Source of the DNA: Isoetes taiwanensis
Taxonomy: Eukaryota > Streptophyta > Lycopodiopsida > Isoetales > Isoetaceae
DNA: 64,000 nucleotides
NCBI GenBank assembly: GCA_021234155.1
Contig: JAJEKV010000003.1
Coordinates: 20,010,386-20,074,385, forward strand
Direction of reading: 5' to 3'
Of the stretch, positions 1 through 64,000 are shown piece after piece; the stretch's first letter is position 1, and each line of letters opens with the position of its first letter. The notes beneath the pieces were generated by a model. It did not search any database and was not told the DNA's origin. It saw only the letters and a program-made list of their open reading frames with translations. The position numbers were made by a program, and so were the translations under genes.

Positions 1-635
1 GTCAAGCATACAACCATGCCATAGAGTTATTACCCGGCTCTGATATGCACTGTACAGACATTTTTTGAAGGACAAGCACAACAATACACAAGGGGAGAGG
101 CAGAGCGCTCAATACATCCACATGTACAAGAAGGGAACACTGTTACATATGTGACCCATAAAGTAGCAGCCTATTTAACAGCACGAGATGTCAGCATGGA
201 GTTGCTTCAGTCCAAGATCAGCATTCTCTTCACAATGGACACAGACCCAGGGCTGACTCATGTCCAGGTCAAAACATGATAATGAGGTCCAAATATTCAC
301 CTGCATAACGCGGGAACAAGCAAATCCAAAAAATTTGCAGCTCGTTTCTCTGCTAAAATCTGCAAAGTATTAATCATGGTACAATCAGGATTCAATCACT
401 TCCTAGCATGAATAAAAAGGAAGAAGTTTGTCTGCAAGCACTAATGGTTTACCAATATAATATACAGTTGCCGAGCTGCTCCTAGTCGTACCATACTTGT
501 CCATTCTCGCAACTTAGACAGAAGAGGATGGAGCAATTGGCCCAGTGACTCCTGCCAAGAATAATACGTCTAGGAGTTTAACGCACATAAAGATCAATTG
601 TTTTAAATAAGAGCGGCATTTTTGTACCTGGACTA

Positions 636-2563
636 TCATACAGCATCCCCTTTGCGGTCTTCCCTTGAAAGGTGTAGAAAGGAGGAACCATTATCCAATG
701 AGCATTTTCTATTGCTTGATTCTTCAAGATTCTTCTCTGGTTGCAGCTGCATATAAAAGGGAAGCATGAAAGATTGTAAAACAGCATAAGCATTTTAAAT
801 CTCATGCCTAGCTTCAAGGGAGAGATCAAGGCAACATCTAAATGTTTCAAGTGGTAAGCATGGAAAGGCAAAAAAAGTAATAAAATCATAAACAGAGGGC
901 AGAGAGCCTTAGCAATATCCATAACAGCGCGTCATCATATAGTAAACCATATCTTGAACACATGATGCATGCTTGGACAACAGAAAAGTACCTAGAGAGA
1001 GCCTATATGTCATACCTGAATGAGCACTCTTAGTTTCATTTCATATGATCTCTCCAACCTGAATAAGCAATAAAGGTCAGTGAGACAACCATATTATTCT
1101 AGTCCATATTGACGTCAGAGATTGCACATAAAATGCAATTCAATTGAGTGCCTTACATATATCAAATCCCAAGCACAAATAACATAGCAAATAAGGAGAA
1201 ATTGATATCACTTGAAGGAGATAGATTCATACATCCACGAGCTACAAGTTAGAAAGATTCTGCACACAAAGTGTGGCAGCTTGGCAGATTTGCGTGCTGT
1301 ATTTGATAATATCCCTGACTACAATAAAGGGAACCATTAATATTTAGCACGCACGGCATTGTTAGCCATGCTAAAATTCTTGACCTTCATCTTTGGTGCC
1401 AAAATGACAAAACCATGTCGACAACTTGGCAACACTTTGACTGATATCGACGTGTATACGTCTATCATCAATTTGTAAATTGTCCATCTTCAAAGAACAG
1501 GGATTGAACACCATATTTCAAAAGGTCTACTCAATTACCAACAGATACTATCTGACCTTGAAATAAGCAGCTTTACACGCTTCTCAACTCTCAAGCTCTG
1601 CAAAGACAATTCCAACATCATTATTGCATAACAAAAACATGTGGAATCACAATTACCACATGTCATAAGCAAATCAACATGAATCACTGTAGTAACCCAA
1701 ATGACATCTCTTATAGCCATAGCACGATTGATACTTGAAAAGCTTGGGTCCTACAAATAAGCATGTCGCATACCATAAAATGGACCGTCTAAAAACGCAG
1801 AGAATAGAAGCAATACTACCATTTGCAAGAAAATTATAGCCACAGTAAAAATGGCAGAGTAGAATTAAAAAAACAGCTTTTCAAGTACTCATTCAAAATG
1901 GTCAGACATCATATTCCATTAATTTATACCATGCACATGTATAGGTAAGATACCTACCAACAAAACCATAGGAAAGGCCGTCTCCTATCTTCTACTCACC
2001 GATAATGTTAGCCCTGCAACATGCATTGTTAGTAAATTATAGCAAATTCCTCACGAAAAACAAAATGATAAGAGCCTTACGAGATCACTTTTGCAAAGCG
2101 AGAAAATATGATTTCGACGTCGTCATCCTGCATATGGAACCAATACTTTGGACAACAGAAATGCAGTCAATAGATGACTCTAAATTTCACAGGCACAACC
2201 CCAATCAACTCTTCTATTGTTTTCTTTTTTCCTTTCACCTTCTTCGGAACTTTCTAGATTATCATGTAAGAGGACTTTAACATTGCAATACCATACCTTA
2301 CAAACCCTGCACATATTAGGATATGCAACAGTTAGCAGTATCATCTACAACTAAGTATCAACATACATGTTTCAAACCTCCTGGATTGTTAGTCTTTCAT
2401 TCAGTCTTGCATGACATTTATCGATGATTAACAGGTCTGAAACATCACATGCCGACCTATCACTGGGATCGATTTCACCATAACCAGCTGCACCAAGCCA
2501 TATTTGCAGAGGCATATTTGCACAGTCTGGATTTGAAGCTACAACCTTTGACACCATCTCACT
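636..2563 (-). CDS. 3' part of an unidentified multi-exon gene
   Basis: Four exon-like blocks read on the minus strand. The block 2378-2563 is open for 62 codons, has an AG acceptor and a GT donor, and contains the motif IWLGAAGYGEIDPSDRSA. The last three blocks, 1212-1318, 1016-1058 and 636-746, have compatible splice phases: the first ends on two bases of a Lys codon that the next completes. The joined C-terminus includes LERSYEMKLRVLIQ and a terminal Ser-rich exon ending in TGA at 636-638. I do not recognise the protein family. Exons between 1318 and 2378 and the 5' end are not resolved; an ATG at 3195 opens a 75-codon frame that might be a first exon. The splice model is inference from sequence signals only. 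Confidence 0.4.
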
Positions 2564-3191
2564 CTAAAACCCAGAATATAGATCGGATATAAGAGTCACC
2601 TAAAGCCATGTATCCAAATTTGCATCCAGCATATCCGACTGCCATGTTATCGCCATGACCAAGGCTCTGTGGGTCAAAATCCGGCAACAGTCATCAACGA
2701 ACTTGATAAGGCAAAACAACACATCAAAGTCAAAATACCTCTTTTCGGCTATGGCATAAAACAAACCCATTTTAGGCTATGGCCATATTTGCAGTTTCGC
2801 ATCTTTAGATCTACCCGTAAACCATTAAACAGATCGCCCAGTGGCTCTGCCAGAATGTGAATATTCTGAGACCTGAATCTCTCGTTTTGCAAAGATATTA
2901 AAGCCCAAATATGAAATGATTCATCCCTGAAGTTAAATTAGTTCAAGCTTGTGGATAAAACGTAGCCCTAGATTTGAATCAAGAATAAAATACTGAAACA
3001 GAATGCAAAGAAACGTGCAATACCTGGAATAGCTGGAATGGAAGGAGATGAATCTGCTAGAAAGGCTAGAAAGGTAAGAACGAAACTGGAAATATAAGGA
3101 TACAACGCCCCTTTCCCTTTCTCAGATGGATCAAGCTGCCCAAATCGACCACCTACGGGATCTCTCCTTCCCGCCTTTGCTCCCTTCACGT

Positions 3192-4365
3192 TCAAAGCTG
3201 GAAAACGAATAGTGTAACCGTATGGGCTTTCGACCGTACACGGTCGACCAAGGGAATAAAAAAACCCCTATCATGCACGCACTTGATCAATACGTGCACA
3301 TTAGATGCACCCCCCTTGCACCAACCGCACTCTAGGTGAGTCAACCAATCCTTAAGGATCCTCCAAATGAACTTAGAAATTACAATTTTACTCTGCAGAT
3401 GGAAGTCTGTCATACCCAAACCACCTGCAAATTTTGGCCTAATGCATTTGGACCATGCAACCTTGACCATCTGTGTGAGTGTCCGGACTCCTGCTACCTC
3501 TGCCCATCTTGTCAACTGCCGCTCGAGGATCCCGGCGCTTTGCAAACACTGAGCTGATCATGATGGTCTGGTAATTGGCCAGGCAATGCGGGTCTCCTGC
3601 CTTATATATTGGGACAACCATGCTAGTGGTCTATTGCGGGGGAAAACCTTCCCGCAATGCCTTGTTGAAGATGTCTGTCAGTACCGGCGCCATCGATGGT
3701 CCTGCCCACTTGAGTAACTCTGCCTGCATGCCATCAAGGTCTGGTGCTTTTCCATTGGCTAGACGTTGCAGCCCTTGTGCTACCTCTGCCTCCGTGATTT
3801 CCAGTACGGGGCCCTGCTGGGGGGGTAATGCCGCTTGTGCACCCTCAGGGTTGTAGAGCTGTTGCAGGTATTGCCCCCGCTGGTCTGGAGTGATGTTTCC
3901 TATGGGCGGCATTGGCCCCCTGAGCACTCTCCGCCAGAATGTCCTGGGATGACGTTCCAAGAGGAAGAACATTTCCTATTGATGGGCTGCAATGTACTTG
4001 GCCTTTCTAGCCTTAAGAAAAGTGCGGTATTGCTTCACTGCATCCGAGCATAGAGCAGGGTCTGTGACTTGGCAGAGCCAGCGTTTGCGTTCTTTGCACT
4101 CGGCATTGAACCATTGGTTACGCGGAAAGGCCATAGCTCTCGAGGTTTGCCTGGGGTGACTTCTCCCAAAACACCTCTCTGCAGCAGCCCCGAGGACGTC
4201 AATGAGCCCGGGTGCCTGCTGCTCCAGCGTTGAGCATTGTGAGATGCTTGTCAGATCCTCCGTAACCATTTGGGAGTAAGTAGGAGCGCGCTCATAGTCC
4301 AGTCTGAGCTGGGGCATACGAGGAGGTGTTGGACAGGCCAAGGTTGGCGAAGCAGTCACTTGCAC
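3192..4365 (-). pseudogene. LINE reverse transcriptase fragment, rearranged
   Basis: Minus-strand frames at 4365-3976, 3972-3631 and 3621-3545 together read as the region upstream of and into a non-LTR reverse transcriptase. The Lys/Arg-rich linker containing FLKARKAKYIAAHQ is followed by RTFWRRVLRG, then NGKAPDLDGMQAELLK (RT block 1, usual form KAPGxDG) and VVPIYKAGDP with NYQTIM (RT block 2). The reading frame changes between pieces. The palm motif with the catalytic Asp pair is absent. Instead the sequence jumps to a downstream segment (3545-3192) containing RPKFAGGLGMTDFHLQSK, typical of the region after the RT domain. This is a dead copy with an internal deletion or a junction of two LINE remnants. 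Confidence 0.75.
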
Positions 4366-4457
4366 ATTGTGTTCCTTTTGGGAAAGCTTCGTTAAAACCT
4401 CTTCTTCCTTATGGTCTCTTTTATTAACTATGCCCTTTTCCTAATGCCTCCCTTTTT

Positions 4458-4922
4458 TTGAAAGGCTTGCTGGAGTCTTGGGAGACAATACAGACCTTAT
4501 TTCGTATTGATCTTGTTGTATGTCATCAGTTGAGTGCCCCTTGTTGGTGGATACCTGTGGAAAATAATCTTCCACTTTGTGCCTCAGTTCATCCATTAAC
4601 TCAACGGCGATGCAGGTTAGCAGGAATCTTGGCAGTTGCGTCATGGTATGATTCTGGCCAGTTAGCGTCATGGCAAATCTTTCAAACAAAATTCTTATTG
4701 TCTCGATGTGATAGACCTATTTGGCAAAAGGTTGCTAGTACTCTGCCATTGGTTGCTCCAGAGGCTATTGAAGGATGCATGTGGGTTTCCCACCAAAGTG
4801 TTCACGAGCATAGGCTTGTGAACTCTGTGTATAGGCTGCTTGACAATGGTGATATCCTTCCGCCATCCACTAAATGGTCCCTTTAGCTCTCACCTCTTTG
4901 TTGGAGACGTATGTGGACTTGG
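4458..4922 (+). pseudogene. LINE C-terminal region, upstream half (split by element A)
   Basis: The plus-strand frame 4458-4886 reads as the poorly conserved region before the LINE zinc-binding C-terminus, containing RLVNSVYRLLDNGDILPPS. A TAG at 4884-4886 interrupts it, but the same frame then continues to the element A border. After removing element A and one copy of TTGG, codons run on as MWTWAWDKLFHPKEVVFWWQ into the segment at 13218, so the two pieces were one LINE before A inserted. It was probably already inactive. Confidence 0.7.
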
Positions 4923-5334
4923 AACAAAGTTTAAAATGAAACGCACTTATTTGCTGCAAACACACTTCAAAAGGAATCTTTGAAAGATTCCCTAAGATTC
5001 CCTTAAAAAAGTCCTTTTTTAAGATTTTTTTGTGACAGGTGTGACAATTTAAGTAATTTAGGTACCATTTTTGAGGGGTTGATTGAACATAACTTTCATG
5101 CAAAAATTTTAAATAGCAATTTTCATCCTCCTAAACTAGAACAAAAAATAATTACTTTTATAGTGTAGCAAAAAAGGGGCAATAAAAAAATAGCAAGGGT
5201 AGTAGAGTGACAAAGAAGTGATATATTCATGATTGTGAAAATTGTACAAAATTATGAACAAAATTGTCAAAAATATAGGACATTTTGACAAACACTCATC
5301 ACCTGCACTTTCTGTTCTTTACATGTTCGAGTCA

Positions 5335-8328
5335 TCAGACAAACTTACATTTTGCAGCAAGATCAGGATGCATCTCATCGTCCGACTCATTTAATCCCTG
5401 ATCACTTGAGCCTTCATCCTCAGCTTCACTCTCAAAACTGGATGTACTCGAACGATCTTCTTCCTCACTGTCTACAAGTGAGTCTTCATCATCATCTTTT
5501 TTTGCCACCTTTCTAGGTTGTTTGTCTAATCCACATGCCGACTGTTTTTACCATCTCCAAAGTATAACTCCCACTGAAAGCATTGGCAGCATTCGTTCTC
5601 ATCCAGTGCACTTTTAATTGAGTGGGAATTCCATCCTCTCTTGTTACCTCCAGTACTTTAGCTAGCCAGAATGGCTTCCCAGATTCATCATTATCAGCTG
5701 GGACAGCTATGAGCATTCCTTTCTGAATCTCTGAGACTGAACCAGATACTCGAGCAACTTGTTGTGCTGTGCATCTGGGGCCAGTGTACATGACTCTGTC
5801 ATCTTCATCTGAGCTAGCCAATATCTCTACATGTTCCTCTTGATTCTCAACTTGCACAGGGAGAGTTTGCCTAGATGGCCAGTTGAATGTGGCGGTCTTC
5901 GACCTTGTAATGAAGCTTGCAACATGTCACGCGTTCTTGAAAAAAAACTGAGGCCACCATAAAGCATCGCCTCCCCAAAGTGGTTAGAGCACGACTGAAT
6001 ACTTGTCTCAATAAAATCCAATGATTTGTTTGAGTCAAATGCTCTTCCCTCTTTTTTACTCTTTGTGATTTCTTTCAAGCTTTTTAGAGGCATTTGCTCT
6101 GCAGAGAGCATGGAACTAGTATTGGGGATGGTGCGAATGAATTGAATACTGCTGGCTGGTCGCCATTTGCAAGGATGTGGCATATTTCTTTCCTTGTAAG
6201 ATGGCCTTGCCATCTACAAGTGAAATTTTGATCGATCTTTGAAATGTAATGTTTCTCAAGGGCTCAATAGCACAGTGACCCAGTTGATCTCTCCGAAAAA
6301 TCCATTCCTTGAAATCATAAGTTTCTTCTAATAACTCGATGTCTGGACGAGGATTGTAGGAATCTTGGATTACCTCAATCATTCTTTGGTAGGTCGAGTT
6401 TTTTTTCGAAAGCAAGACGTTTAGAGAACCTCTTTGAACATCTGATCAATTTGATCGTGTGTATGACCAACAAGCAGGAAACCAATCTTCACCTTCTTGA
6501 AGATTTGTTTCTCAACTAGCATAGCACAGTAAGCGAACAAGGCCCGATTCTTATTTTCTCTTGTCGTGTTGTCTAGCTGAAGATATAGAACCGGTGGTAT
6601 ATGTTCTAGATTGGAAAGAAGCTTAGTCAAGATTGTGATAGTGAGATTTGGATCAGCATGAATGTTTGGATAGTTCAAAAATACCTTGCAAGATAGTTTT
6701 CCATTAAATACCATAGCACCAACAACATGCAGGTGTATGAAATCTTCTTCAGCAGCATCCTTAGGCACATTGACAAAATGTGGTAGGGTGGTCTTCTTCT
6801 GGTCCATTCCATCAATAACCACCGATATGTAGTTGAGTGGTTGCTCCAATGCTTTCTTCCTATGTTTTGTCAATTTTCTCCTTTCTAAAGATTGTTGTTC
6901 TCTGTGCTTGTTCAGTTTCTCTTTCAATGCATCTGAAATGAAAACATGTTTAGGAAAGAACCTACTTTTAAGTAGAACTAGGCAAGAACACGTCCTGGAA
7001 GCTTACTTTTAGTGTGAAGTGTCCTTGCATTTTTTGTCTCGAGCTTTTAATTCAGAGCATGTAGCACAAACAGACATCCGGTGCTTTCTAGGAATGGACA
7101 CGCGAGAAAACTCTTTTTTCCAGAGCACAGTGAAGTAAGAGTAGCAGACATGGCGTTCTCCAGCCTCAACACACATGTCCTTATAATTATCGTAGACTTC
7201 ACGTTTCGTGAAGTTGTCACTCAAGTGGTACATGGGGCTGTTAGGGAGTTTTCATAAGACTCCTTAAAGAAACCTTCCATCCAGAAACACATTGAAGGGC
7301 ATGAATTCGGATATACCTCCCCGAATGGCGGTAGTCATTAATGCCGGATTCTTGTCAAGCCTTTTCTTTCAGCGGTCAAGTTAGATACGCTGCCTAAAGC
7401 ATGAATCAATTTGAAGGCCGTTTGGCCGGGGGCGGTGTGGCCACCACGTGTAAGTAAACCTTTCACCATAATCTGGCCTAATATTGAAGGCTAAGTAGCC
7501 CCTTTGGTCTAGCAGAGTCATTGAACTGTAACTATCACGAATCAACCTCAATTCCTTTAGTCCAATCTTAAGCAAACAACGTTGAGAACAACAGTGCTTT
7601 GTATGTGTTGCCCTCAAGTGAGCCTCGTCCATGAGTTTCTTTCTTCTAACGGTTGTACATGCTTTCTTGTGTAAGTTACGCTTAAGATTCTTACTTGCAG
7701 GGGCTTTGAATTCGAACATGGAGTCTTGTGGCTTTGGTAGGTCCTCGTATGAGAGATCAACATGAGGTGTTTCTTCGTCTAAGAGATCAACATGAGGTGT
7801 ACTTGTAGACGCTGAGAGGTTTGGTGTGGGCAAGTCCTGGGGGGAGGTGCTTTCCCTGTCTCTGGGAAAAAGTAATCGAGGTTGGTGACGTAGTTGACCA
7901 GCTCCTGACGTGTCGTAGAACACAGGAGTTGCGTGTCGCTGACTGCTCCCACTTGTTGTAGTACCATTTAGCGAAATGGATGGAGTTGGCGTGATTTGCC
8001 TCCGGGGATTTAGCCTACGGTGGACTATGGGCGACGTGCTAAAATGAAGTGGGGTAGGTAGTCTGACCTCTCTAACCTGTGGTGGAGTAAAACGCATTGG
8101 TGGGGGCAAACGACGTTCAGGAGCTGGGTGTGGTGGAGTAAATTGAACTGGTGGTGGAAGCCGAGGTGGTCGTGCTGGAGTAAACTCAACAGAGCTGGGG
8201 ATTTGAATATCGGAGGCAGAATTTTCGAGGCTACTTCCAGGTGTCAGTTGAGGAGGTGTGAATGTCATTGCAGGAGGAAGCCTGCGAACAGGAGTTGGAG
8301 GCTCTGCAGTTCTTTTTTCTCGAGCCAT
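5335..8328 (-). pseudogene. Transposase-like protein of element A (DUF7869-type core), frameshifted
   Basis: The start at 8328 (MAREKR) is preferred because longer frames run into the palindromes upstream. Order from N to C: a proline-rich region with repeated RLPPPVQFTPP-like units; a basic Cys block (KHCCSQRCLLKIG); a MYHLSDNFTKREVYDNYKD block; a possible zinc site (SVCATC); a 74-bp GT-AG intron at 6933-7006; the core exon; a further helical region; an RVMYTGP..KGMLIAVP..PFWLAKVL domain of Tudor/BAH-like look; and a strongly acidic tail ending near 5335. The core has VIDGMDQ, YLQLDNT and VGHTHDQIDQ, which fit the metal-binding residues of RNase-H-like transposases, as in proteins with the uncharacterised DUF7869 domain (family assignment from memory). 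Frames shift around 7260-7400, near 6420, near 5850 and near 5525. Element B carries a homologue in the same position. Confidence 0.75.
6421..6932 (-). other. Intact catalytic-core exon of the element A transposase
   Basis: The exon starts after an AG acceptor at 6933-6934 and is open for about 170 codons. Three acidic/His signatures are spaced as expected for a nuclease fold: VIDGMDQ at about residue 40, YLQLDNT about 80 residues later, and VGHTHDQIDQ near the end. This is the one long undamaged part of the gene. The corresponding segment is missing from element B, so A or a related copy would be needed to supply transposase. Confidence 0.75.
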
Positions 8329-8979
8329 ACTCAGAAAGTTAGCGTCACACTGTATAAATTTATACGACAGAAGAGCAGACGGTAAAAGTTTACACAGGGA
8401 TGGTATAAGGTTATACAGAGAAGGCAAACTTGAAGCGGCAGACTGTATAAATTTATACAGAGATGGTATAAATTTATACGGAGGAGGGCAACATAGAAAA
8501 GAAACGGTATAAATTTATACAAAAACTCACAGACAGTTGTATTGAAAACTTTATGGAGAAGCGCTATACGAAACGGCACTTAGCAGAGGTACTTAAGCCC
8601 GGCGCCGGCCACCCTATTTTCTATATACGCAGCTCGTTGTCGAAGGCGCTCGCGGTGCGGCTTATATACCCCCCCTTATTTGCTCTCTAGAACGTCTATA
8701 CGCGAGTCCATACTGTCATGGCCACGTAAGTCTACTATCCGTACTGTTTTAGTTTCTCTTTTGTTTTAATCTGTTAGAGTGTAAGCACCCACGGTATAAA
8801 TTTATACCGATATGGTTCTGGAGCGGTATAAATTTGTACCGCTCGTGCGGTATAAATTTATACCGTTCCAGAACCATTTCGGAATCTTGGTGTCTAGTGC
8901 TTAAAGAATGGTCCCGAATCTTAATATTTTCGTAATATTGTTGTGTTTTAAGCTTAAATGACATAAATAAAGTGTTAAT
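8329..8979. promoter_or_regulatory. Divergent promoter region of element A with palindrome clusters
   Basis: This 650-bp region separates the starts of the two divergent genes. It holds GTATAAATTTATAC at 8352, 8445, 8465 and 8507, an imperfect copy near 8402, and a second group of CGGTATAAATTTATACCG at 8792, 8824 (one mismatch) and 8848. The second group sits inside a larger inverted repeat (ATGGTTCTGGA near 8813 and TCCAGAACCAT near 8867). Each palindrome contains TATAAAT on both strands, so it could also serve as a TATA element. A role as binding sites for an element-encoded protein is inference. Confidence 0.6.
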
Positions 8980-10575
8980 TTGGTGTGGATTTTATGCCCT
9001 TTTAGCCTCTTTTTTTACTGTTTTTCTGTTTCAAAAAGTCGAAAAAGGTTCTGTTTCTTGTATAAAAATGGTTTTTTTTACGCTTTTTCCAGCCCTAAGA
9101 TCAAGTTTATACACAGAGGCCAATCATCAAAGGCTGCACCACCAGAGCCACAGACTTATGAACTAAAAGAACAGACTTGGTACGTCCACAGGGGCGCAAG
9201 AGAGAGCAAACCCACTGAGGCGTACCTTTACTTGTGCCATCAATCAGGGAAGGGCAAGTACAAGTCTGATGATTATTACCCTGCTGGCGAAATTATAAGC
9301 CTTGTTACTACAGAGAACGATGACGAAGTTTTGATGAAGTGCAATCATGACAAGGGGGAGGTCTACTATGTTCTGAATACTAGAATGCTTAGAATAAGCA
9401 TGTGCAAGCCCAAAGACGTGTATGATTACATTGCGGACAATTACAAGAACGGCTTTGTAAGTTATTCTTAGTTGCTTTCGTGTATAAATTTATACCGTCA
9501 TTCTCTTAACTTAACCGCATGACGGGGACATAGTAGAAATTTTGATGTCAGTAGTGCTGTGTGAAGAAAAGGTGTTGGTCAAGGGTCTATGGTTACCCCG
9601 TACTATCGAAGAGGAAGAGAAGGACGAGGAAGTAGTAGAAGAAGAGGAAGAGGAGGAACCAATGGTAACAAAGGGAAAGGGTAGGAAGCATTCCACGGTA
9701 GTAGATACAATGACCTCCTACCAAAAAAAACTAGAACCACAAAGTCCTTGACTATAGAGGAGTCAGCAGAAGCTCTTCAGAAGGCTCCTGGAGCAGATAT
9801 TGTTGTGAAGCCCGCAGATAAGTCAAGTGCTATTCTAAAACGGGTTAATGAAACTAAACTGCTCAAACAAACTATTTCTTTGACATTGAGCACTATAAAA
9901 AGGCCGCCTAAGAATGAAGATGGGGTCGAGTGCTTGGTCCGAGGAAGGTGACGCTTGCACATGTGGCTATACTGAAGCAAAGAATGAGAAGAAATCCTCA
10001 TGCCCATGTGTCGCCACTAGTTGTAATGGTGGACAGGAGTCAGTGATTATAAAAAGGCTGACTTTGAAGATTACACATAATTATGTACTTGGAGGCACAC
10101 ATAGTTATAAAGCACGGAAAGAACTTTCAAAGGAAGAAACCCGTAATGAAGTTTGGAAGACCGTAGAAGCACATATCTACGTGGGAGTCACAGACGAAGA
10201 AGCAAAGGTCATTGCCGTGAGTCATAATCTCGACAACGACTTCAGACTAAAAATGAGCCTGATAGACAAGATCCGCTTCATGCACAGGGAATACATAGAG
10301 TTCAAACAAATGTATGGGGAGGACTTCAAAAAACAAAAAAACAAACTCCAAGAACTTCGAGAAGCTTGTGTCACAGAGTGCTGCCTCAGCTATGATTCAG
10401 ACAAGAAGCCCATAATGGCTGTGAAGCAGTACGACAATCACTTCCAGCTTGCTTTCAGAGATGGTCAAGTAAGTAAAAGCTTTAATTTAGTCCTCTGTAG
10501 TATGATTAGCTTAGCTTAATTTGTGTATTAACACCGAACATTGTATATTAGTACCAACTAAGGAAGACCAGTCAA

Positions 10576-10788
10576 GGTATAAATTTATACCGTGACTGGT
10601 CGCGGTATAAATTTATACCGTGCCTGGTCGCGGTATAAATTTATACCCTGGCTAGTCACGGTATAAATTTATACCCTGAGCAGGCACGGTATAAATTTAT
10701 ACCGCATACCTTGCACGGTATAAATTTATACCGTGACTAGCCAGGGTATAAATTTATACCGCGACCAGGCACGGTATAAATTTATACC
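10576..10788. repeat. Eight GGTATAAATTTATACC palindromes in an intron, folding as a long hairpin
   Basis: Perfect 16-bp palindromes begin at 10576, 10604, 10632, 10660, 10688, 10717, 10745 and 10773, so the period is 28 (once 29) bp. The 12-bp spacers are variants of CGTGACTGGTCG. Units 2-4 with their spacers are the reverse complement of units 6-8, so the whole array is also a palindrome centred near unit 5. It lies in the intron between the ParB exon and the linker exon (donor just before 10468). Confidence 0.95.
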
Positions 10789-11856
10789 GTGCCTGGTCTT
10801 GCGTGTGCAATTAGACAGTATACTTTGTACGCCATTCAACACTAAACTACTTGTGTTCGATCATTCACAGGTGTGGGATCTTCAAGAAAGAATATTTTGC
10901 ATGTTCGAAGATGGTGAGCTGAAAGAACAATCCAGCTCTGCCTGAAAAAAACCAAAAAAAGGTGGTGAAGCAAAACAAAAAAACATGAGCATTGTACCCT
11001 GGACGCAGCTACAGGGTTTAAAAAGGAAGGAAATTTTTGTAAGACTATTAGAAAAAGTTGTGGCCAAGGAATTTACTCTAGACGAAATGGCCAAAGAAGC
11101 TAAGACGTAAGCAACATTTCCCATGTCGTCTTCTTTTTTTCCTAGTTTTGTCTGACATTTTTTCCCTCTGCAGTCAGAAAGACATTGTCACCTGCCAGGC
11201 AGAGTTAATGAAGCAACTAAACCTGGAGGCCTGGGAGGAGTGCAAGGCTTTGTATCCATCTTCTACTACAGATAGTATTATCAGAGAGCACGCTGTTAAC
11301 TTTAGTGGCTGGGTAAGTTTTTCAGAAAATACGTTTTGTTTTCGTGCCTTTGTCTCACAGTTTTCTTACAGAACAAGAAGAAAGGGCTACTGACAGGATT
11401 TTTAAAACTGGTTCGTAGGGCTAAGGAGGAGAGGCAGAGACTAAAGGCACTTGAGCAGGGAAAAGAAGTCGGCACAAGCAGTTTTGACACCAGTTATGAA
11501 CGGTTCACAACATTCGGTCAAGACTGCTTGTACAGGGTTGTTCATGGGGATTGCAAGAGGCTGGGAACTCTTTTGGACAAGCAAAATTATACATTGTGTA
11601 TTGCAGACATTCCATACGGGTTCAAAATTAAGGATAGCTCTTTCAACGAGGAAGCCTTCATGCACGTGCAAGTCCGTGCTTTTTTGGACGGCCTGAAGGA
11701 AATCACGACATCTGAAAACTGGAGGGTCATCATTTTTCATTCCGACCTGCAGACGATGTCGGTGCTTAAGCCAATGGGAGCTGTCTGTAACGCGGGCTTT
11801 GAAAACTGCGTATGGTAAGATTTGAATTTATTGCTTTTCTATTTACTTAACACCAC

Positions 11857-11986
11857 GGTATAAATTTATACCTCAGTCGCCTCGTGGTATAAATTTATAC
11901 AGCAAGGCAACCTTCGTATAAATTTATACGGCACGGCAATGTGGTATAAGTTTATACAGCAAGGCAATGGTGGTATAAATTTATAC
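11857..11986. repeat. Five GTATAAATTTATAC palindromes in the last intron of the element A methyltransferase gene
   Basis: Copies begin at 11858, 11887, 11916, 11944 (one mismatch) and 11973, a period of about 29 bp. Spacers are of the form AGCAAGGCAA. They sit in the intron between the exon with motif IV and the exon with motif I. Confidence 0.9.
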
Positions 11987-12729
11987 TGCCACACCACTGA
12001 ACTAACTTATTTTGTTCGTTTTCTTTCTACCAATTTTTAATTGCTTTTTTGTTTGGCAGGCTAAAAACAAATGTCAAAGGACATGGTGGTGGTCCGCTTA
12101 GTAAAAGTGCTTTGAACATTTCCATATAGGTTTTACTGGTAGCGGACACCAAAAAACCATGGTTCATTTCAATACGCATAAAATGAGAAGAGTCCACCCC
12201 GCAACGCCTTCGGTTTCCTACTGTTGCGCAAAAAATTAAGAGACCCACGGCGACAAGGCTGTGGTATCTCATTACCGGAAGCCCGCGGCTAATTAATAAC
12301 TTAATAAATGGTTTTTCGCCGGGAGACTGGATTCTAGATGCATTTTCTCGCTCGGGCACCACGGTGATTTCGCCCTTAGGGCGCAATGTTGTCTCCGTCA
12401 ACATAGACCCGGACAAAATAAGTTTCGTCAGGACAAGGATAAGCTCTTGTGAATCCTTTCCTGATGAAAACGAGGAACTGGGAGCAAAGAACGGTGCTGG
12501 CGATGTTAAAGGCACATACACAGAAATCCAGCCTCCACTTACGGGAAGAAGAGATGAGGAGGTGGAGTTTGTCGACCTGGAGCCTGTGGTGCCTAAGCCC
12601 GAGAAACAGCCTGTACCTGTGCCATTGGAATCAGAAGCAGGCGTCTCTGCTATCATACCATCACAAGAGTCAGATCCTAAGGGGTACGAGAGTCCTGTGG
12701 ACTGGGAAGACCCACCTCCTCCACCAGTT

Positions 12730-12743
12730 GTATAAATTTATAC
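12730..12743. repeat. Palindrome overlapping the methyltransferase stop codon
   Basis: The last codons are GTT GTA TAA; the GTA TAA is the left half of GTATAAATTTATAC. The same arrangement is found in element C near 36460, so it is conserved between the two copies. Confidence 0.85.
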
Positions 12744-13160
12744 AGTCAAGATTACAAACTAATTTTCATTGTAAACTATGTGCTAAGAAATATAACATAT
12801 TTTGATGATGATTTTTAATCTGAAAGCTTTGTCTCTTCAACAATGCTTAATTAGAACAACTCTTTTTTTCTCCATGATTTCACACTCTTTGTCTTTCCTA
12901 TGTTTAATTTTCTTAGTACTTATATTAAGCTTGCAAAAAGACAAACTATATTTCCTTCTATTTTCAACAATAAATACTTATTCAGTTTTTAAATTTAATG
13001 TCTCCCTCCTCAAACCAAGCTTTTTTTTCTTTGCCCTTTTTAAAAAATGAAAAGGCTTCAAAAATGTTGCTTTTTTGGGGGTATTTCGAATGCTAATTGC
13101 TTAACAATCTATTTTGCTCCCTATTTTGTCTGGTTTTTTCAAGTTTCCAATTTTTATAAA

Positions 13161-13213
13161 GGAATCTTTCAAACGCACTTCTTAAATAAGTGCGTTTCAT
13201 TTTAAACCTTGTT
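13161..13213. repeat. Right end of element A with terminal hairpin
   Basis: Inside the right terminus AAACGCACTT (13171-13180) pairs with AAGTGCGTTT (13188-13197) across a 7-base loop. The outer arm is part of the terminal inverted repeat. GGAATCTTTC precedes it. The left end has the GCAC motif as direct repeats instead, so the two ends are not equivalent. Confidence 0.8.
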
Positions 13214-13217
13214 TTGG

Positions 13218-13815
13218 GCTTGGGATAAACTATTCCATCCTAAGGAGGTTGTGTTTTGGTGGCAGATTCTCCACAGATGCCCTCATGTGATTGTGCTCAT
13301 CCACAGATTTGATCCTCGAGTGTCAGCACTCTGCCCATTGTGCAAGCAAAGGGACGAGACCAATCATCTCTAGCCTGTTTGGTCTTGGCTGCTTTCTCTT
13401 TTTCATGTGACGTTGACAAGTCAGCAAGTGCTTCTGGCTATTTATCCAGGTACTTGGAATAAGTTGCGGAGCCAAGCATTTCATTTAGCATCAGGATGGT
13501 TATTGTGGTCCATCTGGAAGCGCAGAAGATTGTGTGTCTTTCAGGGTTTGGATATTCCTCCTGCAGTTGTCCTCCAGGACGCACAAGCTAGAATCGCTAA
13601 GGCCTACCATTGCTCTTCGCTTGCTCCTGCCAAGCGACAGTTGATATTTGAGTCCTATTTGAGTGTGTTGTCTTAGGCATAGGCTGGTGGTTCTACTCAG
13701 TGGATCATGATTATCCTTTGAGATTTTATTCCCGCCTCTGCATTTGTACTTTGCTTTTGGCTTGGAGTTTCAATAAAGTTTGTCGTTCTTCCAAAAAAAA
13801 AAAAAAAAAAAAAAC
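13218..13815 (+). pseudogene. LINE 3' end with poly-A tail (downstream half of the LINE split by element A)
   Basis: The frame continuing from 4922 reads DKLFHPKEVVFWWQIL, then LCPLCKQRDETNHL, the Cys/His signature of the zf-RVT domain at the C-terminus of plant LINEs, and WLLWSIWKRRR further on. A stop interrupts it near 13372. The open part ends at 13676, followed by CAATAAAG at about 13771 and an A-tract at about 13793-13815. The tail marks the 3' end of the retrotransposed copy. It is older than element A, which lies inside it. Confidence 0.8.
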
Positions 13816-15015
13816 ATTTAAACAAATCCAAAAGATTGCATAGGCATATTTAAACAAAACTACGCCTCATTGTAGAGACATCAAAAAACGAAAACCCCAA
13901 ACCATCAAAATGGTTTAGACATGTACTATCTGCAAAAAATGGCTCAATGCTCCTTAATCCGGAAGCTACACCAATAATCGCATCCAAATAAAGGTCTAAA
14001 AAAAAGTGGAGGAATCCAGCGTTGGGCACAATTTGAAGATGAAGAAGGTGGCGACTATATCAAATGTTTCTATGAAAATCATTCTGCCCTCTGTGAAGCT
14101 ACCGTCCGCCCAGAATCATATTGCAAAAGGATTGAACTATCCGCTCGTCTACTACATAAATAACTGTAACATCAAGGCAGAACAATCAAGAATGACAGTT
14201 TTTAGGGGGCAAAATAGTAACGGGAAGGAAGAAGCCCGAAAGGCAAAAACAATGCCAAAAAAATCCAATTTTTGGTTCCAGTAATCACATCTGGAAGGGC
14301 ACATTGGGGCTAATGTCCATATATGCAACTTCAATAATAGCACATAATGTTATTGGCAATAATGGACATTATTTGCTTTTGTAATTATTTTTATTACTAA
14401 AATTATCTAATGACAATATCATCAATGTATTAACTTTGCTTTGTGGATTTCAGAAGAGAAAACAATGCTTGGGGGATAATTAAATCTATCTCTGAAGATG
14501 AAAACTTTTAGAGACGGCTCAAAATGTCACCCTTATAAGTAATGCTTCCATATTTTGGCAGCGTAGAAGAGCTATGCACATAATTTGCACATTTGGTAAC
14601 ATTTGACTAAGCTAAACACGCAATAAGTTTGAACACTTCCATCTTTGAAGACCCCAAGGAGACACTGATATGGTCCGTGGGGTATGGGATAAAGCCTGGA
14701 AAGGTTGGGGCCCATTGGATAACGATTTCCTTGAAGGATCCGCCTTTTTGGCATGTTGGTTAGCACTAGAGGTGCTAGTACGTAACATTTGGTACCAGAG
14801 CCAAGGTTCAATGTTATGGTTCACAACAATAAACCATACCTTTTATCTCTTCTAAACAGAATACCAGACTTCTTCAAACAAATCATAATCTCATAACCTG
14901 TAAACCGTCCAGGTTTGCTACACAATCCATAGAATAAACCGTTAGCAATGACAAAATGATCTAAGTACGAAATAAGACGACAAATAAGCACATGTCCAAT
15001 AAACATAGCATACGA
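13816..15015. other. No gene recognised
   Basis: Low-complexity A/T-rich DNA after the LINE tail. A 92-codon plus-strand frame at 14006-14284 has no recognisable motif. Near 14790, TGGTACCAGAGCC resembles the initiator-tRNA primer-binding site of LTR elements (usually TGGTATCAGAGC), but I see no LTR pair or gag-pol. Confidence 0.4.
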
Positions 15016-15213
15016 GTTACACCAATAACTCAGATTGGTCAAGCTCTTAGTTCACCAAAACTAGAGCCAGATCTAAACGCATTAACTAGTCTTTGGTAGT
15101 TCACCGCCCAACCGGTTACACCAATAACTCAGATTGGTCAAGCTCTTAGTTCACCAAAACTAGAGCCAGATCTAAACGCATTAACCAGTCTTTGGTAGTT
15201 CACCGCCCAACCG
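15016..15213. repeat. 99-bp tandem duplication
   Basis: Two adjacent copies, 15016-15114 and 15115-15213, are almost identical (one T/C difference near CATTAAC[T/C]AGTC). Each starts GTTACACCAATAACTCAG. No coding content is seen. Confidence 0.9.
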
Positions 15214-15225
15214 GGTCAGTCGGTG

Positions 15226-15643
15226 CTAAGAACTGGCAAAATTATGGCAAGGCTTCCTGGCAATAGCAAAGCAACAAGCAAGGGTGGTCTATCAAAACAT
15301 GATTGTGGTCACATGGTCAAGGAGATATTTAAATTAGAGTTAAAGCTAAAGTATTTTGTCCAAAAAGTGGTCGTCTAATAATAACTATTCATGCCCATCC
15401 TTTCTTTTATAGTTTAATAGTTAACGTCTACCTTTTCCTTTCAAACTAATTTTGGTTTTAGTTATTTTATATTTATCTTTGACTTTTGAATATAAGAATA
15501 CAATCTTGGCTCAACTATATTTAAACTCTAGAACTTTAACCATTAAATAATATCTTGCCTCCAAGATATTATTTAACCATAACTATTATATGGTTTCATT
15601 GCCATTTATTTGCCTTGCTTTGCCCATAATTTGCCATTCTTAC
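15226..15643. mobile_element. Possible MITE with imperfect terminal inverted repeats
   Basis: The left end, CTAAGAACTGGCAAAATT..GGCAAGG, is matched imperfectly by the reverse complement of the right end, GTAAGAATGGCAAATTATGGG. Inner inverted segments (GTTAAAGCTAAAG against CTTTAAC) support a foldback. No clear target-site duplication was found, and there is no coding sequence. Confidence 0.4.
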
Positions 15644-16749
15644 ACACCCATGCTAGTCCACCAAGACTAACGTCCAAGACCACTCCCCCGAGCTACCATA
15701 TTCATAACAGACACCTATGGTGAAGAACCAAGGGAAGGACATTCATTGAACATCATACAAGTATGGCAAGGAGGTTGAGATTCAAGCAAGAAGAATTGAG
15801 CTTAAATTTGAAGACCCTTATGCTAGAGCTTGGAAGACCCCTCAAGATTCATTGGTATGTGGCTAGATCCAAGTTATTTTGGCATGAATCCTATTTCCCA
15901 ATGCTTCTTTCGTGTTCCTACCATCTTGATCTTATCCAGGAAACACCCTTCATGCTTCATAATTCCTATTTCCAAGCTCCATCACCATATTCCCTAGCCA
16001 AAGTTGGCAAAAGTCTTTTTTTCTAGTCAAAGCACATCACACACCCATCATTCATCCACTACCTTGAGAAAATGCAAAAAACTTCACCAAAGTTGGCTAT
16101 TCTTAAGGTTTAAGACTATTTTCTCCAAACAATTTTCTCCAAACAATTTTGAAAAAAGCAAATTTTCCAAGTCATTGCACAAAGTTCTGATGTGTATGTG
16201 CACAAGTGCCAAATATGATGCCAAATCATCCACATCATCTTCAAAATTTCAAATATCATCCACATCAACACCCAAGTACATCCACATCACCATACACATG
16301 TCATCCACCTCATCACCACTTCACAAAAAGTTTTGACTAGAAAAAGTCATTTTGCCACCTTACTTGCCACATCATCACCTCACTGTGCCATGCCCATTTG
16401 CCACATCACTCCATAAACTTGCCATCTCATCAAAATTAGCCTCATTTTTAACCAAAAATCAAGATGCTCTTTTTTGCAAAAAGATTCTTCCATCCTGTAG
16501 AGCATCAAAAAATATTCCTTGTGGAAAAAAGAATTTTTGAAAAAGACCTTGTTATTACCTTCATATTTCATTTTTTGAAAACCGTGCCAAATTTTGACAA
16601 AAAAAATTCCTACCCCCCCCCCCCAACCCTACCGGGGCCTAGTCACTCTGTCCCCCAATCATCCTCTGCCACATGGTAAAACCGGTCGTGTGGAGTGGCA
16701 ACGGGCCATTACCCATGTGGAGGCAATGCGTAATATTAATAATCCACGT

Positions 16750-18564
16750 GGATTATTCTTTATATAACCAGAGCTTCTTTTTTGAATCAAGCTTGTGGGA
16801 TATTTCTTGGTTTTTTAAAGAACCCTAACACCGAGAAGGCCAAGAAATGGTTTTTTTGTTGGATTGTGAGCCCTAATCATAACTTGAAGGGGCCGAAACT
16901 CTCTAATTCATGCCAAGAAAACAAGAACACTAAAAACGAACGAAATCCATGGATCTTTGCAAGAATAGAGCAAAAACATGGTATTTTGGAAAGGGGTTTT
17001 TGTGACAGAGTTTTTCGACGGCTTTGAGCAAGAAAATTGACCTACACACCTTTGGTATTTGCCGGATTGACTTCATCTGCTTGAATCCACCTTCATTGCC
17101 TTAAGAAACATGAGTTTATGAGGCAAATCTATTGAAATATTTTGATCCTGTACCCAAGACATCAGAGCTTGGGATTGACTGAAATATTGTTGTATTATAT
17201 CTAAATGAATGAAAATCCATCCTCTTGGCAAAAGTTGCACATCTATTGCAAGCTAAGGACATCTAAGGAGTGAAAATTTGGCAAAAGAGCAAAATATGGA
17301 GGAAGAAAATTCTACTACCCTTGCAAAAAGTTGAAGTAAGTAAATTACCTTTTCAAGTTACTGTTGCATTACATAAAACAAAAGAAAGAGTAAGTTTGAG
17401 TATTTTATCTTTGCATTTGAAGTCATTAGTTTAAAGAAGATCAACTTAAAGTGGCATACATCTTGGGCATACATTAGGCACTCAAGAGTCAAACACGTGT
17501 CTAACATATCGTGCGTATATCTATCCACTAAAAAACATAAAAAAAGTTCTCAGAGAGTAGGAATTCCAAAATCCAATAGATCAGAATCTATGACAATTGG
17601 CCATTGAAGAAATATTTTATGGAAGCAAACTAAAAATCTTTTGGCCAAATCTCTTTGATGGACCTCTTGTGCAGTCTTGTCAGAGTTGTTAGAAGGATTC
17701 AGAAGTGAAAATAGGCTAAGCCATTTGTTCTGTCATACTTTATTGTAGGCCTGGCCCCCCTTAATTGAAGGTCAAATCAATCGACATCGAATGAAGCTCT
17801 TGAAATTGCCACCAACATCTATCTCCATTATAATCTTTAACCTCCCCACCCAATTGCAGGTGGCTTCCTGCCGATTATGATCGGCAACACTTGATTGAAA
17901 CTCCATCGTGAATATAAAAATCAAATTATATCAAAATTCAACTGCAGAAAGTGATCAAATGAAGAAGCCAATTGACTAGATTTACATAAATGGCAATGAC
18001 AATTCCCATTGCGCATCCTATTTTTGTTACATCATATTCTTGATCAATGCTTTGATCTAAGAGATAGGTCGTACATGATATGTAGTGAGACTGCAAGAAA
18101 GCTCATATCAGGTCAACTTTAAGTCTCTAAAGCTTGTTCTATTACAGATTTGTGTTGCCGTTGGCAGAATTTTCTTGTTCTTTGGACAAATTGGAAGTGC
18201 AAAATCTTACTAAACTGGAAAGACATGAGAAATGAGGACTGTTTTCCAGGCTAAGAATGAATATTAGCTATGTTTTCACTAGTAGCCTATATTATACATA
18301 TCTAGGAGTATCTATTGTGTTTTGCTGCTAAATTGTGAAGCTAGAATATAGAGGTTATGATATATGCAGTTAACTCTTAGGTCTTACATCATAGGCATCT
18401 TATATTATAATGTTTTGTAATGGACCACGCCCTAATTTGAAGGGCTAAGATTGTCTTTGCCTAATCTAAAGGCCCGGATTTGCTCTAGGGTTCGCGAGGG
18501 CAGCTGTGGTTGAGATTTGATGCTCTAGAGTTCACAAGGGCAACCTTCGATGAAAACTAGAGGC
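16750..18564. other. Non-coding part of duplicated block, copy 1
   Basis: Only short frames are present. A CCACGTGGATTATTC box and TATATAA near 16745-16765 resemble a plant promoter (G-box-like CACGTG followed by a TATA box) about 1.8 kb upstream of the TPR/J pseudogene. No further motif is recognised. Confidence 0.3.
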
Positions 18565-19400
18565 ATGGCTTATGCGGATTATTTGTATCAAAAGCTTGAA
18601 TCTAAGCTGCAGAAAGGGGATTGCAAGGCAGAGTATGTGGGTCTTTGTTAGAAATAGCAGAGGATCACACGCATGAATCTGCGCAACAATTTTTACAAGA
18701 AATCAAGGATTTGAGAGTTAAAATTCAAGTCAAGCTCCCGCTCTGCAAGGCTATGGAGGCCAGAGAAGCAGGGGATTTGATTCTAGAAAAGGCGAAATGC
18801 TAAGGAGCAAATAATACTGCCAGATCAGAGCTTTTCCTCTCCGCCATAGACAAATTCAAAGAATCGGAAGCCCTGTGCAGAAAAAACAGAGATTATCACG
18901 CCCAAGCTCTATCTCTGCTCAGCATCGCCCATGTCTACAACGGATTGTCCATGGACAAGCAAGCAGAAACCCACTACCAGAGTTGCATCGCCATAGCTGT
19001 GAATAATCTGGGCGATAAATCTCCGGAGCCCAAATGGGTGAAGGATGCAAAAATCAATCTGCAGCGAATTGTGCAGAAAAGAGGAAATCGAAGGGCGAAG
19101 GAAAACGATCAAAAAGAAAACATGGTTCAGGGTTTTGTATTGCCTGCCGAAGCTAAGGAGGTCCAAAGAGCCCATGCAGCTATGGCGCCTAAAGCTTTTC
19201 TCAGGTATTTGTATTCAAATCATCCCCCAAGAAAAACCAGTGGAGAATTGGGCATCGCCCCAAAGGTTGCTCTGAAAAATGCCTACCGGAAGGCCATATC
19301 TCAGTACCATCCGGATCATTACTCTGACACATGAGGCTGGAAAATCGTTGCCGAGGAGATCACAAAATATTTGGTCATGAATTATAACCGGCTTCAGTGA
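18565..19400 (+). pseudogene. TPR/J-domain (DnaJ-like) protein, copy 1, broken
   Basis: The reading starts MAYADYLYQKLESKLQKG and shifts frame near 18635 into a helical region (SAQQFLQEIKDLRVKIQ) with a TAA at 18801-18803 that is a Leu codon in copy 2. It continues through ALSLLSIAHVYNGLSMDKQA and ETHYQSCIAIAVNNLG, the spacing of a TPR-like hairpin, to KNAYRKAISQYHPDHYS, the C-terminal part of a J domain including the HPD-like HPDH. A one-base shift near 19332 moves the end, WKIVAEEITKYL, into another frame with its stop at 19398-19400. J domains stimulate Hsp70 ATPase through the HPD loop. No introns are seen, so it may be a retrocopy. It is non-functional as read. Confidence 0.65.
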
Positions 19401-20277
19401 AGAACAGGGGTTTTTGTTTTTCTCAGATATTAACCATGGGCACTTTGACATGCTAATGCTTTGTTTCTTGAATGCGATCTTTAGCAAAGCCGGCTTCAGC
19501 AAACTCTGTCTTTCCAGTGTCGATTTCAGCCAGTGTCTTTGTTTTTGTCGATTTGAATGGTCAATATCCAGCCATGGGGTTAAGCCCTCTTAACCGGCAG
19601 GCTTTCAGATCAGCGCAATCCTGGCCATTGATTGCTGCTCTGTGATAGGGCATAACAGGCAAGTGGAAACAGGGAAGAAGAGCAGCAGTGTTGCAACTTT
19701 GCCCTGGATTCAGCTTCGGGAGGATTTTTTGCCCTGGATTCAGCTTCGGATGCTGATAATCCAGGCTAGGACTTGATAACCGAGCTCTGGACTCCTGATA
19801 ATCGATCTTTGGCCCTCCGAAGCTGTGATAACCGAGCTATGGAAGCTCAGATCCTAGGTATGGATGAGGCAGCTTGCCTGCCCGGTTCCGGGCGAGCCCA
19901 TTTATCTGAGGTAATGGGCGAGCAGGGGTGTTTATCCCCTTCTTAACCAGCAGGCTTTGGGATCCAACCGTTGCCCACCGTTGATTGCAGCCCTGTGATA
20001 GGCCATAACAGGCACCCAACCCACTTCGCAGGGATGAAGAGGCAGCTTAGAACGCGGAAACAGGCAGCATCAATCTTTGTTTGCAGCTTTCAGCATTGGA
20101 TTCAGCCTCGGAGCTGATAACTTAGCTCTGGAAGGTGCCGAACCTATGATAATCTAGCTGTGGGAGCTGATAATCATGCTATGGGAGATGATAATCGAGC
20201 TGTGGGTGCAGGAATGGGTGAGGAATCTTGCCTGCCGGTTAAAGGGGATAAACACCCCTGCTTGCCCCTTACCACTG

Positions 20278-20483
20278 TTGGGCAAATTCCGGGGTAGAGA
20301 AGGTTTGTTCCGGTTGAAACTAAGAATTTCCGGTTGAGTTAGCGCATTGCAGGAAAAATTCCGGTAGATTTTTATACATATTTGTATAAGAGTAATACAA
20401 ATTTCCGATTGGGAACTGAAAATATTTGGCTATTTGATGAGAGAGTAGGAAAATTTCCGATTGGGTTTAAAAACTTTGCCCAA
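20278..20483. mobile_element. 206-bp MITE-like insertion with 5-bp duplication CACTG
   Basis: It begins TTGGGCAAATTCCGG and ends TTTGCCCAA, giving a 9-bp terminal inverted repeat. It is flanked on both sides by CACTG (20273-20277 and 20484-20488). The interior repeats TTCCGGTTGA / TTTCCGATTGGG motifs and has no coding capacity. It sits inside one arm of a larger foldback. A related copy is in the second duplicate near 59688-59876. Confidence 0.65.
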
Positions 20484-20488
20484 CACTG

Positions 20489-20550
20489 CCCCTTACAGCA
20501 GATAAACGGGCTCGCCCCTCCGGGCTCGCCCATTTATCTGCTGTAAGGGG
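20489..20550. repeat. 29-bp-arm perfect or near-perfect hairpin
   Basis: The left arm 20489-20517 starts CCCCTTACAGCAGATAAA; the right arm 20522-20550 ends TTTATCTGCTGTAAGGGG, with a 4-base loop. It is the centre of a larger foldback whose outer arms are GGGGATAAACACCCCTGC (20243) and GCAGGGGTGTTTATTCCC (20553). A second such foldback, half deleted here, lies near 19880-19945 and is complete in copy 2 at about 59240-59345. Confidence 0.8.
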
Positions 20551-22050
20551 CTCGCAGGGGTGTTTATTCCCTTCTTCTATTCAGGCTTCCGTTGGAGGAT
20601 TTGTTCGGCATCATTGTGGCGGCGGTCTCTGGTTGCGATTATGGCATCGTAGCCCATTTCTTCTACATCACCAAGAGGTTGGCTATGGCGTTTCTTCTTC
20701 TTTTACTGACCCCAGAAACTGTCTCAAAAATCATCTAAAAAGATTCGGCAGTCTGCTTGCTTTTCAAAAACTCTGTTTAGTCCTTTTATCTCTATTTAGC
20801 TCTACCTTGGCATACAGAATGGAATCTCTTTTGAATTCTTTTACCTCCGTTTACTTCTACCTCTCTACCTCTGTTTAGTTTCACAACATATAATGGAATC
20901 GATTTAAGATTATATCATTTCGGCAAAGAAAGGAGCAGAAGGAAACAAAGGAATCAGAGGATTTGGCAGCCGAATACAGAGGATTTGGCAGCCAAATACA
21001 GATCAAAGATATTAATTATACAGATCGAATTTATTCACAGATCATGAGGTTTTCTAGAGTATTGAAGCAGGGCAGCTAACCTAGGATTGATACTCTATTC
21101 TTATAAAACCGTTCCTACATGGCCGGAAGAAAAAAAAGCAAGGCTCATAACGCTTAGATGCTACTACAAAGAAGCATGGGAAATCTAAATATGGAAGGAT
21201 GCTAAACAATAATGCAAACATCAAGCGCAACTCACGAACATTTAAAGCGAAAATACTCAGGTTTCAGTTGTTTTGTCTCTATGAATTGTTTTATGAATGC
21301 TTATAATTTATGATTATCTAGCTTACAACAAAGGGTTTGCTTTATTGGAAATTAAAGTTGGATTCATGTGTTGTATTGTAGGAAATAAAGATATGCGCAA
21401 ATGGAATAAAGATATGCGCAAATGGATTTCCGAGATTTCTGGTATATAAAAGTCTGCTTGCATACGCAAATATGAGTGATCCTTGACATTATGATCATGT
21501 TCTTTATGTATTGACAGAGGCATTATCTGACAGGCTTACCTATTAGAAGCAATAGAATTGAAAGTAGCATGCGACTCAAGAACTGAAAAACAATGCATCA
21601 CACATTGCCATAATATAGAATATGAGGTTTGACATTCTCCTTGATCTGTTTGGCAGACTGCTTGCTTTAGATTTGTAATGCATGCTTTTTTTTCCCATCG
21701 GTGTGATTCATTTTTTGTTTCTAATGCATATGTTTTATGTGTATTGCCATTGCAGACAAAAGAAGGGGAGCACATCTCTCCATTTGCTATGTTAGAAGAG
21801 CCGATATCTACAAAAAGCTTCCAGGATTTCGTGAACATAGGAGATCCAGGCAATGGGACATTTCATAATTCAGGTCTTTGATATGTTTGAGCAGATGCAA
21901 CAATCCATCCAAATATTGATGTCTCTCTTCCATTTCTTACAACACTTAAAGCAAATGATGCAGTTCTATTCTAGCTTATTTTCATTCATGTGTAGAAACT
22001 GCTAGATGGTTGATGAAATACCATGTGTTTTACTAAATGTGCTCAAAAAT

Positions 22051-22789
22051 AAGACTTTATTTAGTAAGCATGTTAGTGATACAGTTTTTTATATTCCCAA
22101 ATTAGTGATAGAATACTATATATTATTCCTTTTGTTTCATTAAGGTGTTCATGCATCTAATTCAATTATATATCAGCTTCTACTGCTTTACTATTACTGA
22201 AAATGTCCACTCCTTTGCAGGATAGATAATTCCGAAGAATTAAAACCAATTTCTCTTCTACAATCAAAACTATCTTCCCATGTTCCAGCTAAAGATTGAG
22301 CATTTGAACTCATTGTATGCACGTTTCAAACACAAGTTGGAAGAAACAATTATGTTATGTGGATTCATAGTGTATTTAGCAACACTCTGGACCAATTAAG
22401 TTTATTGTACACTGATCGCGCTTATTGTACACTGATCAAACAAAGCAGACAAAGTGATTATTCAATAATGTGCAGGCAACCTACAGAATAACCAAGGAAC
22501 TTCTAAAACATTTGCCTTCTATATTAAGAAAACTTCGCCCACTTGGACTAGACAAACAAAACGACCTTTTATATAGACCAAATGAAGACTAGAAATAAAC
22601 TAACCTTTCTATTGTAGGCCATGCCAAATGAAGACAGAATAGGTAAGTGTTTAGAATGATTTACTAAATCCAAACCTTGATGCAGCTATAAATGATCCTT
22701 TACATGAACAATTATGAGATGTCTCACGCAAGGTAACTTTCGCACCTTGAATTCAACTTTGCATAAATAACTACTAGATGTCTCACATA
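22051..22789. other. No gene recognised
   Basis: AT-rich sequence between the duplicated block and the small Helitron. Only short frames are present, with no family resemblance. Confidence 0.3.
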
Positions 22790-23081
22790 TCTATATAACA
22801 AAAAAGGTAACATTTGCACCTTGAACTCAACAACATTTGCACCTTGAGTTCAACCCCAACATACACCCTACCATGCACACCATGTTATGGACTATTATTG
22901 CCTTCAACAAATGATCTCGCAAAAGCTTTGAAAGATGCTTTCAAAGCATCTAGCCTTAAAAGGACAGTTCAACAAAAATTCTTAGAACATAATTAAGGAC
23001 ACCTTCTCAGTTAGGAGCATTGTTGTCTTATCATTTACACGTTCCCAACTTATACCCAGCAACGCTGGGTATCCTTACTAG
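22790..23081 (+). mobile_element. Non-autonomous Helitron, 292 bp
   Basis: The 5' end TCTATATAACAAAAAAGG follows an A. The 3' end has the hairpin ACCCAGC-AAC-GCTGGGT (23054-23070), eleven bases before the final CTAG (23078-23081), and a T follows. TC start, subterminal hairpin, CTRR end and insertion between A and T are the hallmarks of Helitrons. The hairpin is nearly identical to that of the larger Helitron ending at 50183. It carries no gene; the CACCTTGA.. motif is repeated inside. Confidence 0.75.
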
Positions 23082-23283
23082 TTTTCCATAATACAATTAC
23101 GTCATGGACACTGACTCTTTCAACATCCTTTCTAATTTTTGAAGAAAATCTCAAAAGTAGTTTGGTTGTATGATCAAAAATCCCATTTTTCACTATTGAG
23201 GTATGCCAATCGGGATGGCGGCGGGGGCTGCAAGGCAGCAGACTGTGGCGACCACCTGAGCGGCTAGGGATCCGGTAAGCAGC

Positions 23284-24725
23284 ATGGCAGGTGAAGGGAT
23301 TTCCATCACTGTATTCCAGGCGATGCATCAGCCCCTCCCCAGACGAATTCCTAAGGTGGCTCGTGCTGCCCAGCAGCCGGGTTTTCATCTGAGAAGGCAC
23401 TGGATATGCCTCCAACTGGATAGGCACTGGATAGGCGGGACGGAGGCCTCGATGACTAATCCGGCTCGTGCAGGGCAGCAGATTCATCCTGCTGGGCACT
23501 CCATCGATCAAGGCCAGCAGGGAACTGGCTTCCAGGGAACTGGCCAGGGCAAATTGGTGGAGCGGGCATGCTCAATTGGCCCTTTGGGGTCTGGGCAACA
23601 GCTAACCGCCGCTGCTGTGGGCGAACTACTGGCTGTGCCCTCGGGCTCGGAGCTACCGTTGGGTGATGAGGTGCGGCATACAGCTGCTTCTCCAGGCGCG
23701 AAGGAGGGGTCAGACCCCTTCTTAGTCTGCCAACAGATGCCCCCGGCAGGCTGCCCGCAGATCTGTGCGTCCACGGGGCATATCAGCCCGCAGTTAGAGG
23801 CAGCATAACCTTCAGCTGATGTGCACGGGCCCTTCTATGATGCGGAGACAGAAATTCCAAGTAGCATGCCTCCACTGGAGACAGCAACCCCATTTCGTAG
23901 TCCAAGCTCGCCGGCTCCTACCTTACCAGAGGACCCCCTTTGCAGTGGATGAACCATCCGCACCTTATATCCGGGGGCGGTGGCAGCGGGGAGAGGGAGA
24001 TAGCGATCGGTATCAAGTCCCTCGTCAGGGGAGGGACGTCTGGTTGAGGGGCGAGGAGTCGGCTCGGCAGGCCCTGCGTGGCGTAGGAATGATATTGTGA
24101 GCAGGCTCTCACGCCCGCGGTTCTCCGAGTGGATTCGGCACACGGTGGCGCCGGCCGACACTTTCGAAGGAGGAGGCTTTGGCCTTTTCTGAATCAACAT
24201 AACAGCAGAGAGCTGCAGGTTGATCCCAGTTGTCCTCCTGCCAATATAGTCGAGGTGGATCACTAGCAGCACCTCAAGTCTATTTCCAATTTAGTCTCTT
24301 GCGCGGTGCTGGTGTACTATACCGGTGTGCTGGAGACAAGGAGGGTGGGTGGCTGGTTGCAGGCTCACTTTAAGCGACTGGGGATCTTGCCGTTTCAATC
24401 CGTAAAGTTTTTGGGTAATAACTTCTTTCTCCTCATGTTCGATGCGCCAACGACAGTGGAGAGGATAGTAGCGAGAGATGTTGACCTCATGTGGGGGAAT
24501 TATCTGATTTATCGGCACTACACGCTTGGCGTGAGTGCTCGATTTCTGTCGGCCTTGAAGATTCTTTGCTGGTTTCAGGTGATGGATCTTCCGGCAGACA
24601 TGCTACTGCCTGAGTTCATGATCGCGATTGCCAACGGGCTCGGGGGTCATATCTCTCACAAGGCCCCCAAAAAATATCCATTATTAGTATTTTATAATAG
24701 TTTTTACGTAAAACCACTATATTAA
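23284..24725 (+). pseudogene. LINE ORF1-like fragment with DUF4283-like domain
   Basis: The region is GC-richer than its surroundings and has overlapping plus frames 23284-23808, 23819-24100 and 24306-24725. The last contains LPFQSVKFLGNNFFLLMFD, then MWGNYLIYRHYTLGV and ALKILCWFQVMDLP. This order (short hydrophobic strand, WGNYxIxxxxW-type segment, W/F-rich PVWVxxxxLP-type segment) resembles the DUF4283 domain in plant LINE ORF1 proteins. The upstream frames are Gly/Gln/Pro-rich and may be the disordered part in other frames. The protein stops in an unrelated AT-rich segment after about 24660. No Cys knuckle or endonuclease is found. Confidence 0.5.
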
Positions 24726-26338
24726 AGTAATATTACTTTGTGGATTAATATGTTGAATAACTATGACTAGTTTTTTACCACAGTTCACCATCATGATTTT
24801 TTTACAGTAGTTAGTATATTTAGTTTAGTGGTGTGTTTTAATTTTATGCTTTAAGTATGTGGTTCAATTAGAAATGTAGGCAACAAACCACTAATGATTT
24901 TAGCTTTAGTTGTTCAGTGTTTTCCTAAGAAAGTTGTTTAGATCTATTTACATGAACTAATGTTGTTTCACACGAATAAAAATGTCTCAACATTTTATCA
25001 AACTGCTAATGGTTTTTCTTTTATCAAGGTAGTGATATTTGGATAAAATAAAGGGTGTTTTGACCAATGCAATTGGTTTGGTTTAATAAAAAGAAAAAGG
25101 CATACTCACTGCGAAAACCATTATCATTTGCAAATACAAAGTGGTCATCTAGTATCAATTTTGCCATGGATTAGATTGATCTTGTTTTATCCATCAAATT
25201 CTTAATGTTTTATTCTGGTTTCCATCCAATTCTTACCAGATTACAACATGTTCATTGACCGATGTATATAATGTCAATAAGAGAATTACAGTTCATTAAA
25301 AACAGTTCAAAGGCCCAGGGAATTGAACCCTGGTATTTCCATCTAGCCCGGATAAGCAACCTATAATTTCATTTTCCAATTCCATTTTTAAATTGTACAA
25401 ATCACTTTACAAGTAATCTCATGCTTCGATTCAGCGTTGCATCATAAAATAGGAACACAGAGCAGCTTCACTGAAATCTAAATACTTCAAACTCAGAAAC
25501 TGTCTAGATTGGAAAAGATCAGAACCCATATTTATCAAAATGTGCATACCGACCTTGAAGCCAATGTTATTGGATACCACAAATGGCATACTTTGACATT
25601 TTGGGTCAAAATTTGGATGCTCAACTAACATCATATGTGGCAAATATCACGTACCTATATGTCCAATGCTTTTAAGAGAGATGTTGAAGTCAAATGCTAT
25701 GGCAGGTAATGCCATCATAGCATACACTTTTAGCAATAGCAGATATTCTCAACCTGATGCAATGGCCACTCCATCTGGTGATGAGATAGATCTACCAAGA
25801 TCACTAATTAGGACTATGCTTTGGTGTTAGTACCCAACTTAAATATAAAATAAGAGCACACCTCAAATTTGTCCACATACCTTGAACTGAGGTTTGGGAA
25901 AATAAAAATTTGTTGTCAATGACAAAAGTTTATCATCATATGCTGTAATGTCCTTCACATCTTGTTTCCTTAACTATAAAATGCCTTACCATGCTCGAAC
26001 AAGATAACCTCCAGTCCTTGGAGGTTTTTACTCTCTTCCACAGACTCTAAAACAATGTCAAAGCCAATATGTACATCCTACCTGCAATCCCCAACAAAAT
26101 AAGGATCACCTGAAAGAGTAATTACAGAAAAACATTAACTCTTTTGATCCTTTTTTATCCTGCATCCAGGTTCGTTTATGCAAAAGTGGAATAATCCATG
26201 TAGAATAGAACTGAACAAATAGGAACATATGTATCATGCCAATGCAGATGTAAAATTTTTGACCAACGGGTCCCAATAAAGGATATAAACAATTGATAAA
26301 TGGCAATGCCGTAACACATATTCTCGCTCTAAAATAAC
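24726..26338. other. No gene recognised; flank of element C
   Basis: AT-rich DNA. A 70-codon minus frame (25431-25643) includes NFDPKCQSMPFVVSNNIGF followed by a GT and could be an isolated exon of an unknown gene. Near 25315-25335 a GGTTCAATTCC word on the minus strand matches a tRNA B box within a T-arm-like stem, but no full tRNA folds. Confidence 0.3.
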
Positions 26339-26807
26339 CATTAACAAAGTTTAAATTGAAACGCACGAATTTGCTCCAAACGCACTTCAAAAGGAATCTT
26401 TAAAAGATTCCCTAAAATTCCCCAAAAAAGGTCCATTTTCACGATCTATTTGTGACAAGCGTGACATTTTGGACATTTTAGGTACCCTTTTTGAGGGGGT
26501 AATTGAACTTAGCTTACATGCGAAATTGTTTATTGCCCCGTTTTGGCCCCCTAGTTTGGTATGAAAAATACTAACAAATCTAAATACAATAAAAAATTTG
26601 ACATTGAAACAAATAGCAATTCCACTAGAGCAACAAAAGCATATAATATTCAAAGTTTTTAAAACCATTACAAATTTTTAAACAAAATTGTAAAAAATGT
26701 AATACATTTGACATTCTGAACAAAGTTATATTTTGCGGCTTTAATTTCCCCCACATTTGTTGGACGATATGAATTTGAAGCATAGGTGAGCTCAAGAGGC
26801 ATATAAA

Positions 26808-27182
26808 AATATAAATTTATACCACGTGAGCTCAAGCAGTGCACGGAGAGACAACTCGAGCGGTATAAATTTATACCGCCTGTAAGCTCAAGCGGTATAA
26901 ATTTATACCATCACCCCACAGGAAAAGAGCGGGAGCAGTATAAATTTATACCGACATTTTTTTACACGGGAAGCCACGATATAAATTTATACCGCGAGCT
27001 CTCTTTAGAAACGTTTTGCTACAACTCTAGTATGCTATAACACACAAAAAAATCATTTATATAAAACTATCTTCATGGTTATAACGTGACATTGCATAGA
27101 TATAACATGCCATGGGTTGGTTAAAACAAGGCAAAATATGTTCTACATCTCGTTTTCAGCTTGACGGTATAAATCTATACCG
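26808..27182. repeat. A-type palindromes in the left part of element C
   Basis: Copies of GTATAAATTTATAC, some with one mismatch in the flanking pair, begin near 26809, 26861, 26894, 26938 and 26979; a variant, GGTATAAATCTATACC, lies near 27166. Between them the word GAGCTCAAG recurs. They occupy the place of the divergent promoter of element A. Confidence 0.85.
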
Positions 27183-27879
27183 AGACTAGGAAATGTTTTT
27201 GTGAAGGAAGCTTTGGGATTTCTATATTCTAACGAATGCAGGAGTTTGTTGATGCTGGAGTTTCTTAGAGCATGAGTTTCTTCTGAAAGTGGAAGAAAAA
27301 AACATTTAGGGTTTTGTTGATGCGGCCAGTTTAGGGTTCGTGCATATGCATATGAAGGACGGAGGCGCTGGATCAGAATGAGAGATGGAGTAGCAAAGTA
27401 ATGTTGCATGCTCCTAGATCTTCTCATAGCTACTAAACGTTCCTTTTCATGCCTAGAAATCTTGCATCAGTTTATACGAGTTTTGCATCTTGGCTCTGTT
27501 TTGGCACAACCCTGAGTTTAGTTCCTGCCCATTCATGGATCTCTTGTTATATAGAGAAGAAATAACATTAGAATAGCCGAAGATTCACAAAAGGCCACTG
27601 GAAATTTGAATAGTTGGAACGCTGCGCAGCCATGTGTTAAGGTGCTGCTCTACGGATCAATGATGCTTCAGGAATAGGAGGAGCTTTTTCTTGTTTTTAT
27701 GCTGCTCATTTTGGAGACTATTGCTAGTATATTCTGCGGGGCTGAGTTCACATTTTGGCAGTCGCTGGAGAAGAGCTCTTCTAAGACAACTATCCACCAT
27801 TGCCTGAGAAGAGCCTTTTTCTACTTAAAGGTAAAAAAAAGTCGGATGTTTTTTTTGTAGTGCACTGTCCTCTGAAGTT

Positions 27880-28302
27880 TAGGCATATGCAGAACCTGTA
27901 GAAGTAGCAGTTGTGGAAGTAGCTCCTGTTGAAGCAGCTGTGGAAGGTGCACAAGCTCCTGTTGAAGCACTTGTCCATTGAAGAGCCTGCCCAAGTGACA
28001 CCAAAGGAAAACGGTGCAGCAGTTGCTGCGTTTTTGTATTGGGTCCCATAGACCGATTGGTCTCCGTGGACGATAAAAGTACCTTCCTTCCTTCCTTCCT
28101 CTGCTCCTAGACCTTTGTCTCCCTATGCTAGGGTATGTCTCTTAAACTTGCTCTACATATGTCTAGATTAAGATCATTTTGTTTCTATACTTGCACCAAA
28201 TCTGTCTAGATTAAGATCATTTTGAATCTCATTAACCAACTTTGGTATGCAGTATCCTGAGTTGAAACCCCCATCTTCGCCAACTCCTTCCAGGCCTTGC
28301 TG
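27880..28302 (+). pseudogene. Captured exons with FNR-anchor motif (TROL/TIC62-like C-terminus)
   Basis: A Val/Ala/Glu-rich stretch (VEVAVVEVAPVEAAVEG, about 27895-27960) is followed near 28105-28132 by APRPLSPYAR at a GT donor. After an AG acceptor at 28252, YPELKPPSSPTPSRP (28253-28300) ends in a stop. Joined in phase, the two match the PLSPY-x2-Y-x-DLKPP-x-SP-x-P signature by which the thylakoid proteins TROL and TIC62 bind ferredoxin-NADP reductase. The upstream reading has stops, so this is a fragment. It lies between the ends of element C, so it was captured, or C formed around it. A (CCTT)n tract near 28083 adjoins the first exon, and an 18-bp inverted repeat (GCTGAGATGAGAACTTTG) follows the second. 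Confidence 0.6.
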
Positions 28303-28960
28303 AGATGAGAACTTTGCTCGAGGTAAATTTTTACAAAGTTCTCATCTCAGCTCTGCTCCATTAGTTCTTGCAGTAGGAGAGAGATTCCATTGAGAAATGG
28401 ATCAACAAAAAATAGCTTTAACTTTTCAGGAGAAAGACCTTGGCAGCGTAAGTGAGATTGGCTTTTTGAAGATTCGAGAAGGTTCCACTTATAACAAGAT
28501 TGCATTTGAAACGGGAGCAAATCATTGAAACGGGAGCAAAAGGAATATTCCTTAAAGATTTCCTATTTTTTTTTTTTGCAAAAAATGGCTAAAAATGAGG
28601 TGGTAAAAAAAAAAGGGGGCAGAAAAATGTATTTTGACCCCCCAAAATCACCAATCTTTTTCTCCAAACAGAGAATTGTCTATGTGAAAGTGACACTTTT
28701 TTTTGGAATTATAATTTGCCTGAATTGTCTTTTTGGAGTAAACCTCTAATTTAAGAGAACACAAATTTTGACCAAAAATCGAAGTGAAGTTTACAGCAGA
28801 AATAGTAGTATTTTCAAAATTGAAGATAAAATCTTCATATTCACATTCAAAATTTATTTCTTTTTTCCTAAGACTCAGTTATGTGCAAAAGTGTGAGGAG
28901 TGATAAGAGAGGGATCCAAGACATCTTAAATTGCTTTCGTTTATGCCATCATCGTCGGTT

Positions 28961-31261
28961 TCACTTCTTTTCAGCATCACTTGAGGAAGTGCTTGAGTTA
29001 TCTTCCTCATCACTATCAACCGACGGTGAAGCATTCCCAACCTCTTCTTCATCTTCTTCTTCGTAGTTACAAGCCTTCTTAATCAAGTTGATTGTTCTCT
29101 GGCGTAAACGATTGTCTGATTTCAATTTGAAATCATAGCACAGAATACTCACTTGTCGTAAGTCTAGCTCATCCGCATCCAACTTTCTTGGCTTTTTGCC
29201 CTTTCCTTGACTTCTCATTTCTAGCTCATACCTACCTTCAAAAGCATTTTCTGAACGTGTAGCAAGCCAATGAATCTTGAGTTTAGTCACCATGCCTTCC
29301 TCTTTGATTGTGTCAAGTACTTTGGCTATCCAAAAAGGTCTCCCCTTGTCATCCTCCTCAGTCGGAAGAGCAATCAACATACCTTTAGTAATTTCTGTGA
29401 CATTACCTGTAGGCTCATTCCTGCGTCTTGGACCGAGGTACATGACCCGGTCCTCATCTTCTGTCTTTGCGGTTTTGCTCTTTGCGCAGCAATGCTTTGA
29501 CTTTTGCACGGTTACGTGGTTGGTGGGAAGCATTAGGCCACTTAAAAGGTTCTTGCAACTGCCTCAGAGCTAGGTTCTGAATCACAGTCTTTTGTTCTAG
29601 AAAGAAGCCTCTCCACCACATTTGATCTTGTTCAGTGAAGTACTTAAAACCCGTGGAAATTCCATTTTCAATGGATTTCAAGGAAGTGACCTTCTCTCAG
29701 CTGCTTGTTGGTCACGGTGTCTACCAAGCTTCTGTTGCACAATGTCTGTTGAAGGAAGCAGGTCAAAACAATTACATGATGCAAGTACGAGAATGAAGAA
29801 CTTAAACTTACTTTTTTCGAGCTCTGTCCTTGCAGTTTCTTTTTACTCTTGATTACAAGACACGTTGAGCACCACGGACATTACAGTGTCTTGAGGAATT
29901 TTTACAAGGCCAAATTCAGTTTTCCACAATCTAGTGAAATGTGAATAAGAGATATGCTGAGATTGACTGCATGTCTCTTTGTATTCTTTGAAAACATCTT
30001 TTTTTGTGATGTTATCTGTCAAGTGATACATATTGTTGTTTGGCAATTTTTCACACGTTTCTCTGAAGTATTTCTCCATCCATGCCACAACAGCTAGGGC
30101 ATGCATTGTTACAATTCTTCCAGGCCCACAGTGGTCATCAATGCAAGGGTTTTTGTCTAATCTTTTTATGTATTGAGACATTCGGAGGAACCCAGCGGTG
30201 GCGACCATGAAGCATTTTTGACACACTTCTTGGCGATTGATATAGTGCAAGAAGTTGTGCCATCGGTCTTACATGATAAGCCAAGTAGGCATTCTGTTCT
30301 GAAATTGTCATAGAATTGTAATGGTCTCTAATTGCACGAAGTTTAGCCATGTTGAATTTGCTAATGCATCCCAACGAACAGCATGTAGCTCTGAGAATTT
30401 TTCTCATTTTCTGCTCGTCCATCAGATTTCTTCTTCTTATGGAAGAACATGCTCTCAAGCTGAAATCTACTTTGAATTTCTTAGAAGATTGGTTAGAGAA
30501 CATATAATCTCGTTGTTCCTTGTCAGGGTCTTCATCCTCTGATGAGAGTTCCACTCTAGGAGTGACCTCCTCTTCTCTTAGTGGTGTGTTTCTGGAGGAA
30601 AATAAACCACGTGACACAGTACCCAGAAAATTCGGAGGGACAGTGTTAAATGTAGGTGATTGGCCATAGGATGATGTTGCTTGATTGTGTTGGCTAGGTG
30701 TCGTGTCAAACATTGCTCTTATTGATGTTTGAAATTCTGCAAACCCGTGTGTCACAACATTTATGGGAGGAGGTGGGGACCCTACATTGCCTACAACAGC
30801 GTCTTCATTTGTGCACAAGTCATGGTGAGAAAAGTCATGGAGAATTTCACATTCTTGTGGGCGTGTTGCAGACCTTGTACTTGTTCCTGCTACAAATAGT
30901 GGGGGCAGTCTTTGTCGAGACATCTGTCGTCTTTGCAAAGGCATCTGCGCAGCTTTCGGTGATGGTAAAAAGGAGGTGGTAGCCCTCAGGTATGCAGTGG
31001 AGATGGAACGAAGGGAGAAGGCAACCTACACTTGAAAGGGCTCGGGGAGGGTTGGAAAGGTGGTGGCAGTCTACTATGTGATGGACTTGGAGAATCGTCA
31101 AGGAGTAACAAGGATGTTGTAGAGGCAGGAGATGAGGAATCCTGGGCACCAGGCAAAAACACATGCTCATTGGGCGTTTCCTCTGAAGTAGAGGAACTCG
31201 GTGCCACAAAAGGTGGTGGAAGTCTGTTCTGGATGCGATTAACCATCTTCAAACACTTCAA
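28961..31261 (-). pseudogene. Transposase-like protein of element B, catalytic core deleted
   Basis: Homologous along its length to the element A protein: an N-terminal proline-rich region with RLPPPF units (31261-30986, continuing in another frame from 30944); CSLGCISKFNMAKLRAIRDHY; RQEVCQKCFMVATAGFLRMS; NMYHLTDNITKKDVFKEYK; and a GT-AG intron at 29746-29811. After QQKLGRHRDQQAAERR the text jumps straight to LKSIENGISTGFKYFTEQDQ, so the exon that in A holds the Asp/Asp/His-Asp motifs is missing. The C-terminal domain (DRVMYLGP..KGMLIALP..PFWIAKVL..LKIHW) and the acidic Ser/Glu tail are complete, ending at 28961. Frames also change near 30950 and 30200. Catalysis is not possible; DNA binding might persist. 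Confidence 0.78.
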
Positions 31262-31846
31262 CTAGAAGAGAGACGGAAGCAGCTTTTGCACGTTTGCTAT
31301 TCGAGAATACGAAGTGTCAAGCCAAGGAGAAGTCTGCTATTCCGGAATACAAGTTAGCACACATTTTGAACCAAACGTATTCCGGTATACATAGAAATGA
31401 ACATGTGTCTGAAGTAGACCTTTAAAAAGGAAATTTGTGGCGCTCATTCGTGTATTCCGAATTCGTTGCTCCAGGCGCTCCGATTTAGCGCCTTCAAAAA
31501 CTTCTGCTCGACCTTATTCCGTTTTACATAGCACGCAGCATGGAGAGGTAAGGGAAAAAAGTACAATGTACGGGCAGATTCTAGAAATGTGGTTTGGGCG
31601 GAGGCCGAAGTGTATTCCGGAATACACTTTGGCCTTCCGCGCTCAACAAAAGTGTATTCCGGAATACACTTTGGCCTAAAGCGCTAGGCCAAAGTGTATT
31701 CTGGAATACACTTTGGCCTTCAGCTCAAACTACTTTTGCTACAAAAATATTAAATTTAGTGCATTTTTAAGCGCTTTAGCAGTAAAATGTAGATGTTTTT
31801 ATTCCGGAATAGACTTTCTAGTTTACTTTGCTTTAACTAAAACAGT
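31262..31846. promoter_or_regulatory. Divergent promoter region of element B with its own palindrome
   Basis: TGTATTCCGGAATACA occurs at 31611 and 31653, with a one-mismatch copy at 31695. These three are embedded in a longer palindrome, GGCCAAAG-core-CTTTGGCC. Diverged copies lie at 31297, 31337, 31377 and 31798. Position and clustering match those of the A-type palindromes between the divergent genes of element A. Confidence 0.65.
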
Positions 31847-34800
31847 TTGTTACTCGCTTGTTGCAGTCAGGAACATGGGGTCCAAAAACAGAAACAAAAC
31901 ATCAAAATCACCACAAAGAAACGCCCGCCACCAAAAGACCAAGAGACGACTGCGATACAAGTGTACGAGAATTTTCAAACGCAGTGGTACGTGACGAGAG
32001 GTTTCGCAGGAAAGTACAGCAATGTCACTTTCCTGTACGTCTGTCGTAGCCCTGGGCAAAAACGGTACGACGAGTCTGAGTTTCCGTGCATGGGATCCAT
32101 ACAGCACGCGGAGCCAGCAGCTGGGCAGAGCAAACAAGCAAGACTTTCTATTAAGACTTCACAAGGCTACTTTGTTCTTGATGTAGCATTCTTTAAGCTT
32201 TCAAACGTGCATCCTACACGGCTTTACAATTACATTGCCCACTACATAAATAAGCTGCCAATGTCAACAATCATTAGGACGGTTTCAAGCAGCAGAAGTG
32301 AAGCACTGGACTACAGTGCTTCTGAAGTAGAAGAAGGTGGAGATGATGAGGAGGAGGAACCTGGGACTGATGAGGACATTGCAAATTCGGCTGAGTCCGA
32401 ACCTGAAGAACCCCCACCACCACCACCAAAGAAGCAAAGACAAACTGTGGCTGCTAAGGAGCCCAAGAAAAAAAAGACCGCGGTACTTGCCATTGAAGAT
32501 GCACCCCAGGCAACAGGGAAAAAAACAAAGGGGAAGGCCAAGGCCCCAGGGGTTGCAATAAAAGAAAAAAAAATAGACAAGACGGTTGAAAGGATGGAAG
32601 AAATTAATAAAATAAATATGTTCAAGGAGTAATTTATCTTCCTGTCACCTGCATGAAGCTGCCACCTAAGGACGACACAGGAGAGAGACCACTACAGGTG
32701 AGAAACATTTATGCGGATCACGTTAGAAATTTAAAAGACAGGACAAGGAGTAACCCAAATGCACATGTTGCTCCAATAGTTGTTCTTGTCGACAGAAGCC
32801 AGTGCATGGACCCGGCAAATTATGACAGAGAGAATGCAGATCATTACACACATTATGTGCTGGGTGGAAACCATAGCTTCAAAGCTCGGAGGCAACTTTT
32901 TAAAGAAAAAGAAAATCCAAGATACCTTTCCGTCCTCTGTGCAGTGTATTGTGGCCTGACTGATGAAGAGGCGAAAATAGTGGCCAAAACACACAATGCA
33001 GATAATGAGTACAAACTCAAAATGAGTTTTGTAGATAAAATTAGATTCATGCACAGAGAGTACCTAATATTTAAAGAGAAATATGGAGAAGATCTTAAGA
33101 AGCCAGGGCCATCATTGGAGCTTAAGGAGGCGTGCGCAATAGAGTGCTGCCTAAAGTATGATGAAGCAAACAAGAGGCACTCTCTGATCAGCCACGACAA
33201 TTGGTTTCAACTGGCCTTCAGGGATGGCAGGGTAAGCACATCTGTATTCTGGAATAGCCCTCGCACTTTAGTGTCAGGCCAAAGTGTATTCTGGAATACA
33301 CTTTGGCCTTCAGTGCTAGGACAAAGTGTATTCCGGAATACACTTTATACACTTCGGCCTTTGTTTCATTTTTATTGTAGCTCATTTCTAAAAGATTTTC
33401 TCCAATGTAACTTACAATATGTTGTTTGCTATAGATATGGGACCTGCAAAATGAAATATTCACAGCATTTGAAAGAGGGGAATTAAAGAGCAAAGGTAAA
33501 GCAGCAGAGAAGAAAAAGGGCACAGACGTGCCAAAAAAAGAAATGACTATCACAGTCTGGAGGGAGATGCAGGGTTTCACGGACACAACAATCTTAGAAA
33601 TGTTACTCCAGAAAGTAGTGGACAAGGAGTTTTCCTTAGAAGAGATGTCAAAAGAACTGCACAAGTAAGCGTTCATGTCTTGTGCTTCATACATTCGGAT
33701 TCCCTATCTGTTTTGTATTCCGGAATAAGTAATGTGCTTCATATTTTCTGTTTGTCAGCCAAAAAAACGTCATTGCATGCCAAACATGCTTGATGGAGCA
33801 GTTAAACGTAGAAACCTGGGAAAGGTGTAAGGAGCTGTACCCTCTGGCAACTTCAGACGAGCGTATTGTACAATATGCTCCTAATTTTGAAGGATGGGTA
33901 TAATGCTTTACCTCTTGGACCTTCTTTTGTGTCAACTGTTTTTACACAACTTAACTTCATTTGCAAATGCAGAACAAGAAGAAAAACAAAGATCTTCCTG
34001 AAGGTTTTATGCACCTGCTAAAGCTTGCTCGTGAGGAAAGAACCTTACCGACAGGAAGGCGGTTGTCGGTTGAACCGTCCGAGTTTGAAAAGTTTACATT
34101 ATTCGATCGGGATAATTTGTTTTCTGTTGTTCAAGGTGATCGCGCACTAAGTTGGTGGAAAGCATTAAGCCCCAATTTTACCCCGATCATTCTTTGATAT
34201 ACCTTTACGGGTTTAAGATCAAGGGCGGCCGTTATGACGACCTACCTTTTAGGAACTCTGAGTTCAATGCCTTTATTGATGGTATAAAACAAATAACAAC
34301 GGCTAAGCATTGGAGGCTGGTGGTGTTCCACTCTAGCATGCAAGCAGGGATGGTGGAAGCGCGAGCTTCAAGAATCATTTTGGATCCCCCGCTCCGGTGG
34401 CTATGAGAATTTGGTCCGTAAGAACTTATTCAAAAATACTTCTGCTTTCTTTTGCTATTCTGGAATAGTAAATTTATTTGTTAATTGCTAGATTGCTAAC
34501 TATACTTCTCTCCTAAAGGTACAAAACTAATATAACTTATCATGCTGGAGGCCCTAGATTGTTAAGCAAAGTGGAATATCTTCATGTGGCCTCTTTGGAG
34601 CTTGACGACAAAAGAACAATGGAGCACTTCAACACGCCCGGATGCTCTGATTTTTCTAATGTGTTAGAGTTTCCAGCCGTGTTTGCGGAAGTCGTAAGAC
34701 CCAAGCTAGCTTGGGGGAGAATTGTCAATCACTATCGAAGCCCCTTAAATTAATCAACCAACTTATTGACATGTTTTCACGTCAAGGATTTGGATACTTG

Positions 34801-35186
34801 ATGCTTTCTCGGGCCTGGTACAACCATTACTGCAAGACTTAAAAAGGCGAAACTGTGTAGCAGTGGATGTAGACAAGGAGGCCGTGAATTTCATTAAGAT
34901 GAGATTGGCTGCACTACCTAGCTTACCAGACGAGAATCAAGAGCTAGGTGCCAAATCCTCATCTGACTTTGCCAAAATGACATCGTCCGAAATACAGCCT
35001 TCTTTTACCAGCTCCACAGAGGATGAGGTCACTTTTGCTGAGCTGAAGGAAGTGGCTCTAGTAGTGGAAGCAGAAGACAACACTACAAAGCAAAAAGCTA
35101 AATCACCTGAGAAAGAGAAGCCTGCTAAGGAAGACGTTGCAACTACAAGCACACGCCATGGGGAGGACTACGAAGTTGATCTTTGA
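31847..35186 (+). pseudogene. ParB-like domain plus beta-type DNA methyltransferase, element B
   Basis: Exon 1 (to about 32632) holds the WYVTRGFAGKYSN domain and an acidic, Pro/Lys-rich linker. The next exon (about 32656-33231) has an intact ParB-like domain: PPKDDTGERPLQVRNIYADH, then APIVVLVDRSQ, and HYVLGGNHSFKARRQL in place of the ParB GxHR box, followed by the conserved helical segment with LKMSFVDKIRFMHREY. Linker exons at 33435-33665 and 33760-33898 follow. The methyltransferase exon from 33973 reads into DIP and YGF (motif IV, DPPY type) with two extra T's around it. After an intron come KPLKLINQLIDMFSRQG and DAFS/GPGTT (motif I) with a one-base loss between them, then AVDVDKEAVNF. 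The end is YEVDL at 35186. The three damaged spots are homopolymers, so sequencing error is possible. Confidence 0.75.
33243..33342. repeat. B-type palindromes in the intron after the ParB exon
   Basis: GTATTCTGGAATAG (33244, two mismatches), TGTATTCTGGAATACA (33295) and TGTATTCCGGAATACA (33327) lie in the intron at the same place as the eight-copy array of element A. Single diverged copies are also in later introns, at 33715 and 34455. Confidence 0.85.
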
Positions 35187-35647
35187 CTCCTTGTGAGAAA
35201 TATTTTTCAGATTGGTATCTTTTAAAACTGATATTAAAATATTTATTGATTTTAATATTATTTATTCCCATCAATTTTCCTATTTCCTTAGTCTTGCTTG
35301 TCTACACTACACAATCAACTGTAAATTTGGCCCTTTTCCACCAACAGCTGACAGATTATTCTAGTGTTATAATTAATTTTGCCTTAAAAAATGATGTATT
35401 TAAAATTTCTAATTCATGTACTATTATTATTTCATTTAAACTAAGATGTTTTTTGTTGTCTTCATTTCATGGATTGCAAAGTCAACTGTAAATTTTGCTC
35501 TTTTAGGCTATGATATTTCATCAAATGTAAATGTACACTTGCTGAGAGGTTAAAAAGCAAGAAAAAAAAATTTTTAAGCTCTCAAAATACTTTGACTCGG
35601 CCAAAAAGTTCATTTCTGGGAGGATGCCATGTTTTTTTGAGGGAATC

Positions 35648-35695
35648 TTTGAAACGGGAGTTGTGCAACACTCCTGTTTCAAATGCAACCTTGTT
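35648..35695. repeat. Right end of element B with terminal hairpin
   Basis: TTTGAAACGGGAG (35648-35660) pairs with CTCCTGTTTCAAA (35671-35683), one mismatch, inside the right terminus. It is the counterpart of the hairpin at the right end of elements A and C although the sequence differs. Confidence 0.75.
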
Positions 35696-36426
35696 TTATA
35701 CAGACATGCGCAAGGAGATTGAGAACGATGTAACTATGTTGTTACTTTCAAAAACTCTAAAGTTACTTAAGGTGTAATAATGGTCTCAATCCTAGTGTAA
35801 ACCTTCATCTCAGCTGTGGCACAATGGTACAATCCAGGACGAGAAGTTTCGCATATGCTAGCCAAAAGGAAGCATGGCCCATCTGCAAAAGTGTTACTGC
35901 CATGTGTTATGTGCTTATTCAAGGTTCTGCAACACTGCAACTGCCAAGGAGTTGGCACTAATTGAAAACGATCACATGTTCTTTTGATTCAAAGTAATAT
36001 GTGTGTTGGGGTTTGTAAGAAAAGGTTAAGGTTCCTTTCTAATAAAAACTACAGAAGATTTAATAGGGTTCTTCCATTGTCGTTTCTTGGTAAGCTCTTT
36101 TTGTCGTCAAGTAAACTTTTTTTGCATGTCTTGATTGTCAATTTGATAATTTTGTGTAAACTTTGGTCTTTCAAGCTTTGATTGTGATTGGATTGACCAA
36201 ATTCGAATTTATCATTAAGTTCTGCAGTTAATTGGTAGCTAGAAAATATTCATATTAAACTTGAAGATTTAATCAAATTCAAGATGTCTTTCACAAGCTC
36301 CAAAAAGTGCTAAATACAATAAGCAGGCTGAAGTACTTCAAATTATCAAACAAATGCATACAGAAGGAATGCATACAGAAGAACGACGCTGGAGACATCA
36401 AGGAAAACAAAATGTCAAGGTGATGA

Positions 36427-36515
36427 GAGTCTTGTGGACTGGGTGGACCCACCACCTGTGGTATAAATTTATACCGATGGGTTTTCATTTCAACCTGTCG
36501 GTATAAATTTATACC
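36427..36515 (+). pseudogene. Remnant of A-type methyltransferase C-terminus and two palindromes in element C
   Basis: ESLVDWVDPPPVV followed by TAA parallels the end of the element A protein (SPVDWEDPPPPPVV). GGTATAAATTTATACC overlaps the stop codon, and a second copy lies near 36500. Nothing else of the gene is left upstream. Confidence 0.7.
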
Positions 36516-36959
36516 GCTGCACCTGACTATTTCTTACTTGAAACATTCTCTGCAAATTGGCTGTGACATGCCCTGTTATTTAAAGACCTTATACAGATAG
36601 TGCTATGTAACAACTTTTGGTAACACTATTTAATATGAATACTTACTTCGAATGCTTTCTTCTCTGTTAAAAGTTTAAAGAATTTATTTCTGCTAAACGA
36701 TGTGTTCTGCTACCGTGAGAGTATTCATGCACGCTTTGCAACACAACCTACTTCAATTGCATGTATTTTGGCAATGGAAATTCTATGGCTCTCGTGAAAT
36801 TCTGCTTGACCCCCCTAAATGGCTTCCTTTTTTTTTTGGTCCTATGCTTTTAGAGTATTTCTCTTCAAAAGTGTCGTTTTCATGACGGCTTTGCAAAAAT
36901 CATATCCAAAAAACTTGAATGCCTCTATTTTTTGCTCTTTTTAAAAATTTCCAATTTTT

Positions 36960-37017
36960 TTGAGGGAATCTTTCAAACGCACTTCTTAAATAAGTGCGTT
37001 TCAATTCAAACATTGTT
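36960..37017. repeat. Right end of element C
   Basis: GAGGGAATCTTTCAAACGC leads into the hairpin ACGCACTT / AAGTGCGT and the end ..AAACATTGTT, followed by the CATT duplication. It is nearly the same as the right end of element A. Confidence 0.8.
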
Positions 37018-37021
37018 CATT

Positions 37022-37686
37022 TCCAGGCATGCAAAGGGCAATATATGCAAGCTCGAACATAGCCAGAAATATGAGATCTATATATACCTTCTTGCGTGGA
37101 TCCTAAAGAGATCCTTCAAAAAACAGCAAACCTACAAGAAAAAAACCAAGAAGAGCACAGTGTCACATGACAAACGAAATAAAAGACTGAAAACTTGAAT
37201 ACGGGATGAAGAATTTATAAGACAATAGATCGAATTCGTCAACAATGATTGCGCTCGCTGATAAACTCCCAAATGTCGAAGATACTGCTATGTGTAAACA
37301 AACTTCCACCATACTACTATATGTAAACAAACTAAGCACTTCTTTGCATGAGAATTCCTCACCAGTAATTACATGAACGAGATGTACAGGCACAGCTTAA
37401 ATTATCTGCAGATAGAAGCAGCCATATCAGCTGGAAATTTCAGCCACCTTCAGAGAAGACAATAAGAATATTAAACAAACTTGGTTGAAGTAAAATATAC
37501 TAAATTGATATCAATCAGCAACTACTGCAATATGTAGCGTAATAACAGGGGGTTTTCTTTGTATTTTTATACGCTTTTCACTAAGGTTTTCCTATGATTT
37601 CGTGATGTATTCAAATGGATGTACTAATGCGTACATCTAGAGTGCACCATTTCTGAGCCATTGATTTTAGCCTTTTTTTTCCAATG
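37022..37686. other. No gene recognised; right flank of element C
   Basis: AT-rich DNA with a 76-codon minus frame (37163-37393) lacking recognisable motifs. Confidence 0.3.
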
Positions 37687-37857
37687 GTCAACAACCAATG
37701 GCTCACAACAAAAGCCCTTTTTTTGTGTGTGTGGTGCATAATGCTCAACAACCAATGGCTCACAACAAAAGCTCTCTTTTTGTGCGTGTGGTGCATAATG
37801 GTCAACAACCAATGGCTCACAACAAAAGCCCGCTTGTTGTGTGTGTGGTGCATAATG
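37687..37857. repeat. 57-bp tandem repeat, three copies
   Basis: Units begin at 37687, 37744 and 37801 with GTCAACAACCAATGGCTCAC (first base varies) and end GTGGTGCATAAT. They differ by a few bases. The repeat stays open in several frames, which explains overlapping hypothetical frames here. Confidence 0.92.
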
Positions 37858-38489
37858 GGCACATGAAGGGCTTGAAGGGCGCATGTAGTGCAGTTCCCCG
37901 CCGACAACACATTTCTTATCATAACTTTTGATCCAGAGCTCTGTTTGAGATGATTTTTATTGCGTTGGAAACTCTCCGAGATCTTTTTGATAGTGTATGG
38001 TGTGGATATGTTTGGTTAAGTTATATATGCTAAAACAGCAATTTTTCGGCCGGGTTTGGTAGGCTTTCACATCCTACCAGCTGATTAATACAGGATTGCG
38101 CTATTGGATATTGTTTTATAGCTCATTCCGAATGAAGGTTGCAAAAAAATTACTATGCATTTTTAGATTTTGAGGCAGTTATTAAGCAAATTCCAAGGCT
38201 TCTAGATCCTTGTGCTAACAAGCAGAAAAGTTTTCCACTTTGGTTTCTCACCACAAGAATCCATGGAGGCCAAAGGCTGCTGTTAAATTCCAGTTGAAAA
38301 ATGTTTGTGTATGGGTGTTGCAAACTTTATGACTTTCAGAATAATGGAATCAATCCGCTCTATCTTTATGGTAACTTTTACTTATGTTCTATTTGTTTTA
38401 TTGTGATCAAATTCAAAAGCTACAGGTGATGAAAGCCTCAAATGAATTCTAGTTTTTTTCTGGTTTGAATTCTAAAATTTTTGTCACAC

Positions 38490-38720
38490 CCGGGGGGGGG
38501 AGGGGGGGAGGTCCCTAAGGCCCCGAAGGGGCCAAAATTTTTTTTTTTGCAACACAAACTATTACCATCCAACATATAAAAATTAATTCCCCCCAACACA
38601 TAACAACCAACACACAACAACCATTGACATTAACAACCAACACATAACTACCATTGACATTAATTAACACAACCATTGGGTCCAACACATTTAAATTAAA
38701 ATCCCCCTTAAACCCCCTTT
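38490..38720. repeat. Low-complexity G tract, T tract and ACAACCATTGACATTA repeats
   Basis: A run of G with single A (38493-38511), a T run (38538-38547), then imperfect repeats of ACAACCATTGACATTAA and CAACACATAACAACC. No coding signal. Confidence 0.8.
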
Positions 38721-38782
38721 GGTTTGGGTGCATATTCACATGGGGGTGACTCCGGGCAACGAGAGCTGTTGGATAGGCATAT

Positions 38783-39989
38783 TCACCCCTTATTCCTTAA
38801 TCTACACCGTACGTAAAGTTCCTCGTTTGTATATTTCACAACCTTGAAAGTAAAATCCATATAAAGGTGAGCCAGACATGTCGCAGGCAAACTAAGAGAA
38901 GCACAACCTAATATAAAAAACAAATGAGAAGGCAAAGAATTAACCCGTTGCTTTCCGCTTGCCCAGTAGAATTGATTCATACAGATCCAATGTTCGGCTG
39001 CATCCTTCTGTAAGCAAACTGTAACCAAAGCATAATGATTTTTGAAGCATAATATTGTGGCACCATGACGATAGAGAAATGGCAGAAAGAAACACCAACA
39101 CTATCGAAGTTTCTCTAGAAAGCTCAGAATCATTTCCGCAATGGCAAAAAACTCTGGACCTCTATTGTGCGGCAGTCTTGCTGCAAACGGCCGCCTCTTT
39201 TCTTCTACCCTAAACTTTTCCTCTTCTACGTTGAAATCTAGGGATTCGATATAGGCCCTTAGATCAATCTTGGCCTTTCCAAATGAACGCGATTTTTCTT
39301 TAGCTATGAAAGAGAATTATTTTTGCCCATAATTAACTTGGCCCATTGCATGTCAAATGCAAAATGCATGTTCATGCATGTTGCTCCACTTCAAAAATAT
39401 GCTATTGGAAAATACGGGGAGGCCTATTTGCTATCTCAACATATATAAGTTATTATGTCCGATAGGGATGCCCACGTGTCAGCAAGGCCTGCGTTCTAAA
39501 GTCACGATTGTTTTTCCCGGACATTTTGCTGCAGTTTTTTTTTTTTTTTTTCCCGCAATCGATTTGTTTTGTTGCCACGTTCCGTCAAAGTCCATCTAGG
39601 CTGTCATTGTGGTGTCCACAAGCTATATGGCGGTGTATAATCTCTGTCCACAAGTTATGGCGGTGGATTTGTCTGGTTGTTTTGCCTTGGTGCACCTATA
39701 TAAGAAGCACTGTATAACTCTAAATAATTTTAAAACTTTGCTCGGATGTGCTCGAATTTGCTCTGCATCAGTCTGTAAGTTTTCTTGCATCTTTCTGTTT
39801 TTTTGTTTTTTATATTAGATAGACTGTTGCTAGAATTTGCTCCCTTGATCTTCGTGACATCCGTAAACAGAGTTATGGCCGCTACCTTCTTCCGAAAACC
39901 AGAGTTATGGCGATACTGCTGTTCTATCTGGAAATTATATTTCTTTTCTAGCATGATATGCTTAGCCTATTCCTGCCCTGCAGATGCTT
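38783..39989. other. No gene recognised
   Basis: Includes a T run at about 39535-39552. Short frames only. Confidence 0.3.
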
Positions 39990-41888
<1,899 letters not shown>

Positions 41889-42136
41889 GCAAGGGGGATT
41901 CACTCATGTATAAGGGGGATATGCCATCTGCGTGCATGGGGTGGCAAAAAACCCCCCTGTATACGGATCTTTAAAAGCAAATTTTGACCCCTTTCGAATA
42001 AAAATTACCTAGGATAGTGCAAAAATACGGAAAAAGGACCCCGCCGACCCAGATATATATACGAAAATGGGTCCAAAAAACCCCCTTCCCGTGCATGCAG
42101 ATGGATTATACGCCCAAAACTGTGAACCCCCCTTGC
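41889..42136. mobile_element. MITE-like element with long imperfect terminal inverted repeats
   Basis: The left end GCAAGGGGGATTCAC and inner CCATCTGCGTGCATGGG are mirrored by the reverse complement of the right side, GCAAGGGGGGTTCACAG and CCATCTGCATGCACGGG. The arms are about 50 bp and imperfect. There is no coding sequence, and the flanking duplication is unclear. Confidence 0.55.
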
Positions 42137-42433
42137 AACTGTGGTGGCAGATCCGTTGAAAAAAGCAAAGCTTTTTGGAAAGTGTGGATCTTGATTCAGG
42201 CTGATAAAAGGGTAGAGATTCACCATGGATGCACTGTTTTTCCCCATCGTTTCTATGAAAGCAAAGTCCAGAAACGTTCTGAGAACCTCACCACATAGTA
42301 AACTAAGGGATTGAGCAACAGAGTGCATGTCATGTGGCCGCGAAGGGAATTAATGATAATGACTTATAAACCCTGTGTCCTTTGCTTCCATTCTATAGAA
42401 CACCAATAGCTCAATTCAAGTTCAAAAGCTCAA

Positions 42434-42691
42434 GTGCAGGTTCAAGTCAAGATTTTGTCTGCTTTCTTTTGTGAAGTTATGCAGGGAAAGGCAGAGTTTA
42501 CAGATCCCTTAACTCACAAGCTGAAGCATCACCCTGGCCAGATTGAAGCTGCTGCAGTAATGGAATATGTTTTAGAAGAAAGTGCATACGTGAAAGCTGC
42601 TGCTAAGCTTCATGAGACCGATTCTTTGAAGAAACCAAAGCAAGACAGATATGCTCTGCGTAGTTCTCCCCAGTGGTTTGGCCCCAGTTGA
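42434..42691 (+). pseudogene. Phenylalanine ammonia-lyase C-terminal fragment
   Basis: The frame reads [20 protein letters not shown], then [20 protein letters not shown] and, near the end, [18 protein letters not shown], diagnostic of phenylalanine/tyrosine ammonia-lyase, which deaminates Phe to cinnamate at the entry to the phenylpropanoid pathway. The family normally continues QIEVIR; here one base is lost and the frame stops at once, with EVIE visible in the next frame. The catalytic MIO triad lies upstream and is not present. No intron is seen inside the fragment. Confidence 0.88.
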
Positions 42692-42699
42692 AGTTATCG

Positions 42700-44499
42700 A
42701 GAATGACTAGCCATTCCATTGAAAGAGAAATCAATTACATCAATGATAACCCTATCATTGATGTCACACGAATAAAGCTTTTACATAATTCATGGATCTA
42801 GCCAAATCAAATATGACTCTCCGGACGGACCGAAGCCAAGCCAATGATGTGCCTCTACGAACCGCCCAACTTCCCCGTTATCGCGAAAGAATCCAAAGCG
42901 AAGTAGATGAGAATGAACAACCGTGATCAGCACCAAATGTTGCTTTCTTGAGATCATGACATTTTCGGATAAAGGGAATAAGAGTCTATCATCATGGCTA
43001 TAACAATGACCATCCGCCGTACATTATTCTCCTTTACAAGATGCTTTGAGTATGAGCTGCTAGCAACCGTTTCGACTCACATGCGATGAGAACAATAGAC
43101 TTTGCTTTCTTATATTCTCTAACGGCCATATCATACTCTCCTTTTGCAATGTTTGAGTGGATTGTACTTGGAAGATTGAAGAGTGTCCTAAAAGCAGCGT
43201 AGCATTCCTTTGGAGCGTACGATTACGCTTGTGTGAGCACAAACATAATAGAAGTTCAGGCCATGTTAGACAAATGAAGGAAACAATGCACGATTACATA
43301 GCATGACCCACACGGCGTTCAAGTAGGGGCCAACACTCGTTTAGTCGCTCCATCCACATCTTGGATTGCACTATCTGATTCCTCGTGCGAACCATTTGGA
43401 TCGATTCAATTTCTTTGCAACTTCGAATGTATATCTACAAATTTGCCATGCATGATTATTATTGAGGTACCAATCCAAAAGCAACGTCGTAATCATATTA
43501 CCTCTAGATGTTACTAAAACGCAATGCCTCTAGATGTTACTAAAACACAATGTTTTGTTAAGAACTATGCCATTATAACTGACTCCTAGTCAGTACTTTT
43601 AACTTCATTACCTACTTTTGGATATCGTTTACAGTTACTCGTCCACCATCCCGGTTATGTTCAATGTCCATTTGACATGCCATATTATTGTAATATGGAC
43701 ATATGCTTAGGTGGCATATTTATCTGCTAACCAATCAGAAAATGGGCAATTTCTCGTATTGATGAGCTTTAGCAGCTTCTTCTGGTGCAACGTAAAAGAT
43801 TTGGGCAGTCAAGGCCCTTATGAAAATCTCTGCCGTTGGCTGAGAAATACGTCGTATGCCAAAAAATACACAATCCTAGCCACTACCCTAATTTTAAAAT
43901 TTCCATCACATAAAAATAATAGAAAACCTAGCAAAAATGATTGAATACACCATGATGCCCCTAGGATTCCTATAGAAATTGAAAATGAATACCATTTTTG
44001 CACAACATGCATTGTATTCATAATGCAAAGGGAAAGTCAACTATTGGGACAAAAAGAGAAACCAATATAACCATTGAAATTCTTAACCTGCAAATCATCA
44101 AAGTTAGTAGAAAGTAAAACGTCACATGATACTCGATTTACTGCCCAAACCATCAAACCTTGAAAGACATATCTAAAAATATACTTGTCTGGCTATTGCG
44201 CTTCTGTCACAGTAATCTCCTTATGTAAAAAGAAAACACGTCCGTTTAACTTAATTAAATTCAAAGCGTCCCAGAAAAAAAAAAAAAGTCGTTCTAGTAG
44301 AAAACTAGCATTTTTGGATGTTTAAGTAAACGAACGAGCAAAGATAAATTATTTGCCATTTGTACTCTAACTGTGTGCCATAACCTTGCAAGGTTTACAT
44401 GTGCTCGTTGACACCATTGCAAACTTTTTTATGAGGAACCAAGCACACAAAAAAAAGGTAAGTGTCTTGCACCTTCCTTGATAGAATTGTAGTGATCCA
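42700..44499. other. No gene recognised
   Basis: AT-rich DNA. CCTCTAGATGTTACTAAAAC is directly repeated around 43500-43550. Short frames without recognisable motifs. Confidence 0.3.
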
Positions 44500-45912
44500 A
44501 TGCCTCGTAGACAACAATTCTCGAACTTGAGTGAGGAAGGTAGGGATAGAATACGAGAAAGGGATAGAGAACGCTATGCAACCCGGGAAAGAGAAAGAAG
44601 ACTAGAGAGAGCGAGAGACCATTATGCAAGGAGGAGTGCGGAAGACGTGATTAGGCAACGAGAAAGAAGAAGAGAACGTTATGGGCAATATGAATCTACT
44701 CATGGTGAGAAACAAGAGGAAATGAGATTGGAGGGAGGGGAGCAAGCATGCATGCTTGATGAAGTGGTTTCATGTGAAGTAATAAATAATATACGTTCTA
44801 TTCAACCAATGGAACAATTGGAGTTAGGTCAACAATGTGAGCATACACAAATTCAAAAAAAACATGAGAGGTTGGTAGATGTTGCACGAAAACATCGACG
44901 AGTAGATGCCATGACTTGTGTAAATGTCTCCCCGCAAGAATTTATTGAATTTAGCGAAAGATCTATTGCCAGTATGACCAGTGTAAATGTCGCGCACAAA
45001 CAATCTGCATCAAATGCAGGAATTGGAACTCTGATTGATGAACAGAATTATATATCATCCCTTGCCACAAATGATAGTCATGCAGATGGAAGATTAAGGT
45101 TAAATGGAAGATCATATGTCGAACACACTTATGTAGGAGGTGCACCTGTAAATACTGAAGAAAATGAGAGAAATACGAATGAAGAGTCAGATCCAAGGGT
45201 AAGATCTATCGACTGCAGAACGGAGGCTTTAGCACATTGGCGATCTCGTGCGCGACAAATGAATGTCATAATCGGTCCGAACATATATCTTTGTGTGCTC
45301 TTGGATTAAAAGATGCACATATTGTCAAATCCCGTTGCTCAACGTGGAGCATGATGGATTCTGTTGCAATAAAGGGAAATGGTTATTGCCTGTCCTACCT
45401 CCTTTACCCACAGCATTGAACAACCTATACGATGTGCAAGAATTTGCTAAGTTAGCAAGAAAAGTGAATAGGTTATTCGCCCGCCGTGCTTGAGTGAGTG
45501 GTGGATTCGTAAATTTGGATTTTCCTTCATCCATGACTATTACAGGGCGAACATATCATCGAATACGGCCGACCACAGAATCAGGGCATCTAATACATTG
45601 GTATGTGTATGACGAGTCTGAAAGATATGCACAAGGTCGAGAGCAGCAAGTACCATTCCAATGGATTCATTCATTCAAAACCTTCGAACTATGGGAAGTA
45701 TGCATGTACCATCGGCATACATTACAATTCAAGGGGCAATTGCGAGTAACGAAATAGCAGCCATTGCAGACGCTAGTAATACAGCAGACATTTGTCCTCG
45801 AGTAGCTGGCTTTTGGGTTCGGAGTGAAGGAGAACCAACTTTCATGAACATCCTAGATCCTATGTATGAACCGCTGCAATATCCGCTTTTCTTCCCACAC
45901 TGTACTAAATAA
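44500..45912 (+). pseudogene. N-terminal part of a Helitron Rep/helicase protein
   Basis: It starts MPRRQQFSNLSEEGRDRIRE, then an Arg/Glu-rich coiled segment common at the N-terminus of plant Helitron proteins. After a frame change near 45290 come NVEHDGFCCNKGKWLLPVL, the CCxxGK zinc-like block, SSMTITGRTYHRIRP and LIHWYVYDESER, and after another change MYEPLQYPLFFPHC. This is the usual order of the Helitron-like N-terminal domain (PF14214 region and what precedes it). The HUH nuclease and helicase are missing. Frames change near 45290, 45494 and 45750. It ends at 45912, 160 bp before the start of the Helitron at 46075, with which it need not belong. Confidence 0.75.
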
Positions 45913-46589
45913 GGTGACGGATCAAATGCACTAATGACCTGTAGTGCAATTGCAGATTCCTTTTTCAAAAACTCAAATTTATGCTGTTTTTTGGGGGTGG
46001 TTGCAAAAAACTGTTGCAAAATCTGTGCAAAAAAAAAAATACCACATTTTCACTAGGAACCCAAAAAAATATAATCTATATCTATCTAATATCTAATATC
46101 TATCTATCTATCTAATATCTATCTAATATATCTAATATATCTAATAATAAAGGCGTTTTAGGATAGTTTGTGCGCAATCTTGTCCGTTAATTTTATTGTG
46201 TGTAAAAATATTAATTTTAAGCCCTTCAAATAAGTAGTTATTATTTTGCCTAGGTTAATGCATGCCAGAACCGACGTTTGTGCCCTCTTTCTCCTTGGCA
46301 ACACGGCGGCGAAGAACGATATGGCAAAAGAGCCATATGGCACGTTCTTGCTACTCGGGCCGTTCATGCATCAGAGGTTCCTCGCACGGTTTGAGAGGAT
46401 GCCTTTTGATCGATTTGGAGAAACTCAAATCGCAACGAAAATAGTGTACTTGCTCATCGTGTACATGCTCAGATTTGTTCCAGACTTGCTGCTATGATTG
46501 AAGATCCCACAACAAAGCATCGGCCTTTTAAATCAGCCCTGGCCTCTGTGAAGAAAGGACTGGAAAAAAGCCCTAATTCTTTGGAGTGC

Positions 46590-46699
46590 ATTTTATGAAG
46601 GCTATACAATATTGGATGTAAGAGATGCATCTCAGTACAGTAGGGCTCATATTCCAGCCAGTGTCCATGTTCCCCTCTTCATCGAAAATGCAGATAACG
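46590..46699 (+). pseudogene. Rhodanese-domain exon (captured)
   Basis: YEGYTILDVRDASQYSRAHI followed by PASVHVPLFIENADNG ends at a GT donor. LDVR..xxYxxxHIPxSVHVPL is the first half of the rhodanese fold found in chloroplast sulfurtransferase-family proteins (STR-type). The active-site loop would be in a later exon, which I do not find. The surrounding frames are closed. Confidence 0.75.
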
Positions 46700-46861
46700 G
46701 TATTGGTACTTTACATTCTTTTTGTTTCTCGCTTGAATTTCGGCCTAAAAATGGATCTCTTCTATGCATTTTGCCTTAAAAATGTATATCTACATCCTCT
46801 TCTTTGCATCTGAAAAAAAAGTTCAGCGCAGGAACTGTTTTAAAAAACCTTAGTTGCCATG

Positions 46862-48970
46862 GATTTGCTAGATGGTAGCATCTGGGAGAAGCTGAGTTCT
46901 CAAAGACCAATATTTCTCAGCCGATTTCAGAAGATATGCTCTAAGTTATTTACAATGCATCTTAATTTATATCTTCACATCTGTGCCAAGCCATTTAGTA
47001 TCTTCTTGCAGTCATACTATGGAATATTTATTAGGATCTCCCACTCTCGGATGTTAGCCCCGCATGCCTGATAATACTTTGTTCTATTTACAGCGCCGTG
47101 TGTGGCATGCTATTAGGAATCAACTTTCTTGCTACAACATCTTCCAGGAAGTTATGGTGCATTTGTGGGATGTTTGACATGCTTTTGCATAAATTTGTGG
47201 ATGTTTCCCCTGTTTGCAAATGCAGATGCGGTGTTAGCTATCAACTAACATTATGTTATCCAGGTATGTTTGTCTACATTCTCTTCTCTTCAGATCATGT
47301 TGAAAATTGCCATAACTAAATTGTTTGTGATGGTGATGTTTGGCAATGTCTTGTTGAATGTAGAGAAAATGTCAGCTCCACATCATCATATCTGAGATTG
47401 TTTGGAAAGGAGTACACACGCAATGAGATAACAAAAGGTATGATGGATAAGCAGTGCATTTTGTGTCTCTCCTTTCCTTTTTTTATTTAGGTATTAAGCA
47501 TTGTATCATCTAAATACTCCCTCTTTTATTACTGATAAAATGGCGGCATTATAGCGACATGAGTGGGATTGGCTTAGCATTTCGTTTCATCAACACATAG
47601 TGTCTTGCTCTGCACATTTGATGATCTAAAGTTAAGAAGAAACCTAAGAGGAGAATTATACAATGCGGATATGTTGGGAGATTTGATTTTTGCATGGCCT
47701 GCACAGCTACAGTTCTTGCATGGAGACACTTTTTCGAATTTGGAACCTTCAAGTTTTCTTTCTAAGTCATGGAGATGGTGGCTGCATTTTGAGGTATTTC
47801 AGGTTCCTCTCATCTTTGCATTCCAATTTCTTTTGTTTACTTTCTTGCTTTTTCTATTCTGCTTGCTTCTTTCTTCCAGAGCCCTCTTACTGTATAAGTT
47901 AGTTTAGGGTAGGCTGGGTAACTTACATTTGTTGCTGCCTTGCCAAGAAAGATGATCATAATCCATTCAGAGCCTTCTAATATGAAAGAACTACTATGGA
48001 AAACTTCCATATAGAAAAAGTGACGTTATTGAATGATTGTTTTCAACTCTACCAAAAAAAGCAAAACCTACCGCAAGATTTTCGCAATCCCTTTTATCTG
48101 TAGTATGCTCTATTTTTGAATTTCTTGGCTGCATGGTTAAAATTTTGGAGTGCTCAATCTTATAAGGATGGTCAGGAAGAGCAAGAAATATGCGTCTATC
48201 AGCATGGCCGTACTATCACAAGCTATTCCTGTATGCTGCAGCAGATTTTAGCATGTTCAACTTGTGCTCCATAGGGAAGGATATTCCAAAAGATGTCCTT
48301 TCTATCAGACAAGGAAATGAAGTCAGCCACTTTCACAACAGCTTGTCAGAGGCCGCAAGCTAACCATCCTGAGCAATATGAATGGAGGTGCATTTTTCTG
48401 TTCTTCACTCATTTCCAAATTTCAGATTTGTATCCCAGATAATTCATCATATCAACTACACAATAGGGGTATGTTAAGAACATCACCATCTCTAGGAAGT
48501 TGGACAAGAAATATGTAAATGTGGCAGCTTCTAGCAGTGATTTCCTTGGAGTAGATCCCCTTCCTGAAAGTCTTGAGTCTGGAGACAAGATGTGGTGCAA
48601 GCCATGGCCGTGAAGCTTTTAAGATTTGGGGTTGTTTAATCCAAGCCACAGATGAGATCATGACTCTCAACTGAGCCCATAGGTTTACAGTCTCTCATGT
48701 ATGAAGAGAAACCTGAACCATACTCCTCAGATGTAAATGAACAGCCAGTAGAATGCTTAAGCAAGTTGCAGATTTTATTGAACCCATGAGCTCCTAAGAT
48801 ATTGCATCCTTTACTTGACCGTTGCGTGCTTTCTTTCTGCATTTGCATCCTTCCATAGCTAATTTGTAAAGAAGACTGACTGAAACTGAGAATTCAACAA
48901 GAGAAGAATGATATTTTTTGAGTTAGCAATCTGGCTTTTCTAATAAAAATATAAATTGTAAACACACATG
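46862..48970. other. Helitron interior, exon-like pieces of unknown origin
   Basis: A plus-strand stretch near 48490-48614 reads KLDKKYVNVAASSSDFLG, then LPESLESGDKMWCKPWP and a stop, and looks like a terminal exon of an unidentified gene. A second open stretch is near 47605-47800. No family is recognised. Confidence 0.3.
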
Positions 48971-48999
48971 GTCTATTGTAACTTCATTGTTTGTATCAA

Positions 49000-49570
49000 T
49001 CCTCATAAGCTTGACAGCTGCAAGTGCCTTGATAACTTTCCTATGCTGACTTTACTAAACCACCCACACCAATGAGATTGCTTTCAGCATAATTTTCTGT
49101 CATGGGCTCTAGCTCCTGGGGGCAGGCAACTTTCATATACATGACTTTTGGTCCTTGCAATTCCCGTCGACTGCCAAACACTTCGAAGTTGGAAGCAGCA
49201 CCGGAACTTTAACCAAATTGAAATTACAACTACCAACAAGCAACAAAAACTAACAACAGATACTATAAACACAATTTCCTTGACCTTAGTAGATAATTTA
49301 CTCGAGCTTCTGCATGTACATGACCTGTTTATAACTACTCCACGCAAATCTGGATTGCCTTCAAATGATGTTGCAAGTAAAATGACCCATCTGTGGGAAT
49401 TTCTCCTTCAAGCTGGTTGCTCGAAAGATCTAATGAAGTCTACTTTAACAATGTTATGAACTTGGAATTTCACCTGTCAATTTATTAAATGACAGGTCCA
49501 GCACCTGAAGACCAACACATTGACCCAAAGTTTGCAGGAATTTTAGAAGATGGATTACCTGAGGGTAATT
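49000..49570 (-). pseudogene. LRR receptor-like kinase fragment (captured)
   Basis: Minus-strand frames give a leucine-rich repeat, LGQCVGLQVLDLSFNKLTGE followed by IP, part of a second (LDLSSNQLEGEIPTDGSF), then SFEGNPDLRGVV, a transmembrane stretch (VFIVSVVSFCCLLVVVISIW at about 49210-49275) and a basic juxtamembrane region. Further on, ENYAESNLIGVGG resembles the start of the kinase domain (glycine loop). The order fits the LRR-TM-kinase boundary of plant receptor kinases. Frames change at least three times and no kinase core is present. Confidence 0.7.
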
Positions 49571-50183
49571 TTTAAATCACTCCAAACAAAATTCAGCCAA
49601 GCAAGAGCATTAATCTGCTTGCACTTTGATTTATGAGCAAGACCATGATTCATTGTATAGCGATACGAAAATACAACACAAGTTTATGACAAATCAGATT
49701 TATTATTACTGTAACTTGCAACAATAGCAAAACAATTGAAGTTGTGGGAGATGCAAAGATCTGTTATTATTTTCTTACTTTAAACTGGGAAAGCCAAGTT
49801 ATTGTAAAATGTACAAAATGTCTTATAATGTTCATTTTTTCATTCATTGAGATTGCAAGCAATTTTGATTTTTCTCGATGTAAAGCACAACAATGATAAA
49901 TAAGAGATATGGAATTATAAGATAGTATTTTTATGTCATGCCACATTGACAGTGTCTATCATTGTATATAGAAAACAATTATGACATGTGTTCTCATCAT
50001 CAATTGTTCAATTTCTCAGAATAAATCCCTCTATCTACATAACTAATCAAATGTTAGTATTGATATGCTTGGCGGGGTCGATAAAAAGTTTAGAATTAAA
50101 CATAAACCACAACTTGCCATCTTTATTAGCTTTTGAGCTTATGCCCAAGGAAAAAGCCCAGCAACGCTGGGCACTTTTTCTAG

Positions 50184-50856
50184 TTAAGTATATATTCATA
50201 ATCACAAAAAATATCACTTTAGTAAATAACAAGTGATGTTGATTCCTTTAATATCAAGGGGTGCTTCTTTACGAGCAAAGTCCCCTTCATCTTCTTGTTC
50301 ACTTTCTGTAAGTATGTCCGTAAGAGGAAAAACATCATTTTGTACCACTTAGCTCATCTACTTGACACAGACTTTCGAGAGAAACTAGATCAACAAGGTC
50401 AGTAGAATTATCATTATTCCTGGTCAAGAGTGATTATATCTCAGAACGGTTAGCACCCGAACAAGAAGTACCCAATTCTAGCCAAACAGACTCTAAAAAG
50501 AAGTTATCTATGTACGTGCAAGATTTAACCTTAGTTTTTGTCTATGCACGAAGAAATGAACACAATTTAGATCCTTATGAAGACCAAATAAGACAAAAAA
50601 AAAAACTTTTAAAGTTTATTTGCCTACATATAATTAAATAAGCATAACAATAATAAAAAATAAATGTGTGAGAAAGAATTTGGCAGGTTCGGATCTAAGC
50701 AGGTTCGTATCTGGCAGGTGGGAAAAAAGGGGTGGGTAGGAAAATTAATGGTGGGTAGGTGCTTATGCCCGGCATAGGCATGCTATGAGCGCATAGCATC
50801 GGCCCTTTTTTTTTTTTTCTTATTGCAGCATTAGGGTAACGAATTGTCAGCGTTTA
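50184..50856. other. No gene recognised
   Basis: AT-rich DNA between two mobile elements. It contains the inverted word TATGCCCGGCATA and a T tract at about 50805-50820. Confidence 0.3.
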
Positions 50857-51329
50857 AGTCGTATTTAATTAAAGTGGGACTCATTCCATTCCCAATTTTT
50901 TTCGGAACCCTGTTATTTTACACAAAAAGGAGCACCCCGACCCGAAAACTGTCCTTTGTCATTCAAAATAAGAGTTTTTCGCGTGAGGGTGAATTCCTTT
51001 ACCAACACATTTTGGCTCTATTTTCTTAGGTGGGTAGACAAGAGATCACAAATTCCAACAAAAATTAAGCAAATTATTTACTTAATCACCAAGAAATACT
51101 AGTTTTGAGATACCTTATATTTATAAATGGGCTCATTACAATATATATTACAATGGGTGAAGAGACCATAGTGGTCGTATTATCACAATGATTACACCCT
51201 CTTCACACATGAACCACCTAGTGCAAAGCTGCAAACCGCAAAAAAGACAAAATCAAGTTAGTCAAGTGATGCTACTGGGCAAAAAAAAATAAAATAAAAC
51301 ACAGTTCTTAGGGCCATTTTTGGAAAATA

Positions 51330-51790
51330 CAGGCCTGAGAGCCTTTCTCGACTTCAAGGAAGTCGAAAAAGGCAACTCAAAGTTTAAAAACGCAAGTTTT
51401 AGGGGTTGAGGCCTTTCGACTCAGCGAGTCGAGAAAGGCAACTCAAAGTTTAAAAACGCAGTTTTAGGGCCGAGTATTCTTTCGACTCGCTGAAGTCGAG
51501 AAAGGCAACCAAAGTTTAAAAAACGGTGTTTGGGGTGATAGGCCTTTTCGACTCGCGAAGTCGAGAAAGGCGTACCAAAGCAAAAACGCAGATTTTAGGG
51601 GTTGAGAAGGCTTTTTCGACTCGCGAAGTCGAGAAAGGTAGCTCAAAGCTTAAAACACGCATTTTAGGGTGAGGCTCTTTTTTCGACTCATGAAGTCGAG
51701 AAAGGTACCAAAGTTTAAAAAACTTAGGTTTTAGGGGCCTTTTTCACTTCGAGTCGAGAAAGGCAGCTCAAAGTAAAAAAAGGCAATTTC
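51330..51790. repeat. Seven-unit hairpin tandem array (about 65 bp per unit)
   Basis: Each unit contains the inverted repeat CTTTTTCGACT-loop-AGTCGAGAAAGG, then an AAAGTTTAAAAACGCA-like spacer and TTTTAGGG. The loop (CAGCG, CGCTGA, CGCGA and so on) and spacer vary between units. The array lies near the left end of the element. Confidence 0.88.
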
Positions 51791-51894
51791 AAGGGCCAGA
51801 GATTATTTTTGCGGAGCATCATTTTATCTATCTATCCATCTAATTTTCCACCATAGTTTATTATTCTATCACACCATAGTTTATTGTTTTTCTC

Positions 51895-52165
51895 ACAGCA
51901 CATTAGTATTTAGCACACATTAGTATTTAACAATTGTTTTTATACTAACACACATTAGTATTAGCACACATTAGCATTTTTATACTAGCACACCTTAATT
52001 AGCACACATTAGTACTTTACACTACCACAATTAGCACACAATTAGTACTTTCCACAATTAGTATTAGCACACATTAGCATTTTTATACATTAGTACACAT
52101 AGTATTAGCACACATTAGCATTTTATACTAGCACACATTAGTATTAGCACACACTATACTATACT
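51895..52165. repeat. CACATTAGTATTAG tandem repeat
   Basis: More than ten imperfect copies of a 15-25-bp AT-rich unit with the common words GCACACATTAG and TTTTATACTA. No coding content. Confidence 0.85.
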
Positions 52166-52472
52166 ATGTATTTTTTAATAAACACAATATTTTATGTATT
52201 TTCTATGAAAAATTACCCTCCCCATAAATTTCCTATGTATTTTCTATGATAAATAGACCCTCCCCATGTATTCATCTAATGGACATCATATGCACCTATA
52301 ATGCACATTATAACAACTGAAAAATAATTTACCCTACTTACCCTTACAACTAATAATAATGCATTATACAAATATTATGACAACTTCAAAACTCACTCTA
52401 CGTGACTTATTTTCTAAGACTTATTTAATTGTTTCTTATACCCCGCCCTTTTTTCCCCCCAATATTTGAATT

Positions 52473-52769
52473 TTGAAATTTGGTACACACCTTTGTGCCG
52501 CAGATCGTGTTGTACCACTTGGAAAGGAGAAACCACTCTGGTTTCCGGCAGATCTGCAACCACGAATCCGTCGAAAAGGAATGACAGAGCTTCTTAATGG
52601 CTATGGCGGAGCAAATTTAGACGGTATGGCCCTCATTCCTTCTGCTAGCCATGTGCATCGCCTCATTTCAAACTTATTCTTGTTTGAAAACCAATCTAGA
52701 AAAGCTTTGCATGCTATGAATCATATGCAGACAATATGCAGACAGCCGATTGATTCCAAAGCGACATAG
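52473..52769 (+). CDS. Hypothetical 98-residue open frame
   Basis: The frame contains PLGKEKPLWFPADLQPRIRR and ELLNGYGGANLDGMALIPSA. It is the longest frame with mixed composition in this element. I do not recognise a family. The ATG is preceded by AT-rich DNA with no clear promoter. It may be an exon fragment taken up by the element. Confidence 0.25.
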   Translation: MKFGTHLCAADRVVPLGKEKPLWFPADLQPRIRRKGMTELLNGYGGANLDGMALIPSASHVHRLISNLFLFENQSRKALHAMNHMQTICRQPIDSKAT

Positions 52770-52820
52770 ATCCAGCGACACAGCAAATCCGTCGCTAATA
52801 CACTGCAAATCATGGGCGCC

Positions 52821-52942
52821 ATAGCCGTTTCTTGAAGATAAGCGCTTTTGGAGATAAGCGCTCTGATATGGGCGCTTCAACATAGCCGTTTCTTGAAGAT
52901 AAGCGCTTTTGGAGATAAGCGCTCTGATATCGGCGCTTCAAG
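52821..52942. repeat. 61-bp tandem duplication
   Basis: Two copies (52821-52881 and 52882-52942) beginning ATAGCCGTTTCTTGAAGATA. AGATAAGCGCT recurs within each unit. Confidence 0.88.
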
Positions 52943-53894
52943 CGGCTCAAGCTCTGGGCATCAAGCTCATTCTGGGCATCAAGCTCTGCAGCATAGATCC
53001 AGGCAGGAAGAGGCATGACAAATCCGGAAGAAGAAGAAGCATGAACAGATCTATACATTGGATTAGAAGGACCAGAAGGAAAAGCCCAGATGGAATCGGT
53101 GGGGGCTGGGATCTGAGAAGAAGGATCTGAGAAGAAGGGCTGGGAAGCACTGAGATGGGTTCGGCTCCCTCCTAAGCAGCGCCGCAGGCTAAGATCCGTC
53201 AAAAATCTGCTGTTCAAAAACAAAATGTGTTGTTCAAAAGGAAAGGCGGTAGAAACGCGGCCGTCTGAGCGCCACAAAGCCGGAGAGATGATGGATTTTG
53301 TCTGGGTAACAGTATTGGTGGCCCAAGCACGCCGTTTGTGTACCCAACAAAGCCTGCCACCGGATTAGCTTGTAGAATGAATTCAAACTGCTTACGGTCC
53401 AGACGTTTAGATCTATGGACCAATTTGTCTTCTAATATAAAGCATCTCCGATTTAGAGCTTTGAGTATTTCACACAAAACGGATGCTTCCACAGATCCTT
53501 TTTACCTAAGCGTCTTTCTGCTCTATTTTTCTTCCTGTTTGAGTTTTCAACGCATGAGTTTTCTGCCTTTTTTTCTGAGGGCAAAGGATCTGCAGCACCA
53601 GAGCACAGATTGCTGATCGAATCAAGGGCACGGCGGATGATTCATGCATGGTTAAAGCAGTATGAGATTTGTGAAGGTTTTGTGCACAGAATCTCTACCA
53701 CGTCGGGGATCACGAGCACCTGGCATCTCTGTGCTGTCAGAAATGAAAACCACACTCCACAAGTTCGTTCCTTTATTTGGTTCGTTCCTAGTTTGGGGAG
53801 CACATAAGTTTGGTTTAAGTAATTAGCTAATTAATTATATTATTTAAGCTATCTAATTAATTTTTTTATTTTTTCGAATGGTTGTTTAGTTATG

Positions 53895-54105
53895 GAACCC
53901 CCTCCCTCCTCCCTTTTGCCCCATTGCTCTCCCCCTTTGTCCCTCCTCCTCTTCCCCATGCCCTGCCCATCCCCCTCTGCCCTTCCCCTTCCTCCCCTCC
54001 CCCTTTGCCCTTTTGCCCTTCTCGTGCTCCTTTGCCTTTTCCCTCCCTCTCTCCTGTCTCCCCTTCCTTCCTACTCTTCTTTCTCCACCACCCCCCTTCA
54101 TTTTC
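53895..54105. repeat. Polypyrimidine tract
   Basis: About 210 bases almost only C and T, with interruptions by TTTTGCCC. Frames across it code low-complexity Pro/Ser/Leu or Gly/Glu/Arg and should not be called genes. Confidence 0.85.
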
Positions 54106-54261
54106 TCGGATTGTCGTGTGTAAATGTTATTCTTATTTTATCAAGGAAAAATCTAATAATGATTCAATCGCAACTTACTTTTTTTTTTTTTTGCATGAGT
54201 CCCATTTTCAGTCCGAGTCCCAAAATTCGAGATTTGTCCCACTTTAATTAAATACGACTTG

Positions 54262-55529
54262 TTTCTTCCTATTTCGCATCTTCTATTTCATCTTCACATC
54301 GAGGCAAATAATCGAGGCATAGAATCGAGACAAGAATCGAATCGAAATATAGGTCTGTGAACTTATTTTGAATATAAGGTCTTCTGTTTCGTCTTAAACA
54401 TCAAATCGGCAGCTTTCCTGATTCTTCGCAGCTTTCAAATCATCAGTCTTCTTGAATCGACATAAAGAAGTCTTCTTGAATCGATTATGCCGACATAAGG
54501 TTAGGAAGTCGACACCAATGAGGTTCGTCTTCTATTTCTCATATTCTTGATTTCGCAGGTTTGTCTGATTTTGCACCAAAGAACCAGATGGTTTGAATGG
54601 AGTAAATCGGCACCAAAGAACTAGGCTATGCATCAACGACTGTTTGTTTCTGCAGTTCTGAGCCATGGTCGAATATTTTTGTCTGAGATTCAACCAAAGA
54701 TGTGTTGGCTTCAGTTGTAGCCATTTTAAACAATGCTAGATTTTCCAGCCTATTTTGGCAAATCAAAGTGCATCTTCATGTGCTGAAGACCCAGTTACAT
54801 GGTAAGATTTTGGCAGAATTATTGCAGATTTTGGCAAAATATTACCCAAGACGCAGTTAATACATGTCAAATTAGTGAGTGAATTTGTCCATTACATGGA
54901 TCAAAAATAGCCTTTGAGCACATGCAGATAAAACATTTTGTCCTTGAATCATAGGTTAATTTGTTAACAAATGAGGTGGAGACTATTACATTTGAAACAC
55001 ATTCATCAGAAATGGCTTAAGAGGTTTAGGAAACTGGATACATCTCCAATAGAGCAGACATGGAGTTATAATGGGTATGCTCAAGTGGACATGCAACATG
55101 AAGCATAGTTTATATTGTGTAACCTGTTCTAGTAATTGTCTCAAGAACTGAACTGTACTTATAACATGATGATACCTGGAACATGACACTTGCAGATTAT
55201 CGAATTATCGTCCAAGACTTAGTTAACTTATTGTCCAAATTTTGAATTATTGTCCAAAACTTAGTTAACTTACTGTCTAAATTTGGAAGAGCCCTGGGCT
55301 TCACTCCAAGTCGCTGCGGCTTCACTTAAAACACTTCGTCAAAAATTTGGTTCTTCCCTATGCCTGTCATAGGCTTGGGTTTTTTCAATTTGTCTTTATG
55401 TCTATGATATCATAGGCAAAAAAGGCTTCTTAAAAATGTCTTTGCTTATGCCTGTCATAGGCATGAACCATTTTTTTAGTTCCTTTTTTATTCTTGTCAG
55501 GTATGAGATTTGTGAAGGTTTTGTGCACA
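54262..55529. other. No gene recognised
   Basis: AT-rich DNA. TATGCCTGTCATAGGC occurs twice near 55360-55460. The 29 bases before the duplicated block (55501-55529, GTATGAGATTTGTGAAGG..) are identical to 53660-53688. Confidence 0.4.
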
Positions 55530-57926
55530 TTTTCTCAAACAATTTTGAAAAAAAGCAAATTTTCCAAGTCATTGCACAAAGTTCTGATGTGTATGTGCAC
55601 AAGTGCCAAATATGATGCCAAATCATCCACATCATCTTCAAAATTTCAAATATCATCCACATCAACACCCAAGTACATCCACATCACCATACACATGTCA
55701 TCCACCTCATCACCACTTTTTGCCACCTTACTTGCCACATCATCACCTCACTGTGCCATGCCCATTTGCCACATCACTCCATAAACTTGCCATCTCATCA
55801 AAATTAGCCTCATTTTTAACCAAAAATCAAGATGCTCTTTTTTGCAAAAAGATTCTTCCATCCTGTAGAGCATCAAAAAATATTCCTTGTGGAAAAAAGA
55901 ATTTTTGAAAAAGACCTTGTTATTACCTCCATATTTCATTTCTTGAAAACCGTGCCAAATTTTGACAAAAAAATTTCCTACCCCCTTTCCCCAACCCCTA
56001 CCGGGGCCTAGTCACTCTGTCCCCCAATCATCCTCGCCACATGGTAAAACCGGGTGTGGAGTGGCAGCGGCCATTACCCATGTGGAGGCAATGCGTAATA
56101 TTAATAATCCACGTGGATTATTCTTTATATAACCGAGCTTCTTTTTTTGAATCAAGCTTGTGGGATATTTCTTGGTTTTTTAAAGAACCCTAACACCGAG
56201 AAGGCCAAGAAATGGTTTTTTTGTTGGATTGTGAGCCCTAATCATAACTTGAAGGGGCCGAAACTCTCTGATTCATGCCAAGAAAACAAGAACACTAAAA
56301 ACTAACGAAATCCATGGATCTTTGCAAGAATAGAGCAAAAACATGGTATTTTAGAAAGGGGTTTTTGTGATGAGTTTTTCGGCTGACTTTGAGCAAGAAA
56401 ATTGACCTACACACCTTTGGTATTTGCCGGATTGACTTCATCTGCTTGAATCCACCTTCATTGCCTTAAGAAACATGAGTTTATGAGGCAAATCTATTGA
56501 AATATTTTGATCCTGTACCCAAGACATCAGAGCTTGGGATTGACTGAAATATTGTTGTATTATATCTAAATGAATGAAAATCCATCCTCTTGGCAAAAGT
56601 TGCACATCTATTGCAAGCTAAGGACATCTAAGGAGTGAAAATTTGGCAAAAGAGCAAAATATGGAGGAAGAAAATTCTACTACCCTTGCAAAAAGTTGAA
56701 GTAAGTGAATTACCTTTTCAAGTTACTGTTGCATTACATAAAACAAAAGAAAGAGTAAGTTTGAGTATTTTATCTTTGCATTTGAAGTCATTAGTTTAAA
56801 GAAGATCAACTTAAAGTGGCATACATCTTGGGCATACATTAGGCACTCAAGAGTCAAACACGTGTCTAACATATCGTGCGTATATCTATCCACTAAAAAC
56901 ATAAAAAAGTTCTCGAGAGTAGGAATTCCAAAATCCAATAGATCAGAATCTATGACAATTGGCCATTGAAGAAATATTTTATGGAAGCAAACTAAAAATC
57001 TTTTGGCCAAATCTCTTTGATGGACCTCTTGTGCAGTCTTGTCAGAGTTGTTAGAAGGATTCAGAAGTGAAAATAGGCTAAGCCATTTGTTCTGTCATAC
57101 TTTATTGTAGGCCTGGCCCCCCTTAATTGAAGGTCAAATCAATCGACATCGAATGAAGCTCTTGAAATTGCCACCAACATCTATCTCCATTATAATCTTT
57201 AACCTCCCCACCCAATTGCAGGTGGCTTCCTGCCGATTATGATCGGCAACACTTGATTGAAACTCCATCGTGAATATAAAAATCAAATTATATCAAAATT
57301 CAACTGCAGAAAGTGATCAAATGAAGAAGCCAATTGACTAGATTTACATAAATGGCAATGACAATTCCCATTGCGCATCCTATTTTTGTTACATCATATT
57401 CTTGATCAATGCTTTGATCTAAGAGATAGGTCGTACATGATATGTAGTGAGACTGCAAGAAAGCTCATATCAGGTCAACTTTAAGTCTCTAAAGCTTGTT
57501 CTATTACAGATTTGTGTTGCCGTTGGCAGATTTTTCTTGTTCTTTGGACAAATTGGAAGTGCAAAATCTTACTAAACTGGAAAGACATGAGAAATGAGAA
57601 CTGTTTTCCAGGCTAAGAATGAATATTAGCTATGTTTTCACTAGTAGCCTATATTATACATATCTAGGAGTATCTATTGTGTTTTGCTGCTAAATTGTGA
57701 AGCTAGAATATAGAGGTTATGATATATGCAGTTAACTCTTAGGTCTTACATCATAGGCATCTTATATTATAATGTTTTGTAATGGACCACGCCCTAATTT
57801 GAAGGGCTAAGATTGTCTTTGCCTAATCTAAAGGCCCGGATTTGCTCTAGGGTTCGCGAGGGAAGCTGTGGTTGAGATTTGATACTCTAGAGTTCACGAG
57901 GGCAACCTTCGATGAAAACCAGAGGC

Positions 57927-58765
57927 ATGGCTTATGCGGATTATTTGTATCAGAAGCTTGAATCTAAGCTGCAGAAAGGGGATTGCAAGGCAGAGTATGT
58001 GGGTCTTTGTTAGAAATAGCAGAGGATCACACGCATGAATCTGCGCAGCAATTTTTACAAGAAATCAAGGATTTGAGAGTTAAAATTCAAGCCAAGCTCC
58101 CGCTCTGCAAGGCTATGGAGGCCAGAGAAGTAAGGGATTTGATTCTAGAAAAGGCGAAATGCTTAGGAGCAAATAATACTGCCAGATCAGAGCTTTTCCT
58201 CTCTGCCATAGACAAATTCAAAGAATCGGAAGCCCTCTGCAGAAAAAACAGAGATTATCACGCCCAAGCTCTATCTCGCTTTCGCCAAAGATCGCCCATG
58301 TCTACAACGGATTGTCCATGGACAAGCAAGCGAGAAACCCACTACCGAGTTGCATCGCCATAGGCGTGAATAATGGGCGATAAATCTCCGAGCCCAAATG
58401 GGTGAAGGATGCAAAAATCAATCTGCGGCCGAATTGTGCGTAAAAGAGGAAATCGAAGGGCGAAGGAAAAGCGATCAAAAAGAAAACATGGTTGAGGGTT
58501 TTGTATTGCCTGCCGAAGCTAAGGAGGTCCAAAGAGCCCATGCGACTATGGGCCTAAAAGCTTTTCTCGGTATTTGTATTCAAATCATCCCCCAAGAAAA
58601 ACCGGTGGAGAATTGGGCATCGCCCCCAAAGGTTGCTTTCGAAAAATGCCTACCTGGGAAGGCCATATCTCGGTACCATCAGGATCATTACTCGACACAT
58701 GAGGCTGGAAAATCGTTGTCGAGGAGATCACAAAATATTTGGTCATGAATTATAACCGGCCCCGG
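57927..58765 (+). pseudogene. TPR/J-domain (DnaJ-like) protein, copy 2, broken
   Basis: Same reading as copy 1 from MAYADYLYQKLESK. The frameshift near 57998 is shared, so it predates the duplication. The copy 1 stop is a Leu codon here, giving a longer open part (57983-58363) through KCLGANNTARSELFLSAIDK and FKESEALCRKNRDYH. After about 58280 frequent small changes at CHG sites break the frame repeatedly, so the J-domain part is scattered over several frames. Confidence 0.6.
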
Positions 58766-59239
58766 TGAAGAACGGGGTTTTGTTTTTCTCGAGATATTAA
58801 CCATGGGCACTTTGACATGCTAATGCTTTGTTTCTTGAATGCGATCTTTAGCAAAGCCGGCCCACAAACTCTGTCTTTCGATTGTCGATTTCAGCCGGTG
58901 TCTTTGTTTTGTCGATTTGAATGGTCAATATCCAGCCATGGGGTTAAGCCCTCTTAACGGCGAGCTTCGGTCGGCGCAATCCGGCCATTGATTGCTGCCC
59001 CGTGATAGGGCATAACGGGCAAGTGGAAGCGGGGAAGAAGAGCGGCGAGTGTTGCAACTTTGCCACTGGATTCGGCCGGGAGGATTTTTGCCACGGATTG
59101 ACCCGGATGCTGATAATCCGAGCTAGGACTTGATAACCGAGCTCTGACGGACTCGATAACCGATCTTTGGCCCCCCATTTGTGATAACCGAGCTATGGAA
59201 GCTCGGATCCTAGGTATGGATGAGGCGGCTTGCTGCGGG

Positions 59240-59345
59240 TTAAAGGGATAAACACCCTGCTGCGCCCATTACCTCAGATAAATGGGCTCGCCCTCGGGCT
59301 CGCCCATTTATCCGAGGTAATGGGCTCTGGAGTGTTTATCCCTTC
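59240..59345. repeat. Foldback unit, complete copy
   Basis: GGGATAAACACC..CCCATTACCTCAGATAAATG is followed by GGGCTCGCCC, a 2-base turn, and the mirror GGGCTCGCCCATTTATC..GAGGTAATGGG..GTGTTTATCCC. It is the full form of the unit that has lost one arm in copy 1 (19880-19945). Confidence 0.75.
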
Positions 59346-61259
59346 TTAACCGGCGGGCTTTGGGATCAACCGTTGCCCACCGTTGATTGCAGCCCCACGT
59401 GATAGGCCATAACGGGCACCCAACCCACCAGCGGGGATGAAGAGGCTGACTTAGAGCGCGGAAAGGCAAAGCATCAATCTTTGTTTGCGGCTTTCGGCGT
59501 TGGATTGACCTCAGGCGATAACTTAGCTCACGGAAGGTGCGAACCTATGATAATCTAGGCTGTGGGAGTGATAATCATGCTATGGGAGATGATAATCGAG
59601 TACGTGGGTGCGAGGAATGGGTGAGGAATCTTGCCTTAGGTTAAAGGGGATAAACACCCGCTTGCCCCTTACCCTTGTTGGGCAAATTCGGGGGTAGAAG
59701 GTTTGTTCGGTTGAAACTAAAATTTCCGGTTGAGTTAGCGCATTGCGGGGAAAAATTCGGTAGATTTTTATACATATTTGTATAAGAGTAATACAAATTT
59801 CGATTGGGGGCGAAAATATTTGGCTATTTGATGAGAGAGTAGGAAAATTTCCGATTGGGTTTAAAACTTTGCCCAAACCGCCCCTTACAATGAGATAAGC
59901 GGGCTCGCCCCTCAGACTCGCCCGTTTGCTCTATGCCACAAGGGGCTCAGCGAGGGTGTTTATACCTCTGTTTAGTTTCACAACATATAATGGAATCGAT
60001 TTAAGATTATATCATTTCGGCAAAGAAAGGAGCAGAAGGAAACAAAGGAATCAGAGGATTTGGCAGCCGAATACGAGGATTTGGCGCCAAATCTGGATCA
60101 AAGATATTAATTATCTGAGATCAAATTTATTCACTGGTCGGGAGGTTTTCTAGAGTATTGAAGCGGGCAGCTAACCTAGGATTGATACTCTATTCTTATA
60201 AAACTGTTCCTACATGGTAGGAAGAAAAAAGCAAGGCTCATAACGCTTAGATGCTACTACAAAGAAGCATGGGAAATCTAAATATGGAAGGATGCTAAAC
60301 AATAATGCAAACATCAAGCGCAACTCACGAACATTTGGAGCGAAAATGCTCAGGTTTCAGTTGTTTTGTCTCTATGAATTGTTTTATGAATGCTTATAAT
60401 TTATGATTATCTAGCTTACAACAAAGGGTTTGCTTTATTGGAAATTAAAGTTGGATTCATGTGTTGTATTGTAGGAAATAAAGATATGCGCAAATGGAAT
60501 AAAGATATGCGCAAATGGATTTCCGAGATTTCTGGTATATAAAAGTCTGCTTGCATACGCAAATGTGAGTGATCCTTGACATTATGATCATGTTCTTTAT
60601 GTATTGACAGAGGCATTATCTGACAGGCTTACCTATTAGAAGCAATAGAATTGAAAGTAGCATGCAACTCAAGAACTGAAAAACAATGCATCACACATTG
60701 CCATAATATAGAATATGAGGTTTGACATTCTCCTTCTGATCTGTTTGGCAGACTGCTTGCTTTAGATTTGTAATGCATGCTTTTTTTTCCCATCGGTGTG
60801 ATTCATTTTTTGTTTCTAATGCATATGTTTTATGTGTATTGCCATTGCAGACAAAAGAAGGGGAGCACATCTCGCCATTTGCTATGTTAGAAGAGCCGAT
60901 ATCTACAAAAAGCTTCCAGGATTTCGTGAACATAGGAGATCCAGGCAATGGGACATTTCATAATTTAGGTCTTTGATATGTTTGAGCAGATGCAACAATC
61001 CATCCAAATATTGATGTCTCTCTTCCATTTCTTACAACACTTAAAGCAAATGATGCAGTTCTATTCTAGCTTATTTTCATTCATGTGTAGAAACTGCTAG
61101 ATGGTTGATGAAATACCATGTGTTTTACTAAATGTGCTCAAACATCTTCTTTTTTATTTTTGGATTGTGTTGGGAATTGTACCCGGAACGCCGCATGTAA
61201 CGCCGCATGCGGCGTTCCCTTCATCTTGTGGCGGAATCAAAGTGATTTTAGGAAGGAGT

Positions 61260-61389
61260 AATTTGAATGACCTTCAAATTTCTGAAGGAAATTTTCAGGT
61301 GACCTGGCGGGTCACGAGCGGCGGAGCCGCGAGTGGCGCCGCCAGGTCACCTGAAAATTTCCTTCAGAAATTTGATGGTCATTCAAATT
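61260..61389. repeat. Foldback with 50-bp arms and GC-rich loop
   Basis: The left arm 61260-61309 starts AATTTGAATGACCTTCAAAT; the right arm 61340-61389 is its reverse complement with one mismatch. The 30-base loop is GC-rich and includes GCGGCGGAGCCGCGAG. Just upstream, GGAACGCCGCATGTAACGCC and GCATGCGGCGTTCC form another inverted repeat (61185-61217). No gene is present. Confidence 0.9.
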
Positions 61390-62020
61390 CTCCGACGAAA
61401 TTTTGATCCAGCTTCAAATTTTTGCCCGCTATTGAGGAGATCTTGATGAATGTAGCATGTTTTTGCCTTTAGTTTTGATTTTCGAAGTTTATCATTGGAT
61501 TTTCGTCTCAGAGATCTTGCTGCAGCCAGATTCAGGCCCAAAACTTCTGTCAAATCTGTGGCACTGAAGAAAAAAGCACCAAATAGGCAAGAATAACAAA
61601 GTTTTATCTTCATATATGGCCGCTGTTTCTGGTTATGCCCTTGTCTGCTGGATCTTGTCTTATTTATGCCCTTGCTTCTGAAAAAACGGATCAGATTACT
61701 CGCATTTCTCGCATAGATCTTGGCAGGATACTCTGCTGCCCAGTCACAGATCCGCATTTGAAAAAGCAGATCGTTGGAGTGAAAAAGCAGATCGCTTGGG
61801 CTTGTGCAGAAACACAGAGGAGGCGGCGCCGCCCAAGAACGTCAACAGAATATCAACATAGTTTTTCGCCTTTTAAAATTTAGCTAAATAAGGGCGAAAT
61901 TTGAAGGTGGTCAAAATTTCGTTGCCGTGCAGCATTCAATGAAAAAATTTTGAGCAAAGGAAAAAAGTATGACGGATGGGTATTTCTCCACGAATTTTGC
62001 TCAGGTTTCTCCTCTGTATA
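61390..62020. other. No gene recognised
   Basis: Short frames in both strands, none recognised. The sequence AAATTTGAAG and its inverse recur, possibly relics of the adjacent foldback. Confidence 0.3.
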
Positions 62021-62026
62021 ATCACC

Positions 62027-62540
62027 TGGCGCCCATTTCATTCGGCACTCAGCTGGGTCGGATTGGTAGAAACGGAAGTAGACAGCATCAAATCTGCAGG
62101 TAAACTAAAATCTGGCATCGAATCTAGAGACTTTGGTGATGGCATCATAAACATATTTTTTTCTCAGTATTTTCTATTCTTCTCTTGCTTTTGGCGCTGG
62201 TCTTGGAAGGTTTCTCATTGCTCTCCTTTGTTCATTTGTGGTTCTCTACGAAATTTTCGCTCATGTTTCTCCTCCGTCTCACTTGGCGCCCATTTCATTC
62301 GGCACTCAGTTGGGTCGGATTGGTGGAAACGGGAGTAGATAGCATCGAATCTACAGGTAAATAAAAATCTGGACATTGAATCTAGAGACTGTGATGATGG
62401 CATCGTGTTTAAAAGTATTTTTTTCTCAGGATTTTCTGTTCTTCTCTTGCTTCTGAAGCCAATCCTGGAAGGTTTATCATTGCTCTCTTTCGTTCATTTG
62501 TGCTTGAGCTGGGTAGGATCGTCCTAAAAAAGTAACGATG
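62027..62540. repeat. Imperfect 257-bp tandem duplication
   Basis: TGGCGCCCATTTCATTCGGC occurs at 62027 and 62284, each followed by the same roughly 250-bp sequence (ACTCAG[C/T]TGGGTCGG.., TTTTTTTCTCAG.., CTTCTCTTGCTT.., GGAAGGTTT). A third partial copy (CTTCTCTTGCTTCTGGAGC) is near 62590. AG/GTAAAT-like splice words inside suggest an exon-intron unit, but the open frame is short. Confidence 0.8.
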
Positions 62541-62644
62541 ACAATTTTTTTTTACAACCTTCTTTAGGATTCAAAGCTTCCGGAATCTTCTTCTCTTGCT
62601 TCTGGAGCTGATCCTGGAAGGTTTGTCATTACTCTCCTTTGCTA

Positions 62645-64000
62645 GGCCTGACTTGCTTTCCCAGGTTTGAATAAATTTGGAGTTAGGCTTCATCCCTGAC
62701 CTACTAACCAGGGCATCTGCAGAGATAGCACTATTATTTCCATTACCACCTAATCATGATACAAATCACTAGCAATAGTTGAGCTCTTAGCCAGAAAGTA
62801 CCTCCACAAAATGCAGAAAAAATTGTCTGAGACAGTTCTGTTAAAATGGCAATGTACATGCTGCAGTCTGTGCAAGGTCTCTTGCTTGGTGTTATCAGAG
62901 TTCCCTTTGTTATCAGAGCGTCAAAATGTAGATATAGATGCTTGCTGTTATGTTATAGTTTCTGCATTAACTCTGCTTCTGCGTTTGCATTTGTCACCTG
63001 TTTGCATTTGTTGGTTACCTTGCATTTGGGAAGGAAACAATTGACATCATTACTCTCAAGTTGCCATAGGGAAGTTGTAATATCTGTAATTCCTTTAGGG
63101 CGGCTTCCCATTTTTAAGGGTAGGCTTCCAATAAAGGGATTTCTGACACAAATCTGAGGATCTTAGCAAGAATTTTGGGTTGATTTGTTTATACTTGGTG
63201 GATAAATAAAACGTGTTCTCTTGCATGCAGCATCAGATGTCTAGCCAGTTTGGAACAATTGCTGTTGGCAGATAGCTATAGCCATAACATCCTGATATAT
63301 TGTATATCATATTAAAGGTAATGAACAATTTGTTTGATCCATGTTTTCTAATTACAGATTCCATTGATGGAGGAATGTTTGCATGTTCTTGCCTGCAAGG
63401 CTTTGAGCATTAGGCTCTACCATGGCAATTCTGTTTATTGTGCTTACTAATCATCTTTCTTCTTTGTTGTAGGTATTAGGGATGTATGTCATCTTCTATG
63501 CATCAGCTTCTTTAGTTGTGGAGGTCTTTGAAGTAGGTAAGATAATAATGTTTGAGAATGACATTGCCAATTGTTTAGTTAATGGATGATCTCTTTTCCA
63601 TATTCCTCTCAGAAAGAATTTGCCATGCAAGGTATGAAAGCCAGAAGCAGATGATAAACATAATCACAGGTGTTCTTTCATGATGATGTCATGTAATGTG
63701 CAAGTTTTCAAAAGCTACTGGCAAGTTCTAAAAAGATCAATCAGCTTCTGGCACTATAACATGGTAGCAAAATAAGAAAGATTGAGAAAGAGAAGCTTAC
63801 AATTAATTTTAGTGTAATTTTGATGTGGCACAAGGACACTAAAGGTTGTTGGGTTTGGTGCAATATTACAATCAATTTTAAATGGTTTCAAAAGTACACC
63901 TATATTCTGTTTCAAAAAAGCCTTGAGCATGAGGTTATTAAGTTTGTTGTGCTAGAAATTGTCAGGCACATGAAACTTGCACGAGAACAAGTGTCTTGCA
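62645..64000. other. No gene recognised
   Basis: AT-rich DNA with short frames at 62811-63157. Pyrimidine tract-AG and GTAAG words occur, so intronic sequence of a gene beyond the window is possible but unproven. Confidence 0.25.

Follow-up and report, generated by a model that had tools for sequence, protein, structure and literature searches.

Clade-private palindromes in an Isoetes DNA transposon family look like sites of self-recognition by an element-made protein

A 64,000-nt stretch of the Isoetes taiwanensis genome (the window, meaning this whole stretch) contains DNA transposons studded with short palindromes, and the question this locus raises is what reads them. The frame GTAT-N6-ATAC occurs 34 times in the window against 0.59 expected, a number reached by none of 100 shuffles. 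All 34 sites lie within three elements, A, C and B, with B nested in C, and none elsewhere. Element A holds 22 sites spanning 8352–12743, 20 of them exactly GTATAAATTTATAC. Element C holds six, four in its left part (26863–27180, three exactly GTATAAATTTATAC) and two in its right part (36461–36514), for five exact copies in all. Element B also holds six, spanning 31377–33341, of which three are exactly GTATTCCGGAATAC. A preliminary description of this DNA had read the sites as perfect 14-bp palindromes, each confined to its own element type. The confinement stands, with no cross-class site in the window. Perfection is a property of most window copies but not all, as 6 of the 34 deviate (for example, GTATAAGGTTATAC and GTATTCTGGAATAC).

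The three elements were delimited by reading the sequence and, for A and C, from their end repeats. Element A (4923–13213) is a class A DNA transposon with a 4-bp target duplication, TTGG (4919–4922 and 13214–13217). Its terminal inverted repeats begin AACAA, and the same termini are found in B and C; CACTA termini are absent from all three. Element C (26343–37017; target duplication CATT, 26339–26342 and 37018–37021) is a non-autonomous class A derivative split by B. Similarity to A covers approximately 350 bp at its left end and 93 bp at its right, as well as short stretches surrounding the palindromes. Element B (28493–35695; target duplication TTAT, 28489–28492 and 35696–35699) is a class B transposon. 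Broken element copies are common, and B in the window is one of them; its methyltransferase exon reads as degenerate and a DDE match was not found.

Two divergent genes are predicted. The minus strand of A encodes a transposase with a DUF7869 (PF25273) domain (6421–7002; E 7.3e-39), and MULE models do not match this exon. The plus-strand gene is predicted to encode a variable beta-rich domain (X), a ParB-like domain and a beta-class (N6/N4) DNA methyltransferase. In A, the fast-evolving N-terminal domain X lies at 9148–9456 (structure model with mean pLDDT 83.2), part of the ParB-like exon at 10061–10489 (with family matches in relatives), and two methyltransferase exons at 11495–11815 and 12193–12489. 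The plus strand of B carries domain X at 31985–32254 and the ParB-like exon at 32647–33231.

As the preliminary description had it, many sites fall in the divergent promoter and in introns. In A, five palindromes (four exact) lie in what is predicted to be the transposase 5′ leader (8352–8520), the predicted minus-strand ATG being near 8328. The plus-strand gene has two in its predicted intron 1 (8794–8863) and one in the predicted intron following the N-terminal domain exon (9482–9495). Eight, spaced 28–29 bp apart, fill the predicted intron following the ParB-like exon (10577–10787), and five (four exact) the predicted intron between the methyltransferase exons (11858–11986). The last overlaps the methyltransferase stop codon, in the final exon (12730–12743). 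In B, four sites (two exact), three of them at 42-bp spacing, lie in the divergent promoter and intron 1 region (31377–31709), and two (one exact), again at 42-bp spacing, in the predicted intron following the ParB-like exon (33286–33341). A site near the 3′ end, also claimed earlier, is present in A (12730) and C (36461, 36501) but not in B, whose last site is at 33328–33341.

The palindromes are not peculiar to this window. Genome-wide, GTATAAATTTATAC occurs 12,556 times and its reversed control 17 times; GTATTCCGGAATAC occurs 3,720 times and its control never. The degenerate frame GTAT-N6-ATAC shows no excess (40,900 against 40,899 for the control, a near-equality that is itself odd). What is enriched genome-wide is particular cores, not the frame. 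Sampling of relatives yielded two more classes: class D, with palindrome CTATGCGCGCATAG (1,551 genome-wide, control 0), and class E, with GTATGAATTCATAC (64, control 11). The excess is large for A, B and D and modest for E, and two recombined versions are rare (CTATAAATTTATAG, six; GTATGCGCGCATAC, one). The outer GTAT and ATAC, described as identical, are so in classes A and B but not in another clade, which has CTAT...ATAG; the constant common to the classes is TAT-N6-ATA. We also asked whether the palindromes are abundant outside the elements. Among 12 isolated sites, eight lie within clear same-class element sequence, and the surroundings of the remaining four show nothing beyond additional sites of their class and weak similarity.

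Sites are present in 37 of 41 elements examined, a sample in which 18 of the 38 fetched loci were picked through ParB or palindrome matches. In the four site-less elements, similarity ends before the promoter. No mixing of A, B and D sites within one element was seen in the 41, with up to two mismatches allowed. Class E elements carry mixed sites; A and E sites differ at one half-site position, and these classes are the closest in protein (ParB, 66%). The palindromes are arranged as tandem arrays and keep clear of the conserved coding matches tested: none of 463 sites overlaps one, against 157.6 expected if uniform (methyltransferase exons are not among the matches). In 11 class A promoters, site columns are 0.951 identical, compared with 0.836 for the 7-bp flanks and 0.875 elsewhere. 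Helical phasing of the sites is suggestive at most. For multiples of 10.5 bp, scored on distinct spacings in 11 chosen elements, the overall p is 0.019, with class values of 0.189 (A), 0.035 (B), 0.377 (D) and 0.005 (E, on four spacings).

If the sites serve an element-made protein, core and protein should change together, and the preliminary description had proposed just this. Site class equals protein clade in 35/35, 31/31, 36/36 and 33/33 scorable elements for four protein segments (31, 27, 32 and 29 without the four self-matching seed elements counted for each). Free variation of cores inside a clade was not seen, and among the elements examined no core departs from its protein clade. Since every protein segment tracks site class, concordance cannot single out the binder; and because the classes are clades, common descent alone yields some of it. 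In trees built from 30 rows for X and 27 for ParB, all four classes are splits, with A weak (0.76 and 0.71). With all rows included, the transposase N-terminal tree fails to recover A and E as splits, and the DDE tree fails to recover A and B. Without palindrome-less copies, all four classes are splits in both, with weak support for E in the N-terminal tree (0.05; 0.26 without locus L037) and for A in the DDE tree (0.45; 0.91 without L037). Three loci with A sites and a more distant transposase (L005, L006 and L010) were considered as recombinants and rejected, as each of them scores as class A wherever a segment was found; in L005 and L010 the frames are broken. No inter-class recombinant was found among the elements examined.

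The plus-strand product is the candidate binder, and its ParB-like part was recognised through weak family matches. The best PHROG 1033 match has E 2.7e-6 (6 of 17 members match), and TIGR03764 matches weakly (E 1.6e-4, far below the NCBIfam cut-off); ParB Pfam models do not match the segment. Where the ParB CTP-binding motif GERR is usual, most alignment rows, read by eye, have GG-x-H-[ST]-[YF]-KA. A helix-turn-helix is expected downstream of a ParB-like region, and none was found in Pfam, PHROGs or NCBIfam with the spliced 318-aa B segment. The segment has a median dN/dS of 0.10 in both A (12 pairs) and B (3 pairs). Its structure model is poor (mean pLDDT 53.6), and a fold search with this low-confidence model found nothing. 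A PDB profile match to a DHFR-thymidylate synthase (best E 0.0054) was given no weight, nor were the best PDB profile matches of the methyltransferase exon (E 0.071) and X (E 0.14). Looking for the origin of the ParB part, we obtained 21 and 62 pattern matches in viral_contigs and genome_contigs, none confirmed by tblastn.

The methyltransferase is clearest at class D locus L039, where N6_N4_Mtase scores 47.1 bits (E 3.7e-12; cut-off 26.7), PHROG 67 (DNA methyltransferase) matches and the best NCBIfam match is the adenine-specific CcrM. The window A copy reaches 18 bits, below the cut-off (E 0.003 for the 12193–12489 exon), and the B fragment gives no match. DIPY is invariant in five of five methyltransferase sequences. 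We take it to be catalytic motif IV, and AFSxSGTT (AFSRSGTT in A) to be motif I, of a beta-class amino methyltransferase in which IV precedes I. In both the window A copy and L039 the DIPY exon (11495–11815 in A) lies upstream of the AFSxSGTT exon.

Divergence within classes counts against domain X as reader of the core: it reaches 59% while the core is constant, with identity to the class seed dropping to 47% in A, 43% in B and 41% in D. Structurally, X comes closest to the second half of the DNMT1 RFTS domain (Z 4.3, 3.9 Å over 70 residues). This is a lead only, as the best Foldseek E is 0.47 and the similarity is at a level rated as common by the comparison tool. Profile comparison of X with the two RFD domains of a host MET1-like gene gave a probability of 0.1, no support. 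The host genome also has MET1-like and DRM-like genes.

Taken together, this looks like a transposon family split into clades, each with a private palindrome through which an element-made protein recognises its own kind. We put it at about even that the palindromes are class-specific, parS-like operators of an element-encoded homodimer, most likely the ParB-methyltransferase product. The perfect dyad symmetry fits a putative homodimer site. From the clusters in the transposase leader, intron 1 and the downstream introns, we infer that the plus-strand product (X, ParB-like and methyltransferase parts) would coat the control regions of its own element. Both genes would thereby be kept active despite host silencing, or their dose adjusted, and the effect would be limited to copies of the same class.

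A different binder is conceivable but rather unlikely: the N-terminal part of the transposase, aiding transposition and regulating its own promoter as TnpA of maize Spm does. That segment follows site class in 36/36 elements and differs strongly between classes (31–67% identity), and C retains sites without recognised coding sequence. On the other hand, the window sites occupy leader, introns and 3′ part, not terminal repeats, and many are in introns of the other gene. A somewhat smaller chance attaches to the palindromes being substrates of the methyltransferase, so that an amino-methylated base, placed by each class on its own control regions, would block or compete with host silencing, or label self. 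Fourteen base pairs are more than a methyltransferase alone would be expected to specify, motif IV has DIPY where DPPY is usual, and the B exon in the window is degenerate; yet a beta-class enzyme is encoded, with the CcrM match at L039, and adenines of the TAT and ATA arms are the only amino-methylatable bases at a constant place in the four consensus sites.

The sites adjoin both divergent start regions, and the ParB relative KorB represses through palindromic operators, so they might be negative operators by which the protein represses both genes at high copy number. With many sites far downstream in introns, we consider such KorB-like autoregulation improbable. Least credible, and very improbable, is that the arrays are neutral tandem-repeat growth or host transcription factor sites linked to class by descent only. 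Tandem arrangement and the concordance expected of clade-wise classes agree with it, but in class A promoters conservation is higher at the sites than in their flanks, X varies inside a class by as much as 59% with the core unchanged, and four cores would be an unexpected range for a single host factor to recognise.

Returning to class-specific operators, we tentatively extend that reading, with clearly less confidence than in the operators themselves. A eukaryotic DNA transposon lineage may have adopted a ParB-methyltransferase of bacterial type as a self/non-self system. The protein would recognise a palindrome private to its clade, coat or amino-methylate the control regions of its own element and shield them from host silencing. 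New clades would emerge through joint change of site and reader, with E, one base per half-site from A and carrying mixed sites, as an intermediate. If true, clade-private anti-silencing or self-recognition in transposons would have a second, independent example, using proteins unlike VANC, and an amino-methyltransferase system (6mA or 4mC) might be at work in a plant genome. Four site classes share one genome, three in thousands of copies, so co-change of regulator and site specificity is directly testable. A partial literature search found no publication on DUF7869, on transposon-encoded methyltransferases or on palindromic family-specific anti-silencing, and, among the titles listed, none relevant on ParB in eukaryotic transposons (including ferns, 6mA and DDE transposase).

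Several known systems resemble the proposed one in part. Bacterial ParB/parS and KorB/operator systems pair a ParB domain with several to many palindromic sites per element. The Isoetes elements share the ParB-like domain and multiple palindromes, whereas they are eukaryotic transposons that apparently have the methyltransferase in the same gene and whose sites lie in promoters and introns. In prokaryotes and phages, fusions of ParB and methyltransferase have the same two parts, to which the predicted Isoetes gene adds an N-terminal variable domain, introns and a DUF7869 transposon carrier. TnpA of maize Spm/CACTA acts on its own promoter by way of many short sites, as proposed here for an element protein. 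Spm/CACTA makes a 3-bp target duplication, unlike the 4-bp one here, and the Isoetes sites are not subterminal and the termini are AACAA, not CACTA.

The preliminary description compared the logic with VANC anti-silencing in VANDAL elements. VANDAL families have accumulated short motifs, each family its own (YAGTATTAY versus AGTTGTCC/AGTTGTAC), in noncoding tandem repeats that lie upstream and within introns, and VANC proteins have conserved and highly variable regions (PMC5735166, PMC10398659). The two systems share family-private short motifs in noncoding tandem repeats of the own element, and a protein, here a candidate, with both conserved and highly variable parts. The transposase is of another type: VANDALs are MULEs, whereas the Isoetes elements have a DUF7869 transposase and 4-bp target duplications. 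No VANC-type match was found for the X, ParB and methyltransferase exons with Pfam profiles. The Isoetes sites are perfect dyads, whereas VANC21 motifs are arrayed in a single orientation. Hypomethylation has been demonstrated for VANC; the candidate Isoetes protein is a ParB-like methyltransferase. On present sequence evidence, the Isoetes elements are VANC/VANDAL-like in logic and not a member of that group.

The GTAT-N6-ATAC palindromes of the window are confined to three DNA transposons. We observed 34 sites against 0.59 expected, and all lie inside element A (4923-13213), element C (26343-37017) or element B (28493-35695, nested in C), with 0 elsewhere. All three sets of bounds were read from the sequence. 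Perfect 4-bp duplications flank all three elements (TTGG for A, CATT for C, TTAT for B), and the inverted ends all start with AACAA. A carries 22 sites, 20 of them exact copies of GTATAAATTTATAC; C carries 6 (5 exact) and B 6 (3 exact copies of GTATTCCGGAATAC). C, the host of B, is non-autonomous, keeping class A ends and palindromes without recognised coding sequence. Subterminal inverted repeats at the right ends of A and C (13167-13213 and 36970-37017; AAACGCACTT...AAGTGCGTTT) and of B (35640-35680; AAACGGGAG...CTCCTGTTT) could form hairpins. Another repeat, of ~5.5-6 kb, has two window copies ~39 kb apart (16132-21941 and 55529-61036); its listed direct blocks are mostly 96-100% identical, with two at 91-92%.

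Twenty loci were picked by eye from 150 scored matches to the DUF7869 transposase profile, avoiding loci already in the A and B ParB lists. An open palindrome search of these found A sites, B sites and two more kinds, CTATGCGCGCATAG (class D) and GTATGAATTCATAC (class E). The preliminary description gave the sites identical outer GTAT and ATAC; across all classes the constant part shrinks to TAT-N6-ATA, with the first base and the core bases class-specific. In the 1,658,258,908 bases searched, the class A site occurs 12,556 times (reversed control, 17), B 3,720 (control, 0), D 1,551 (0) and E 64 (11). Recombined versions are rare: CTATAAATTTATAG occurs 6 times (control, 17) and GTATGCGCGCATAC once (control, 0). 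The degenerate GTAT-N6-ATAC frame shows no genome-wide excess (40,900 versus 40,899 in the control), so the enrichment belongs to specific cores and not to the frame. First-look candidates number 2,527 for ParB-like exons related to A, 2,760 for those related to B and 9,907 for DUF7869, with 150 of each scored; DUF7869 was found in 0 of 14 control genomes.

The core tracks the protein clade, as had been proposed. Loci were added by ParB match (8 A-like, 7 B-like) and by palindrome (1 D, 2 E), with extensions, and the 41 elements, the three window ones included, comprise 18 A, 10 B, 5 D, 4 E and 4 without sites. Protein class was assigned by the best match to class seeds. Among elements with sites, site class equals protein class in 35/35 for the variable N-terminal domain X, 31/31 for ParB, 36/36 for the transposase N-terminal segment and 33/33 for the DDE domain, counts that include four seed elements per segment matching themselves. 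Sites are present in 16 of the first 20 loci, and all 16 are concordant in every scorable segment. With up to 2 mismatches allowed, each A, B or D element carries sites of its own class and of neither of the other two; the E elements contain 5 E sites and 1 A site, along with intermediates. In the site-less L003, L008, L013 and L018, similarity to full elements ends or jumps before the promoter. All four classes are splits in the X and ParB trees, and also in the transposase-segment trees once palindrome-less copies are omitted, some of the latter being weakly supported. By X and by the transposase N-terminal segment, class B copies fall into two sharply distinct groups (L014, L030, L033 and L034 versus the other class B loci), a gap absent from ParB identities; recombination inside the element is possible.

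Among the first 50 sites listed for A, B and D, we examined isolated ones (2 A, 4 B and 6 of 9 D). Clear same-class sequence (82-2,314 bits) surrounds or adjoins 8 of the 12. The remaining four (L050, L057, L059, L060) have more same-class sites nearby at up to 2 mismatches and same-class similarity of just 51-66 bits, and may be decayed or non-autonomous copies. In L057, whose four sites are all class D, the D match (50.9 bits) scores slightly lower than a stretch of 34 bp that matches a class B locus (53.6 bits).

Sites were taken at up to 2 mismatches, a choice that in itself favours the core. On this basis the information content is 0.87-2.0 bits at each of the seven positions of the half-site; in the flanks it does not exceed 0.72 bits for A, D and E, and for B it reaches 1.22. 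Column identity in 11 aligned class A promoters depends less on this choice: 0.951 in sites (98 columns), 0.836 in 7-bp flanks (84) and 0.875 in the rest (548). Seed matches to X, ParB, post-ParB and transposase, which leave out methyltransferase exons, overlap 0 of 463 sites (157.6 expected if uniform); one A site at 12730 overlaps the methyltransferase gene stop codon. In the 31 elements having all landmarks, two regions contain most of the sites: the stretch from the transposase N-terminal segment to X (A 183, B 44, D 18, E 14) and the part beyond the start of the ParB exon (A 71, B 37, D 7, E 12). Sites between X and ParB occur in class A only (15), and D has 6 inside the transposase gene.

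C-to-T changes in the central CpG of the core account for 24/43 single mismatches in class B, and such decay is seen at 31696-31709 and 33286-33299 in the window. This is a sign expected if the host methylates that CpG. Two kinds of host gene point to a plant: one that we take to be DRM-like, a methyltransferase whose motif order is rearranged, and one that we take to be MET1-like, carrying two RFD domains. The latter scores identically at two genomic places (L064-L067), suggesting either recent duplication or uncollapsed haplotypes.

The A transposase matches DUF7869 (E 7.3e-39). The divergent gene, with exon joins predicted by eye, encodes in order a tiny first exon (read from sequence), X, the ParB-like domain and the methyltransferase. 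The ParB-like domain weakly matches PHROG 1033 (best E 2.7e-6, 6/17 members) and TIGR03764 (E 1.6e-4). The methyltransferase matches PF01555 (E 3.7e-12 in L039, 0.003 in A) and, in L039, a CcrM model (E 8.7e-8); its DIPY motif is invariant in 5/5 sequences. X (9148-9456) is predicted with good confidence to be beta-rich (pLDDT 83.2), and its model shows only slight structural similarity to DNMT1 RFTS, in the second half of that domain (Z 4.3). Between class representatives, identity is 19-31% for X, 47-66% for ParB, 31-67% for the transposase N-terminal segment and 66-80% for DDE. Median dN/dS in classes A and B (3 to 51 pairs, dS 0.05-1.5) is 0.17-0.22, 0.10, 0.18-0.33 and 0.07-0.11, respectively.

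Beyond these sequence facts, we infer every step of the mechanism. The dyad symmetry of the sites suggests that a homodimer binds them, and cores private to clades suggest that the element encodes this reader. Domain X is disfavoured as core reader, since within classes A, B and D it falls to 41-47% identity while cores stay unchanged. ParB proteins read palindromes, which would make the ParB part the best candidate. Non-autonomous C, keeping its palindromes, fits an effect in trans.

The sites occupy introns and the shared control region, a placement like that of VANC targets (PMC5735166), which suggests that they serve activation or protection of the element. The likeness to VANC of VANDAL elements drawn in the preliminary description extends to logic and placement, and the palindrome system would work alike. 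It does not extend to the transposase, which in the Isoetes elements is not of the MULE type, and here a ParB-methyltransferase would stand in for VANC as candidate reader.

Follow-up and report, generated by a model that had tools for sequence, protein, structure and literature searches.

Relics of DNA transposons in Isoetes taiwanensis with a phage-type ParB-methyltransferase gene and palindrome arrays of their own

Two elements in the 64-kb stretch of Isoetes taiwanensis DNA analysed here (the window), named A and B, are relics of DNA transposons that once held two divergent genes, one for a likely transposase with DUF7869 and one for a phage-type ParB-methyltransferase, the product of the latter probably being a protein that puts chemical marks on DNA. 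We see an even chance that this protein bound palindromes arrayed in its own element and methylated the DNA there, likely against silencing. Element A measures 8.3 kb, its 30-bp ends are 96.7% alike in inverted orientation, and it comprises the following features.

4923..13213, no strand assigned: element A, with inverted terminal repeats and the duplication TTGG
5516..8328, - strand: DUF7869 gene, likely transposase (PF25273, E=7.2e-39; exon limits approximate)
8329..8717, no strand assigned: divergent intergenic region, with four exact palindromes and one variant
8718..12735, + strand: ParB-methyltransferase gene, spliced, with six frame breaks or in-frame stops
9093..9456, + strand: exon 2, coding for an N-terminal domain of some 100 residues (25% identity with B)
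9942..10468, + strand: ParB-like domain and first part of the helical linker, with the box LGGTHSYKARKEL at 10088-10126
10469..10870, + strand: intron, with eight palindromes GTATAAATTTATAC at a spacing of 28-29 bp
11372..11815, + strand: methyltransferase exon, with the catalytic motif ADIPYGF at 11603-11623
11816..12060, + strand: intron, with four exact palindromes and one variant
12061..12735, + strand: last coding part, with motif I DAFSRSGTT (D at 12337), then a tail

The ParB-methyltransferase gene lies within the transposon, and the DUF7869 gene occupies the other strand, with its DUF7869 match at 6424-6999 and its conserved C-terminal domain at 5516-5926. A sequence-only reading of the window had described a fusion of a ParB-like domain and an amino-methyltransferase, of a type known from phages, with motif IV before motif I, in a spliced gene within a DNA transposon. 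This description stands, and the ParB-like box, ADIPYGF and ILDAFSRSGTT are found at the positions it gave. Its locus, 8980..12735, keeps the gene end, while the gene start moves from near 8980 to an 8-nt first exon at 8718-8725 and the element as a whole extends over 4923-13213 between copies of TTGG. The domain order is N-terminal domain, ParB-like domain, helical linker and beta-class amino-methyltransferase, about 900 aa in total. The second copy that had been pointed out is real and sits in an element of its own, B, which is nested in A', a relative of A.

26343..37017, no strand assigned: element A', relative of A, with the duplication CATT; contains B
28493..35695, no strand assigned: element B, with the duplication TTAT; layout as in A
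28964..31245, - strand: transposase gene of B (limits approximate), with most of the DUF7869 region missing
31298..34467, + strand: palindromes TATTCCGGAATA of B, 12 sites with up to two mismatches, none in an exon
31540..35186, + strand: ParB-methyltransferase gene of B, with an ATG and an 8-nt exon at 31540-31547

Element B measures 7.2 kb, its outermost bases being fixed by their likeness to the AACAA ends of A. The coding interior of A' was mostly not recognised. The Sola1 superfamily has a 4-bp target-site duplication, and inverted ends together with 4-bp duplications are found in all three elements. A and B are probably Sola1-like, in line with the 4-bp duplication, with the transposase identified here only as DUF7869; a literature search returned no mention of DUF7869. 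The earlier reading had proposed a check in intact copies, and neither copy is intact, since reading each gene as one protein meets six breaks in A and four in B. With both methyltransferase genes broken and the B transposase gene lacking most of its DUF7869 region, there is no sign of present activity. Neither the Rfam scan nor the tRNA scan of the window returned a match.

A and B differ in their palindrome arrays, which consist of GTATAAATTTATAC and GTATTCCGGAATAC, respectively; both palindromes fit the pattern GTAT-N6-ATAC, and that of A' is identical to that of A. The window holds 34 GTAT-N6-ATAC sites against 0.59 expected, a count reached in none of 100 shuffles, by which a chance origin was rejected, although the copies in an array are not independent and the pattern was picked after seeing both consensus sequences. 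All sites fall within the elements (22 in A, six in A', six in B and none outside). By a rough estimate, two unrelated palindromes would share half-sites of this kind once per some 100-250 cases. Where gene models exist, the sites occupy the promoter, the introns and the end of the methyltransferase gene. None of the 20 exact A sites is wholly in an exon, one of them straddling the stop codon (12730-12743), and the B sites are outside exons in 12 of 12 cases, six of these 12 being an exact fit to GTAT-N6-ATAC. With up to two mismatches allowed, all eight methyltransferase introns of at least 76 bp contain a palindrome of the family to which they belong, against none of the three introns of 56-72 bp. 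This placement lends the self-marking idea of the sequence-only reading some support, the arrays suggesting, by analogy, a protein that bound and marked its own element.

The palindromes could instead be bound by the transposase, or by a host transcription factor, and regulate the divergent promoter and the gene, with the ParB-methyltransferase acting elsewhere, for example on transposition intermediates. We think this unlikely, yet it is the likeliest of the alternatives. In its favour, the sites cluster in the divergent promoter in both A and B, and the transposase has a conserved C-terminal domain without an assigned role. However, the transposase half of A, with about 926 non-coding bases to about 2081 in the other half (the exon limits being approximate), contains no exact site, and the ends, on which a transposase has to act, are free of sites, with about 470 bp between the right end and the closest A site.

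In the proposed mechanism, the ParB-methyltransferase would have bound the palindromes of its own element through its ParB-like and helical parts, and the central bases of the recognised site might have been determined by its fast-evolving N-terminal domain. The DNA at the palindromes would then have been methylated, the D-I-P-Y motif making adenine N6 a more likely target than cytosine N4. Such a mark would set copies of the element apart from the rest of the DNA, and its likeliest use would be to resist host silencing of the promoter and gene, resembling VANC with its family-specific motif arrays. A more specific version, which we regard as possible while leaning against it, is that the ParB-methyltransferase derives from a phage and, like ParB at parS, recognises groups of 14-bp palindromes that the element accumulated in its promoter and introns, and that transposon families keep GTAT and ATAC and change the central six bases. 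As these central bases changed between related elements, each family would mark only its own copies.

VANC motifs vary from family to family and are tandemly repeated within introns and between genes (PMC5735166). The VANC/VANDAL system of Arabidopsis resembles the present case in that the factor is encoded by the element and the motif arrays, particular to each element, lie in introns and intergenic DNA (PMC5735166, PMC10398659). However, VANC binding has been shown, whereas the present arrays are known from sequence, and the parts of the two papers drawn on here mention no methyltransferase domain for VANC. The same anatomy would fit an enzyme that marks its own element in order to silence or limit it, controlling copy number and lessening host damage, or to regulate transposition. 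This reading, too, appears rather unlikely to us. It has precedents in retrotransposon DNMTs, described to methylate CG de novo (PMC5890265), and in N4CMT of bdelloid rotifers, which places 4mC on transposons as part of a silencing system (PMC8885841), whereas the likeness to VANC favours anti-silencing, by analogy only. If the anti-silencing reading is true, the gene would be an enzyme-based counterpart of VANC and a route for 6mA or 4mC into a eukaryotic genome, locus by locus.

Genes A and B are 36% identical over 903 columns (E=7.8e-157) and have five introns in common. The comparison gives a pN of 0.42 and a pS of 0.79 (839 codons, unfiltered), and each of 300 bootstraps on the 469 codons that passed an identity filter gave a pN lower than pS; pN well below pS is evidence of past purifying selection on the gene. 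Three transposase pieces are 41-53% identical between A and B, the C-terminal domain reaching 53% over 85 codons, and the ParB, linker and methyltransferase parts are 41-57% identical, as expected if transposase and ParB-methyltransferase descended jointly.

The motif order of the methyltransferase is that of the beta class, IV (DPPY-type) before I (FxGxG). Single-exon matches to ParB and methyltransferase families are above chance and below the curated Pfam cut-offs, as for UPF0020 (E=8e-4) and for N6_N4_Mtase (E=0.0095, covering only the last part of the profile, positions 170-213 of 221). The motif IV exon matched five phage records (E 0.06-8), each of them annotated as methyltransferase or ParB-like. 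The profile-profile comparison that the earlier reading had suggested bears out its assignment, the A+B methyltransferase profile aligning with a phage ParB-methyltransferase profile over 190 columns (hhalign 97.2%, E=3.7e-11; reversed control 0.2%) in a single comparison, the phage proteins here and in the ParB comparison below having been chosen because exon searches had matched them. The motif IV exon, modelled with 22 phage proteins, gave a low-confidence structure (pLDDT 47.1), with which a fold search returned 76 matches, none at E<=0.001 and no methyltransferase among the best 50 of the 76.

A C-terminal domain that methylates RNA, or that is inactive and purely DNA-binding, is improbable. 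In A, R replaces the first glycine of FxGxG (FSRSG), but D-I-P-Y is whole there, the motif I part matches the DNA adenine methyltransferases MboIIA (E=0.03) and CcrM (E=0.0026, a score far short of the model cut-off), and N6_N4_Mtase is present in the fused phage relatives. In B both motifs are split, their halves lying in neighbouring frames.

The A ParB exon matches PHROG 723 "ParB-like partition protein" at E=1e-4, against 0.34 for the B exon, which is the weaker of the two (DUF6551, E=0.011). Seven of the eight phage records matched by the A exon (E 0.2-0.8, two of them from the same phage) are annotated as ParB-like or as DNA methylase/methyltransferase; a tblastn search with the B exon matched one phage record (E=0.9), annotated as hypothetical protein and terminase, not ParB. 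The A+B ParB profile aligns with six actinophage proteins (89%, E=2.2e-6; reversed control 0.1%), against only 0.6% for the first phage family tried, and a search of the PDB with the ParB profile gave no matches. By sequence match, the ParB-like assignment holds for A and for the A+B profile and is weak for B alone. The ParB P motif GxxR has an arginine needed for nucleotide binding (PMC12704722); this arginine is absent here, serine standing in its place (GTHS in A, GNHS in B), and the actinophage proteins compared have GNHT in five of six cases and GHQR in one. A structure model of the ParB exon from two sequences is of low confidence (pLDDT 39.6). For the N-terminal domain, domain-family and profile searches found no known relative, the profile search of the PDB returning three entries of one unrelated protein (E 0.17-0.23).

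The phage-type domain fusion might be put down to bacterial or phage DNA that contaminates the assembly or was transferred recently, a reading to which we give almost no weight, as searches of viral contigs (with A alone or with the A+B alignment) and of prokaryote contigs gave the ParB exon no relative at E<=1e-3, and bacterial contamination is rejected by the five introns common to two diverged copies, the inverted ends and the duplications.

The nearest relatives found by sequence are phage ParB-methyltransferase fusions, the type with an N6_N4 methyltransferase being described in PMC12704722; those used here are from an Anaerosphaera phage (XPP58267.1), a Streptococcus phage (QBX31340.1) and Gordonia phage RedWattleHog (gp206). 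They share the ParB-like N-domain followed by a methyltransferase in beta order, RedWattleHog reading VLAGNHTVKA where B reads VLGGNHSFKA, but are shorter (411-444 aa), with DPPY, a shorter linker and no extra N-terminal domain.

A self-marking role is not a new proposal. In the Ectocarpus transposon Sola1-1_Ec32, a ParB-methyltransferase gene lies on the strand facing the transposase gene. Dinatale et al. (2025, PMC12477816) suggest that the protein of this brown-algal gene may bind and modify its own transposon. Compared by description, both cases are DNA transposons with an accessory gene opposite the transposase that combines a ParB-like domain and an N4C/N6A methyltransferase, whereas Sola1-1_Ec32 is 21.5 kb long with a protein of 1104 aa. 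Similar ParB-methyltransferases in green and red algal transposons are cited there from Iyer et al. (2011) and Petroll et al. (2025). Since genes of this kind have been described before in transposons of algae, the new part here is the likely target sites: PMC12477816 names no target site for the algal enzymes in the parts relied on here, the word palindrome being absent from its main text, and the present arrays offer short, exact candidates. Two related candidate sites that differ in the centre make binding and specificity directly testable.

Other mobile elements with a methyltransferase include those with retrotransposon DNMTs (PMC5890265) and the DIRS1-like elements with an MT domain (PMC3266345), but these are retroelements with C5-cytosine enzymes or an MT domain without assigned function, and the passages drawn on mention no ParB. 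Fungal DNA transposons with TET/JBP also carry a DNA-modifying enzyme, in that case a dioxygenase acting on methylated cytosine rather than an amino-methyltransferase (PMC12730594).

The ParB-methyltransferase gene lies inside a DNA transposon, as the sequence-only reading had stated. The element that carries it (A) has inverted repeats at its ends, 96.7% alike across 30 bp, and is bordered by a TTGG duplication. Exact 4-bp duplications are found for all three elements of the window, and the ends of A' resemble those of A (left, 72.8% over 372 columns; right, 84.9% over 93 columns).

4923-13213, element A, AACAA-starting inverted repeats at the ends, TTGG on either flank
8718-12735, plus strand, ParB-methyltransferase gene of A
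26343-37017, element A', related to A and with B inserted in it, CATT on either flank
28493-35695, element B, TTAT on either flank, outermost bases placed through resemblance to the AACAA ends
28964-31245, putative transposase gene of B, DUF7869 region mostly missing
31540-35186, plus strand, ParB-methyltransferase gene of B

A' has ends and palindromes of A's kind, but its coding interior is mostly unrecognised. By eye, GGAATCTTT-like repeats are seen just inside the element ends (about 4970-4979, 13160-13169, 26390-26399, 28540-28549, and 35640-35649), which are possibly transposase sites distinct from the palindromes described below.

The ParB-methyltransferase gene of A is spliced, running from an 8-nt exon 1 (8718-8725) to a stop at 12735, and its counterpart in B opens with the same kind of 8-nt exon (31540-31547). 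For five of the six introns modelled in A, B has a counterpart bordered by GT and AG; B lacks a counterpart of the remaining one (about 9457-9532), whose acceptor in A is unclear. The two proteins, translated by reading through with X placed at breaks (six in the A gene and four in the B gene, in the sequence as assembled), share 36% identity over 903 columns (E=7.8e-157). Divergent from this gene, A carries a minus-strand gene matching DUF7869 (E=7.2e-39), which by its position is likely the transposase. Its homologue in B lacks most of the DUF7869 region, the match to the A piece (193 residues) being confined to residues 4-44, so that B in its present form could hardly have mobilised itself.

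The transposases of A and B align in three pieces with identities of 41, 52, and 53%, and the ParB-methyltransferases have identities of 57% in the ParB part, 51% in the linker, and 41% in the methyltransferase. Over 839 aligned codons of the latter gene, pN is 0.42 and pS, near saturation, is 0.79, with 392, 318, and 554 differences at codon positions 1, 2, and 3. A 469-codon subset, which a local-identity filter biases to conserved parts, gives pN 0.31 and pS 0.84, and pS exceeds pN in all 300 bootstraps. Both genes were thus long maintained, and their divergence is of similar extent. Most changed is the N-terminal domain (25% identity, pN 0.56, pS 0.68), and searches of Pfam, PHROG, and PDB found no relative for these approximately 100 residues. 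The transposase C-terminal domain (A 5516-5926; B 28964-29563) is 53% identical between A and B across 85 codons, and its Pfam search gave no convincing match.

Motif IV (ADIPYGF) precedes motif I (DAFSRSGTT), the permuted order claimed earlier, and the methyltransferase assignment is supported by an A+B profile matching nine phage ParB-methyltransferases (97.2%, E=3.7e-11, 190 columns; reversed control, 0.2%), the phage proteins for this and the following profile comparisons being chosen from matches of exon searches. Two of the nine match Pfam N6_N4_Mtase (E=7.7e-28 and 1.4e-26) and, in the same proteins, ParB_N (E=2e-9 and 9e-5, the latter falling short of the family's cut-off). Structure models of the ParB exon and of the motif IV exon both had confidence too low for use. 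According to the account in PMC8885841, DPPY marks bacterial N6A enzymes and SPPY marks N4CMT, with the caution that either specificity evolved repeatedly in this domain; the D of D-I-P-Y thus makes adenine N6 a likelier predicted target than cytosine N4.

The proposed ParB-like domain is also supported. The ParB exon of A matches PHROG 723 (E=1e-4) and, by tblastn, eight phage records (E 0.2-0.8; two are the same phage), seven of which are annotated as ParB-like or as DNA methylase/methyltransferase. The B exon alone is weaker, with PHROG 723 at E=0.34, DUF6551 at E=0.011, and a single phage record (E=0.9) that looks unrelated. The A+B ParB profile matches six actinophage proteins, drawn from five of the eight records matched by the A exon, at 89% (E=2.2e-6; reversed control, 0.1%), and the nine phage ParB-methyltransferases at only 0.6%. 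The box reads GTHS in A, GNHS in B, GNHT in five actinophage proteins, and GHQR in the sixth; the first three forms all lack the GxxR arginine, described as required for nucleotide binding by ParB (PMC12704722).

Both elements carry arrays of their own palindrome, with 20 exact copies of TATAAATTTATA in A and 12 sites of TATTCCGGAATA in B (at most 2 mismatches). The extended palindromes both fit GTAT-N6-ATAC, which occurs 34 times in the window against 0.59 expected, a number reached in none of 100 shuffles, although this count makes the case for a shared half-site look stronger than it is, because array copies are not independent and the pattern was picked after both palindromes were known. 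Window-wide, the matches fall in A (22), A' (6), and B (6, these being 6 of its 12 sites), with none outside. No A or B site lies wholly within an exon, while one A site spans the stop codon. The divergent promoters hold five sites in A (one a variant) and three in B. With each element's own palindrome and up to 2 mismatches, every ParB-methyltransferase gene intron of at least 76 bp contains a site (4/4 in A, counting the intron with the unclear acceptor, and 4/4 in B), and at the same threshold the three introns of 56-72 bp have no own-family palindrome. The transposase half of A has no exact copy.

VANC of the Arabidopsis VANDAL transposons is reported to bind short motifs, which are arranged as tandem repeats within introns and between genes and vary among related families (PMC5735166; PMC10398659), and the arrays of A and B resemble these reports in placement and in family-specific change. 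We infer that the ParB-methyltransferase would have bound the candidate palindrome sites of its own element and methylated that element, with a mark that might serve either protection or silencing. This kind of gene is already known, as the brown algal transposon Sola1-1_Ec32 is described with a gene, on the strand opposite to the transposase, whose 1104-aa product combines ParB-like and N4C/N6A methyltransferase domains (PMC12477816). The authors of that article suggest that the protein may bind its own transposon and modify it, and for green and red algal cases they cite Iyer 2011 and Petroll 2025. Their main text does not use the word "palindrome".

Elsewhere in the window, two long direct copies (16132-22047 and 55529-61142), about 39 kb apart and 88-98% identical in three pieces, contain open frames, e.g., 18804-19334.
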